From NCBI GenBank assembly GCA_963931925.1, contig OZ007567.1, positions 89,260,998 through 89,324,997 of the forward strand: a DNA stretch of 64,000 nucleotides. The letters run 5' to 3'. The DNA is from Onchidella celtica. Lineage: Eukaryota > Mollusca > Gastropoda > Systellommatophora > Onchidiidae. Below, one piece after another: positions 1 through 64,000 of the stretch. The notes beneath the pieces are model-generated. The model made no database searches. It was not told where the DNA came from and saw only the letters and a list, made by a program, of their open reading frames with translations. A program made the position numbers and the translations under genes. How positions within the stretch are numbered: the stretch's first letter is position 1; every line of letters starts with the position of its first letter.

Positions 1-3000
1 AGACATCTTGGTAATTTTACTTCATCACTTTCCTTGATGTTTTGTATCCAACAACCAACATCCATTTGTGCCTGTGTGCGCTCATGTGGATGTGAATGAG
101 ATGTACCAGTATGTACAGTAGCCTAGAAGTACAGACAAAGTGTGGGTGGCTGTACTGACTAAAATGTATTTGAATTACTGGACAAGGTAACATTAATGTA
201 TACATTGTAGTCGCTGTGACACCCACGACACATTTGCAATGGCCCAGGGAATGATGAGAGGACGACTGGTTGAATAAAAAACAAAAAAAAAAAACACTCA
301 CGACGTCAGTGCCTTTCTGTCTGGTATCCTCATCTGCCAGTTCATGGTCACTATATCATCTCCCCTCCTCCTCCGCAACCCCATCAAGTACCCCGTATAG
401 TAAAGTATGGAATTAACAAGGTGGGCTTGTTTTATTTCACATCAAAGGCATTGACTTGAGTTTCGAGACAGCACCCTCGCTCGACCGAGTAAGCGAAAGA
501 GAATCCTTCGGTTAAAAGGTTTCTACATGATTTTTTTCACGTGTGAAGAGCTGTTAGCTTACAAACAATGCAGGCTTTATAAAAGATTACGGCGGGTCCA
601 TGGAAATCTTTCTGATAAAGAGAAAGTTGTTATAGTCCACTTTTGGTTTTAGCAAGTTCCACTGTATTGCGCACAAAAAAAGTTCTATCATGTAAACGAT
701 CAAACTGAAAATTTTACACAATAAAAAGAAGAAAACTGACACATAATTTATCACTAAGTAGTATCATAAACGATAAAAATATTCACAATAGTAACATTCA
801 ATGCAATAAGTAATGTAATATCAACATTTTTCTTTCTGTATAAGTAGTTTCTTCCCAAAGGTTGCTTCCTAAATGGGTGCATTCTGATTTTTTGAGTGCA
901 AATATGAAAGTTCATTTAAGTTCCTGTCTTTCCAAATAAATCGGCGGTATCCCTTTGAATCATTTGATAATAATTGATAATTTTGACAATGCAAGACACC
1001 CTCAGCAGCTTGATAGTTTTGAACAGAAAAATTGTGGTATGTATATAATATGCAAAACAATTTCCAAACCACAGTCTTGAACATGTTGCTGACTTTCCGT
1101 GATCTGGCGCACTTTCTCCACTTATTTAAAAAATAATTGTGTTTTACAGTATTTCGGGGTTAGCTTTCACTTAAGGGGTGAGTCTCCTGTCTAGATAAAT
1201 AGACATTTTACTACAACAAACTACTGGATATATGACATTTTATTTTCTGTTGCTGAACTTTTCTTAATTAATGATCCCAAGATGAAAAAGCCACAATAAC
1301 ATTATTCCATCCTATAACATAATTATTACAAAGCAGATAGGATGATAATTCTAAAAAAGCAGAAAGATGTTTTTCAATAATCACATTATAACTGAAATGA
1401 CCATTGAAACACGTTAAAAGCATTCCTTATCAATCACCTTACATGTTCATTTTCAATATTTACGCATGTATATACGGCATATTATGTATGTGTTTGTTTC
1501 ATCTTGTTTTGTTGATCTGTGAAGTCACAGCCCTCTCAATCTCATTAAGCAACAGGTGTACGGATGTCTGGTCATTCATATACATAGACAGAAAAGATAA
1601 TCATTCTATTATCCCATGAGGGAAATTCTCTTTCACAGATCGCTTAAGGGCACATACGGTACACACACCTTACACAGCACTGCATGAGTTACATGTATCA
1701 TAACTCAATAAACTCAACAACTTATACTGAAGTGAATCATATAAAAGTTTTGCTGATGAACGGAACACCTTGATCTACTTCTTCTTCCTGTTTATCGATA
1801 CTTCTACATGGGAACTTATAGCAAAAGGCAATGACTTCTGGGCTAATAGTAATATCACAATTTTATCTTCAACAAAGTTCTGATGAAGAAGAAAAAGTAC
1901 GATTACAGTAACAGTAAACATGATGATACAAGCCAATCTGAATTGGATGTTTCGATTACCTCTGGATCATGGATATATCTAAATGTCATATCTTGTCATT
2001 GGTCATTTTTTTGTTTAATATCATGTTTATGTAGTAAATATGAACGTTTTTGTGATTTTTATTTCATTCTTCACATTCTTTGTCCATTTTCCTCTTGAGT
2101 GATACCTTACTTGGTCTTGTGCTATTGAAATGTGGGTCACCATACATGCTTAACAAACAGATGAGAATCATGCATAGCCAACTGCCTGAGATCTGATTAA
2201 GATCAAACTAGGAAAGTGTTACATAATTTGGAAACTGACTGACTGCTTCTTACCTTTATAGATGAATTCTGAAAGCTAGCTAAGAAGAAAATAACTGTTG
2301 TCGATTGATTTAATTTTTTGGGGGGTCTCCCAAAGGCATTAACCTATGCAGAGTCTATCACAGTTCATCTATTTGCCAAATCATCACATGCCACTTACTA
2401 ATTTAGTGATTTTCACATGCTGACATGTGTCTTTACATATTTATATAATACTAGTGCCGTTGGTTTGCTTCATGATTTGTTTAGTCTCAATGACTTACTG
2501 ATGCAAAGTGCTAAAAGTTTTGCGAGTAGCTGCTATTGATTTCACTGTTCCCACTTCATGGAAAACATTGAAAATTTGGTGTAATATATTCAGAGTTAAG
2601 TTCTATTCTATGTCATTGTCAACTTCCATGGATGCAAGAAAACCACATACAACCTATGTCAGTCTAAATTACAATAAACGACAGCAAACCTGGACATTAT
2701 TTCTAGATAATAACCATTTTCTTAGATACAGTGCAACCCCAATAACTAGACATCAGCGGAACCTTCAGAGTCTTTATCCACCCACCATCTCCCAACCCCT
2801 CTCGCCAGCACCGCGAAAAGAAATGAAAAAGTCCAATGAGCAGGGCTTAGAGTAGCATGGGCATTTTCACAGCACACAAAAGATCTAGTGCAGCTGTTGT
2901 GCTCTCCAGTTGGGGAGAAATAATATGTCAATATAACTATAAGAGTATTAAGAGGGAAGAATGGAATAACATGTTGAATTACGAACAAATTTAGTAGCAT

Positions 3001-3113
3001 TAAAGAAGGAACAGGTTGGGACTTTTAAATTGTGTCAAGTTATGCACAATGTTGATAAACACAATGTTAAGAAATTTGAATTTCACTTTATATATATATA
3101 CTGTGTATATATA
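1..3113. other. Non-coding stretch, no gene seen
   Basis: AT-rich sequence with scattered short open frames, none with a recognisable domain or splice structure. It contains A-rich runs (e.g. 278-294) and a TA repeat near 3091-3112. Nothing else is supported. Confidence 0.6.
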
Positions 3114-4026
3114 CAGTCCAGCACAGAAAACTTGATTTTTTGGGGTCGCTTCCTTTAGTTTGAGTTTGCCGAATTTCGGGGAATACGTGAAGCATTAACG
3201 ATGAAGTATTATGTTGTGTATTCAAAGAAAATAATACGGCTGACATATATCATGAATTACCTCCCTTAATTCCCCCCCACCCCTTGTGGTCAGTTGAAAG
3301 AGAAGCAATATTAAACTGATGCGACCAGTGACTGTATCATAGTAGCATGTCTCCGGACGCAGCACAAATCATGTTCGCGCGGTGACATTAATGTGAGGGT
3401 GATATAATGCATGCACACAATGGCTTGCGACCTTGTGCCTAAATGATTTTTTCTCTTCTCTCCTCTGGAAAAGCTTTGGTAAGGACAGTCTCCAAGTCAA
3501 GCCAAACAGAGGAATGAAATAATAAATACAGCTGAAGGGTGAACACATTTCACCATATTTCTCTATTTACCATGACTACCTTTTGTACAGAAGCATTTCC
3601 TTTCTTTTTTTCTGTTACCTTAAGAGCATGGGACAAATGAATAATAATAATAAAAAAACCACACGGTTATTTCCTGCCTGAATCGGTTATTTCCTGCCTG
3701 AATCGGTCATCTATATTTAATCGCTGTTGGGGGAGGGGGAGAGAGGGAACCAGGCGCACTATTGTGGCACCACTAGGCTTTGCTTACGGCTAGCTGAGTG
3801 GCTTGACTTAAGTTTCTAGTGTTCTGTATTTTTTTTTTTTTTTTACTTCTGGGCTACTTGCATCTCACTGGCAGCAGAAAAACTGATTTGATCAATACAT
3901 GTCACAGTTCGAGGTTTGTGAGATATAACTACAGAGAATATTGAGAAATAAATTTGGGACTGAGGTCTTTGTTCGTGGGATCTGTGATTTCGACTTGCGT
4001 GTGTTAGAATTTCACGTGCTTGACTA
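3114..4026. mobile_element. Pogo/Tigger-like MITE, copy 1
   Basis: The 913-bp element starts CAGTCCAGCA and ends TGCTTGACT(A), flanked by TA on both sides. It shares its left 80 bp and right ~130 bp with the element at 17186-17698. It contains no transposase. A 24-bp unit (CGGTTATTTCCTGCCTGAAT...) is duplicated in tandem at about 3664-3711, and the other copy has it once. The TA target and CAGT terminus suggest the mariner/pogo group, a family-level inference. Confidence 0.72.
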
Positions 4027-4037
4027 TATATATATAT

Positions 4038-6102
4038 AAGACTACTATATGAAAGGACCCGCACGGCCGATCTTCTGACTTCGCTAGCGAAGGCCATTGC
4101 ATTGACCCAGTTTCTGATGAATAGTCTATTTTTAGACCGAACGTAATAGTGCGCTTTAGCGTAGTAATCTAGACTAATAAGATGCGATGAAGTTTATGTC
4201 AGTTAAGTATGTAAACACATTTTCCATACGATTTGTTGGGATTAATTTACTTAGTGAATATCCAACTCGCCAAAACTTTTATTTTTAGGTCTAGATCTAG
4301 TGCAGAAAGCTTGCACTCTTTTTCTCCCGGATGTTTACATTACCGGAACAAGTGCTTTGGTTGTGCGGGAAAATATAAACATTGAAACAGACATGTGAAA
4401 CAATGTGATACTGGTGGATATTTTTTGCAAGTTGTGGGATTTATATTCTTTAAAAATGCCAAATAAGTGTGGTGTTGTGAACTGCAAAGGCAACTACAAC
4501 GAATCTAACAAATGCCGTGTGTTTAAACTACCTAAAGACGAACAAGAAAAACAGAAATGGTTGAACGTTCTCCCCCCACATGAAGATTTCGTTGTCGACC
4601 CAATGAAATTTTTTATATGTGAGAGACATTGGCCAGGGGATACACCTATGGTCAAGATACCAGGTGGACATACTCGGCCTGTGTTGCCACCAAGTATTTT
4701 TAATGTTTCTTCTTCTTGTTTGCCAACACCAAAACCAGCACCACGCGAGCCTAAAGCTGAGGATCAACAGCTGAACTATTTCATCAAGAAAGACAGAACC
4801 ACTTCGTTTTCTGAGTTTTCTCCTGACAAAGAGTTGTTAAAAAAGTATGAAAATCTTGTCATATCTCTTCCAGAAGACAAATTTGTGTGTATTTTCATGG
4901 TGAAGGATTACAGAGAGAGTTTCTTGTCAGTAATTGTTCACAACAAATCTACTTTGTGTTCACCTCTTACTCTTTCTGCTTTCAAGAATGGGATTAACGT
5001 GCCTTTGGGTAAAATCTTAAGTCCAAACACTGGTCAGTCATCCTACTCACAATTCTTTGAGTCTGTGCACTCAGCGATTAACTATGACCTTCCTGTGGAT
5101 GGTGTTGTTAAAAAAGTGGCGACGACTCTTCAACAAGTTCAAGCCCAAGAGTCGCTTGATGCTGCCAAAGGCAAGAAACTCAAGGTATTGCTGTGTGCAG
5201 ATATTTGTTCACTGTTCAAAGTCCCTGTCTCATTCCTGTAGTGGGGTTGATTTTGAAGATGCACCTGCCATTGAAAGTTGTGTATCTGAAGTGACCCTTT
5301 CCGGCACAGAAGAGAATGCTGCTAGCTGCGTACGTTGCGGGATGGCCGGAGAAGAAATGTGGGAATGACTTGGCTTTTCATGAGGATGACCCTTTATTGT
5401 CAAGCGAAGTAAAAGACTTCATCCAAGAAGTTTCAAGGGGTTGTTTGTCTGTCCCACATGTGTGCAAATATGAGTTCGTAAGGACTGGTTTGTGCTTTGT
5501 GAAGAAATCCAAACATAAAGCATGCTGCCGTCAAAGACTTGTCAACATTCTTCTCACCATGAACACCTACTATGGTTTTGGATTATTTTCTAAACATCTG
5601 CTGCGACGCCTGGCAAAATAAATGTTCTTCTGCATGGGATTCATAATTTGGAAAAGGACCATCAAAGAAATTCAGCTCTGTACCAGACCTCCATCAAGAA
5701 GGCACGGCTCGCTGACTAATTTGGGCTGCAACATGGTGAGTTATTTTTCGTTTCTGTATACAGAGAAACCATTGCTATAAGACTACAGAAATGGTCCTGA
5801 TTCATGGAATGGGCTATAATTAAGGTGGTTAAAAAAAATCCAATAGAAAAGGTTGATTTCAAGGTCAAATTGCATGTGTTATTACATACTGAGGTCTTAT
5901 GCCAGAGGTTCTACTGTATGGTATCGTCATTAACTGTGGTAAAACTGCTTTATTAAATGAGATTATGTTTGGATGCAACATTGGTTACAATTGGTTAGTC
6001 TTAGGTGTCAATAATAAGGCTGTAGGTGTCAATAATCAAATGGCCTTCGCTAGCGAAGTCAGAAGATCGGCTGTGCGCATCCTTTCATATAGTAGTCCTT
6101 GA
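4038..6102 (+). mobile_element. Internally deleted P/THAP-type DNA transposon
   Basis: Long terminal inverted repeats lie at about 4038-4105 and 6022-6102 (GACTACTATATGAAAGGA... at the left, its complement at the right). Both carry the palindrome CTTCGCTAGCGAAG. Between them is a THAP-finger reading frame followed directly by the C-terminal part of a P-type transposase. The catalytic middle is missing. Both flanks are TA-rich, so the target duplication cannot be fixed. Confidence 0.78.
4456..5719 (+). pseudogene. P/THAP-type transposase lacking its catalytic core
   Basis: The THAP domain begins at the ATG at 4456: MPNKCGVVNC, then FKLPKDEQEKQKWLNVLP, then FFICERHW and PGGHTRPVLPPSIF. It has the C-x4-C and C-x2-H ligands, the invariant W and a terminal P. 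The first frame runs to 5241 and may end at a 57-nt GT-AG intron (5185-5241). C-terminal transposase sequence follows in a second frame (AAYVAGWPEKKCGNDLAF, then VSRGCLSVPHVCKYEF; about 5316-5621) and a third (NVLLHGIHNLEKDH to TAA at 5719). The RNase H-like core present in the related protein at 51105-52972 is absent. This looks like an internal-deletion derivative. A THAP-only product could still bind the element ends. Confidence 0.75.
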
Positions 6103-6111
6103 TATATATGT

Positions 6112-6272
6112 AAATGAAATCCAAACGAAGAACGAGAAGAATGGATGCAGGACTGGTGCCAAAAATGCCCTTTAATTAACCATAATTATATTTAATGAAA
6201 TCCAAATGAAGAAGGAGAAGAATGGATCCGGTACTGGTGCCAAAAATGCCCTTTAACAAACCATAATTGAGT
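6112..6272. repeat. Two 81-bp tandem copies in the presumed 3' UTR
   Basis: The segment ATGAAATCCAAACGAAG... is repeated once with a period of 81 bp (starts 6114 and 6195), with a few substitutions. It lies between the P/THAP element and the stop codon of the macro/RING/DTC gene, so it is probably in that gene's 3' UTR. A possible ATTAAA poly(A) signal on the minus strand lies at 6190-6195. Confidence 0.7.
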
Positions 6273-6321
6273 TCTTCAGTACATATCTGAAGGAACATAT
6301 GTCTCACTTTCAACTTTGCCC

Positions 6322-6475
6322 TCAATATTCAAAGAAATATTCCTTTGTTAGGAGCTCTTGCCTAAAAACTGCCAAGAGATGAGCCTCGTGTGGTGTGAGG
6401 TTCTGAAGGTGCACTCCTTTGTTAGCCAGTATTCCGGTGACATGTAGTATATACTGGGCGTCCGGATAACCATAC
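6322..6475 (-). CDS. Last coding exon: end of DTC and C-terminal tail
   Basis: The exon is 154 nt with acceptor TGACTTCCAG, and it joins the previous phase-2 exon as R-YGYPDAQYILHV. This is the conserved G-Y-P-D-x-x-Y-L end of the Deltex domain. After ILANKGV comes a 27-residue tail ending FFEY and TGA at 6322. The intron before it is 10.4 kb and contains a LINE and several repeats. Clear homology and a matching phase place it in the gene despite the distance. Confidence 0.88.
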
Positions 6476-9400
6476 CTGGAAGTCAGACAAAACTTAAAAG
6501 TAAGATCTGATGTCAACAAATCACTATTTTAATACAGCAACTCTGGGTGATTGATTCATGAAACAAAAATTACACACACAAATTGCATTTCCAAACTTCA
6601 TGTGACTGGATGCAAAGATGAAGTGCCAAAACAAACATAAACCATTACTAAGGACAGTGTGCTTTGTTAATCAGTGACACTGACAAAAAATGGGAAGGTT
6701 TTTTGACTCTTCACATCTTTTACCTTTTGAGATTGTGGAATCTCATGACATTAATTAATTGCTGGGAATCTAGATATTTCAATTTTCCACATCCTATAAT
6801 GCTGGCTGCAATTACTACTTTAACCCTCGTCTCACGTTGAGTGAACTCGTCCGCGTAACGCCCCGTGCGGGGATAGCCAGCGGCCAGTCAGCCGATCGTT
6901 CGCTTGTTGCCGATAACCTCGGCGGTCGGGTCATTCGGGTCCTTGTGAACACGTATATCATGTTTACTTTAGGACGCAATAACAACAATAGTGGTGGATA
7001 AATCGCAAGTGATCCCTATGATCTTTGGATAAAGTACTTGTGATGATATGCAGTAAGTTTTATTGTTAACCCTATACTGGCCTCCCCGCGCAACACGCGA
7101 GGCCAATATTGTGGCCTACGCACTGCAAACCGGGTCCAGCGGGAAGCCAATATATTGTATGGCAGCGCTGTCCCTCGTGTTTTGTTTATTCTGTTGCCGC
7201 AACTGTCGTTTTTTTCACGTTTTTTTTTCCCACACTATTTTCGCGCGTTTATCCATCCTGTCACCCCTACTATATCTAACAAAATGGTATCGTCCGATTA
7301 CGTTTCAGTGCAACTATTCGTCATACTCATGTAATAGTACTGACGGTCTGAAGTTCGAACTGGGGAAAATCGTGGGGAAACTTACTTTGATGCTGGTTAA
7401 ATCTGGAGGAAACTTTTACTTTGATCCTGGTTGTCGTCTACATGTAAAATGAGAAGAAAGGGGCCATGTGCGTATTTGAGACGCCGTTCTATGTCTGTAA
7501 TTATGAATTCCGATGTAATACTAGGGCATATGGCATAAGGGCGTCTGTCGGTAGGTTTTTCATCAGGGAAAACTGGGAGAAAATGACCGACCTTGTTGTT
7601 GGTCGTCTTTATTTGATGTGGTAATTAGAAAAATATTGTGTTCCTTTGGTTAAACAGCTTTTCAGTACATGTATGACTGTGCTCTACGACCTGGAACTGA
7701 AAATCAAATCTCTCGCTAAAACTAACATCATAGTACGTGGAAGCTTTACATTGTAGAGGAGGGAGAAGGCAATGCCACGATACATGTGGTTAATAAATTA
7801 AGCGCCTGACTTAAAAAATAATTTGTTCACCTGAATGGCCTGACATAGGGACAGAAAAAGCGCAAAGGTCTAGGGAAAATGATAAAACGTGTGTTAAACG
7901 GCATGTAAATGTAGAAAATTCTTGATTTCGTGTTCACCGACCCATTGCTTTCTATGGGATAATTATGGCAATCATTCTAAAAAAATTTTTTGTTAAAATC
8001 AGTACGCTTGGTTAAAATTATCAAGTCTGCAGCAGATTATTGCTCTCCCTATATGAATATATAGTAGTATAATTTCATTGCCATCCTACAAGGTGTATTC
8101 CACTCTGCCACATATACCAGGTTATACACAGGTAATAATAATAATACATAGCATTTATATAGTGCTTCATCCCGTTAACAAGCAGGCTCTAAGTCTAAGC
8201 GCTTTACAGCATTTGTATCATGTAAATCCACACACAATTCACAGGCATAATAATATAAAACAAAACAAAACAACTAGATGGACATTCAGAGTGTAAACAA
8301 GGTGACCCGTCAGCTGATGTTTAAAAGTCATAAATATTCAGCCTCTCTCAAAGAGAGGCAGAGAATTCCAAATCTGAGGCCTTGAAAGGAACAAGATGGT
8401 CTTAAGGGACATCTTAGGAATTTTAAACTTAGATGATCTAAGATGTCATGATGGTACATAAAGGGCCAAAAAGATCAGTTAAATAAATTGGTCCGTTTTT
8501 GTACATGTATACATTTGTGCCACAAGGTACCCAGCTTATACATTGTTCGTTTTTCCACCGGTAGCCAGTGCAAGCATTACTTGGTACTATTTGCAGTTTT
8601 CTAATTTCTTTCCTGCTGTAGTCCAATAGGGTGCCTTTGTCAGTCGAAATAGTGTGCCACACTTTACTCATTTTCTTTATTACTGTGTACATTCTTCGAA
8701 TCAGGTGACAAATTTCACTGGTCATGGATACATCATTATTGAACAGAACGCTAAAATTTCTAGCTTATTTAAAAAATCGGATGGGATTGTTTCCAGAGAA
8801 AACATCGATGACTGGAAAACCAACACCTCAGAAACAGTTCACTGCTGCTCACTATTCGTACAATAAGAATTAAACAAAACCGACCAATAATTGATGTTCG
8901 CTTCAATTAGCCAGCACAGTGTCGTCCCACAAGACTAGTTAATTAATTGTCTTGGCGGCCACCCGGGGTGCATCCCACAGATAAGCTGCACAGCCGAACA
9001 TAAAATTAGTTTCTTTCAGTCAACACTTAGCCATACTTTCTTTCATTCACCTGTTACTCCCATCACAAATCCAAGCCATCCCACTTCCACCCATACCCTT
9101 CATTCCTCCTTCTTCAATTTTTACAACATCATCACAATTGTTCTTTTTCTCTCTTTTATAATTCATTGTCTTTGCTCTGTTCAGATGTTTGTAAACTACT
9201 TGTGTCTCCTTTCTTTTCCTTCTTTCTGATAAGATCCCAGAGACCGAAAACTCGCATGTTTTGAAAACTCACCACGTATGTTTTCATTTATGTACCGTAA
9301 GACTCAGGCACGGCAGAGGTCACTTCCGCATGCCTTGTACAAATGGCCGCCGTTTTCCTTAGGGGTCACGGATTTGGGGAGGCCAGCCAGTGGAGGCGCG

Positions 9401-12400
9401 CGATCTAGTTAGTGAAAGATATCTCTGGTTTGTATCAATGGGTGATAGTCAGATTGACCGATCGACGTACTGTCAATGGCCACCGCAAAATGCGGTGGTA
9501 ATTGACGCTACCGGCCAGGCAATATTTTACGTACACAAATTCTGTGTTTTCATAAAAAAAAGACGCCAGAACAGTGCAAACTGCAAACTTGCACTATCGG
9601 CCCAAATAACCCGGAAAGGGCCCAAATATACCTAGCCATTTTATATATATAGTGAATAAGGATGTGCTACCACGGTGTGCCACATGTGAAATAAACTAAA
9701 TGTTGAATATTTTGCATGTCTGAATGTAGAGGTTAATCTGGACTGGCAGGGTATAGACTGGCCTAGCCCAAAGTATACCCTGGGGCATAAACTTGTCTTT
9801 ATGTGCTGACGGTAGCCATGTTTCGATCAAATTACGAGAGAGACAGATTCAAAAGTTAGAGGCAGACGAGTAACAGATTGGCTGCATGTTTGTGACGAGT
9901 GTAGGCATGTGGTCATGAAGCCCGGTGTAGACAAATAGCATACACCGCCCGGCGATCAATTACGATCAAAGACCGTGCTGCCAGTAATAATTGCCTTGCG
10001 AGTTGTGGCCCCACCTGGCCATCTCTTGCTTAGGCCTAGTTTTTTTGTTTGTTTTGTCTTTATGTGCTGACGGTAGCCATGTTTCGATCCAATTACGAGA
10101 GAGACAGATTCAAAAGTTAGAGGCAGACAAGTAACAGATTGGCTGCATGTTTGTGACGAGTGTAGGCATGTGGTCATGAAGCCCGGTGTAGACAAAGAGC
10201 ATACACTGCCCGGCGATCAATTACGATCAAAGACCGTGCTGCGAGTAATAATTGTCTTGCGAGTTGTGGCCCCACCTGGCCATCTCTTGCTTAGGCCTAG
10301 TAATAAGTATGCTTTCTCTCCCCTTTGACCACGTGCTGCGACAGCACACTACGCGCAGCCAGCTCAAAGTGATGACTCATCACTCACTGGGGCAAATGGT
10401 GGGGCTGGCCATGAAGGCTACAACCGTGTAGCTTCGTCAGACACGTGCACTCTCTGATCACTACTTGTGATGTGCGATAATTATTACTCGCAGCACGGTC
10501 TTTGATCCGCGTAAATCACTACCGGTAAATTTTTTGGTTGCGTGGGTGGAGGCATAGTGTGCGGTCAGTAAGAAAACAAAGCTTCTTTGGTATAAGCAAG
10601 ATCTTAAGAGATGATTAGACGGGTGGGCGGGCATAAATTTATTGTGTGCATGGGTGGTGCTAGTAGACAACGCTTGCTAGGCCTACACAAGACATGATTG
10701 GATGGGTGGGCGGGCATAAATTTATTGATTGCGTGGGTAGTGGTGTACAGTGCTGTCACAGCACATGGTCAGGAAGTAGACAACGCTTGCTAGGCCTACA
10801 CAAGACATAATTGGACGGGTGGGCAGGCGGGCAAATGTAAATTTATTGATTGCATGGGTGGTAGTGTAATGCGCTGTCATGACACGTGGTCAGTAAGGAA
10901 ACAAAGCATTGTCGGCCTGAGTGAGAGGTGACTAGCCAGATGGGCGTGCAGTAACAGACAAAGAACAATATATGTCTGACTCGCGACACTCTGAACTGCA
11001 GCCGCTCCCATAATTTGCCGTATGCACTCAGAATTAATTCTCCTGCTATGGCAAGTGTTGTGATTAGCGATTGCCGTTATTCAAGTATTTTAATATATAG
11101 CTTATATAGTAGAAAAAAACGGGATTTAAAATGTTCTTGCTATAGACAAAGTTCTCGTTATTAGCAGTGTCATTAAACATGATGGTCCACTGTATATCTT
11201 GGCCTGTTGCGGCGGGAGGTGTGCTACCGGAAGTGATCCTTGTACCATCATCTGGCTCTGGTGAGCTGACAATGTCAACTGATGATGATGTTCGTCCATC
11301 ACAGGTGATGAAGACCACTGACATCCTTCTATGATGGGTTTGGGACTGGGTGTGTCCGGAGATGGCTGGTGAGTCCGATCTGGTCACGGAAGTGTTTCCC
11401 ACACACTGGGCAGGCGTGGGGGGTGGCTGCAGCTGATGTGCTTGCCGCTCGCTCTTTGCGCTGGCGTCGCTTTCTTTCAGCCTCTGCTGTCCGTTTCTTC
11501 TTGGCTGACTTGGCACCCCTTGCCAGGGCTCCCACTCAACTGAGAAAAAAACATCTGAAATCTATGCGTGGCGCCCATGCGGAGCGTAAATTTTAAATGA
11601 TTGACCATATTCTGCGCATAAATTTGATATAATGGACCATAGATTACACCTACACACAGAAATACACAACAAAATACTTAAATAATTGTAATAAATGGAC
11701 ACCAGAAAAATTACCGCTGATCTCTTCCACCGCGGATTTCCGCGAAAGAGTGGGAGCCCTGCCTTGCTAATCAGTTCACGCCGTCAATGTTGACTGATCT
11801 GGAGAGGGTACTGCCGAGGTATGTGAATTTCTCCACAGGCTGAAGTGTCTGGCCTTTCACTGGATGGAGGATTCAGTGTATGGTTTACCCGGAGCTGGTT
11901 GAAACAGGACTTCCGACTTCTTCGTGCTGATGGTGAGGCCAAAGTTGTCGCACACTTGAGAAAACCTGACCATGCTGTTTTGCATCTCTGGCTCAGAGCC
12001 AGCAATGAGGGCGCAATCGTCAGCAAAAAGAACGTCTCTCAGGACAGTGTCCTTGACCTTGGTGATGGCCTGCAGTCTGCATGGGTTGAACAGCTTCCCA
12101 TCTGTCCTGTACCTGATGTGGAGGCCAGCATCGAAGTCACTGAAGGCATCAGTGATCATGGGAGAGAACATCAGACTGAAGAGTGTGGGCACAAGCACAC
12201 AGCCTTGCTTGACCCAATTGGAAACTGGGAAGGCATCAGAGCAGTCGCCATCGTCAAGTACTCTGGCTGTCATGCCGTAGTGAAATTGTCTGACCATGGT
12301 GATGAATCTGTCAGGAAACCGAACTTTGCCATGATCCTCCAGAGGCCCTCACGGATCACAGTGCCGAAGGCTTTGCTCAGGTCGACGAACATTGAGTTCT

Positions 12401-15400
12401 GCTCCTGGCATTTCTCCTGAAGCTGGCGCGCAGCAAAGATCTGTCAACAGTTCCTCTTCCCTTCCTGAACCCACACTGACTTTCTGGAAGAAGGCCCTGC
12501 TCCAGGTGTGCATTTAACCTGTTTTTAGCAGGACTCTGGCAAGAATTTTCCCAGCAATGGACAGCAAGGATATACCCCTATGGTTGATGCAAGCTTGGCG
12601 GTCTCCTTTCCTCTTGCAGAAGTGAGTGATGGAAGCATCTTTCAGTTCTTGGGGTATCTGGCCTTTCTCCCAGAAGGACTGGAAGAGCTTTGCTAATTTG
12701 CTTGTGGGAGCTGGGCCTCCTGCCTTGCCACTTGACAACTGGTCTATTGCTTTCGTCACTTCCTGTTCCTGGGGTGGAGAGTCCATCTCGTGGTTGATGT
12801 CCACTTGCTCCAGATGACTTGTTGCCTCATTATTTATGGCAGAAGTTCGGTTCAGTAGGGCATCAAATGCTCAGCCCAACTTTCCAGGACTTTCGACTTC
12901 TCGGTGATGAGGGTTGTGCCATTTGCGCTGAGCAGCGGAGAAGTCCCTGTGGACTGGGGGCCATATAGAGTCTTGACAGCGTCAAAGAAGCACTTGGAGT
13001 CATGTCTATCGGCATGGCCTTTAATCTTCTCTGCCTTCTGGCTAAGCCACTTGTCCTGCAGGCTTCTGAGTCCGGCCTGGACAGTCCTGCGGGTGTTTGC
13101 AAATGCTGCTTTCTTGGAAGTGAAAGTTGAGTTGTTCTGAAGCGCCCTGTGTAGCCTATGCTTTTCTTCCAGGAGGGCTTTGATTTCCTCATCGTTCTCA
13201 TCAAATCAGTCCTGGTTTTTCCTGGTTGTAGGACCTCATAGCACAAAGGAAGTGGTGTAAACGTTGTCCCTGACAGCAGCCCAGCCAGCTTCAACATCAA
13301 GACCTGGGGTCACATCAGCCAGACGAGACTGGGGGTCTTGAGCAAGCTTGTCAGCTATAGAGCTGTTTCAGCTTGTTTACATTCAGCCTTTTGGTGATTT
13401 TTGGTCGCCTGTGGTCTTTGTTGAGGGCTGAGTCACGAGTGCTGATGTTGAGCTTGCTGATGATCAGACGATGCCCAGTCCAGCATTCTGCACCACACAT
13501 GGCCTTCATCACTCCCACGTCGCGCCTGTCCCATCTCCTGGTGATGACATAATCAATCAGGTGCCATTGGAGCGGGGACGCATCCAGGACGTTTTATTGC
13601 GGTTTGGAAGGTGAGAGACTGTGTTGGTGATCAGCAGGTCATGCATGGCGCAGGTTTTCAGGAGAAGGAGGCCATTGCTATTGCATTTTCCTACTCCATG
13701 GTGCACTATCACTGCTTCCCAGGCACTGTGATCCTGTCTGACTCTAGCATTGAAGTCCCCAAGAACGAGTAGCTTGCCTGACTTTGGGACAGCTGAGATC
13801 AGGGAGTCCAGTTCTTTGCAGAAGTTGTCTTTGATATCGTCTGGGTTGGACGTGGTGGGACCATATGCGCTGATAAGGGTGAGATCATGGTTACCTCTGA
13901 GAGGCAGTTTCATGGTCATTAGGTGGTCATTGATGCCCTTTGGGAGACTGGCAAGTTTCTGCACGAGGGGAGTCTTGATAGCGAAGCCTACTCCTGCTTC
14001 TTGGCGCTCTTCATGGCTGCGTCCACTCCAGAAGAATGTGTATCCGCCACCTGTTTCTGTTAGCAGGCCTTTATTGGCGAGACAAGTCTTGGACAGTGCA
14101 GTGATGTCAATCCTGTATCTGGCAAGTTCTCTGGCTACCAGGGCTGTTCTATGGTCAGATTTGTCCGAATTTGTGTTGTCGAGCAACGTGTGCACATTCC
14201 ATGATGCAGTGATGAGCGGTGTCATCTTTATTCTTTGATTTTTGTTGCTTCGACTGCAAAGGTGGGACACCCACCAGCCGTGGTAAACTGGCCAGGTTTT
14301 GAAGAAGCAGACAATGTTTAAGGCACCTTTTCAATCCTCTTCCTCTTGCTATGGAGGTGAGCAGTGTGGTCCTAAAGAGGGCTGCTCAATCGCTCAGGGG
14401 GCTGCTGGATTCTGCTGCTGCTTCTGGTTCCCAGCAGAAAACGATCCTATGGCCTGAGTCGCCTGTGTGCAGGTCCGCAGCTACAACTTCCAGTGCATCC
14501 ATACCTGCTGCTTCGTCGCTCGCCCATCGCCACAAGACTTTGAGAAACAGGGGGGTGAATGTCGTGGCTTGTGCTTAATTTGTTTAAAGTGAGGGAGAGT
14601 TGCGCAGGTCGTCAGCCTCGCTCTCTCGTCCCAACCTGTCTTGGTCCAGTGGCAGGACAAAGTTCGGACGACTGGAGATAGGCCGGGATGCAGTGGATGG
14701 TCAGCAGGGTCCTACCGTGTCTCACTGTGCCCAGTTTGCACTCCACAACGCGTTGCTGGGTTCGCCTTCCTGCCTGTTGAACCAGTTGGTGGTTTCGTCC
14801 GCGCAGTCCCCCTGGTCCAGTCTTCACATGTTTGGGGAGCCAAGCCCTGTCTCACCGAGGGTTAACAATGCCAACTATGATAGCTTGGGAGGTGTATAGG
14901 GGCAAATCAGTTGTTTAAAGTTAGAAAACATAGAAAAACCATTCTCTTTTGGAAATTATGTGGGTGATTGCGCTTCAGTCCAGTCAATGGTTGCACTGGG
15001 GTCTAGTGGTTGCAGAAGTGGGTATTGTTGCATGTGGTGTTGTTCTACAATTGAATGTTGGAGTGTGGCTTGGCAGCATTATTATCATTGGATGACCTAC
15101 ATTCACACCAACCAATAACAGTGAGTATGTATTGTATAGAGATAAATCACTTCTGCCAAATCGTGAAACTAGGACGTGGCGGTACAGTGGTCCCACCTAA
15201 TAGCACGATCCTTCTAACAGCACACTCTTTAAAAAAAACGCAATTTTTTCTCCATAAAAGGTCCCCTCTAACAGCATGCTTATTTAAGTACCATTCGCCT
15301 AAGAGCACACTTTTTTCATATCAGAGTGATGAAAATTTTTTACAAACTAGACGAAGTTCCCGGCATTACCCGGGATTAACCTGTGAACCCACCGTACCAT

Positions 15401-18400
15401 TTCTCTCTCTCTCTTTTTGGTCTAGAAAGCTTCCCATATTTTACTGTCTTACTACAGATTTCATGCGCAACGAATTGAACGCGTATTAATACATCGTTTC
15501 CGGTGCGGTGGGCTTACTACGGGGAGCCAAAACAAAGATCATTGTATTTTACTTTTTTACGACTTTTAATTTAAAAATACCTGAAACTTGAATCAAGATA
15601 ATCGGTCGATACAAAAGCGATTGGACTGGATTCGTTGACATTTAGGAAAATTAACTTTATAATCTTTGAAGCTGTTATTTAGGCTCTAGTGTCGAGCAAA
15701 AAAAGGGTCAAAATTGCACCACAATGAATTGCTCCCACCACTATTTTTTTTAATAATAAGATGAAGCGTATTACATGTACTTGACCACCAGACAGGTAGG
15801 CACTATTTTCAATGAACCTGTGAAGGCGCCGCTACTTTAATCAGTTACGTACAGGTAGATCAAGCTGGCATGAGAGGGTGGGGTTGGAGTCAACAGATGG
15901 TATGGGACCGCCACAATCTCTTGCCAGACAGACGCGCGCTCTTTATGATGGACACATGGCAGCAGCACTGCTTTGATCAGTTGCGTATTTAGATCAAACT
16001 GACTGTATGGGTGGGGGGCGGGAACAACAGAAGGTTTGTGACCGCCCTAATCAGTTGCAAAGGTTTGAGTGGGCGGATAGGAAAGAACAGAGAAAACATT
16101 CGTCACACTTGATTGGTTTTTGCATCTGATCGGCTTTTGCATTCGATTGGTTGGATTCTTTCCAATGTTGTCATGATTAGGCCTTAATTTACCGCAAAGC
16201 CTCAGTCTACATTGATGAGTTTACGCACACTTATGATTGAGTAACATTTCATTTCACGTTCACTTTGTGTTAATTACACAGTGCACATGCCTGCATGGTT
16301 CCCTCCCCTATACGCCTAACAGCACGTTCGCCTACCAGCACGAAAATCTCTGTCTCTCGGGTACCGTGCTGTTACGCGGTGACCACTGTAACAAGAATTT
16401 GAAAATAAAAGCAAAAAACTATTTAGAGCCGTTTGTAAGCTCTTAGTCCCCGTGGAAATGTACAAACAAGTATTTAATTACGGCCGCGACCTACTTTCCA
16501 CTCCCATGCTAGCAGTGGTTTCGCCGCACCTCCCTTGTCTCGCAGTGCAAAACTGCCAATAATGAAACCTCTTTATACATACTATAGTCTCTGCCAATAA
16601 TAAATATTGCTACCTCCGTCATAAGTCCGACAACTGGAGGAAAATAGAAGTGGTTGTTCATTGGTTTAGTTACTTTTTATCTCCACGAAAATTATCTTCA
16701 ATTTTCCCAATTTCTATGTAGTTATGTACCACATAAAATTCAGACATCTGCCCTCTCACTACAAAATGAAGTGTTGTAAGTCACAATGTAAGACAAAGAC
16801 ATGAAAATCCAAGGTCAAGAAAAAAGCTGCATTTTCAAGGCACTCCGCAAATCTTCAGCCTACTTACCTCCCTCCACTAAGGCTTGTTTTGTGAGGTATA
16901 CCATTCCACATTGTCACATAGATCCCCTGTGCTGAAAGACTCATTCTGAAGACTAGTCGTCTCAAGAATGCCAATCTCAAGAGCAGCAAGACATGAAAAC
17001 CATCATCGGTGGCAGGAAGATAGGCAGTTTGTCTTGTGCCTGCGTAGGCACAGCCAAGATATGGATCCTGATCCACAGATAAATATAAATGTGATTTACC
17101 AGGCACATGCATGAAAACAGAAATTTATGCACTTATGAGACAATAAATTAATGGCATATATGCATTTTATATCAATTTCAAATTACAGTCGAGCATGGAA
17201 AATTCGAATTCTTCGGGGTAGCTTCATCTAGTTTGAGTTTGCCGAATTTCAAGGAATACATGAAGCAATAATCATGAAGTATTATAGTTGTATATTCAAG
17301 GAAAATAATACAGCTGAGCACAGAACATACAAAAAAAAACAAAAAACCAAAGTTATTTCCTGCCTAAATCGGTCATCTCAGGTGTTTTAATCGTTTTTTT
17401 AAAGGGGGGGGGGGGGGAGGGAGGGAGGACTAGGCACACTATCGTGCCATCACTTCAAGGCTATGCCATGGCTAACCTAGTGGCTTGACTGCTTCTGACT
17501 TTTTTTTTTTTTTTCTAATTCTAAGCTACTTGGATCACACTGGCTGCAGGAAAACTGGTTTAACCAATCCGTGCCACAGCTCGAGGTCCGTGTGAAATAA
17601 CTATAAAAAATATTGAAAAATAAATTTGGGACTTAGGTCTTTGTTCATGGGATCTGTGATTTTGACTTATGTGTGTTAGAGTTTCGTGTGCTCGACTGTA
17701 CATGGAAGTAAAATATGCATCCAAGGACACTTCAGTTCAAAAGCAGGACAGCCTTTGCCAATAAAGTCACATGCCCATAACATGATTTTGAATAGTGAAA
17801 CTTGCATTTATAACTTCAAATCTGAATTATAAAATTTGAAACTTTGGATTTGTCATATAGAATGCTACATGTCTGGGCTTGTATTTTTTTTAATGTGCGC
17901 CTGCAAAAATGCAACTTGATGCAATGAATTTTTTTTCACGTATGCCTGGCAAAATTTACTGAATGTAGGTTTCCTGGGTTCTAAACTAGAATGCAAATCT
18001 CCTGATGCCCAGAGTATTATTAAATTTGGGACCCTATCTAAAATATGTAAGATTTGCTTCTACAAAGCCTCACCTCAGTATCTTTAATGGGCTGATCCAA
18101 AAAAAGCATTTTCATCTGTCTATAAATTTTGAAGCCTGGTAATGATTGCGCACAGATGAACATCAGCATTTTTACATATGTCACTTTAATGTACTTCACA
18201 GATCTCATCAACAGAACATACAGGGGCGAAGCATGGCCCTCTGCAGAGGGTAATCAGAGTTTAAGCTAGTAAGATCCTTATAATAGGACGTATCGCTACA
18301 TCATATTTACATAATTATAAATGCAGGGACTAAAACAATGAAATGGGTGCTAGGCACTGCAAAATCTAAAGAGCGGACTATTCTTGTCAACAGTACAGGA

Positions 18401-21400
18401 AGGCAGCAATTTACAAGCCAAACTAATCTGAAAATACCATTCATCCATCCTAACAGACTTATAGACTCATATTTTTCATCCATTTTTTAAAATATAATTT
18501 GAACGGCAAGTTTTCATTGTCATATTCATAGCCAGAGATTTTGTTATTCTACCATCTCATAAAGTTTCTCGAAAAAGACCCATTAATACTAAATGGCAGA
18601 AAGTGCTTAACTGGCATCTCTGTGTCACAAGAATGTGTAGCGATCTCGGAGAAGTGGCTATCTGCCATTACGGTATAGGTTCGAGCGACCTATCAAGTGA
18701 ATTGATGTTCATAATACGTTCTACTGATTTTGATCAGTTATATCTAGATCTAAACTATACATTATTATGCTTTGATAGCTCTTGCTGTGCGTAGAGTAAA
18801 TTATTCTTAGATTACCTCAAACAAACAAACAAAAATCCACACAAACTCTTTCACTTTACTCTTTACCTTTCGATTGGGATGAAAACGACCGCAGAGTGAA
18901 AAACCTGCATAGGTACGTAAAATCGGGTCAAACTTTGATTATGATCCTATTATTTCTCCCCACTATTTTGCTGTCTGCGGCGCCACTTCGGCGAATACAG
19001 GCTATGCTCAAGCTGGCTTCTGGGTGTAGTCAAGTCTTCTTCGTCTTTGTTAATCACTGATTTTGGACCAGTTCATATGGTGTAGGTCCCTACAAAGATG
19101 CTTTTCGATGAGGGGTGTTAGACTATAACAACAAACCCAAAATAGCAAGATAGAACAGAATGCTGAACTGTGGACTGACTAAATGGACTTGGAGTTGGGC
19201 TCGATCTGAAAAGCGTGGTAATTCTAGAATTAATATTCGAAGGGTAATCACTGATTATTTGATTATGAGGAAGCCTCGCCCCCCCAGAACATAATCAAAC
19301 CTGTAGTATAAAAATTTAGATTGCCTTCATGCTATTCTTCTCTCCTTGGAGCTTCAGATCTCACAGATGATAACCTATCCTTGCTGGCAAGCTTGTCTTA
19401 CCAACTATTTGGTATCCCCAGGCTCTTGTAAAACTGTTCTTACTTGGTGGAATGTCCAATTGCTATTTCAAATCATTAAATGTAAAATGCAATAAACAAT
19501 TCCATATGTATCTTTAATACTGGCACAGTTAATAATAATACTTCTTCAATGGGGCTAAAACAATATTTTCGTATATAATGAAATGTATTCTGATTTCCAA
19601 AACGTAGAGACAATATTGGATTTACACAGCCCCTTCATAAATCAAAAATTGGCAAAAAGAAACAGTTGTGTGTAGCAATGCCTCATAAAAGAAATAATAC
19701 CTAAACGATACCATGAAACAGCTTTCTTCAAGGAAAGAAACAGTGCAAGCAAGGACTCACAGTTAAGTAGACATATTCTATTTAGATTCTATAATTTCAT
19801 TTTCTATTTTTTTATTGTTCAATTTTTCTGTTGTTTTTTTTTTCCATTTTTTTTTCCTTGAAGAAGGCTATTGCCAAAATATTATTGGCCATTTTCTGTC
19901 TTCCCTTTTAGTTTGAGTTTCATTGTATCATTTGGGTAATATTTCTTTTGCGAGGTTTTGCTACATACAACTTTTTCTTTTTGCCAATTTTTCACTTTGC
20001 TTTAAGTAGGTAGTCCAAATTGCCCCGCTAAAGGGGCGAAATCCCGTTTTTGCGTAATTTTAGGCAAACATTACATGGCTGGTACCGCTCTGTACTTATG
20101 TAAATAGGCATGAATCCTACATCAAAATAAAGTTCAATCCTTCCTCTGACAAAATATACTTCCTTTTGTATTGTTTCATGTGTTTAGCTGTGTTTTTATA
20201 GTTTGAACAGGACATAGCCTTGCCGTTTTTGCTCTGAGCTGTGCATACCGAATTGACCCCCTCACAACATAGGGTCGCCGAGCGTCGCGCCGATGTTGCG
20301 CACGTGTTTCAAAATAACTCACACAGAAAGCCAGATAAATGAGGTTTAATTCAATGTATTTTTCACCGTGTTTTAAGTTGAAATATCTTTAGAAATCATT
20401 TGTTGAAATGTTTGTTGACCGAGAAACTGGAGGAAACTTTAACGGATCAGGATCAAAATTATACGCAAATGAACCTCAGCCTTTGTATTAAAAGGGGATG
20501 CCAAGATCTGACATGAGGTATGTTTCTGCGCTTGTGCCAACTGTTTTTATAGACCCACCCAATGCTTAATTTCGTCACCTTTGTCCAACACTCAGTGCTA
20601 AGTCAATGGTGACACGGTTAACCTCCTTTTCAATTAAAAAAAGAACAAAAACATTATTTTTTGTCTCCCTAGTAAGAGTTCACAAAAAATGACGTTGCAT
20701 GAAGTCTGATGACTTGAAAAAAAGTAAAATGAGATGCTTGTGCTATATTTGTACATCTCTAAAAAAATTGAGCGTAATGTAAACCCCCTTGACTTGGAAA
20801 CTAAGAATTTTTAATGCCGTGACTCAATAAACCATCATTTTATGGGAGGTCAAAGTTGGACTATCGCACAATTTGCAAAAGGTAGCAAATTCATGGTGTT
20901 TTTTCACTTTGAAAATGCCCTAACTTTCATAGCCTTTAAGCTAGAACAGTAAATTTGGTATAAAAATTCTTCGAAAAAGCAAGCTCCATCAGATTAGACA
21001 GTAACTAGTGAGATATGGTAAATAGTAAAAATCAGTTTGGACCATCTACTTTAAGCCTTACTGCGACCCCCCAGTTTTTTTTGTCGTTTTTATATATTTC
21101 GTCATGCTCCTTCATAAATGTTTGTTCATTGAAGCTACTGAACACGTTGGATCTGTGATAAAGCTTACTTCTTTCTGTGAAATCTGTTCAATCAATGAAA
21201 GGGTTATATACCTCATTGTGGAGCCTTTCTCCACAAAAGAAAGAAAGGCATGTATGAGATGTGCAGCCTTATTGATGTTATCTGATAACAAATTCTACCT
21301 TGAAGACATGAATGTCAGGCTTGTGGTCAAGGCACCTACAATCTTGAATTCAGAGCAGTTGCGCTCTACTGTATATTTCAGGGCTGTCAGTGGATAATGA

Positions 21401-21752
21401 TGCCAACCCCTGAACTCGGCCTAGCAGAATACTGTTCACGCAAGCGCGATCGACTTCTGTCCAGTGCCTATGACTTTATCTCATGACATGAGTATGTAAA
21501 ACCAAACAACTTCCCCGTTTGACTTGAAAAATTCTTGCAGTTTTGTAGATGAACGGGTTATTTTAAAATCCCTTGAGTACAGTTCTGTTCACGATACGAT
21601 GTACTTGGCTGTAGATGGATAGCAAAGAAACTGATATTTCAACGCGGATGACCGGACCTTTCTCAATCCCAGATTTTTGCGTATCCGCGGAACTCTGACA
21701 GCCCTGATATTTTGCAATTAGGACAATTAGCTGATGATAGTGGGTTTATCGG

Positions 21753-21787
<35 letters not shown>

Positions 21788-24700
21788 AGATTTTATCTTT
21801 GCTGTGTTTACAGCTCCAGATCAGTCTATGCTAGTTTGATGGCTATTTTATTTTTCTTGACACCACAAAGTGGCCAAAGATGCAGAAGAGAGCGATGATA
21901 TTTTCATTGGTCACAGAATGGGAGTAAATTCTTTGTAAGACCCTTGTGATTTTATGATTTTTCAAATATGAGTATTTACTGGCTTTCGTATTATTTCATG
22001 AGCAAAAAAGTGACGAATCATTCAAGTTTAGATGAATTTGATTTTCAATTGAGTTTGGTCATACAGTGCTCTAATAGAAACAGTTACATTGTGTCCTATG
22101 TGATTAATGAACGAGTCTGTTTTATTAAAATATATGAAAGTGTGTAGTATTCAGCACAAAAGTTCTAGCATGCATTTGTAAGTATTGTCTTCAGTACTAT
22201 CACACTGCTTCAAATAAGAGAAGACAAGACAGCTGTCAATATTTTAACACTATTACCTAATCCACTTTTCATAGGAAGTGAGAGAGTCAAATCGGGACAT
22301 GAGTTATTCACAGACTGGCTCCAATAATGAAAGTTACAGAAAGTCTGTATCACATTAACTGTACAAGCAATGATATGTCATAGATCTTTGACCTGAGTAC
22401 AGATTATCACCAATCTAGTTGTTCTATTGTGTTTGCCATTGGGATACTGTAAAACTGATGGGTTTGAAGTCTCAGAACAGCACATAACATAAATCTTTTG
22501 TGGAGTATTCTACAACAAATCCACACTGGTAGTAAGAAATGGATTTTGTTCAAGGATCAAGTTAATTGTCCGTTCTCTTCATAAGCATGCAGACCACTGG
22601 TAAATACTTGGTTTCGAGCACCCTTACCAGGCTTAACATTAAATGAAAGGATTATACCAGCTTCCTGCCAGCACTGGGCAGCTTTATATTTCAGGATGGT
22701 TTTCTATTCTTAGTTTCACATAAATATCCCAGGCATGTCATCTTTTGTAACTGCTTAATTCATGTGAGCAAACAGGCTCACTCATCAGAAATAAAGCAAG
22801 GCTCAAATCACTGTCTTCAGCAGTATAATCTCTCAACTTCAGTCAAATTAGAATAATCTGGCACTCTTACCTTTAGCCATCCTCCTTGACAGGAGTACTG
22901 AATTTCCCAAACTCCAACACCTTCATAACCATCAGCTGAGAGAGAGGATAACTTCCTCACAGTCATATAACCATCAGGTTGGCTGAAATAAATTATTCTC
23001 TCAACTTTTCCACAGACTGAACAAATGCCTGCATTCCTCGTCTTGTAACAGATATCACATATTGGAAGTTTGCAACAGGGTGTAAAAAACACTCCCGCCT
23101 TATATTTGCAGGCAGCACAAGACATTTGGGGATCAACTGATGTATCCATATCTGAAAAAAAAATATTGCAATGAATAAGTCTTCACTGTGCATTTGCAAT
23201 CACTAATGACACTGAGACAGCCATGTTCTCCGAGTAGATTGAGAAAATCAAGTTCATTCCTTCTTTTCATTCTCAGGTTCAAACTTGACAGCATCTTGAA
23301 ATTTCATTTAATTTTTATTTCCATCCAAGATTATGTTCCGTATTTAATTTTCACATATTAACTGTTCAACCTCTAAATGAGTACTACATGAACCTTCAAG
23401 ATGTAATTGAAATTATTCATATGCACTGTAGCTGTCTCCTCACATTCACTGTGCAGCTTTTGCAAAAAGAAAACAAAATGAATTCGAGTTTTCCATGTCT
23501 TCGTTCTTGTTCACGCAGCACATCTTTAGAACAAGTTACAGGAAAGACTTCTCTGTGCCCAAGTCTCACTTCTTTGACAATATATTTATAAAATTATACA
23601 TCTATATATTGAGTGTACATGTACATTGAGTGTACAAATGTACATATATATATATATATATATATATGTACATTTGTACAATGCATAATATACTGTATCT
23701 TCTATTTCTTGAAATGACACAAGCTGAGCAAATCATTCTCTTATAAAAATACCCTGCATAAATTAGTCCAACAGATGCTGAAAATGTTTTTCGTTAGTGT
23801 CTGTTTGACACTTGATTTGGGATGCTGCGTACTTTGTGAAATGACAAGGATCATCTAATCTCGCTTGAATCCCCATCATCTTTACATTCAGGAGATGCTA
23901 TCTGATTTATTTTGTCTTTTTACAAGAATATACAGAAAGGGGTTCTGGCTGGGTGGCACTGACTACACCCACCCCTGCCTACACTGTCACCTACCCCCCC
24001 CCCCCCCCCCCCCCCGCTTTTTTTTAATGATGAGGGGTGAAGTATAGCATTCTGCTCATGTTTAGCGCCTCTAATTTTTGTTTAGCATGTTACCAAAGAA
24101 AGTAAGTCACTATATTTGGTAAACATGTCTTTCAGGTTAATTGAGGTATTGATCAGATGGATGGTTGGTATAAATGGATTTTTCTTACAAAGTAAAAGAG
24201 AGAACAATGGCTAGGACTGAATAATTTGGTTGACACAGCTGCAGTGTTGTACTATTGGGGGTCACTCCTTGCAAGACAGAAAAGTTAATTATAATTCAAA
24301 ATGATTTCAAAATATCAACTTTGTTCCTGCTCTTACAATCCAATGCAGATGAATATTTTCAGGTTATTAGAGTTTTTAATGCCATCCTAAAATAACTTTT
24401 GCATACTATGAAAGTACATCTGTAAGTGAAACAATGCCAACCTTTTTGTGGTGGTCAAATCAGAATTTAAAGGTAAAAGGACTATAGGATGATCTTGAAC
24501 TGCACGTTTACATAACTCTGCATGAAATGCTTTTGACATCTAAATTAATGAGGATGTCACGATCCCCTTTAGATGTTATGAATGGGGAACGTTTAGTACT
24601 TATTTATTTATTATTTTTATGACCCCTCCAGATGTCGGGGGTTGGTTTGTCTAGAAGTTACTATGTTATATGGAGATATTTTTCGACTGCATTTAGGTTT

Positions 24701-27700
24701 AAGAATTAACTACACCCCACTCCAAGCATACCAATCACTAGATAACAAAATTGTGTAACTTTTTGGTCAGTCCTGCAGGGCCTGAACCACGATGTAATAA
24801 ACAAGTACAGTATAAATATATAAATGTAAAACAAAATCAATAGCAATTTAGAATGAAACCCCTCTAATATAAATCTAATTCAAGCTAACTTAGTTACCTA
24901 ACTAAACTACATCCATTCCATTCTCATAAATCCCTCACTAAACACTAGCCTCTTAATTATGCTATACCTATCGTTATGCACAAGACAGAGCAGGTAGGGT
25001 TACTCAAGTAATTCTACAGGTTGTACAGAAGCTGTAGGCTGAATATTTCAGACTATACTGAAATCCAAAAACAATTCTCAAACTTGCCTAGCTCACTACG
25101 AGACCTGGGCATATAATAATTTAGACTCAATGATAAATCCCACAGGTAGGATAGCAGATCTACATTTAACCCTCACCCTGCGCGGGGCGGCAATAGTCGG
25201 TATTGTCTTGCAAGCGCTCACGCCGCACGGGCGGCAAAAGTCGCCCAGGTCAAGCTGACCGCGCCATGCGCAAGCCGTATTTTCACGCGTCGGGTCACTG
25301 ACCTTTTTGAGATGTAACCACCGTCTTATTGTTCACTGTATCTCTTCTATATCAAAGGCATTGTGACATGGACATGTTAACCAGTGAACCACTGATCGGA
25401 ATCACAAAGACTAAGCTTTCAAAGGCTCTCCCCACACTTTCAAAAGATGTAACATCGACATGCGAACTGTTGCTCAACAAATTTGCAATATTATCTCATT
25501 TTCTCACAAGCTGACCACCATCTGGAGTGGTCTGTATCTAAGAACCAATCAGAAACAAGCTCTGAAATAATCTTTGCCCCAAATGCCCACATTGGTTTAT
25601 TAGTATGTGTCAATCAGGATGAAACCATTTGTGTAGGGCTTGGGAGGGCGTGGCTTGTTATCATGCTTCGTTCTCACGAAAACTACAGCTGTCAGTTTGG
25701 AATCATAAGTCAGATCATTGGTTAGAGACTGACAGACTAAGGTTTTGCTGGTTAATTCATTATCAGGCATGATAAGGCATAGCAGCGAATGTTTTCATAC
25801 CGATCAATAAAAACCGAACCACGTGGACAGCGTATGTGGTCATCGTCTAGCGGCACAGGTCAGTGACCCCAGATAAGATTCTCCGTGAGTAAGGTCACTG
25901 ACCGGGCAGCGGGCTTTACGGGTAGCGCGCGGGGTATGGGTTAAAAGACACTCATACCATCAAAATAACTTCACTTGGCGTAAGTGTTCTCGAACTGTGA
26001 TGAGCTGGTAATTCCCAGTCTCACCAAGTTCAAAAGACAGTTTAAATTCACAAAATAGATAATTTCTAAATGTTGACTTCCAATCCTGGTCTGCTCATCC
26101 TGTCCTCCGCTAAGGATAGTTCTATGTCAAGATGGCTACTCTCATCTTTGGAAGCACGTGGCATTTCGTCAACGACTGTCCCTACTACTTACAATTGTCT
26201 GGCTGATCCAATCAGCCAGAAATCTTTCAAAAGCTTTGGATGGTTAGTGACATGGCCATGGTCATGGTCTGCTGTTCAACAAAGCACATTGTCAGCACGT
26301 TGCCACACCTTAATTTTACTTCTAGTAGAAAACATGAAAGACGTGAGTGATCTCACGAGCAGGCTTGCTCGCCTAACACTAACTGAATGCTCGTGGCACA
26401 GTCGCTAATATAGTCTCAACTCCAATAGTCACATGACCACAGCTAGGCTTCTGATTAGTTCCCTAGCTCTGAGTAAAAGCATATCCATACATGGACACGA
26501 TTATGATTCTCTATGTGCAATTCTGTTAATTGGGTTATTTCCCCTATCCCAAAAGTCGTTCGTAACAGAGGACCTGACCTTTTGGCTCATTCTTGGTTCA
26601 AAGTTAATACTGCTATTGTTGTTTAAAATATGCCTGCAATCATGATATTTCATGATGTAATTAAGCAAGCAATTCATCGTCGATCAAACCTACTAATGTG
26701 TCAACAATTTTCCCATTTTACAGGACAAAAAAAAAGTTTTGTGAGAGTGAGGATTTCGTATATATACAGACAAGCATGTGGCAAAAATGTTTCTGCTTAG
26801 AATTACAAACTATTAAAAACACTGATATTTTGTTTATATGTCACTTTGGGAGAATATAGATCTCATCTGGGCCAAAACTCAAAACCATCAAACTCATCAA
26901 TATGCCAGTATGTGAGAGGAATCGATGAATTGATGGGGCAGCGTTTGCTGTGAAATTGTTCATGTTGGCATGATAAGTAAGGCAGAAAGCTAGCAGCGCT
27001 TGAAATACTGGAAATAACAACATGTCTCTAGCGGCAGTGAAATTATATATATACACTAGATGTTCAATACTAATAAAAGAGTTCACAACAGGCTGATGTG
27101 ACTGTTACCAGTGTGATGGCAGGCAAACATTAAATAACTCTTTTCAGCTGATATCTTATGTTACTCATGTAGGTGCACATTTAACTTGAAGAAATGGAAC
27201 CACTGCAGATCTTGTCTTGTCTACTGCTTCTGCTCATAAAGACAATGTCTATCCAGGTATATATTCTAAATTAACCCCTTCACTGTTACATGCTTTCCAA
27301 CACCCGATACTGAAACCACACTCTCTTGATTTTAGGGTATATGGTGTAAGTCCACTGACACATGCACTTTCAACTTTAGGACGCACGGCGTACATATGCA
27401 GCACACACGCACTTCCAATTTTAGGGTGTTTAGCGTAGATACATCAAGAAAACTTCTGGCATAATAGTGTTTTTATTTTTTTTTTTAATGACATCAAAAT
27501 AGTTTTCATTCTAAAACTTTCCTGATTTTTGAACTTTTGGTTAGTTACCTTCAGGAGTGTTTCCTCTTGTGTTTCCTGAAGCTTCTCCAGGAGAATGTGG
27601 TCTTCTGTAATCAGCTGGATATGCTCCTGGTTCTGTGATATCATAATAAAACAATGCTGTGCCAACATGACAACAATCTGAACTCTCCATGGCTCTCTTT

Positions 27701-30700
27701 TCCACTGATAATATAGTGTTATATTTCACATAAAATGTGCAAGAAGTGGTACTTGAGCAAACTTATGCAATAATATTTAAATGTTGGTATTGATAATGTT
27801 GTTTAAATTTGTGTCCCACTTAGGAAAATTGATAAACACAACTGTTCACATTTAAACGTGGGCATGCAATAATATATTTTTTTCATATCTCCCACCTTGT
27901 TCGTTCAATCACTCACATTAATAAGCCCAGAGCAAAGGTGGCTTGTTCCACCTTTTGTTTTAGTGACATCTTGTAACTGTCAATGTCTAATGGTGTTAGT
28001 CTGCTTTACTTTTCCTTAAATCTCAAAAAGTTTCCCTCTAATTAAACACAATTTGTCCATTTTCTATAACTGTATGTAAAAATTTGCCAACTGTTTGTTC
28101 ATTAAACAACCAACTACACAAATAGCCAACCAAAAACTCATAAAACAAAAAAAAAGCAAAAACAATACTGTTATGACAGAGATTGTAAGAATGTGTATGA
28201 TTACTCCCGGTGAGGTGGCTGATTTAGAAAGAAAACATTTCCAGAAGAGAACATTGTCTGTGCAACATTAGTAATTTATGCATATTATACATGCACAAGT
28301 TCAGTACAAATGGCCTATCAATTTAAGAAACATGAGATTACCTGCATGGGTGTTTATTCTGTTCCCAGTGGCTCTTGAATGAGATGATGGTCTTTTGCTG
28401 GCATTTTGATTGGGCTCTGTTTTTTTTATAGATACACATTAATGAAACCAGACTTTTTGACATCACATGCTGCAGTTGAGATTATCCTCAACCCATATTG
28501 AAGAATTAAAAATACTGAGAATTCCAGCCTGTGCCTGCCTGCATGCGTGCGTGCGTATCCTTCCATCATTTGGACTAATCTATTTATAATTTTTGACCCC
28601 ACCATAAAAAGAATCAAAATTACATAATGACTACAGCTGCCAAAAAAAAAAATCCATTACTTTTTAACCAGAGATTTGATCAAACTCATCATTCTTAAGC
28701 CGTGCGATGCTGATCGGGTCTCAAAGGACTTGACCCAATTTTAATCTGTATATCTAAGGTTGTTAAGATTCTCCATTTACTTTAAGGCCAGGGATATCTT
28801 CTAAGTTCCTGATGATCATCTCACTGTATATAGATTAAAAAGATCCGGTGACATCACGCATCCCTGTCTCACTCCTCTTTTAATTTTTTTCAATTCACTA
28901 CATTCACCTTCGATTCTTACAGCTGCCCTTTGATCCCAGAAAAGATTTCGGATAACCCTCAGTTCCAGTCGATGTGAAGTATTTCCAAAATGTTAAATAG
29001 TTCTTCACGTTTTACTTTGTCAAAAGCCTTACAGTAATCAATGAAGAAGAGTGGCAGGTCTTTTTGCACTTCTATGCATCTTTCCATGATCACTGATAAC
29101 ATAAAGGTGGCATTTCTGGTCCCTTTATTAGCCTACAAACCAAACTGTGTTTTAGATAGTTCTGGTCTCAAGCTCTTCCGTACCCGAAGCATCAATAGCC
29201 TGAGCAATATTTTAGTAAAATGACCCATCAAACTGATTGTTCTGTGTAACTCACATTCTATGGCCCCTGGTGTTTTAGGTAATGCTGTAAAAGCTGATTT
29301 GCTTAGGTCATCTGGGATTTTGCCCCTATCATACACTACATTTAGAAGTTTTGTTGTCATATCTGTTCCTAGATCCTCTAGAGCTATGACTACTTCTGTT
29401 GGAATGTTATCTGATCCTGTTACTTTTCCCTGTTTCATTTTTTTTACTGCTGTTTCTACTTCTTCCCTTAGGATCGGTGGGCCTTCCATGTTTTTCTTGA
29501 TTTTAGTAAGTATACCCCTGTCAAAATACAAGACTGAAATACAGGTAACGTCCTACCATCACTTCTCCCTCATTATACCGACACACTGATAAAGTTAAGA
29601 AAATTGGAAAGGATCACGTTTTATCAAATTCCATTCATATGTCTTTGCTTACCATTTCTCTTCCATGATAACTGTCATGATTCAGATGTTGTTAAAACTC
29701 ACGCAGAGAGTGAGTTGTTGTTGTTTACCAGGGCCATGAGAAATTGGCTGGTGGCCTTGAACGGTCCTCGCCAAATTATAGTTGGTGAGTAAATAAATGT
29801 AAAGTTAAACTGTTAGATTCACGCTTGTGGGTTTTAATATTCGTGATTAATAAGTAATGGAGTAGGGGTGAAACAAGGTGGGGCTAGTTGACATTGTTAA
29901 GTATGACTAGACAAGTTTTTGCACGTTAACTGGCTGGTAGAATAGTGCAGACGTATTACTACAATTAAAATGGTGGGAGGTTTCGACCTATGAGATAGCT
30001 GAACTAATTGGGCCAGCGGACTAGCACGCTGGGTAGTTAAATAGTATAAGACATCGTGTAACGTTCAGATTTAGTGAATACAGACGAGCAGAAGCATCGT
30101 GTCGTGAAGTATCTCCGGTTGACCAGTACCTGAACTGTGTGCTTTGAAGACAAGAAGTCCTTGCTAACGGACTGACTGAGCTCTAGAAAGAAAGGTCTGA
30201 GTGGGCTGACCTTTGAAAGCCCACGCTGCGCTATATTGATGTTCGCGCCTACCAGTAGGCATGAGCAATGGTAATATATCTTATTTATTCAAGCATAATA
30301 GAGATCGGAGATAGAGAGAGAACTACAGCCTCATAGGAAGACTAAGGAAACCCCAGCTGGCACTCGACCACGAGTGTCCTGTATCATAGATCTATTGCCA
30401 TAGTATGATTGGAATAATATAGCACATTGTTGATGAATTGAATAGTGATTGTGCATAAAATATAGTCTTTTGGCAACTGCTTAAATTACCTACAAGCCGT
30501 AGAGTGCTTCTGTAGGCTTTGAACATACTGGGCTCTCCTAACACTCAAGCCCATATGATTTAGGGAGAGTTTGCCTGGCGACTGGCCAGTGGCGACTCAA
30601 CTGTCACTTTAAATTGATATCTAGTTTCGTATAATATACCTATTTGCTATTGATTGCAGTACCTCCATAGTTACATGAATATCATTGGTTAAGTTATTAA

Positions 30701-33700
30701 TTAGAGTTTTTTTTTTTGGTTTGGATATATACCCCTATTGTCTTTTGTTTTGTTATTAATATTGATGTAAACTATGGCCTGACCGGCCTGACATATATAC
30801 GCTCTAGTTATTTAATACTTTTCTTGTGTGGTTGTGTCCGAGTGTGAGTTAGCTGCCTCTCGTGCAGTCGTAACATCCCCAAGACCCTAACTCTGCTCGT
30901 GACAATAACCATCTGCCAATCCAATAAACACTAACAATGCCTAACTCAAAAAAAAAAAAGAACAAGTCATAAATGCCACTGACCTATTGGACATTGTACA
31001 AAAGGCAAAATATGGCCTTTTCTCATTTCTTTTTTTTGTTGCCATGTTTCAACCATGCCTAATTAATTTATTACATTGCAGAATAATTGAATTACAAATA
31101 ATTTTTGTATTTTTTTTCTATTGGTGCTTCTGAACCTGTTGACAATTTAAGAGTTACTGATATTTTTATTAACGGAATAAAAAAAGAACTTGAGAAAATT
31201 TATTCCACCACATAGAATGCTGCAATTATAAAATGGAAAAGTGCTATTACCTGACTGTACAATCTGATTTCTGGTTAAATTAAATGACATTTTAAACACA
31301 ACTTGTTCAGCTAACTTCTCTGTCTTTCAAGGATGAATTATGAATGAGAGCTTAAAAGAATTTAAGAGGAAATCTGCTGGATTCAGAACTCACTTTTGCG
31401 TTAAACTAATTAATTGTAAACTTTTATATCATCAAGTCAAACAAGCTGAGAATAATGATTCAGCTGCAACAGAATACTACAGTAATATGAAATGGAAAAG
31501 TGCAAATGCCTGACTATGTTTGTCAAATTTTGACATTTCAAGCACCAACCAGAGATGCCAACCCACGAAAATTAAAAAGAGTAATCTCAGACACCAAAAA
31601 GAGTATTTTCACACCAAAAAGAGCATTCTAGGTTCACAATAATGTTCGGTTTTGAACCAGTTTCGCCTTAATCTCTCGCATCAAAGAGTAAACAAAATAA
31701 GGTCTGAAGTTCATTTTTCGCACAATCGGGCGAAGCATCATGTTGTTCGTACCAGGGCTACATCGCATTTATATCCACTCGCTTCCGGCCTGGGCAGACA
31801 AAGACCGGAACTTCCTTCGTCAAATTCGCACTTCGCATCAAGATCTCATCATGGATTTCATAGTTTGCTGGCCTGACAATGAAAAAACGTATTTCCGTCA
31901 AAAGTCATATTATATGCGCGTATTTTGGTGCAAAATCGTACTCAAGTACGTGAAATCGTACTAGTTAGCATCTCTGCACCAACTTGTCCAGCCCACTTCT
32001 CTGTCTTAAATTCATGAGTCTTGAATGAAAGCGCAAAACAACTTGAAAGCAAATAAGCCACTCATACCAGTTACAAACTGGCATTTGCACTTAAATAATA
32101 CATTTTTTTTTTCAGCGTCTGAAATCTCCTGCACATGATGTTGTGGGTGGAGGGGTCTGAGTAAAATTAAAATTGTCTATTTGATCCATGTATTTGCTGC
32201 AAACATGGCAGCTAGTGAAATTTGTATTTTTCTGGTTTTTTTCTGAAATAAGTTTTAATTCACACTTAAAAACAACGGCCATGAAATGATACATAAAAAT
32301 CAGCAGTACTGTAAGTTAAAGGATGCACTTTCAGCCAATTCGATGCCACAGGGAAGATGAGGAAAAATAAGATATTTGACCAATACAGTTCCACAGGAAA
32401 ACTATAACCATTTCCTTACTAATAAACCCAGCTCCAAATTGCTTTGTTTACAATTTCAATTTAAAAGTATAATTCTTACCTCTCTGTACTACACCTGAAT
32501 ACTTTTCATCTCTGCTGTGCCCAGAGGTGTGCAAAGACGATGCTGATGATCTGTTGGCACCTGCATATCCTCCTTTTTCTGTGACAGACACATATTAAAT
32601 TAATTGAAGTCTCAATATTGCAACTAATATACTTTCAGAAGATATCTGCAGCTAAAGGCATTCTGTAACACTTCTCAGTGCATGTCTAGAGCTGGGGATT
32701 ATATGAATTACAAAATAATTTTCTCATTTTTTGCCACATCTGAATAATGCCTAGCCAAATTATCATGTTAAAGAAGTACAAACCATCCCAACTTCCTCCA
32801 TCAAAGCCTATTCTTGTTGATTAATTCCATTGTTACCGATATCTTTTTATGTACAGAATAAAAATTAAGATGAGAAAAAATATTCAGCCACAACAAATTA
32901 CACAACAACAAGTAATGGAGAAATTCAAATGCCTGACTTTATTGCCAATTTCTAATTGAAGATTGAATATTAATGTTTTAATACAAATTTGTCCCTCTCA
33001 TTTTTTGCCGAAGATTTTGTTTGAGTTCTCTTATGTGACATTAAACTAAAAGTAACATGTAAATGTCAGAACTTTGCTTTCCTTGCAAGCTTTAGCTCCA
33101 GATTCCTTGCATGTGAATTTCTTCATCAGCTGAAGTGCAACAAAAGACAGGACAAGCAAGCGAGGCCTAAACTTCAAGCAATATGTGATGAAATATTTAA
33201 ATAATGTACTAACTCACCGCTGGGTGTAGCTTTCCTAACTTTCTGGACATCACCTAGAGACTCGAAGACTCTCTGAATGCAGGGTAAAGCATCCTCTTCA
33301 GCAGTGATAGTAACAGTCTTCAAATTATGTCCTTTTGACAGTTTGGACAGCCATCCATGTAATCCATCTGTGAAACTGCCCACCAATTTCTGGTCTATTG
33401 AGTTCTGACACTCTGCAAGTATTAACAATTCATTATCTGATAAGCTCATACATTGACTAAAATATTAGAAAAATCAAACATTTTACTTGTAAAATGCCAA
33501 ATCAGTGCTTTATGATTGACAGGTAGGGTTCTTTGCCTGACCATTTAAATTTTATAGCTGGGTAACAGTCACTGATATGTTCTGAAGAAATGTTCCAAAT
33601 GCAGACTCAATGAAAACAATCACTGAAATCCAGCTGAAGACTCTTTAGCCTACCATTAACCCTATTAATATTTTGCGCTAATTAAATCACAACAAATAGA

Positions 33701-36700
33701 GGCACACTCAATGAAAACGGTCTTCCCAAACCATACATCAAATTAGACTTTATATAATAACAAATGAAAAAGACTACCATAGACAGATAAAAAAATCCAT
33801 GGCCAGGTACAGCAATTCCCTTTTGACAGTGAGTTGGAGTTTTGGGTTTAATGGCGCATTGGTACGATAATGGTCACTTTGTGTCTTTCCCCCGTTTTTC
33901 CTTTGACAAAGTAATAATGTTAGGTTAAAGCCATAAGCCAGCAATTATTGAATCAGCACAAGATCAAGCTGGATCAAAATGCACGATGAGTAATGAGAAC
34001 ATGCCATTCCTTTTTTGAAGAATACAGAAATGCTATTTGTGAATAATTATGAAACAGTATCAGTGTGGAATGAGCATAATTATGGTCTCATGCAAATTTA
34101 CAAAAAATAACAAGATTTTCAACTACAAAACGTTTTCTCTGCGAGGCATTTTCTGGTAGTTCTGAGCAAGGAAGCTTGAATCAAAGAACATGCATCATGG
34201 TGCTCAACAGTAAACAGCTGTGTAAATTATGTCAGCTGTACATGTCAAATCAGATGATTTGAATGTTCACCAGTGAATGAGAATAAATAAAACCCCTGCT
34301 TGCCCATGATAAACATTGGCGTTTTTCATAATCCCTCTTGAATTGTGTCAAATCATGTCTTTGAAATACCAGTCTGATAACAATTGGAACTTGACCATTA
34401 CTCCCTATTATCATATTTCTATCTATGTATGTGGATGCATTAATATATGTATATGTGGACTTTGGAGAGAACTAGAGAAGTTTCATTCAATATTTAAAAT
34501 GTCACTTCCCATGACCTTAACGAACAGATAAAGAATTTCATTTATCTTTATCATAATTCCACTTTTGCACATTGGTACAGAACAAAAATACACAGTATAT
34601 AAGGAAGCGGTATTACAGAACCAGACCATATAAGATAAGACGTCTGCCAGAAATCATCAAATTGGAATCAGTAATTTCACATAAAATTTATGGGATGCCT
34701 TAAGGATGGTGAAAGATAGACACTTTTCTGACTATCAGGTCGGCAAACTAAAATAAACATTTACCACTGATCTCTTCAGAAAACTGGGGTATCTGCCTCA
34801 CCCTCCTCCCGATATGAACCCGAGCTCATTTATAAACAAAAGAAAAGAATATGTCTGCCAAAATTAATCCATCCCTCTTTTAAAAAGACCACTTTTGCAA
34901 CTGCAAATATCTCCTGAATAAATAAGTTTTCGGATTTAAAAAAAACAAAAAACCTAAAAGCAGAGGAAGTGAAGAACTGTATTCACATCTAATGAAAAAC
35001 TGTGGTGTCACGCATGTGTCTTGATATTGACCACCCAAAGTGAATAAATCTATAAGTTCAAGTGCATACTTACCATAAAGGATTTCACTAGTTACAATCA
35101 ATGACTCTGCAGAGTTAAGGGCAATTTCATTGTGGTAGAATTCAGACAATCTTTCAAAGGCCTCTTGCAGTTTTGAAGAATCTTTGTCTTTTAAGTAAAC
35201 TGTGCATACTTTGCGGGATGCTTTACCATCTGGTTTTGAGAGATGCAAAAACTGAAACTGATACCTGTGTTCTGTAATAATTTTAGCGTTGTCACATGGC
35301 ACAAAGTGCTGAATGCCACTCAGTCTCTTGAAAAGCTTGCCAATAGTTATCACAAAATCTGCCTTCAAGTCCATCGCAGGTCTTCTTGAGGTCAGAATTT
35401 GAATACGTCCAATCTGGTAGCATTCAGAATACAGTGTTTGCCTTTCTGATGCCACTGTCTTTACATCTTTGACACTTTTTTTGCTACTGGTCTCATCTTG
35501 CTTCCCAGGGTTCTGAGAAGAAAGGGAAGGAGTTTCTTTTCTAGGAAGCTGCTTCACAAAAACTTCTTCAGCAAATTCAAAATCCTTTTCTTTTGTGGCA
35601 GTGTGACACACACATGGGTATGGCCAATTTTTGTTGAAATGGTCTTTGATTTTCCACACCATGGTTTCATTCACATCTACAAAAAGAATTTTGCGCAAAG
35701 AACACCTGTTTCTTCTCTTCCACTCATCAAAGTGTTTAACGGCCTCCATGTAACTGGCAGCACATATCTCAGGTGGCACCTTAAAAATTGCTGAAACATG
35801 AAAGAGATAATGTCAAAAAGTTTTATTTGTTGTGAAAAATGCCTATAAGTGTACGCAGCCTCAAGTACACCTTGTGCACCAAATCTCTTCTTTTTTCTTT
35901 CTATTCTCATGACATTTGGTATTAAATAATTTTCTGTTCACCTTTCAGGTATATGTATACAACTGTTTTGTATGAACAAATGTTTTTAGGGTCATTTTTC
36001 AAGCCTGGAAAACTGTCACTACTACTGAGTACTACAAATTTAAAATAATGCAAACATTTCTTTTGGTCCTGGTAATATTTTCATGAAATTTCCACTTCCA
36101 TCACTTTTTTAATGGATCACAAAATCAAGTCTGTTCCATCAGCCTGTTTTGACTTCACCTGCTGCCTGTATTTTATTACTAAATTTTGTACTAAGAAATC
36201 ATACAGTTATTATGGAACTAGAGGGTGAACATGTAACCAAAAGAATGTCCTGAATATGTGACCAAAAAGTATGAAATTTTGTGCACTACCTTAATTTTTT
36301 ATGACAAATTATGTGGGCATATCTATATGGGAAAACCTGAGTGTTTAATGTTGTGTTTATTATGGTCTTTTGAGCCACAAAAGGGAGACACATTTATTTT
36401 GCATAACTTTGAAAAGTATGATAGTGATAGGAAATTTTGTTCTTTGCCTCTATTTATCGACCTACTGCGTGTCGAAAATCAACTCTATCGCATCCAAACG
36501 TTTATTCTGCAAGTAATTGTGAAGTAACAATAAGTTCTAATAGCTTTTGCACTGAATCCTGGTGCCTTTATTTATGTGACAAAGATTTATGTAGCATCTG
36601 CGGGCTACCCCTTACCCTTCTCCGTTTTGCTCGTCATGCTTCTTTTTTCCTTTTGTTGTTGGCGTTTGGCCGGCATGTGCTCAGTGACCTTGCCTTCCCT

Positions 36701-39700
36701 TTATTGTGAGTGGTTTTTTCCTCGCTCGGTTGTTGTTGGGTGGTTTGGCCTTTTTTGTGAATGTTATTGGTGTGTTCCTGGGCGTTCGATGTCGCCGTGG
36801 ATGTGGATGTTTGCGCCGGGTTTGGCCTTGGGTGATGTGGCCTGGTGACGTGTTGAAACGTGGTTGGTTGGTTTGTGTGTTTCGGGCGAGGGCGGAGGTT
36901 GGATTGGTTTCGGGAGCTTTCTGCAGGGGTATCTGTGTGTGTGGGCCCATGTGGGTGGTAAAGGTGGGTGAGTAAGTGAGTTTCCAGCACTTGTGCGTTT
37001 CCTAGTGTGGCATAGGATATTTAGTTGTCAGGTGTTCTCTGGTGCCTTCCTAGTATTTTGTTGTTCAGTATACAGTTATTAAACTTTAGTATTATTTAAT
37101 CGATTGTCGGATCTCATGTTTACTCTTTCTACAGTTGTAATAGTTTCATTTTCTAAAGGGTTGTAGTCAGATCAACTAACTCCCCCCTACTATAACGTGC
37201 TGACAATATGGTTGGGCTTGGTACAAAGAATTTGTAAGATTTATCTTGTTTGGGACATGTGGTATATTTAATAGACGAAGCTGTTGCATAGGATATCAAG
37301 GTCTGCACTTCTTTTGAGTAGTATAAGTTGAATGGACACAGATGAACTGTGGGTGACACTACAGCTTAGTATTAGAAAAAATGGGGCAAAAAAATAATAA
37401 CACAATTTCCTATGTTGGTCACATACATGTATTGTTTTATGAATATGAATGAAAGTACAAACATCTCAAAGTTACTTGATTTCTAATATTCAAATTAGTC
37501 TGATAAAAAGCTCAAGGCCAACACTCTCGCATATCTCTACTAAATCTAAAATCAACATGTGGTAGGTGCTACAGTTGATGGGAACTGATAATAGTGTTAA
37601 AAGTGAGTTAAGGAGCAGGGGTCTATGAATTATCTGAATGAATCAGCCTTTTTCTCTGCCCTCACATATTTCCTTTTCATTAACAACTCTTTAGGTCTGT
37701 ATAAAGACAAAGCCAAATTGGTGGTGAGCTGCAAACTGCTGGATTCCTTCACTCAAACTGTGCCATTATATTGTCATATTTTTTTACAAATCACAGCACA
37801 TGAAATGATTGCTTTTTAGAAGTTGAAATGTTTAACTCTTTGCGTGCCACAAATTTTTCCATTTCCTGAAACATGAAGAAAATAGAGGTGGAGATGCATG
37901 AAGACTAACTACACCAATATTTATGAATAGAAAGTTGATTTTCTTTCTTCCCGACACCCAATAGTCAAGCAATCTTGTGGACTAATACATCGGTGACTGG
38001 CACAAATGCGACCAGCAGAAGAACAGATTCATCTGCTATTGACATGCAAAGAATTAAGTTGTATACCATATAGCATGAATTATTTATGTGACACTTACTT
38101 CGTGAAGATAAAGATGTTGAACAAAAGTATTTGCATAAATCTCATAATATGGCTGTCATAATATTATTTTCAAAACCCTTGCAAGGCCAAGCAACTGGCT
38201 TGGACTGACTATAAGTCTGCCCCAAGGGCAAAAATTCTTTTCAGAAGGCATTGACACAGAATCTGTCGTATAATTACCGGTAAGTTAATAAGTTTAGTTG
38301 GGTGAGAATATCAGTCTCTTACCTGCACTGATGGAGGGCAAAGCCAGTGTAGATGCATCCAGTTTGACTGCTTCAATAAGACATCGTAAAACTGTCCGTC
38401 TCAAATCATGTTCACACCTCTCTTTGTCAGTGTAGTAATTCCAGTTAGGCCCAACAGCATGTAGCACATGCTTAGCTGACAGATGTCCCCCAGAGGACAC
38501 AAATACTCCAGTTACATCAACTTTGTTTCCATCACCAATGAATCTCTTGCAATCTTCTTGAAGCTGATGTCCAGCAGCTACCGCAATGGCCTTTGCAACA
38601 CCACCACCATGATGTAGACTTCTGTTTGCTGCATTCACAATTGCATCTACATGGAGCTCAGTGATGTCTCCCTGACAGATAGAAATCTCAAGATCGCTGT
38701 ATTGACCTTTGAAACTTCCTTGTGCAACATCTATACCTTGTGTTGAAAGGACACCAGTAGAAAAAGCATGCTGTCCAATTCTCTCTTGAGAAGTTCTTAT
38801 GGCTGCTTTTGTTTCTTTGTTCTTGCCAGGCATATCATATCTTTCTTGTTTGGTTGTTACCGATGCAGACCCCATACTTTCTTTAGCAGACCAGAGTGTG
38901 GTTTTATCTTGATTTCCAAGCAAATCAGTGATCATTTCTTTAATACGTTTTGCATCCTTCTTGTCCTTGCTTACAATATGTATTTTATTTGCAGAAACAG
39001 AAAACTGTTTGGGACAATTTTCCTTTAGTTTTTTCAAGAGCTGATCCAAAGATGCATCTTTATCTTCTTGAAAAGCCACTTGTTCAAATTTCAGGCTCTG
39101 AAAGTCACTGAGCATTTTCATTCCTTGCGCAGATCTTTTATTCACTTTCAGTGTGACATGCTCAGTTTCATACTCGATGTCATCCACTAGCTCTTGGAAA
39201 TTGTGATAACGTAAGTACTGCCTGGCAAGTTCAAAACGTTCCTTCCTTAAGCAAAGTCCATGAGAAATATCTTCTTCTGATTCAGAGTTTCTCCTTAAGT
39301 TCTCCATCATGACCTTTCTCCATTCATTTGATTTGGCATATCCTTTATGCTCTATCTCTTTGTTTTCTTGAGTGAATTTTTGCTGCCCATTTTGATTTAA
39401 TTGATACCGATATGTACTTCTATCAGACTCTCCGCCTTTCTCTTTAGAGATTGCATTGTTGTCATGATAATTGGTCCATCCTTTGTTTTCTTCCTTCACT
39501 GCTTTTTGTGTTTTAGTCCTTTGTATGTCTGATGGTGACTGTCGTAAAATTGGTCCATGACCTACGGTGCATTCGGTATTGTTTTTTTCATCCTCACTGT
39601 CATTATCTCTCCTCCTGGCACTGAAATGTTCATGTTTCTCAGGTTTTGCTTGCTCCTGATTCTTCTCAACACCAGTGGAATAAGATTTCATTTCCTTTTC

Positions 39701-40828
39701 TTTGTTTGGAGTTTCACCCTGACTGGTTCTCAGTAGGGCCACATTTCCTATTTGCATGGCAGATGACTTTCCTCCGGTCTTGCTTAAATGATTGGGAAGA
39801 GCACTGTGTGCCGTTTTCATTTCACTCTTTTCATATACAGATGAGTGTTCGTCAAATATTTGTGGCTTTGGTGATGGTGCATCTTTCCACTGTGTATCAT
39901 TATTACATATATGTGTCTGCCTTGCATCAGTTATCTCATTTTCAGTCTGTGCTTTATGGCCACTTATGTATTTTGCCTGTGTTGGGTCATATACTTTACT
40001 GTGTGTTTCTGTCTGAGTTTCATCATATTGTTCATCATCACTAGCAGTATCGTCGGGAAACTCATGAACCTTTTCGCTTTCTGAAATGTCCACCCCTGTT
40101 TTCTTACGGTCTTTGTCTATCAAGCCTGTGTGCGTCATTTTTGAGTTTGAGATTTTGTCCAATCCCCCTCCTGCATCATCTGCAGTGATGGTGCTCAGTA
40201 AACTTTCTTTTGGATCTCCAGCAGTCTGTTGTCCGACTCCATCAGCACATGAGACACACAATTCACTGTCATCTGATTTCTTTGTGTTACAGTCTTCCTG
40301 ATTTTCATTCTTGTCAGTGGAAATTTCTTCTTCCTTGACCACATAAAAGCTATCTAAACTATGTGCACCACTCAAGTCTTCTGTAAGATCTGTGTCCCTG
40401 CTATTACTCTCAAGACTGGTCTTTTTATTGGGGGCATTATCTGCCCTTTGTTGTGAATGCAGCTCTACTGTAATAGATGACTTGTTACAAGACTCAGTAC
40501 TCAAAGCTGTTGGCATTTTTTCTGCATTTGTAAAAGCTGTATTCTTCCCACCAGCAGCATTGTTTCTCTTATCTTGATTGCTGAAGTTATCTCCTTGATT
40601 CAAATTTTCCCCAACTGCATTTATCACAGTAAAACCACTGACTTCTACAGCCGCCTGATAAGTACTAAGAAAATTAGCAAGTTCCACAATATTTTGCTGT
40701 GTTACTGAATCCCCTTCAATGACTAGTGACACATCCCTTGACATCTTGAATCCAAGCTTCATTACAGTGTCATACAGCTCTTGACTTTTAGGTATTTCAT
40801 CACTGAGTGTCAAATGACAGTGTTTGAA
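6322..40828 (-). CDS. Macro-domain / RING / Deltex-C (DTC) protein, nine exons, 5' end missing
   Basis: Spliced gene of 4,311 coding nt (1,436 codons plus stop): exons 40828-38323, 35790-35074, 33412-33218, 32578-32480, 28416-28342, 27632-27549, 23151-22871, 17067-16868 and 6475-6322. All introns are GT-AG and the phases agree (1,1,1,1,1,1,0,2). Counting from the first codon of the 40828 exon: acidic, disordered-looking region about 80-540; KH-like segment about 550-665; macro domain about 713-885; low-complexity linker 1140-1225; RING-like cysteines C1237 to C1272; DTC about 1283-1420. From family knowledge, macro domains bind ADP-ribose, RING recruits an E2, and DTC binds NAD+/ADP-ribose and couples it to ubiquitin. 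The closest functional parallel is the PARP9-DTX3L pair, fused here into one chain. The first exon ends phase 0 at an acceptor, so at least one 5' exon is missing. Alternatives: a DTX3L- or PARP14-like relative. The gene model is strong; function is inferred. Confidence 0.88.
6820..7053. mobile_element. Piggybac-like terminus fragment (TTAACCCTCG...)
   Basis: It starts with TTAA followed by CCCTCGTCTCACG and GC-rich sequence, like the other TTAA-flanked elements here. A matching right end was not found before the next TTAA at 7054, where another element begins. Probably one end of a disrupted element. Confidence 0.4.
7054..7793 (+). mobile_element. Piggybac-like non-autonomous element, family A
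   Basis: It begins TTAACCCTATACTGGCC. Nearly the whole length from about 7100 matches the reverse complement of 44472-43824 plus 54877-54850, a second copy in the other orientation. It has no transposase. A TTAA near 7790 may be the right edge, but the right terminal repeat is not clear. Confidence 0.5.
8125..8400 (+). repeat. SINE-like interspersed repeat
   Basis: An ATAATAATAATAC start is followed by ATAGCATTTATATAGTGC and CTAAGCGCTTTACAGC, a motif pair I recall from short interspersed repeats of marine animals. A segment with AGAGAGGCAGAGAATTCC follows. The class is from memory and I cannot define its ends. Confidence 0.4.
9472..9506. other. Strong DNA/RNA hairpin
   Basis: GTCAAT and CCACCGC pair with GCGGTGG and ATTGAC across an AAAAT loop, with a 2-nt mismatch in the stem. 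It sits in the 6.5-16.9 kb intron. No function is assigned; it may be part of a decayed inverted-repeat element. Confidence 0.5.
9793..10301. repeat. Direct tandem duplication, two 248-bp copies
   Basis: Positions 9793-10040 and 10054-10301 are near identical (period 261 bp), separated by a T-rich 13-bp spacer. A further 32-bp piece of the unit (GATCAAAGACCGTGCTGCG...) reappears inverted at about 10477-10508. There is no coding potential. This is a recent local duplication within an intron. Confidence 0.85.
10505..10950. repeat. Minisatellite with GGGTGGGCGGGC core
   Basis: About four units of variable length share GACGGGTGGGCGGGCATA followed by AAATTTATTG (starts of the latter at 10635, 10718 and 10839; spacings 83 and 121 bp). 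The interleaved GCTGTCACAGCAC and GACAACGCTTGCTAGGCC are also repeated. The G-rich core could form quadruplexes. Confidence 0.75.
11329..11535 (-). pseudogene. LINE C-terminal zinc finger
   Basis: It has a basic Lys/Arg/Ala-rich stretch and then ACPVCGKHFRDQIGLTSHLR and TH, a single C2H2 finger of the kind found after RT in some LINEs. It is in a different frame from the RT piece at 11857. A few degenerate codons and AT-rich sequence follow to about 11060. Confidence 0.75.
11857..12804 (-). pseudogene. LINE reverse transcriptase domain, frame-broken
   Basis: The upstream piece (12804-12514) has KAIDQLSSGKAGGPAPTSK and INHRGISLLSIAGKILARVL, the first RT motifs. The downstream piece (12297-11857) has NWVKQGCVLVPTLFSLMFS and the catalytic FADDCALIA (Y/F-A-D-D). 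Sequence between them is frameshifted. It reads on into a linker with ISTKKSEV, typical of LINE RT. Non-functional. Confidence 0.87.
13557..14270 (-). pseudogene. LINE APE-type endonuclease domain
   Basis: The 237-codon open stretch contains ITASWNVHTLLDN, YRIDITALSKTCLANKG, GGGYTFFWSGRS, VGFAIKTPL, TLISAYGPTT, LLVLGDFNARV and TSWMRPRS. These are the exonuclease-endonuclease-phosphatase motifs of LINE ORF2, including the D-x-N core (GDFNAR). The glutamate normally at S-E-T is Lys here (LSKTCL), a likely inactivating change. The SDH motif region falls after the frame break at 13557. Confidence 0.88.
15185..16388. mobile_element. Pogo/Tigger-like non-autonomous element
   Basis: The termini are CAGTGGTCCCACCTAATAG and the complement of CAGTGGTCACCGCG, both followed by a shared AGCACG motif. 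TA flanks both ends (15183-15184 and 16389-16390). Inside, the motif AACAGCAC/TAAGAGCAC recurs near each end. No transposase is readable in the 1.2 kb. Confidence 0.75.
16868..17067 (-). CDS. Exon: middle of the DTC domain
   Basis: The exon is 200 nt, phase 0 in and phase 2 out, with acceptor GTGGATCAG and a perfect donor GTAAGT. It encodes DPYLGCAYAGTRQTAYLP, RRLVFRMSLS and VTMWNGIPHKT. These match the Deltex signature (x-Y-x-G-x-x-R-x-A-Y-L-P, R-R-L-I-F and W-N-x-I-H-H-K-T). The first His of HHKT is Pro here. The acceptor pyrimidine tract is weak, so the 5' edge is slightly less certain than the rest. Confidence 0.85.
17186..17698. mobile_element. Pogo/Tigger-like MITE, copy 2
   Basis: This 513-bp element begins CAGTCGAGCA and ends TGCTCGACTG, flanked by TA. 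It is the same family as 3114-4026 (shared TAGTTTGAGTTTGCCGAATT left and AAATAAATTTGGGACT right) with a 400-bp shorter middle. It contains a G run (about 17404-17417). Confidence 0.82.
17700..20001. other. Intron sequence, no feature recognised
   Basis: This is part of the 17067-22871 intron. Short inverted sequence (GATTATG ... CATAATC) occurs near 19260-19300. No open frame with a domain and no clear element ends were found. Confidence 0.5.
20002..21054. mobile_element. TTAA-flanked inverted-repeat element (piggyBac/Kolobok-like MITE)
   Basis: TTAA followed by GTAGGTAGTCCAAATTG at the left matches the complement of CAGTTTGGACCATCTAC before TTAA at the right. It is 1,053 bp with no transposase. 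The TTAA target and short TIR fit piggyBac or Kolobok superfamilies; the assignment is inferred from the ends alone. Confidence 0.6.
21754..21785 (+). repeat. G32 homopolymer
   Basis: An uninterrupted run of 32 G in the intron upstream of the DTC middle exon. A run this long is prone to slippage and quadruplex formation, and its length may be a sequencing artefact. Confidence 0.85.
22871..23151 (-). CDS. Exon: RING-like domain and first part of DTC
   Basis: The exon is 281 nt with acceptor TTTTTTTTTCAG and donor GTAAGA, phase 1 in and 0 out. The cysteine pattern C-x2-C-x10-C-C-x4-C-x2-C-x8-C-x2-C (SCAACK ... PCCKLPICDIC ... GICSVCG) is a compact RING without the usual central His. QPDGYMTVRKLS and GYEGVGVWEIQYS then match the start of the Deltex C-terminal domain, where family members read Q-P-x-G-x-M and G-Y-x-G-x-G. 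The domain breaks off at CQGGWLK and resumes in the next exon 5.8 kb away. Frame reading past 22871 to the stop at 22817 is intron. Confidence 0.88.
23631..23680. repeat. Perfect 50-bp palindrome
   Basis: TGTACAAATGTACA, then a (TA)n core, then the exact complement TGTACATTTGTACA. It is perfectly self-complementary over 50 bp and could extrude a cruciform. It lies 480 bp 5' of the RING exon. Confidence 0.9.
23994..24015 (+). repeat. C22 homopolymer
   Basis: A run of 22 C in an intron, next to pyrimidine-rich sequence. It interrupts a short meaningless open frame (polyproline). Possible length artefact. Confidence 0.85.
25166..25944 (+). mobile_element. Piggybac-like non-autonomous element, family B, intact copy
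   Basis: It starts TTAACCCTCACCCTGCGCG and ends GCGCGGGGTATGGGTTAA: TTAA at both sides with GC-rich inverted termini. The 779-bp body is collinear with 44473-44840 plus 54446-54849, so it gives the empty-site sequence for the insertion at 44842-54445. No transposase. Confidence 0.8.
25945..27548. other. Intron sequence, no feature recognised
   Basis: AT-rich intron. An open frame at 26070-26408 shows no domain and no splice signals. Nothing supported. Confidence 0.5.
27549..27632 (-). CDS. Small symmetric exon, Gly/Pro/Arg-rich linker
   Basis: The exon is 84 nt with acceptor GATATCACAG and donor GTAACT, phase 1 to phase 1. It encodes EPGAYPADYRRPHSPGEA and then a Gly/Asn/Thr-rich end. It starts with the same E-P/K pattern as its two neighbours. 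It is the third member of the apparent array of small linker exons. Confidence 0.75.
28342..28416 (-). CDS. Small symmetric exon, basic/Ser-rich linker
   Basis: The exon is 75 nt with a polypyrimidine-rich acceptor (TATAAAAAAAACAG) and donor GTAATC, phase 1 to phase 1. It encodes EPNQNASKRPSSHSRATG and a few more residues. The intron sequence next to its acceptor resembles that beside the 32578 exon, which suggests exon duplication. It has no domain of its own. Confidence 0.72.
28740..29531 (-). pseudogene. Second LINE reverse-transcriptase fragment
   Basis: The open stretch 29531-29133 reads EEVETAVKKMKQGKVTGSDNIP, TALPKTPGA, ELHRTISLMGHFTKILLRLL and LRPELSKTQFGL, the first RT blocks of a LINE. 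The reading continues in broken frames to about 28740 with FIDYCKAFDKV and GVRQGCVMSPDLFNLY on the minus strand. No endonuclease or YADD block is present. It is of a different family from the element at 11-15 kb and in an intron of the host gene. Confidence 0.82.
29811..30936. other. Insertion-like segment with TGTTAG/CTAACA ends
   Basis: The segment interrupts intron sequence that is otherwise related to neighbouring intron copies. It starts TGTTAG and ends CTAACA, an LTR-like terminus, but I see no target duplication, no second copy and no coding sequence. It could be a solo LTR. Confidence 0.25.
31550..31975. mobile_element. hAT-type MITE with perfect 8-bp target duplication
   Basis: The ends are CAGAGATGCCAAC and the complement of AGAGATGCTAAC. 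The flanks are GCACCAAC at 31542-31549 and GCACCAAC at 31976-31983, an exact 8-bp duplication typical of hAT. It is 426 bp long with no transposase. It interrupts one of the duplicated intron blocks, so it is younger than the duplication. Confidence 0.88.
32480..32578 (-). CDS. Small symmetric exon, Ser/Gly/Arg-rich linker
   Basis: The exon is 99 nt with acceptor TCTGTCACAG and donor GTAAGA, phase 1 to phase 1. It begins EKGGYAGANRSSAS, is low in hydrophobic residues and is probably disordered. Because it is symmetric it could be skipped without breaking the frame. It resembles the two small exons downstream in composition and in its first residues. Confidence 0.75.
33218..33412 (-). CDS. Exon: short folded segment (65 codons)
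   Basis: The exon is 195 nt with acceptor CTTGCAG and donor GTGAGT, phase 1 to phase 1. It encodes ECQNSIDQKLVGSFTDG and continues through LKTVTITAEEDALPCI. The helix/strand alternation suggests it completes the fold begun in the previous exon. No family is recognised. It is placed in the gene by matching phase, strand and position. Confidence 0.8.
35074..35790 (-). CDS. Exon: end of macro domain plus an unclassified region
   Basis: The exon is 717 nt, phase 1 in and phase 1 out. The acceptor TTTCAG precedes CAATTTTTAAGGTGCC; joined to the previous exon it gives SAAIFKVPPEICA, the end of the second macro loop, followed by the usual last helix and strand (YMEAVKHFDEW and LRKILFVDV). The remaining ~190 residues (from about YPCVCHTATKEK) are not recognised. 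A stretch reading RIQILTSRRPAMDLKADFV has the hydrophobic pattern of a macro first strand but no GGG loop follows, so a degenerate second macro fold is only a possibility. The donor is GTAAGT after SEILY. Confidence 0.87.
36437..37010 (+). other. Strongly T/G-skewed intron segment
   Basis: From about 36600 the plus strand is dominated by T and G (GGTTGTTGTTGGGTGGTTTG and similar). This opens several overlapping frames on both strands; the minus-strand frame reads as Thr/His/Pro/Asn-rich low complexity. There is no domain and no splice site linking it to the gene. I treat the frames as compositional. Confidence 0.6.
38323..40828 (-). CDS. Exon: acidic region, KH-like segment and most of the macro domain
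   Basis: This is the largest exon (2,506 nt). Its acceptor is TTTCTTTCAG just before 40828, and reading begins FKHCHLTLSDE. There is no ATG at the start, so it is not the first exon. Residues about 80-540 are rich in Asp, Glu, Lys, Ser, Asn and Gln. A helical KH-like stretch (RKERFELARQYLRYHN onward) follows. The macro domain opens with LEISICQGDITELHVDAIVN, then AANRSLHHGGGVAKAI and HAVGPNW. GDIT, NAAN and GGGVA are the ADP-ribose contacts expected of the family. The exon stops inside the second macro loop at SISA with donor GTAAGA, so the frame continuing to 38294 is intron read-through. Confidence 0.9.
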
Positions 40829-43713
40829 CTGAAAGAAAAATTAACCTGAATCACAACATGGCAAATACATATATATATCCCCAGCCAGCAAACCAATGTC
40901 AATCTGATCAAGTAGGGCTTATCTCAAGTTTGCTCATAGAAATGGTACCATTCCAATGTAGGTCTGATATTTACATGTATAACCATCAGTTTGTTGTAGG
41001 AAATATGGCCCTGCTGTAACATTACAAACTATATGGATATCCTACATAAATATATACAGACTGGCATAGATCTTGGCTGGGCACTGAGTAATCTAAAAGT
41101 GAAGTAGACATCCTTAATTTAATCATAATTATAGACTGTGATCTTCACTTCCAAATTCAACAGGTTGCTGCTATTATATAACAAAAACCTACTGAAAATC
41201 TGTAAGCTCTAAAGGAGATGAGCAGTTTTAAACTTTCTGAAACAGTGCCGGCATTTAACTAAGGCTCCTGCATTTTTTAGCTGCAAGATGAAATTTGGGG
41301 TAAATTTTATCAATACCACCAAAATATAATAAAGTTAACAAAAGATAGAAATATCATTCAACACCTGAGACTGCTAATTGTCAAATATATTGTAAACTTT
41401 ACCAATTAAACCATTCACTCGAAACTTGACCAAGTTATCTTGGTATAATTCAGCTGATAATTCAGGTGGATGAAGTGTGGCACATGGTACCATTAAGGCT
41501 TAACTTAATCATACAATCATCAAGGGAACAACCAGCGCCAGCTGCATGAAGTGAAACAACTCCCAAGACCACAAATGCCCCCTCTGCCAAAGGATTAAAA
41601 AAAACTGAAAATACCCTCAGTTTCTTAACGGCAGTGCCAGAGGTAGGATGCTATGTACACCTGTTGGCATAACAAGTGCAAAAAAAAAAAAAAGATGGAT
41701 CTCATGGCTGTTGACCTGCAGAAAGCCACACTCAAACAACCTGCATCTGCAGCAATCTTTATGAAAGAGGGTGGTGATAAACCACGGCTGAGGTTAAAGA
41801 ATATTCCAGTTCACGTTACAACCAATTCCAGGATGCTGCAGATTGGAAGACGGCAGCGGACATACAACAAGGCTGGAATAAGTTTCAAGTAACAGCCAGA
41901 GACTCAGGCACATGATCAGACACTGTGACCAAAGTTGCTGCAGTCCTATGGTGGGTGTGAACTCAGCCTTCGACAAATTAAACTGTAAAGCAACAATGGG
42001 TATTTCCCCATCAAATTACATGGCACATAAATGAATAGGATCTTGAGATTAAAATGCAACCGCCATCAAACCAACTGCGGGAACACAACTCTAGACTAAT
42101 GGCGTGGATATGGCCCAGCCACAATCAAAAGCAACAAAAGCAAGGGCATAAACACTACTTTAGTGAGGGCTGTCTTCCACTGAAGATCTCCTGGTAGTAT
42201 TGCTCTCCCTTTTCAACTAGGTCAGAGGCAGCATTTGACAATTATAAGGCATTAAAATTAGTGTGTAATTTATACATGCATACCCAAAGACTTCACTACA
42301 ACACACAGATTCAAGACCTAGGTGTGGCCTGGTCCCATATATTTAGCATAAGGAAAATCAAAGACTAAAACACATGTTCGATGCTGGTTTCTTTCTCCAA
42401 AGATTCATATTTTCTTCATATTCAGAGTTTAATTACCTTACTTATATTGACAAAACATTTTTGTCATTGATCTGTCATTTTTGATTATGAGTTACCTAAT
42501 TGCAACACGCAAACAGTTATAATCCACTCCAAAGTTAGCATATTATTCGTCTTCTAGACTGATTTGGGAGAAAAACAATATCTTAATGCTTTTTTCCTAT
42601 AACTATCCTCCAAAATTGGCAATAGAACTGAAAACAATATGGATACAATGGCCACCATCTTTGTGAAAACTATGACATGAGTAATGAGAACTGTGGGATT
42701 TTCAGTTCCAGAGACACAAACTTCTTTCATATGTACCAGATTCTACACCAGTTATTTGTAACATCAAGCAGGAATATAAATATCTTGCTAAATGAATAGG
42801 AGCCCGTGTAAGTGAAAACTGGATTTCACAGACTTTCTCTGAAGTGGCTTTGGGCTTGAGTATCACCAAAGATAGCAGAGTGACAAGATGATACACGCGC
42901 TTCTATGTGCCTATAAAAAAAAAATGTCCACTGCAGACTGCAGCGCCACCTAACTGTTTGCGCGAAGGGAGTCAGCGCACGCTGTCTGCTAGGCTTGTGC
43001 TAACCTGTGGCCGATGGAGCAAATGTGATAACAGTTTCTTATGTTTCTAAGCCCTTGCATTTCACATTTGTTGTAAGTAAAGGCCTAGTATAAACTCATC
43101 TAAACTTCGAATCGTTCATGGGCTCGACAAAACCATGCAAACATTTTTTTTTCAGTTCATCTCTGTTGTCAATGGCCTTCTTGGAAATGGCCGCAGCAAC
43201 TTATATAATTTTATACATTTACGAATCGGAGACCGCACATTAACATAGGACAGAATAAACTTTGAACAATACAAACACGATTCAATATCAACAAAACATT
43301 TCTTTCACCATTCTGAAGTGGACGAAGGTCATGATTTACTACTCTGGGAGTAAAATTACTTTCAAAAGAAGATTAGATCTAATTCTTTCCATGTAATTCA
43401 ACTCTTTATCTTCGTAAACAAGATGCGCAGTGATTTTAATCTTAGTTGACGTCTGTGCACTGCCTTCTGTTGGAAAGTACAGAGAACAACCTTTCATTTG
43501 GTGTGTAATATGCTATTGTGTGTTGAAACTGAGTGCTTGGGGATGTAGTCTGAAAGACGCGATCTGGAAATGCAACTATTTTCCACAGCGGTCGGCATTC
43601 CCGAACATGCGTGTCAGCGATGGGTACCCTACTAAAATCGTTTGAAAGATGTGTTAAAACACAATTTTAATATTGAAACTTATATCAGATGCGAGATAAA
43701 TGAATGAACTTAC
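40829..43713. other. Sequence upstream of the first known exon
   Basis: No further exon of the macro/RING/DTC gene is convincing here. The A-rich stretch near 41680 is followed by a short open frame (41696-41892) without a recognised domain. It is probably intron. Confidence 0.45.
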
Positions 43714-43755
43714 CGATTCTGTCAAAATCTTAATTTTGACCTGATAGTCGAAAAT
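43714..43755 (-). CDS. Candidate upstream exon of the macro/RING/DTC gene
   Basis: A strong donor GTAAGT follows an open stretch reading DYQVKIKILTES in phase 0, the phase the 40828 exon needs. A possible acceptor (AAAGTAG) lies 42 nt upstream. There is no ATG, so this would be an internal exon. It is short and next to repeat sequence, so it may be chance. Confidence 0.27.
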
Positions 43756-45641
43756 CTACTTTAGAAGGCCCTACCTCTTATCTAGCCTATGCGAGATCTG
43801 ACGGGTTTTTCTATGCACCCACACATGTTGCTTTCTCCCCCTTCCATTATTTTAAAGTTCAACTTCCATGATATTAGTTTTCTTACCACATCTTTCATAA
43901 GCGATTTGATTTCCAGCTTGTAGAGTGCATACATGTACTTAAAAGCGGTTTAACCAAAACAACACAATATCTCTCTAATAACCACATCAAATAAAGACAA
44001 CGATAAGCAACAAAGTCGGTTATTTTCTCCCAGTTTTTCCTGATGAAAAACCTACCGACAGACACTTTATGCAGCATGCTGTAGTATTACAATGGAATTC
44101 ATTAGTACACATATGGAATGGCTTCTCAAATAAGCAGATGGCCCCCTTCTTATAATTTCACATGTAGATTATATGTACCTAGATGACAATCAGTATCAAA
44201 GTCAAAAGTTTCCCTTAGATTTTCCCTAGTTCAAACTTCAGACCATCAGCACTATTACATGAGTATGACGAATAGTTGCATCGTAATAAACGTAATCGGA
44301 CGATATCGGATACCATTTTGTGAGATACAGTAGGGGTGTCAGGATAGATAAATCAGCAAAACAAGCGAAACTATTGTTCAAAAAACGATAAGCTGCTGCT
44401 ACCAAATGAACAAAACACAAGGAGCAGTGTTGGTAAACAATAAAGTGGCCTCCAGCAGGAACCGAGTCACTATTAACCCTCACCCTGTGCAGGGTGGCAA
44501 ATGTCGGTATTGACTCGCAAGCGCTCACGCCGCACGGGCGGCAAAAGTCGGCAAGGTCAAGTTGACCGCGCCAGCCGTATTTTCACACGTCGGGTCACTG
44601 ACCTTTTTGAGACGTAACCACCGTCTTATTGTTCACTGTATCGCTTCTAAATCAAAGGCATTGTGACATGGACATGTTAGCCAGTGAACCACTGGTCGGA
44701 ATCACAAAGACTAAACTTTCTAAGGCTCTCCCCACACTTTCAAAAAATGTAACATCGACATGCGAACTGTTGCTCAACAAATTTGCAATATTATCTCCTT
44801 TTCTCACAAGCTGACCACCATATGGAGTTGTCTGTATCTAAAGGGCCATTTACATGCACAGATAAATCGTTCAAAAATGAAACGATCTATCCTCTTACGA
44901 GGAATCGTTACGTGTAAATGCAAAATCTGATATACAGTAAAACCTCGCTATACCGCCACCAGTTATACCGCCATTCCCGCACACCGCCAGCTTTTCCCCG
45001 TGGTACGGATCTGACACCCATACACAGTCACTAAAAATCTCGTTCTACCGCCGTCCGCCAACGGTTTGACTGCTACATTCATAACTTGAGTATAGTAAAT
45101 ATTGCTCATTATAGCGCCAACGTAAATTTAACCCCCACCTCTACCTAAATCCATCTAATAGACGGAACATCACTAGGCTTGTTACTCTAACACCAATCCC
45201 ACTACATGTATTACTACACAGTCTTTGCTTTTGAAGTCCTGATATAGGCCTACTGATGGGGCATGCAGTGGGAAAGACGGGTCACAGTTCAATAGAGAGT
45301 TTGTGAACGTACGTAAGCGCGCGCGAGGTGATGCTTCAACTGGTTCATACCGGTCCCGGTCGTACGATGCAAACAACGGACGTTTGTTGCTGAATTGTAA
45401 TGTAGCATTATTTGCGTGTTGCAATACATAATACTTTTACTCTTGAGGTGCCATTGCCTGAATAAATGAACTCCAACACACATAAACACAAAAAACAACA
45501 ACAACAAAAAAATGCAAATGAAAGCAATGTAAACTTCAAATTAATGACAACGGAGGTTTATGTCCAGTGGAGATATAAGGGAGATAACTGCAATATTTTA
45601 GACATGTTAGCCAGTCCAGTGTTGGTAAATTACTTATTTCC

Positions 45642-45847
45642 GTTCGTATTGTATTGATTTAGTGAACCAGACCATCAGGTACAAGACAATGTTAATTCAA
45701 CACAACAGACTCCACGTGTAGCCATTTCATAACTTCCTGTATTCTCTTCTGTCGCTCTTTTACAATGAAGTCACAGACAGTCATATTAATAATAATCTAG
45801 AGTAAGTCTAAAATCCTAAACAATGTATTTAATATGATACCAGAACA
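45642..45847 (-). repeat. 3' LTR of the gypsy element
   Basis: Identical to 50220-50425. In element orientation it begins TGTTCTGGTATC directly after the polypurine tract. Its outer end stops at ...ATACGAAC, 7 bp short of the CCCAAACA seen at the inner end of the 5' LTR. Confidence 0.9.
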
Positions 45848-46413
45848 TCTCCTTTCTTTTAGAGATTTAAAAGATTTTAAATTAAAGTGTCCTTTCAACT
45901 TATGTTGTAATAGTCCAACTTATGTTTCCATCAACGTTCTTTGGGGTGAATTTTAGTTTTGTAAATTTTCGGGTAAGTCCATAAATATTGTTTTTGTTCT
46001 GGAAGTAAAAACTATCTACTAATGTAATATTCCATACACACACACTTTCGTTCCATTAACTAATTTATGAACTAACAATTAAGTTAATGTAAAAGTACTA
46101 AAAGTCATGATCAACTTAATTGTCCTTGATTTCTGGATATGTCATGCCATATCACAATGGATAGTTGCTTGAAATTAGTGATTTAATTATTATGTCGTTA
46201 AATATCAACAGTAAATTGTTCAAACACTTGACATGTTAACTGAACTTAAAACTAAAATGAACAGTAACTTAAACTAAGTAAGTATGAACTACTGTATGAA
46301 TAAGGTAGAGACTTCCTGCCTCTACATCATGGGAGGGTATTATTATGACCCTTGCTTTATCCCATGATTACTATTACACAACACTTCTAGCTTGGATTGA
46401 AGATGGAAGATGA

Positions 46414-49400
46414 CTAGTTCGACCTTCTCATCTCTTCCTCCCTGAATCTGGCTGGCTTGTTAGCAACATAGCCTCGAGCCATACGAGTGACAGGTCTATT
46501 TGTAGACACTGTTTCTGGAGGGGATTTGACGACTCTAGAATTTGAACTAGGTGTTGCAGGAATATCTTGGGTTTGTTCGTTATCTTGCAGCACATCATCT
46601 GGAGGATCTGGGCTTGGATCTTGATCAGGAAACGAAGACGGTACTGCTTGAAGGTGTTTCCGGTTTCTGCGCAGCACCCGGTCAGGTGTTTTCACCAAAT
46701 ATGTTCGGTGATCTGGATTTGTTGCAATGACAGTTCCTGGTCCGGTCCACTTGTTTTCTTCATCTGTCTTGAGAAGAACTTTCTGTCCAGACTCCAGTTG
46801 TTTCAGTTGTCTTGCGCCATGTCTGTTGTCGTAATTCCTTTTGTATCTTGTTTTCGTTTCTTTTGCTCTGTCTTGGATGTCTTGGTTGTTGACTTGTCGA
46901 GGGTAAAGGTTCCTCGGCAATGTGGGAACTTTTGTTCTCAGTTGTCGTCCCATCAGGGCGACTGCTGGGCTCACTCCAGTCGTTGAGAGAATTGTGTTTC
47001 TGTAGTTCATCAGAGCTACCTCTAATGAATTCTGTTTCAAAAGTTTCTTTGCAACCTTCACAGCACTTTCGGCTTGTCCGTTGGACTGAGGAAAGTGTGG
47101 ACTACTGGTCACATGTTGAAAGTCAAAGTCTTTAGCAAAGAGTTTGAATTCTCTGCACTGAAATTGTGGTCCATTGTCACTAGCCAGAGTTTCACAAATT
47201 CCGTGAGTTGCAAAAATGTTTGTTAGCTTCTGGATGATAGCTTGAGATGTTGTAGAATTCAGTTTTACTACTTCGATCCATTTTGAGTAGTAATCGACTA
47301 CGACTAAGTATTCATTTTTCCCATGTGTAGCGAGATCTACTGCAATTTTCTGCCATGGCCTCTCAGGTAGGTCAGTTGGTATTAATGGTTCATTCCGCTG
47401 GGAGGGTCTATTTTCTCTGCAGGAGAGACAGTTCTGAATCATGTTCTTGATATCTCTCGTGATGCCGGGCCACCACACGGATGCGTCAGCATTCTGTCTG
47501 CACTTTTCGATTCCTTGGTGAGTCTCATGTAGTTTAGAGAGAATGTAATCTCTTTGAGAATGAGGGACTACTATTCGGTTGTTGAAAACTAACAATCCAT
47601 TCACAATAGACAGTTCTCCTTGCACTTGTTGAAAATTTTGTAGTGTTTTAGGTACCTCTTTTGGCCAGCCATCCATCACAAAATGCATCACTTTCTGTAT
47701 GTCTGTATCTTTCTTGCTTTCTTCCCTCAGATTTTCTAATCGTGAAGCAGTGACGGGCCAAAAGCTTTCCAGAGATTCCACATAAGCCTCTACATTCTGT
47801 CCTGTTTCTTTATCTTGAGTTGTATGGTAATTCATTGGACTTCTAGAGAGAGCATCAGCAATGACGAGCTCTTTCCCTGGCACATGAATGACATTGTAGT
47901 TGAATCTTAAAAGTCTCATCAGTAGTCTTTGGCATCTGGCAGGGCATTTATCTAAATCTTTTTTCTTCATCAATGGAACCAATGGTTTATGGTCTGTTTG
48001 TAATTCAAAGTTATCAAGACCAATTAGGTATTTTCCAAATTTTTCACATGCATAGACCGAAGCCAAACATTCTTTCTCTATTTGGGCATAACCTTTTTCT
48101 GTTTCTGTCAATGTTCTAGATGCAAATGCTATGGGCTGAAGTTTGCTTCCTTTCATCTGTATTAACACTGCTCCCAACCCAAAACTGCTGCTGTCTGCAC
48201 TGACAATTGTTTCACAGTTAATGTCAAAGAATCCCAAGGTTGTAGCTTCTGCTATTTTCTTCTTTGCAAGGTTGAATGCATTTTTCTGCTCTGCTCCCCA
48301 CTGATATTTTTCTGACTTTTTCATCAAATCAGTCAAAGGTTTCAAAATTGTAGCTAGTGATGGAACAAATTTACTCATGTAATTGAGTAACCCACACACA
48401 GTGCGTAGCTCTGTCAATGATGTTGGCGGCTGTAGTTTCTGTATGGCCTCCACCTTTTCAGGATTTGGTTTTATTCCCTCCTTGTTTATGAGATGTCCAA
48501 AGTATTTCACCTCTTTCTGTCTGAAACAACATTTTTCTTTATTTAATTTCAGTCCTGATTGTTCTATTCTCTCCAAAACAGCTTCTAGTTTTCTATCGTG
48601 ATCCTCTATGTCTTTCCCATAGATGATGGTATCATCCATAATGACTTCACAACCTGGCAGGCCTTTTAAAGTCTCTTTCATTTTTGATTGGAATACTTCA
48701 GGACCTAATGATATTCCCATGGGTACTCTCTGGAAACAGTATTTTCCAAACGGTGTGATGAAAGTTGTGAGCATGCTGCTGTCTTCCTCGAGGGGAATTT
48801 GGAAGAAACCAGAGGTTGCGTCTAGTGTAGAAAAGACTGTTGCGCCATTGAATTTGGGAGCGATATCCTCTAAGTTTGGAAGCATGCAGTAGTTTCTTTT
48901 CACTGAAAGATTTAACTTCTTGAAATCCACACAGATCCGAACTTGCTTGTTTGGTTTTACTACTGGGACCATTGGGGCACACCATTCTGTAGGTTCATTA
49001 ACTTTTCTTATTACCCCATTTCTTTCCATCCTTTCCAGTTCTTCTTTTACTTTACTTTCTAAAGGGAATGGTACTCTTCTTGCTGTTGCAACATTATATG
49101 GTTCAGCATCTTTGTTTAATGTTATTTTTACTGGTTCAGTTTTCAACAGTCCGGCAGCACCAAAAACTTGTTTTCTTAGTTCAGGTTTTAATTTTTCTGT
49201 GCGTTCTATGTCTTCTATGTGCCTGATTAAGCCTAGAGCTTCGGCCACATTTCTGCTGAGTAAATTGCTACCTTCTTTGTTGTTTAAGACCACAACTCTG
49301 AATTCAAAGGTCTTTTCCTTTCTCTTTGTCTTCGCTGTGAACTCTCTTTTCACTTGAATATTTCCTCCTGGTGAGGTTAGATTCAGTTTACATTGATGCA

Positions 49401-49836
49401 ATGTCGGTTTGGTTCTCAACCTTTGAAATGTTTTCTGAGTAATACAAGTAATGTCAGCTCCTGTGTCCACTTTGAAAGGAACATTTGTATTCTGAATGTT
49501 GAGCATCGTGCTCCATGGTGGAGATTTGTCTGAAATGACTGTATCTATTGAAAATGTTTGTTCAAATTCTTCAGTCACCTCTCTAATGTTTGACCTGCAC
49601 ATTTTGGCAAAATGATTTGCTTTATGACACTTGTGGCAGGTTCTCCCTTTTGCTGGGCATTGGTCACGTGGGTGACCTTTCCCACACCTGCGACAATTTT
49701 GATACTGAACACTGGTAGGTCTGTGATGATTATGATTATAAGGTTTCTTATGTGGTTTGTGACCTTGTTGTGGTGCTGTTGCCCCTTTGTAATGCTTTTC
49801 ATTCTTTTTAAATCCACCTGATTTTACTCTACTCAT
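46414..49836 (-). CDS. Gypsy pol polyprotein: CCHC knuckle, protease, RT, RNase H, integrase
   Basis: Single 1,140-codon frame from ATG at 49836. Domains in order: zinc knuckles about 49-80 (CRRCGKGHPRDQC, CHKCHKANHFAKMC); retroviral-type aspartic protease with VDTGADITCI about 138; reverse transcriptase about 280-450 with STLDATSGFFQIPL and the catalytic VIMDDTIIYG (first position Met instead of Val); RNase H about 545-670 with IVSADSSSFGLGAVLI and YAQIEKECLA; integrase HHCC (ETHQGIEKC ... CLSCRENRP) about 780-830; integrase core with DLATHG, SDNGPQF and NGQAESAVK supplying D, D and E. These all appear intact. A basic C-terminus follows. The start overlaps the stop of the gag remnant (ATGAGTAG). 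It encodes the copy-and-integrate machinery of the element, not a host gene. Confidence 0.95.
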   Translation of the reverse strand: MSRVKSGGFKKNEKHYKGATAPQQGHKPHKKPYNHNHHRPTSVQYQNCRRCGKGHPRDQCPAKGRTCHKCHKANHFAKMCRSNIREVTEEFEQTFSIDTVISDKSPPWSTMLNIQNTNVPFKVDTGADITCITQKTFQRLRTKPTLHQCKLNLTSPGGNIQVKREFTAKTKRKEKTFEFRVVVLNNKEGSNLLSRNVAEALGLIRHIEDIERTEKLKPELRKQVFGAAGLLKTEPVKITLNKDAEPYNVATARRVPFPLESKVKEELERMERNGVIRKVNEPTEWCAPMVPVVKPNKQVRICVDFKKLNLSVKRNYCMLPNLEDIAPKFNGATVFSTLDATSGFFQIPLEEDSSMLTTFITPFGKYCFQRVPMGISLGPEVFQSKMKETLKGLPGCEVIMDDTIIYGKDIEDHDRKLEAVLERIEQSGLKLNKEKCCFRQKEVKYFGHLINKEGIKPNPEKVEAIQKLQPPTSLTELRTVCGLLNYMSKFVPSLATILKPLTDLMKKSEKYQWGAEQKNAFNLAKKKIAEATTLGFFDINCETIVSADSSSFGLGAVLIQMKGSKLQPIAFASRTLTETEKGYAQIEKECLASVYACEKFGKYLIGLDNFELQTDHKPLVPLMKKKDLDKCPARCQRLLMRLLRFNYNVIHVPGKELVIADALSRSPMNYHTTQDKETGQNVEAYVESLESFWPVTASRLENLREESKKDTDIQKVMHFVMDGWPKEVPKTLQNFQQVQGELSIVNGLLVFNNRIVVPHSQRDYILSKLHETHQGIEKCRQNADASVWWPGITRDIKNMIQNCLSCRENRPSQRNEPLIPTDLPERPWQKIAVDLATHGKNEYLVVVDYYSKWIEVVKLNSTTSQAIIQKLTNIFATHGICETLASDNGPQFQCREFKLFAKDFDFQHVTSSPHFPQSNGQAESAVKVAKKLLKQNSLEVALMNYRNTILSTTGVSPAVALMGRQLRTKVPTLPRNLYPRQVNNQDIQDRAKETKTRYKRNYDNRHGARQLKQLESGQKVLLKTDEENKWTGPGTVIATNPDHRTYLVKTPDRVLRRNRKHLQAVPSSFPDQDPSPDPPDDVLQDNEQTQDIPATPSSNSRVVKSPPETVSTNRPVTRMARGYVANKPARFREEEMRRSN

Positions 49837-49960
49837 CTGAGTTTGCTGTGGCTATCTCGTATCCATCAAAGATGTGCTCCAGCCTGCGGACCCATCTAGG
49901 CCATCGAACTGCGGCACCTTCAGTGTGGCAATCGAATTGTTCATACGGTGGGAGATTCAT
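49829..49960 (-). pseudogene. Gag remnant of the gypsy element
   Basis: A 43-codon frame from ATG at 49960 beginning MNLPPYEQFDCHTEG and containing RWPRWVRRLEHIF, the usual start of an invertebrate gypsy gag. It ends at TAG (49831-49829) just as pol begins. The capsid part, normally 200 or more residues, is absent, so gag was deleted internally and fused close to the zinc-knuckle region. Confidence 0.75.
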
Positions 49961-50212
49961 GATGGACTCTGTGGTGTAGATCTAGTAGATTTGGCTCAGG
50001 TCTGAACTCATAGACTCTGCACTGTGTCGATCTATTCTTGCTGTCAGGTCTGATCTCATAGACTCTGCTCTATCGATAATAGGTCTTGGTTCATGGGCTT
50101 GGCTTAGGGGCCTTTTTTTTTTTTTTTTTTTCAGATACGTCTAGATTCTAGATCTGGTAATGCCAGCTACTTTAACTGACAACATGTTTGTCAGATCCCA
50201 CTTCTGACACCA

Positions 50213-50425
50213 TGTTTGGGTTCGTATTGTATTGATTTAGTGAACCAGACCATCAGGTACAAGACAATGTTAATTCAACACAACAGACTCCACGTGTAGC
50301 CATTTCATAACTTCCTGTATTCTCTTCTGTCGCTCTTTTACAATGAAGTCACAGACAGTCATATTAATAATAATCTAGAGTAAGTCTAAAATCCTAAACA
50401 ATGTATTTAATATGATACCAGAACA
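50213..50425 (-). repeat. 5' LTR of the gypsy element
   Basis: In element orientation it runs TGTTCTGG ... GAACCCAAACA, giving TG...CA ends, and is followed at once by the primer-binding site. The flank beyond 50425 begins GTTC, the same four bases that border the other LTR, a possible 4-bp target duplication. Confidence 0.88.
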
Positions 50426-51104
50426 GTTCTACATGGTATTTTCGTTGTACCGCCATTCTCGTTATACTGCCAATTTTCTGTTTGCCCCTTACTTGGCGGT
50501 ATAACGAGGTTTTACTGTACAATTTAATGGGTCCACAGCGAGGTGACCGGATTAAATAGGTCAGATAGGCAGGGTCTTGGGGGTCAGTGTGTCATGGGCT
50601 GGCTGCGTGTGTGTAGCATCCCGAGCCCACCACATTATTGCCGAGTAAGAATTTTACAGCCAAACGATGTAATGTCGCAAATACAGTGAAGCGTTTCTTT
50701 CTTTGAGAAAATATACTAAATTTGTTTTTGAAAAATGTGATTTGTTATGTTAACCTTAGTACATAGATATTTTAGGGCAATCATCGTCAGAACTTTAATA
50801 ACTGAACTGGATTCTTAATTTGGCCACATTTTGGCCGACTATTGCGGCTCCAGCCGGCGGCATTGTCCATTAGTTCAAAACAAACATGTCTGTAGCATCA
50901 GTTGATTGTGTATTTTTCTTCTGGGATTATTGTATGAACCAGTCAACTTGATCTTGTCACGGACCATGAAAACATTCGCTAATCATTCATGGAATTTCAT
51001 TCCTGAGTTTCTTGGGTTGTAGATCTATTCTGTGTTTCTATACTTTTGAAAACATAGGACTAACCTAGAACAACATAGATCTAGATCTAGATCTAGACGT
51101 CTAG

Positions 51105-52972
51105 ATTTCTCAGAGGCAGAGGGCCTACACCCTTGAAGACCTTACATTGGCCTTCACGTGGTACGCTAAGAGTAGAGCTCTGTATTCAAGCTTGAGAGAG
51201 CAACTTCAACTTCCAGCAGTCTCTACCCTCCGAAAAATCACTAGCGTGTCAAAGAGCGTATCTGACAACAAACTGTTTACCTCTTTTTTCAACAACCTGG
51301 ACAGCCGCAGCAGAGGGTGCATACTCATAATTGATGAAATATATGTGAAGGCATCCATCACATATCGGGGTGGTTCTCTTTATAGATATGCAGAGGATCG
51401 ACCTGGGCAGCCAGCCAACACTCTCTTGTGTATCATGGTAAAGTGCTTCTTTGGCTCAAAGAAATTCCTTGCAAAACTGGTCCCATGCAATGCACTCAAC
51501 GCTGAATTCCAGTTTAAAATTGTCTGTGACATCATTTCTGAACTTGAAGAATCCGGGGCCATGGTTCATGCACTGATAAATGACAACAATAGACTAAATC
51601 AGCGATTTTTAAAAATGTTTGTCGCAGAGAATCCCAACACCCCTTGGGTCGTACAATCTCCAACAGATCCAACAAAGCAGCTCTTCCTCATTTACGACCC
51701 TGTTCATCTGATGAAAAATTTGAGAAATAATTGGCTAACTGAAAAAACTCAGTCACTATCATTCAAAGTAAGCCCTGTCTCTGATCTCAAAACAGCTCGG
51801 TGGGATGACCTGAAAAAACTGTACAACCATGAATGCACAACAAACTTGAAATTATCATGTCTGACAAAGTCTTCTATTCAGCCCTCAAACATTCAAAAGC
51901 AAAATGTTTCATTAGCATTACAAGTGTTTTCAGAGAAGACCAGTGCTGCACTCAAGTCAACTTCCATCTCCACACACGACCCTTCATTCACAGACACAGC
52001 TACATTCATAGATCTCATACTCCGATTATGGAAAACCTTCAACACCAAAGCCCCCTTTCAAGCCATCAGAAACAATGATCCAGACAGAGCAGTCATTACA
52101 GACACATCAAACTCTAAACAAATTTCTACACTTCAAGATTGGGCCAGACGTGCAAAAGAGATGGAGCCTGTCAGTGCTCCACGACAGAAATCGCTTGCCC
52201 GTGACACAGCAAAGGCTTTACACTGGACGTGCAACTGCCTCATCTCTGTTGCAGAACATCTACTGACCACTGATGACCCTACTCGTCATCAATATGTTGC
52301 CCTTGGCTTTTTTACCCAAGACGACATTGAGCATCACTTCGGGCACTTCAGGATGGCTGCTGGTTGCAAGTACAACATCACAGCAGAGGACGTGGCACAT
52401 ACTCATGCCATTGACAAGACGAAGTTGATGCTCAACCTCCAAGCCTTGGATATCACTTATGATCAGTCTTCGCACAGATGTAATCAATGTGTGAATATCA
52501 CACTGGCTGATGCAGAGCTTTTGCTTATGGACGACCTACCCAGCAAATTGGATAATGTGGCCCCGGATGTAAAAATTTCCTTGTTTCACATCGGTGGATA
52601 TATTGCTCACAAGGAAAATGGACTGACAGGAGATTCGAATGAATTGCCAGAGGAGATCAGGAAATATACTGACACTCTAAGCAGAGGTGGTCTTGTTTAT
52701 CCTGCGAAAGACCTTTTCACTTTCATTACTTATTGTTACCTCTTCGCCTTTGCCTCAAGTGACAATACCTGCAGAAGCCGTTTGATGCATATATCTTCAA
52801 GAAATTCACCACCACCTACCGCATGGACATTCAAATTGGTGATAAAGCCATCCGAAGGATCATCAACATCTTGATGAAAAATCTGTCAGCAAACAGAACC
52901 ACAAGCATCAGAGACAGTCAAGCGCCCCCAAATGCAAAGCGTAGCAAAGTTGCCAAGCTGTCGTCACAATAA
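51105..52972 (+). pseudogene. P-element/THAP9-type transposase, N-terminus missing, one late frame break
   Basis: The open frame from about 51105 (ISQRQRAYTLEDLTLAFTWY) runs to 52874. Motifs: LPAVSTLRKIT; GCILIIDEIYVKASITY (first catalytic Asp); ALINDNNRLNQRFLKMF; FLIYDPVHLMKNLRNNWL; FFTQDDIEHHFGHFRMAAG (likely catalytic Glu region); HIGGYIAHKE; LSRGGLVYPAKDLF. These follow the RNase H-like fold of P-type transposases. A one-base deletion near 52755-52775 moves the last part to another frame, which reads QYLQKPFDAYIFKKFTTTYR to TAA at 52972. There is no ATG; the start looks like an exon after an AG acceptor, and no THAP exon is found upstream. Related in its C-terminus to 4456-5719. A Kolobok-type THAP transposase is the main alternative. 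Confidence 0.83.
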
Positions 52973-53112
52973 CAGGTGAGTAACATTTGTATTTTTTTCA
53001 GGGAAAACATGCTGTTTGGAAGATAATGTAATACTTTGAAAACTGGTACCTTCACAGGAAAAGCAACTGCAGCATGACTAACAGCATGACTAATTTTCCC
53101 CACCCATCACAG

Positions 53113-53183
53113 TACTCTCTCTCTCTTTCTCTCTCTCTTACTCGCTCTCTCTCTCTCTCTTACTCGCTCTCTCTCTCTCTCTT
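53113..53183. repeat. CT microsatellite
   Basis: (CT)n tracts are interrupted by TTACTCG at regular intervals. Simple repeat, no other content. Confidence 0.9.
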
Positions 53184-53760
53184 TAGAGTGCTCCTTTATG
53201 CGAATATTTTTTAGGCCTATATATGCCTAGAACTAACTGTACCATGATAAACAAAAACCGTCATGATAGAATCACATCTCTCGCTAGCCTACCTCTCACT
53301 TCGTTTGCCTCACTTGCTCCCCGCATCGTCCGATGGGCCCCACGCCCCGCGGCGAGGCACACAAGCCCACAACACGCTTGACGTAATTTAGCGGCTATCA
53401 GACCTATACTATTCCGTTCACCTAGGTCCACAGACAAATCGGAGACCATCAGGCGCTGCCTGATATTTTTCGTGCGATCAGCGTCAGATTTGGGAGTGGC
53501 AGGCAGGAAGTGAGAATTCCTTTGAAATTTGACATCGCGGAAGATAAAAAAAGGGTGTTAAAAATATTGAAATACTTATCACAGCCCAAAACTAATTGCA
53601 TTTTCGGAATCAGTGCCCCAAAATTAGCAAAATGGTTTGCGAGGAACTCGATTTGATGCATTATTTAGGGTTTTAAGTTTTTATGAAAAATACAATTTGC
53701 CCTTGTGCATTCTTGTGCAATGTGGGCTTCAATGTTTTCTTTTTGTTACTTTTATCTTGA

Positions 53761-53784
53761 ATGGGATGGGATGGGATGGGATGG
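53761..53784. repeat. ATGGG pentanucleotide repeat
   Basis: Nearly five units of ATGGG in tandem. Short G-rich microsatellite inside the level-3 element. Confidence 0.85.
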
Positions 53785-54027
53785 AGATATCTCCGTTAGG
53801 AAAAATTTGCATTTGCCAGTCTTCTCAAGGTGTGAAACTTAATAAATTCATTCTCCATTTTATACACGACCATGGCTATTTGGTCAGGAAACAATGCTAC
53901 AACATTTATTGAAATATATAGATCGATCCAAAGAATGTCTTTGGAAAATTAAGTCCAAGGACTATAGCGAAGTGTTGATGTGGACTAATTGCCTCTCTCA
54001 TCACTGTGGGTTGTTTTTCAATCAAAG

Positions 54028-54135
54028 GACTCACAGCGCTTAGCAGTTGAAAATAATTATGTCCCTTCATCCATCCTCAAAAAATGGTTGAAATCTCCAG
54101 GAAAAGCTCTTATTTCTACTAGAAGGTTTGTGTGA
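54028..54135 (+). CDS. Possible extra exon of the level-3 element
   Basis: After a pyrimidine-rich AG (TTTTTCAATCAAAG) an open stretch reads DSQRLAVENNYVPSSILKKW and ends RRFV-stop. The composition is protein-like but I recognise no family. It lies 1.1 kb after the transposase stop, inside the same element. Confidence 0.2.
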   Translation, partial: DSQRLAVENNYVPSSILKKWLKSPGKALISTRRFV

Positions 54136-55268
54136 GTGAAAACATTTATTTTTAAAAGCCAGTCTTTCGTGCAAATCATACAGCTTCTTCCTTTTTCTTG
54201 GTTATTTACAAGCACACACAGGAACAAGCAAATCATCTACGTAGTCGTCACAATGAGACATTGTGGCTTTCTGATTCAAGAGTGAAATCAAATCTAGTTT
54301 TAAAGGATTAAGGAAGTCGTGACATCACTTCCTAAATTGAACGACAGATCGTTACGTGCAAGCACAATACACAGGACGGATAAAACTTAACAGATCACGC
54401 GAGCGATACATCGGTTCCGATTCACCTGCGCGTGTAAATGGGCCTTAAGACCCAATCAGAAACAAGCTCTGAAATAATCTTTGCCCCAAATGCCCACATT
54501 GGTTTATTAGTATGTGTCAATCAGGAGGAAAACTTTGTGTAGGGCTTGGGAGGGTGTGGCTAGTTATCAGGCTTCATTCTCACACTACAGCTGTCACAGT
54601 GTCAGTTTGGAATCATAAGTCAGATCATTGGTTAGAGACTGACAGACTAAGGTTTTGCTGGTTAATTCATTATCAAGCATGATAAGGCATAGCAGCGAAT
54701 GTTTTGATACCGATCAATAAAAACCGAACCACATGGACAGCATATGTGGTCATCTTATAGCTGCACGGGTCAGTGACCCCAGATAAGATTCTCCGTAAGG
54801 TCACTGACCGGGCAAGGGCTTTACGGGTAGTGTGCAGGGTGAGCATTAATTGTGGCCTCCCGCATCACGAGGGTTAACTCATTGTGTGACCTATTCTGCA
54901 ACATTCCAGCGAGCAACCCTGCAGAAATCAGACACATAGGATTGACATCAAGTTTTCAGATATGAATGAAATCGTTCCTACATTGATCTGCTGATTACAA
55001 CATCGGCCCGATGTCAGTTCAGCATATGGAATCCACCCGTATGATAGTTCTTCTTCTTCTCGTGTAGTTGATTCGTCTGTTTACTAGACGATCCCTCAAC
55101 TGCACCATATGCGACTCGACGCTACTGCTCTGAGGCTAAAACAGGCTAAAACAGCATATATTAAGACCATTTAAAATATATCGTTGTGTAAATTCTTTTG
55201 TATATATATCTCTGGTTAAAAATATCTCTTGGCATCAAGATTGTGCACAGAAATAGACCCGCACTTTA

Positions 55269-55430
55269 AATACAATGGTAGCTGCAATGGATAATTATGT
55301 TCTTCAATTCATTACAAAAAGCCGTTGCAGACGATAGTTTTTGGACTTCTGCCGGGAGGTTGTTCCACATCCTGATGACACTAGGGTAAAAAGAGTAAAG
55401 ATGGCTGTTAATCCGTGAGCTTGGGATCTA
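55269..55430 (-). pseudogene. 3' tail of a LINE ORF2
   Basis: The minus strand reads INSHLYSFYPSVIRMWNNLP, then AEVQKLSSATAF and NELKN before a stop. The FYPSVIRMWNNLP block is typical of the extreme C-terminus of CR1/Jockey-like LINEs (R-x-W-N-x-L-P). Only the 5'-truncated end is present, as is usual for LINE insertions. Confidence 0.7.
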
Positions 55431-55519
55431 GGTTATAAATTAAGCCTAGCCTACTTCGGACTAACAGATGCTGGCTAGATTTGGGCACTGGCAGTTTACA
55501 CCTACAATAACATGCGTCA

Positions 55520-55957
55520 TTATGCTTGAATTTTGCATCCTGAACGAAACGAAGCCACTTCCTGTAAAGCAGCTGAAACTGCAAATGTCTCCGCGTCTAT
55601 CAAGTTGCTTGCAAGCCGTGCACCAAATGGAGACAAGTCTGGGCTACAAGACGAGACTGAAACAGATTTTCTAGGAAATGGGTGACGTAGGCTAACTGAA
55701 GCCGGGCAACACACAAGTATCGTGTTTTCTTTGTTAAAAGTTATTCGAATACTATATGCTATCATCCAAGTTCCGTTTGCTGTATCGTGGCTATCCGTTC
55801 CTTCCACCCGTAGTTGTACGTCTGTATGCTTCCACCTATGGAAAGCATGAACACCGCTCCCGGTAACAATTTCAGTAGATTGACTGAACTCTGTAGTTGA
55901 TAACTTTCTGTCCATTAGTATATCAAGAACAGGTTTGATCGGAAGACGTATCAACAC
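55520..55957 (-). CDS. Unrecognised open frame
   Basis: 145 codons open from an ATG, with no known domain. It includes FHRWKHTDVQLRVEGTDSHD and WMIAYSIRITF. The amino-acid mix is plausible for a real protein. There are no clear splice partners, and the LINE tail lies next to it on the same strand. It may be coding or chance. Confidence 0.2.
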   Translation of the reverse strand: MLIRLPIKPVLDILMDRKLSTTEFSQSTEIVTGSGVHAFHRWKHTDVQLRVEGTDSHDTANGTWMIAYSIRITFNKENTILVCCPASVSLRHPFPRKSVSVSSCSPDLSPFGARLASNLIDAETFAVSAALQEVASFRSGCKIQA

Positions 55958-56176
55958 TGGGCCTAGCGCTCGCGTTCAGAACTTCCTTCACTGAGAGGTT
56001 GAAAAGGTACCAATTATGTAGCCTAATAATACGACTCCAAAAACCAGGTCGGGAGTTCCTCATAAAAAAATGGACATCCTTGGCCCATATATTTCTACGA
56101 CCTGTTTCGAAAGACTGAGGTGCAGTAAAAAACTTGAAAGTAGGCTAACAGTGAGTAATTAATCCTACCCCTAGGC

Positions 56177-58260
56177 CAGTGCAGTGTTTCTCAAGGTGAG
56201 GGGTCGCAATATTTAGTTGGGGCGTGGGACTTCAGAATAGGGCGTAGGGATTTTTCATAGAAATCTTGATTTCATCGTGTTTTTGAACTTAAGTGCGTAG
56301 ATCTATACACTGTTAAATTCTTAGTTTATGTCGTGTTTTTGGTGTGTTATTGCTTCACATGGACATGCAACATCATAATAGACTTGACACATTCTTCCTG
56401 TTATCAAGAGAGGAAGATTTATTATAGTTGCCAGGTTTTACATTACCACAAAGCCGAAGTTCATCACTACATCCCTTTTCACTTTTGTTTCAAAAGAATT
56501 AAAACGACAGTTGATCGAAATTAATCTTAAGATATGTGGATGACGTAATTCGTCATGGCATGGTATTTGTGCTTGAAGTATAAAGCAGAAGTTTAGTATC
56601 TTTACTTTATTATTTGGAATTATAATTGGCGTTGATGTTATTAATATAACATGGTATTACTCATAGTTTGGTAGAAAGTTATTTAGCCGCAGTATCCTAT
56701 GTGTGCTATTTTTAGAAAGGTATGGTACTGGTATTTAGACTAATTTGTAGTAAAACAAATTGCAATTAGCAATAAACTAAACACTTAACATTAACTATAT
56801 TAACATGGAAAAATAAAAATTAACTAAATGTTCTTGTGGGCATCACTTGTCCTCTTGTTCAAGTGTCCTCGGTTACTTCATCAATGTTTGTCAATGTCAT
56901 TAATTCTAATATAAAATAACTAGTCTATTTAATGGTTAGATCTACTTGATACTATAATTATTGTTCTCAAGTTGTAGTGATTATCAATTCCTCAAATAAA
57001 AATAATTAGAATCATCCAGGAATTGAAGAAAATAAAAATAGAAATGATGGATAGCTCTAGTAGCTTTATCTTTAGTGTTCTACAGCATGCGTGTGTGCAT
57101 TTGTTAGTGGTCGCTGCTGTTGATCTCACGAATGTGTCTTCTGTTTCTCCGAAGGTTAGTACCGTCATCTCTTTGAACTGTGTAACTTCGTGGTTGTTGC
57201 AAGGGTTGTACCACTGTTGCTTTTGACCAATGGTGTGTGTCTGGTTCAAGCACAGTGACTTTTTGACCTGCATAAAGTGGGGGTAGGGCTGATGCTATTT
57301 TGTCGTGATACAGTTTTTGTGTTTCTTGTCTTTTAGATAGTTCAGTGTAAGTTTGTTCTCTTTGATTGGATTGATAGAAAATTTTGGATGATAATGTGTC
57401 TTTTACCTTTCTATCAAACATGATTTCTGAAGGACTGTTGATTTTGTTGTTGATTGGGGTCGTTCTGAGTCTTAGAATTGCAAGGTGAATGTCTTCATTG
57501 CATTCTAAGGCTTTTTTCATTGTCTTTTTCACTGTTTTAATCTGTCTTTCAATAAACCCATTTGACTGTGGGTATCTTGGTGACGATGTTGTATGGCGTA
57601 TGTTCCAGTTATCAGTGAAGTTTTTGAATGCACTTCCGGTAAAATGAGGTCCATTGTCCGATCTGAAATCATCCGGAATGCCGAAGATGGCGAAGTATTT
57701 TTTGCAAATGTCTGCAACAATTTTAGATGGACATGGTGTTGGGAGTTCTTCGATGATGGGAAACTTTGAATAGTAGTCTGCTATAATGAGGTAGTCTTTG
57801 CTGTGAAGTGTGAAAATGTCCGCAGCTACAGTTTTCCATGGTCTCGATGGTATTTCTGTCTGCATAAGTCTCGTGTTTTTGCGCATCTGCGAATTTTTGG
57901 CATGCCGCACAGTTTTTACAAGTCTTTTCTATGTTTTACATTATCACAAAGCCAAAGTTCATCACTACAGTGTTGATGGTTCCTTCGAAATCAAGTTGAA
58001 ATAAATTGTTAATTAACACTTCTCTTGAATGTGCACGTAACGACGATATAAATATTTTCAAAATCCTTTCATAATATGCTATACTAACTTTGTCCGATCA
58101 TGATGGGGCACATTTTTTTTTTTTGTTTGTTGGAAATTTGAAGTCTTTTTGCAAATATGATACTTTTAAATTTATCCGATCAAGATGGCGCCCACTTTGG
58201 GGAGGGAGGCGGGGGATTGAAATGGGACGTTGAACAAGAAAGGTTGAAAAACACCTACTG
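56177..58260 (-). mobile_element. hAT-like element holding a gypsy integrase fragment
   Basis: The ends are CAGTGCAGTGTTTCTCAAGG and the complement of CAGTAGGTGTTTTTCAACC. The flanks are CCCTAGGC (56169-56176) and CCGTAGGC (58261-58268), a 7-of-8 target duplication as expected for hAT. No hAT transposase is readable. The interior holds a gypsy integrase fragment bordered by 36-bp direct repeats at 56435-56470 and 57933-57968 (two mismatches). Confidence 0.72.
57104..57910 (-). pseudogene. Gypsy integrase core and C-terminal fragment
   Basis: 268 open codons with RPWKTVAADIFTLHSKDYLI, FRSDNGPHFTGSAFK and QSNGFIERQIKTVKK (D, D and E of the integrase core), then a chromo-like/basic tail (GQKVTVLEPDTHHW and RRNRRHIREI). 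It lacks the HHCC zinc domain, RT and protease. The sequence differs from the element at 46414-49836, so it comes from another gypsy family. The open frame suggests a fairly young or conserved fragment. Confidence 0.85.
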
Positions 58261-61200
58261 CCGTAGGCCCTATAATTATTATGTTTTCAAAAGGGAAGCG
58301 CAAATCCGTACAACGCACACAATTCGATGACGTAGAACACCGGAATACTTATTACTGACCTTGTTAATTTGCATAGTTTTTAAAAATATAATCGGCTTCG
58401 TAGCAAAACAATCCGACTTCTGCTCTGAGATTGCGTGATCTGCGCTATACTTGAGTGTACGTCGATCACCAATGGCTACCCCAACCCCTTTTCGCCTGAT
58501 TAGTCAATCTGACTACCGCCCATTGATACAAACTGGCTAGACCCTCACGCCCCAGGTCCATCTGACTAGTCCATGTGTTGTCACTTTAAATTCGTTTCAG
58601 CAAACCTTCACCAGTCGCGCTTTTGGTAAACATGTTGTACGGATATGCACTGTCCATATCTATGCAACATGTTGTACGGATACACTGCCTTTCAAAAGTA
58701 ATGTGAGTATCGCAGAATCATAAAGGGGCGCTACACACGACACGAATACAACCAAAAATTCGAACGCGTCATGTGATCAAAAGCATTATAAATATTATAT
58801 CGTCTCTCGATCAATTACCGAGGCAATAATGGTTGTATACTAATGCCTATAGATCATCATATAAAAGAAGTAATCTCTCAAATTCCACTTTAAAACAATA
58901 TTCTTTTAAATGTTATCCTGTTTTATGCAGCTGTCTAATCCAGAGTATATAGAGGGAAAACCTGTTTATTGTTTCCTGAAAATCAATTCCACAATGATTT
59001 ATTATATTACCAAAGAGTTTTTATAACCTCTTTGTACATTACAAGTATGTAAGTCATATTCCTGAAATACTTAAGGGTGTCTACAGTGAGCCAACGCTTA
59101 TCATCGAACGATTCGAAGCACAAAATGCTTATGGCGGATTTCAGAATCAACCGTCCAAAAAAAAAACAACAACAAAAAAAACAAACACGCAAAACAACAA
59201 CCACCCACACGATTAATTAAGTTTAATAATAAACTATTATGGAAGAACTGAATTTGAAGCGATTGGTTCTTACCGTGCCTACATCCACCTGGGTTCCAAA
59301 ACATATGTTATGCATTAAGATCAGCGAGTATACTCTGATTTTTGTGCAAAACTCATGGACCCAGGTGTTATTAAAGTGAATCAGTTTTAAAGAGCTGAAG
59401 TTTTCACAGACGTACCATATGGAGCAAAACAGATTATGATCAATACCTCAGGTTTAGCTTTAACTTTCTGTGACTCAGGCTTGAAATATGCAAATGTTTG
59501 CGAAAAAGGATGTAATCTTAATACCAAATGTTTGCAAATAAAATGAAAATCGTATTCACAGATGTACAATGTATTAATGTGGTGTATGTGTAAATGATGT
59601 TTTGTGTAACCTCACAAATGTGTATACACAAAACAGCAGCAGCTTCCTTTTCTGCTAGCCTGCCAGATCCGCCGATATTCTACCCATGATCTCTTTCTTT
59701 TCTTAAGTACAGAAGTGGCAGTGAATTTTTCAATTGACCACTCTCGGTGAAACGTAAGTGCATTTTTTTCTCGGGAGAAAAGACCAGCTTGTTTTGGTAG
59801 GTTTCGCCCCAACGTGTGTTTCTTAACATACAGGCCTACATGTAGGATTTGGCTACCCAGAATTGCAACAGTAAGAAGGAGATGTTCTATCTCTGAATAG
59901 TTTGTGCTAAAGATGTTGTTATGCTACTGTGTTTTTGTTGTCGTTGTTGTTGCTTTACGTAGTATGGAGATTTGTCAGGGGTGATGTCATGAAATCCAGT
60001 GGCAGCAGATCTCTTTAGAAACGTGCGTAATGCGTTCCATGGAAAGCAGTAGATGAGTGAACCATGAGCCATATAGGTGCTACACTGGCACTGAATGAAA
60101 TGGATGTGGTGATGGTATCCGCCTTATTGACATGTTCTTTGATTAAGAATGTTTTCCACTTGTCTCTTTGTAGATTACAATTGGCAGTTCCTTGCTAAAG
60201 TTCGTTCAAACTGCCAGTAGTGCCAGATTCTTGTATTGCTTTCAATATCGGTATCAGAGTATCCGTTTGGCCATTAAATTTTTGTTTGTTTGTTTGTTGA
60301 GAATAACGTCGATGGAATTGATCTAATGGGAATTAATGCCAAACATTTAAAAAAAAAAGGAAAATCAGGCATCAAGCTTTCAGCTGCTGAATGTGTTGAT
60401 ATGTATGCTTCATTCATTAGTTCATTCACTTATAATGTTAAAGTAAAACTACGAAAAGTACCAACGTTAAACAATAGCTGATTAAGCGAGTAATTGAGAT
60501 TGACCGCCCTTGGTTTTTATCTTGTACGCTGACTACTAGTGTCGATTAAAGTTCTCCTGAAAGTTATTTTGAGTGCTGTTATTTCATCACAAGATGTGTT
60601 AGTCACTTGACAACAGAATGTGTATGTATTCACACACAACCCATGAAAGAAAGACAGACAGTCAAAAATCACTAAACCAAGAAACCCATCACAGATGTTT
60701 GCGAATAAGCATTTCGACCAAGGCCACCCCCTCAATTATTGTTCAAACTGGTAATCCACTAGAATCTGACGTAATTCAAATCTAGACGTGATATACTACA
60801 GAAATTCAGTGAAGATCATATTATTATCAATCAGTACTGGTATATTTCAGGACTAGTCAATGCTTGGCACCAGTTACTGACCAAACTGTTAAAGGTATAA
60901 GCTTCAGAATTTTTGTTACGGTTAGTCCTGCATATTTTTAACATGTTAGCCTATTACATGTAGAAGAAACATTTGAAGTTTGAGGCCGACAAGTATTTTA
61001 TCGTGACTGCTGCTGCTTATCTGAAAATGCCTTTTTTTAAAGTCATTATTTACTCAATCAAAATCTCCAAATCATGGGGGCTCTCTCCACTTATTATGTC
61101 CACGTCCCCAGTGTCACTAATCTTTTCAACACCTTAATATACCATGTACAATGCCATTGACACAAGATGGATATATGGAACTGCATGAAAATGTGTAACA

Positions 61201-61860
61201 TTTATATAATGGAAGAGAATAAACCCCAAAAAATTGTTTCATAGCTCATTATCAGATTTATGACTTGCACTCCAGGCAGGTGCACATGAAACAGGCTCAC
61301 TGAAAGCAAACATACTTTCGTTGCAATTAAAGAGATTTAAAAGCAGTGTACTACGGCACTAAAAGCAATGTTTATTTCACACTAGATGCACATTAATTTA
61401 TTTCTGTTGGTTTATACATGACAAAACACATGAAAGTTAAGCATTTTTCCAGGCCTTTGACTGTTCACGTTCTAAATCTAGTCTTATCCAAAATTGGAAA
61501 ATAGCCTACATGCGAGGATACAACAAAATTAAATCTACTAAGGCATGAGTCATGATAAATTTCTATGGGATCATTAGGCCTAGTAACAGACAGATATAAA
61601 CATAAAAAAATACAAAAACAAAGACCAAAAAATGATCTTGCAATTCCAAAAGAATGTTGTGACAAATTAGAATCAGAAATTGAAAAATTCTTTTGTTTTT
61701 TCACACATTTTGGCTTCTACTACTTCTAGTATTAGCATTGGCAGGTTTTGTTATCGACCATTGTATTGTGTGTCTAGAAGTAGTTACCATGCAGAGGCCA
61801 TTGGTTAATTTGGTTTTATCAAGCATTCACCAATGACTGCGGCTATTACTCTCTTTCCCC
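58261..61860. other. Non-coding stretch, no gene recognised
   Basis: Scattered short frames only (e.g. 60290-60481, with a Lys-rich start and no domain). Includes A-rich runs at 59158-59180. No element ends were identified. Confidence 0.5.
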
Positions 61861-62170
61861 AGCCTGTATATTATAATGTTGAGGAAAAAGAAGTTTTAAC
61901 AAAAAAAAATATCAACTATATACACTGTAAATAACATAATGTTCAGGAAACAGGTTTGAAAACAAAACACAAATAAAACCAACAACTAATTCCAATATAG
62001 TCATAATGATGAGGGAAACAAGTTTGAACAAAAAAAACAAACAAAAAAAATCAATTATATCTCAATAACACAATGTTGAGGAAGCAGGTTTGAAGGAACA
62101 AAAACAAAAACAACTAATTCCAATACAGTCATAATGAGGGAAACAAGCTTGAAAAAAAAACAAGAACAAA
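61860..62170. repeat. Degenerate tandem repeat, A-rich
   Basis: Units containing AATGTTGAGGAA(A)CAGGTTTGAA and CAACTAATTCCAATA(T/C)AG followed by TCATAATGA recur about every 60-130 bp, three or more times, separated by poly-A-like spacers. Confidence 0.7.
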
Positions 62171-62905
62171 CTAACCACAGTTAACCACTCACTGGAAATT
62201 ATAAGTTCATGAAGCTTTTAAATGTCTGACTTGGTGCTGGTGGTCGCATCAGGAAAATTTACTCACTCAAAATAAAGTCAATATTGCATTATTGGAAAAC
62301 ATAAACAGTTCACCCCTTTCCACACCAATACAATGGATGTGAATTTTGTTCTGTTTTTCTTTGTCCCTGATGCTCTCAATACTATTTGTGTTAAACACTC
62401 AAGAAAAAGAATATACTCCTTTTGTGCCACTGTCAGTTCTAAAAGTTGACTATGTGGCAAGAAAATAAGGTTCAAAATCACTCTGTGTAAATTATGATTA
62501 CTGAATTTGATGATGAAGTCATATAGAAGACAAATGAGACTGAGTGAGATGTAGCAAGTGATGGATGAAAGAAAAAAGATAATCTCATCAAATACGCATG
62601 TGTTGATGGTAATAATCTATAATTTTTTTATTTTTTTTTAATTCGCATTGCAGCACTTGTCCCTACTCCCTGCATATGTAGCAAGTGTATGAAAATCAAA
62701 TGTTACATATGCTCATGGGTGACTGCAACGCCTTGGCATAAAATTCACCTAATCAATAGAAACTGTTGAAGGCTCAGTCTAATTTAACCTTTATGGCATG
62801 CATTAATTGACAAAGTTTCGGCAGAATCATTAAAGTGTAATTTATGAGAACGAATTCAGATATCTGCTGCAGAAGTTTTACCCATCTAATTATTGCATTA
62901 GGATA

Positions 62906-63941
62906 TTAACCCTCCAAGTGTCGCCGGCCGATTAAAACGGCCATAGGTCCTGTTCTGTGGTGCTACAGCCGATCATATCGGCTGATTTATAAATAGCCGA
63001 TAAAGACATATATAAATATTATAAAGACAATAAGACCTCTTTATTTCTTTTTGCGGTGCTGGCGGAGGGGGTGTGCGGACACAAAGGATGACCCTTGGCT
63101 TCAGTAACGGGAGTGTGGAGTGCTTTGCATTGGCGTACGGCAGTAAAAGTATAGAGTACTACAGACTGAGTAATTTTTTCCCCCACAAAACATTCGTGCG
63201 CGGTTGATACTAGGCCTTGACCTACATCTCTCGGTTAACTGCCGAACTGTGTGTATATTGGTATCATCGCTTCTTCTAAAGAAACAGTCAGCTCGAGGTT
63301 AAAAAAAAAAAGGAAAGCACTGCGTATTTGATAGCTACAGCATTTCTCCGATGTCGGCAAATCTTTACCACACAACTGCTCCACACAACAATGATATTGG
63401 AGGAACGGGTGACAGTATGCCGATAACTGAAAGGAAAAGGGACATAACTGCGTTATTTATTGGATACTTTTCCCAAAATAATGGTAGACCTGATGAAGGT
63501 GAGGTAGATAAGTTCGGCTGGGCAGCTGTTTATGATGAAAGCACTAGAACCAGACATGATATAATTTTCATCCAGAGTGTACAAAACTATACAATTTCTG
63601 GCAGGAAATTGAATTGACTAATTGTTTTAGCAGCAGTGAAACAATTAGAGCAGCACAAGTGTCCTTCATTGTTACAAAAAGTGAGTACTACTGGTATGTC
63701 AAAATGATAAAGGTTGTTTCAGACAAGGTCAAGGTCACTACACTTTATTACACTTTACGATGTTATAAAAAAAAATGTTTCTTCCTTTAGTCCTTTCATT
63801 TTCCTGCCAGAAAATGTATAGTTTTATAGCATTTGATTGAATATATTGTGTACAATATATAATCTTTTTTCAAACCTTATATTAAAACCTTAAATATCCT
63901 CTGACACCACATAAGAATATGCCTGTCACTTGGAGAGTTAA
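62906..63941 (+). mobile_element. Piggybac-like element with CCCTCCAAGTG ends
   Basis: TTAACCCTCCAAGTGTCGCC at the left and the complement of TTAACTCTCCAAGTGACAGG at the right, with TTAA at both edges. It is about 1.03 kb. An internal inverted pair (AAAACTATACAATTTCTGGC near 63581 and its complement near 63805) and hairpin-forming GCCGATCATATCGGC near the left end are present. It contains an 88-codon frame but no transposase core. Confidence 0.82.
63351..63617 (+). CDS. Small open frame inside the piggyBac-like element
   Basis: 88 codons from ATG, hydrophilic, with SMPITERKRDITALFIGYF and DKFGWAAVYDEST. No transposase DDD motifs and no known domain. It could be a leftover of a transposase N-terminus or chance. 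No splice signals were examined beyond the stop. Confidence 0.25.
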   Translation: MSANLYHTTAPHNNDIGGTGDSMPITERKRDITALFIGYFSQNNGRPDEGEVDKFGWAAVYDESTRTRHDIIFIQSVQNYTISGRKLN

Positions 63942-64000
63942 AAATGACAAGCTAGGTTTTGTCAAATCATGAATCTGTTTGCTGATGCAGGCTTGTAACT

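What the first reader, a model, noticed from the sequence alone, without database searches (positions are those of the whole stretch)
6322..40828. Macro domain, RING and Deltex-C on one polypeptide: a natural PARP9-DTX3L-like fusion
Nine exons with consistent GT-AG sites and phases encode a macro domain with GDIT/NAAN/GGGVA, a cysteine-rich RING and a full DTC ending in GYPD. In vertebrates ADP-ribose reading (PARP9 macro) and RING-DTC ubiquitin ligation (DTX3L) are on two proteins that must dimerise. Here both are on one chain, without a PARP catalytic domain in the visible part. It would be a self-contained ADP-ribose reader and ubiquitin ligase, possibly in DNA damage or antiviral defence. 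Domain calls rest on visible motifs; the role is inference.
Basis: partly seen in the sequence, partly recalled or inferred. Interest (0 to 1): 0.88.

Follow-up and report, generated by a model that had tools for sequence, protein, structure and literature searches.

The report
Macro–RING–Deltex gene, altered active site
A gene, probably from a snail or sea-slug relative, makes one protein that carries both an ADP-ribose-handling domain and a Deltex-type ubiquitin-ligase end; that combination turns out to be widespread in invertebrates, but in this copy the ligase end has lost the two residues thought to do its special chemistry.

Summary
A minus-strand gene (40828-6322; seven exons, 1,402 codons plus stop) joins a macrodomain (Pfam 2.6e-28) to an eight-cysteine RING-like finger and a full Deltex C-terminal domain (DTC, 2.5e-26). 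It is not a lone fusion: 72 other proteins held here match both, from sponge to amphioxus and many molluscs; heterobranch gastropods are closest. Macro1 groups with other macro-DTC proteins (93/93), apart from PARP9 and PARP14, so "PARP9-DTX3L fusion" fits as layout, not as history. The proposed mechanism is weakened. On 64 common rows macro1 keeps 26 of 26 conserved columns, RING-DTC 48 of 60. The residues needed to ubiquitylate ADP-ribose (DTX2 His582, Glu608) are Pro and Ile. Pro plus Ile/Val pairs recur in an anemone, a loris and the coelacanth; the tree needs four origins, but those three records are weak or were found with a biased query. Most likely an ADP-ribose-directed hydrolase or scaffold whose ligase end no longer makes ADP-ribosyl-ubiquitin. 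No activity was measured.

The parts
38323..40828 (-). Exon 1 of the model (first coding exon upstream not found): N-terminal segment, long low-complexity region, KH-like region (about 39241-38915), and most of macrodomain 1 (from about 38707)
   Evidence: CAG acceptor and GTAAGA donor; macro Pfam 4.2e-26 on the open frame; seven relatives match at 40828 or 40831 and others run 39289-38321; KH-like is inferred from secondary structure in the AlphaFold model of relative P0015, no Pfam match
35074..35790 (-). Exon 2: end of macrodomain 1 (loop 2 SISAAIF spans the junction) and start of a second, degenerate macro-like domain (from about 35449, inferred)
   Evidence: Splice phase 1 joins in frame; spliced Macro Pfam 2.6e-28; tblastn matches from 35794 to as far as 35039
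33218..33412 (-). Exon 3: end of the second macro-like domain
   Evidence: Internal acceptor CTTGCAG before 33412 restores frame; five of 18 relatives match between 33407 and 33204
27549..27704 (-). Exon 4 (uncertain): linker, phase 1 to 1, may be skipped
   Evidence: Acceptor, donor and frame only; no match among 18 relatives
22871..23151 (-). Exon 5: eight-cysteine RING-like finger (23119-23012) and start of DTC
   Evidence: 7 of 7 conserved Cys columns plus the CC pair; DTC start, Pfam 0.0089 on this exon alone; tblastn matches
16868..17067 (-). Exon 6: middle of DTC, including WNGIPHKT; the Pro at the His582 position is codon CCT at 16896-16894
6322..6475 (-). Exon 7: end of DTC (YGYPD ... 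VTGIL) and stop codon TGA; the Ile at the Glu608 position is codon ATA at 6432-6430
11857..14330 (-). Remains of a non-LTR-type retrotransposon inside the last intron; not part of the protein
   Evidence: RVT_1 3e-09 (11857-12348) and endonuclease 2.9e-09 (13557-14330) on separate open frames; the frame between them, 12514-12870, had no match

Best explanation
This is a heterobranch-gastropod member of a widespread animal family of macro-RING-DTC proteins (DTX3L-like Deltex proteins with macrodomains in front). Shown: one gene whose frame carries a conserved macrodomain 1, a region conserved in relatives, an eight-Cys RING-like finger and a DTC. Inferred: the KH-like region and the degenerate second macrodomain; macrodomain 1 binds ADP-ribosylated targets and can remove or hold the mark; the DTC keeps its fold but cannot activate the ADP-ribose 3' hydroxyl, so the protein does not make ADP-ribosyl-ubiquitin. 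It then works either as a plain, weak RING ligase brought to ADP-ribosylated targets by the macrodomain, or as a non-catalytic competitor or adaptor beside intact paralogues. I lean to the second.
For: Homology to macro-DTC proteins of heterobranch gastropods: P0001 E 6.7e-112, P0003 covering 99% of query residues 560-1414; tblastn matches at six of the seven exons. Clade of 11 heterobranch rows including the window, 99* and 100/99; window with Bradybaena P0002 100/92, and P0002 also lacks the His (Ser). Macro1 keeps 30 of 31 columns conserved in >=80% of 154 segments and has the loop 1 Asn/Gly and loop 2 hydrophobic-aromatic pattern that PMC10221186 links to hydrolase activity (passages). RING-DTC keeps 48 of 70 columns conserved in >=85% of 145 rows, third lowest; the two lower rows are P0115 (gap-rich) and P0083 (2 of 7 RING Cys columns). 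On 64 rows common to both domains at one threshold (85%): macro1 26 of 26, RING-DTC 48 of 60 with 2 rows lower. His582 and Glu608 equivalents are Pro and Ile; in PMC7615817 section 9 all tested substitutions of either impaired Ub-NAD+ formation. End branch 0.61 in the macro tree, 2.14 in the RING-DTC tree, median 0.54 in both. Macro minus RING-DTC identity: mean 15.8 points for 14 window pairs, 4.5 for 91 other pairs. Bradybaena has consecutive gene names 01970 (P0005, His/Glu kept) and 01971 (P0002, Ser/Glu).
Against: No activity, expression or transcript data. The eight RING cysteines and the DTC fold signal remain, so ligase function is not excluded. The gene could be slowly decaying; no close relative was available for a selection test. 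Some other pairs show as large a gap between the two domains (up to 20.2 points, P0002-P0005), so uneven change is not unique to the window. Second macro-like domain: profile comparison failed (probability under 2%); support is only from a relative's model. The macro1 tree does not repeat the Bradybaena pairing (window beside Biomphalaria at 54/63).
Confidence: 0.6

Rival explanations
1. It is a working ADP-ribose-directed ubiquitin ligase: macro1 reads ADP-ribose, RING-DTC ubiquitylates the target or the mark, with the changed pocket still active.
For: RING cysteines kept, DTC Pfam 2.5e-26; 132 of 154 aligned rows, cut rows included, keep His and Glu.
Against: Both catalytic residues and the HPNPGK and FTVG stretches are changed; the tested substitutions of either catalytic residue impair the reaction in DTX2 (PMC7615817 section 9).
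Confidence: 0.12
2. Ordinary decaying paralogue: after duplication the RING-DTC end is under little constraint and the gene is on the way to a pseudogene.
For: 22 of 70 conserved RING-DTC positions changed, long branch; mobile-element frames in and around the gene.
Against: 4.2 kb open frame with GT-AG sites; macro1 keeps 30 of 31 conserved columns.
Confidence: 0.22
3. Two neighbouring genes, a macro gene and a Deltex gene, wrongly joined in the model.
For: Neighbour joins may occur in automatic models: P0022 and P0024 are mammalian PARP14-like records with a DTC, and PARP9, DTX3L and PARP14 are expressed from one human locus (PMC13224862, passages).
Against: Same strand, compatible phases, and the same joined protein annotated in many species; P0190 is named as a complete open frame on an assembled component (749 aa, macro+RING+DTC); ten listed macro-DTC proteins of 812-1105 aa sit on contigs of 3.0-4.3 kb, too short for long introns (P0025, P0160, P0186, P0191, P0196, P0197, P0201, P0202, P0214, P0234; what these contigs are was not checked).
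Confidence: 0.05

Closest known systems
Heterobranch macro-DTC proteins P0001-P0012 (Biomphalaria, Lymnaea, Bulinus, Bradybaena, Elysia, Plakobranchus; records named DTX3, DTX3L, hypothetical or uncharacterized)
   Same: Order of parts; SISAAIF loop 2 in the four printed (P0001, P0002, P0006, P0009); CC-type RING in all 12; N-terminus in seven of the 18 relatives searched
   Different: Of 12 rows, 11 keep His at the 582 position and all 12 keep Glu or Asp at 608; P0002 has Ser/Glu; none has Pro/Ile
Vertebrate DTX3L
   Same: RING-DTC; best solved relative of the DTC is human DTX3L, 3pg6, 3e-17
   Different: DTX3L-named vertebrate rows list no macrodomain; His/Glu present in human DTX3L; the DTX3L KH Pfam model matched amphioxus P0027 but not this gene
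PARP9 (macro1-macro2-inactive ART, PMC13224862)
   Same: Macro1 match 1.2e-27 to 9qyd; possible tandem macro layout in the relative's model
   Different: No ART domain found; macro1 falls outside the PARP9 clade
PARP14 macrodomain 1
   Same: Best solved match of macro1, 3vfq 4.4e-39 and 3q6z 1.8e-29; hydrolase loop motifs
   Different: No WWE or ART match here; separate clade in the macro1 tree
Latimeria chalumnae DTC protein P0238/P0239
   Same: Pro and Val at the catalytic pair, Asp in place of the HPNPGK His, FKI in place of FTV
   Different: No macro domain listed; lists PARP14-type RRM and DTX3L KH accessions; placed apart from the window on the tree, on a long branch

Membership tests
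Deltex (DTC) family | Full-length DTC domain at the C-terminus | tested here: met
   Pfam PF18102 2.5e-26, 92.9 bits against cutoff 25, positions 3-133 of 133
Deltex (DTC) family | RING finger directly before the DTC | tested here: inconclusive
   7 of 7 conserved Cys columns plus the CC pair; no Pfam RING match above cutoff
ADP-ribose-ubiquitylating Deltex ligase (activity class) | Catalytic His582 and Glu608 of DTX2 | tested here: not met
   Pro and Ile; so it is not filed as such an enzyme, only as a divergent DTC protein by descent. No call prints DTX2 numbers on the sequence; the mapping rests on the 26-residue spacing of the first His of HHKT and the Glu, which equals 608 minus 582
Hydrolytic macrodomain (PARP9/PARP14 MD1 type) | Loop 1 Asn/Gly and loop 2 hydrophobic plus aromatic residues | tested here: met
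   NAANRSLHHGGGVA and SISAAIF; criteria from PMC10221186 (passages)
Hydrolytic macrodomain (PARP9/PARP14 MD1 type) | Measured hydrolase or binding activity | not testable with these tools
   no assay
PARP9 | ART (PARP) domain after the macrodomains | tested here: not met
   No PARP match in the gene pieces; heterobranch relatives P0001-P0012 list none
PARP9 | Macro1 inside the PARP9 clade | tested here: not met
   PARP9 rows form their own clade 100/99; macro-DTC rows one side of another branch 93/93
PARP9 | Second macrodomain | tested here: inconclusive
   Profile comparison negative; model of relative P0015 aligns to PARP14 MD1-MD2 over 333 residues, model 595-1012, rmsd 16.8, which may reflect domain orientation or misfit
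DTX3L | RING-DTC closest to DTX3L among Deltex proteins | tested here: inconclusive
   Best PDB match DTX3L; vertebrate DTX3L lies inside the macro-DTC rows in the best tree, but one clade of macro-DTC rows is not rejected, p 0.111; only DTX1 and DTX2 were outgroups, DTX3 and DTX4 were not included

The most novel reading that the evidence does not exclude
Animals repeatedly remodel the Deltex DTC into a second, non-catalytic state in which Pro and an aliphatic residue replace the His/Glu pair while the fold is kept, as a pseudo-ligase that reads or competes for the same marks; the window gene is one such case, tied to an intact hydrolase-type macrodomain. In addition, macro plus RING-DTC on one chain may be the ancestral DTX3L layout that vertebrates split into PARP9 and DTX3L.
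Probability: 0.25. Interest if true: 0.72.

Novelty: new variant of a known kind. Interest (0 to 1): 0.5.

Why it matters
ADP-ribose and ubiquitin signalling meet in the PARP9-DTX3L-PARP14 system. A one-chain invertebrate layout found from sponge to amphioxus gives an outgroup for asking how the vertebrate arrangement arose. Natural DTC domains without the His/Glu pair, described as strictly conserved among DTX proteins in PMC7615817 (section 9), offer a ready test of which Deltex functions need ADP-ribose ubiquitylation at all.

Tried and rejected
Direct join of exon 2 to the first AG of exon 3 (33456) was out of frame and was replaced by the internal acceptor. One search was run before this fix, with a query 14 residues longer (1,416 against 1,402).

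The first tree (quick) placed vertebrate DTX3L inside macro-DTC rows, but the test found a better tree with macro-DTC rows held together (p 0.696). The careful tree again nests vertebrates and 0% of 200 bootstrap trees join the macro-DTC rows, yet one clade is not rejected (p 0.111). I therefore do not claim that vertebrate DTX3L lost its macrodomains.

The second macro-like domain was not supported by profile comparison (probabilities 0.2, 1.5, 0.6 and control 0.2). The structure model supports it only in a relative.

The link of His-to-Pro with Glu-to-aliphatic (4 of 5 Pro lineages, 0 of 8 other His-loss lineages, Fisher 0.007) is fragile. It was noticed after looking, the lineages were counted by eye, P0238/9 was found with the window's own DTC as query, P0115 is a gap-rich row (36% of columns filled) and P0024 a record marked low quality. 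Without P0238/9 p is 0.018, without all three p is 0.20. The tree used to count origins kept the two catalytic columns, and its bootstrap had not settled.

Rows dropped: one search left out P0133, P0136, P0078 and P0014 (cut or misaligned DTC) and three human references. Of the 72 macro-DTC proteins, P0014 lists only Macro, and P0022 and P0024 may be joined neighbours. Trees used 69 of 152 DTC rows, 68 of 154 macro segments and 47 of 154 DTC rows, chosen by me for spread. Protein searches list only the best 120 of 211 and of 814 matches. Searches use different rows and thresholds for the two domains; one search repeats the comparison on 64 common rows and gives the same contrast.

The genome search was asked the same question four times and not answered, so the window's own genome was not searched for intact paralogues. 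No search for the missing first exon was made beyond tblastn. One search for the gene symbol carried by P0239 found no paper; a search for inactive DTC reports listed 10 of 12 papers, none opened for this.

Full report
The gene. On the minus strand a seven-exon model from 40828 to 6322 reads 1,402 codons and a stop without interruption. Its internal boundaries are GT-AG. The first-stage junctions 38323/35790 and 22871/17067 are exact. Eighteen relatives aligned to the window by tblastn match exons 1, 2, 3, 5, 6 and 7; exon 4 has no match. The start at 40828 is an acceptor: Lymnaea P0006 begins MSEKM before the matching FK, so one small exon upstream is missing. Of four intron frames scanned, two match retrotransposon domains (RVT_1 and endonuclease, both in the last intron) and two match nothing. 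I saw no second copy of this gene in the window (E up to 1).

The parts. Spliced, the macrodomain scores 2.6e-28 and the DTC 2.5e-26 over nearly its whole profile. The best solved relatives are PARP14 macrodomain 1 (3vfq, 3q6z), then PARP9 macrodomain 1 (9qyd) for the macrodomain, and DTX3L (3pg6), DTX2 and DTX1 for the DTC. The RING has eight cysteines, with CC where most rows have C-x-H. The 12 heterobranch relatives P0001-P0012 share this, as do amphioxus P0216 and hemichordate P0044. Between macro1 and the RING is a region conserved in heterobranchs. Profile comparison did not identify it, but a model of relative P0015 (mean pLDDT 60 overall; 10-residue block means of 54-92 from residue 841 on) aligns with PARP14 macrodomains 1 and 2 in tandem (rank 1 by Foldseek; 333 residues, model 595-1012, rmsd 16.8). 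I call it a degenerate second macrodomain, as inference. In front of macro1 the same model shows strand-helix patterns at 361-480 that I read as KH-like (recalled fold, no match tested).

How common it is. A search with the window protein gave 211 matches, 120 listed; the best 13 all list both Macro and DTC. A search with the RING-DTC of Haliotis P0020 gave 814, 120 listed. In the 237 proteins then held, 72 match both by phmmer; two of these are mammalian PARP14-like records that may be joined neighbours, and P0014 lists only Macro. They include sponge (Oscarella P0225), corals and anemones, Lingula, Asterias, Antedon, Glandiceps, amphioxus and many molluscs. Amphioxus P0027 carries the DTX3L KH domain, Macro, RING and DTC on one record. 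Lingula P0128 adds a PARP domain and has two DTC and two macro stretches; whether that is one gene was not checked. So the layout is not new to the databases. I saw no paper that describes it in searches for DTX3L or Deltex with macrodomain, macro domain, ancestor, mollusc, sponge, oyster, amphioxus, gastropod, cnidarian or metazoa. Those listings were capped (20 of 67, 15 of 73, 3 of 3, 15 of 522, 1 of 1, 12 of 29), I opened only passages or sections of eight papers, and the library holds open-licence papers only, so this does not show that it is unpublished. A domain re-annotation of the PARP family that several papers cite did not appear among the five of 20 papers listed and was not read.

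History. In the macro1 tree macro-DTC proteins lie on one side of a branch (93/93, 94% of bootstrap trees), apart from vertebrate PARP9 (100/99) and PARP14 (99/93). PARP9 is thought to come from a duplication of PARP14 in vertebrates, and PARP9 and DTX3L together resemble PARP14 in domains (PMC13224862, passages). The window protein is therefore unlikely to be a product of joining PARP9 to DTX3L. Whether vertebrate DTX3L once had macrodomains stays open.

What changed here. Of 152 aligned rows (148 relatives, the window, three human references) the His582 position is His in 138 and a gap in 2; the Glu608 position is Glu in 140, Asp in 4 and a gap in 3. In the window they are Pro (codon CCT) and Ile (ATA). 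HPNPGK reads PYLGC and FTVG reads FRM. RING-DTC keeps 48 of 70 conserved columns, macro1 30 of 31; on 64 common rows and one threshold, 48 of 60 against 26 of 26. Identity gaps between the two domains average 15.8 points for 14 window pairs and 4.5 for 91 others, though single other pairs reach 20.2. PMC7615817 (section 9 read in full; discussion passage) reports that His582 contacts ADP-ribose, that both residues are strictly conserved among DTX proteins and that all substitutions tested impaired the reaction.

A repeated change. P0115 (anemone, gap-rich) has Pro/Ile; P0024 (Nycticebus, low-quality record) and P0238/P0239 (Latimeria) have Pro/Val. On a 47-row tree this needs four changes, and well supported branches force at least three. 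Three of the four lineages are long branches there. The Latimeria record also shares a changed HPNPGK His and FTVG. This could be a kept second state of the DTC or common decay; the numbers do not decide it.

Mechanism. Shown: sequence and layout. From known families: macrodomains of this type can hydrolyse mono-ADP-ribose, and PMC10221186 gives the loop criteria and reports activity of a coral PARP14 macro1 (passages). Inferred: target choice by macro1, no ADP-ribose ubiquitylation by the DTC, possible regulation of intact paralogues. An Aplysia study lists a transcript named DTX3L in a module with interferon-response and antiviral orthologues (PMC8195618, passages); that transcript was not compared with this gene, so it is only a lead.

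Species. Nearest relatives are heterobranch gastropods, 53-58% identical in macro1 and 33-43% in RING-DTC over ten rows, so a heterobranch gastropod is likely; that is inference.

Verdict. The unusual part is the altered catalytic pair beside a well-kept macrodomain.

Noticed in passing
window 46414-49851 (-) and 57104-57928 (-): A long open retrotransposon pol frame (protease, RT, RNase H, integrase; RVT_1 2.3e-25) and a separate integrase piece, both upstream of the gene; Gypsy-type by recall.
   Followed up: partly
window 4399-5241 (+) and 51105-52874 (+): A THAP-domain frame (3.1e-08) downstream of the gene, and a frame with TNP-like transposase domains upstream; P-element-like by recall.
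   Followed up: partly
window 9793-10301: A 261-base unit repeated twice at 97% match inside the last intron.
   Followed up: no
protein P0128 (Lingula anatina): One record with an RRM, two macro, two RING and two DTC stretches and a PARP domain: either a remarkable all-in-one protein or a joined gene model.
   Followed up: no
proteins P0138, P0180, P0182 (Ptychodera) and P0021, P0129, P0139, P0181 (Haliotis, Dendronephthya): DTC proteins whose listed domains include PF00643 (B-box, name recalled), a TRIM-like mix with Deltex.
   Followed up: no
proteins P0002, P0005, P0023 (Bradybaena 01971, 01970, 01974): Near-consecutive gene names suggest a local array of macro-DTC and macro-only genes, with intact and altered catalytic residues side by side.
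   Followed up: partly
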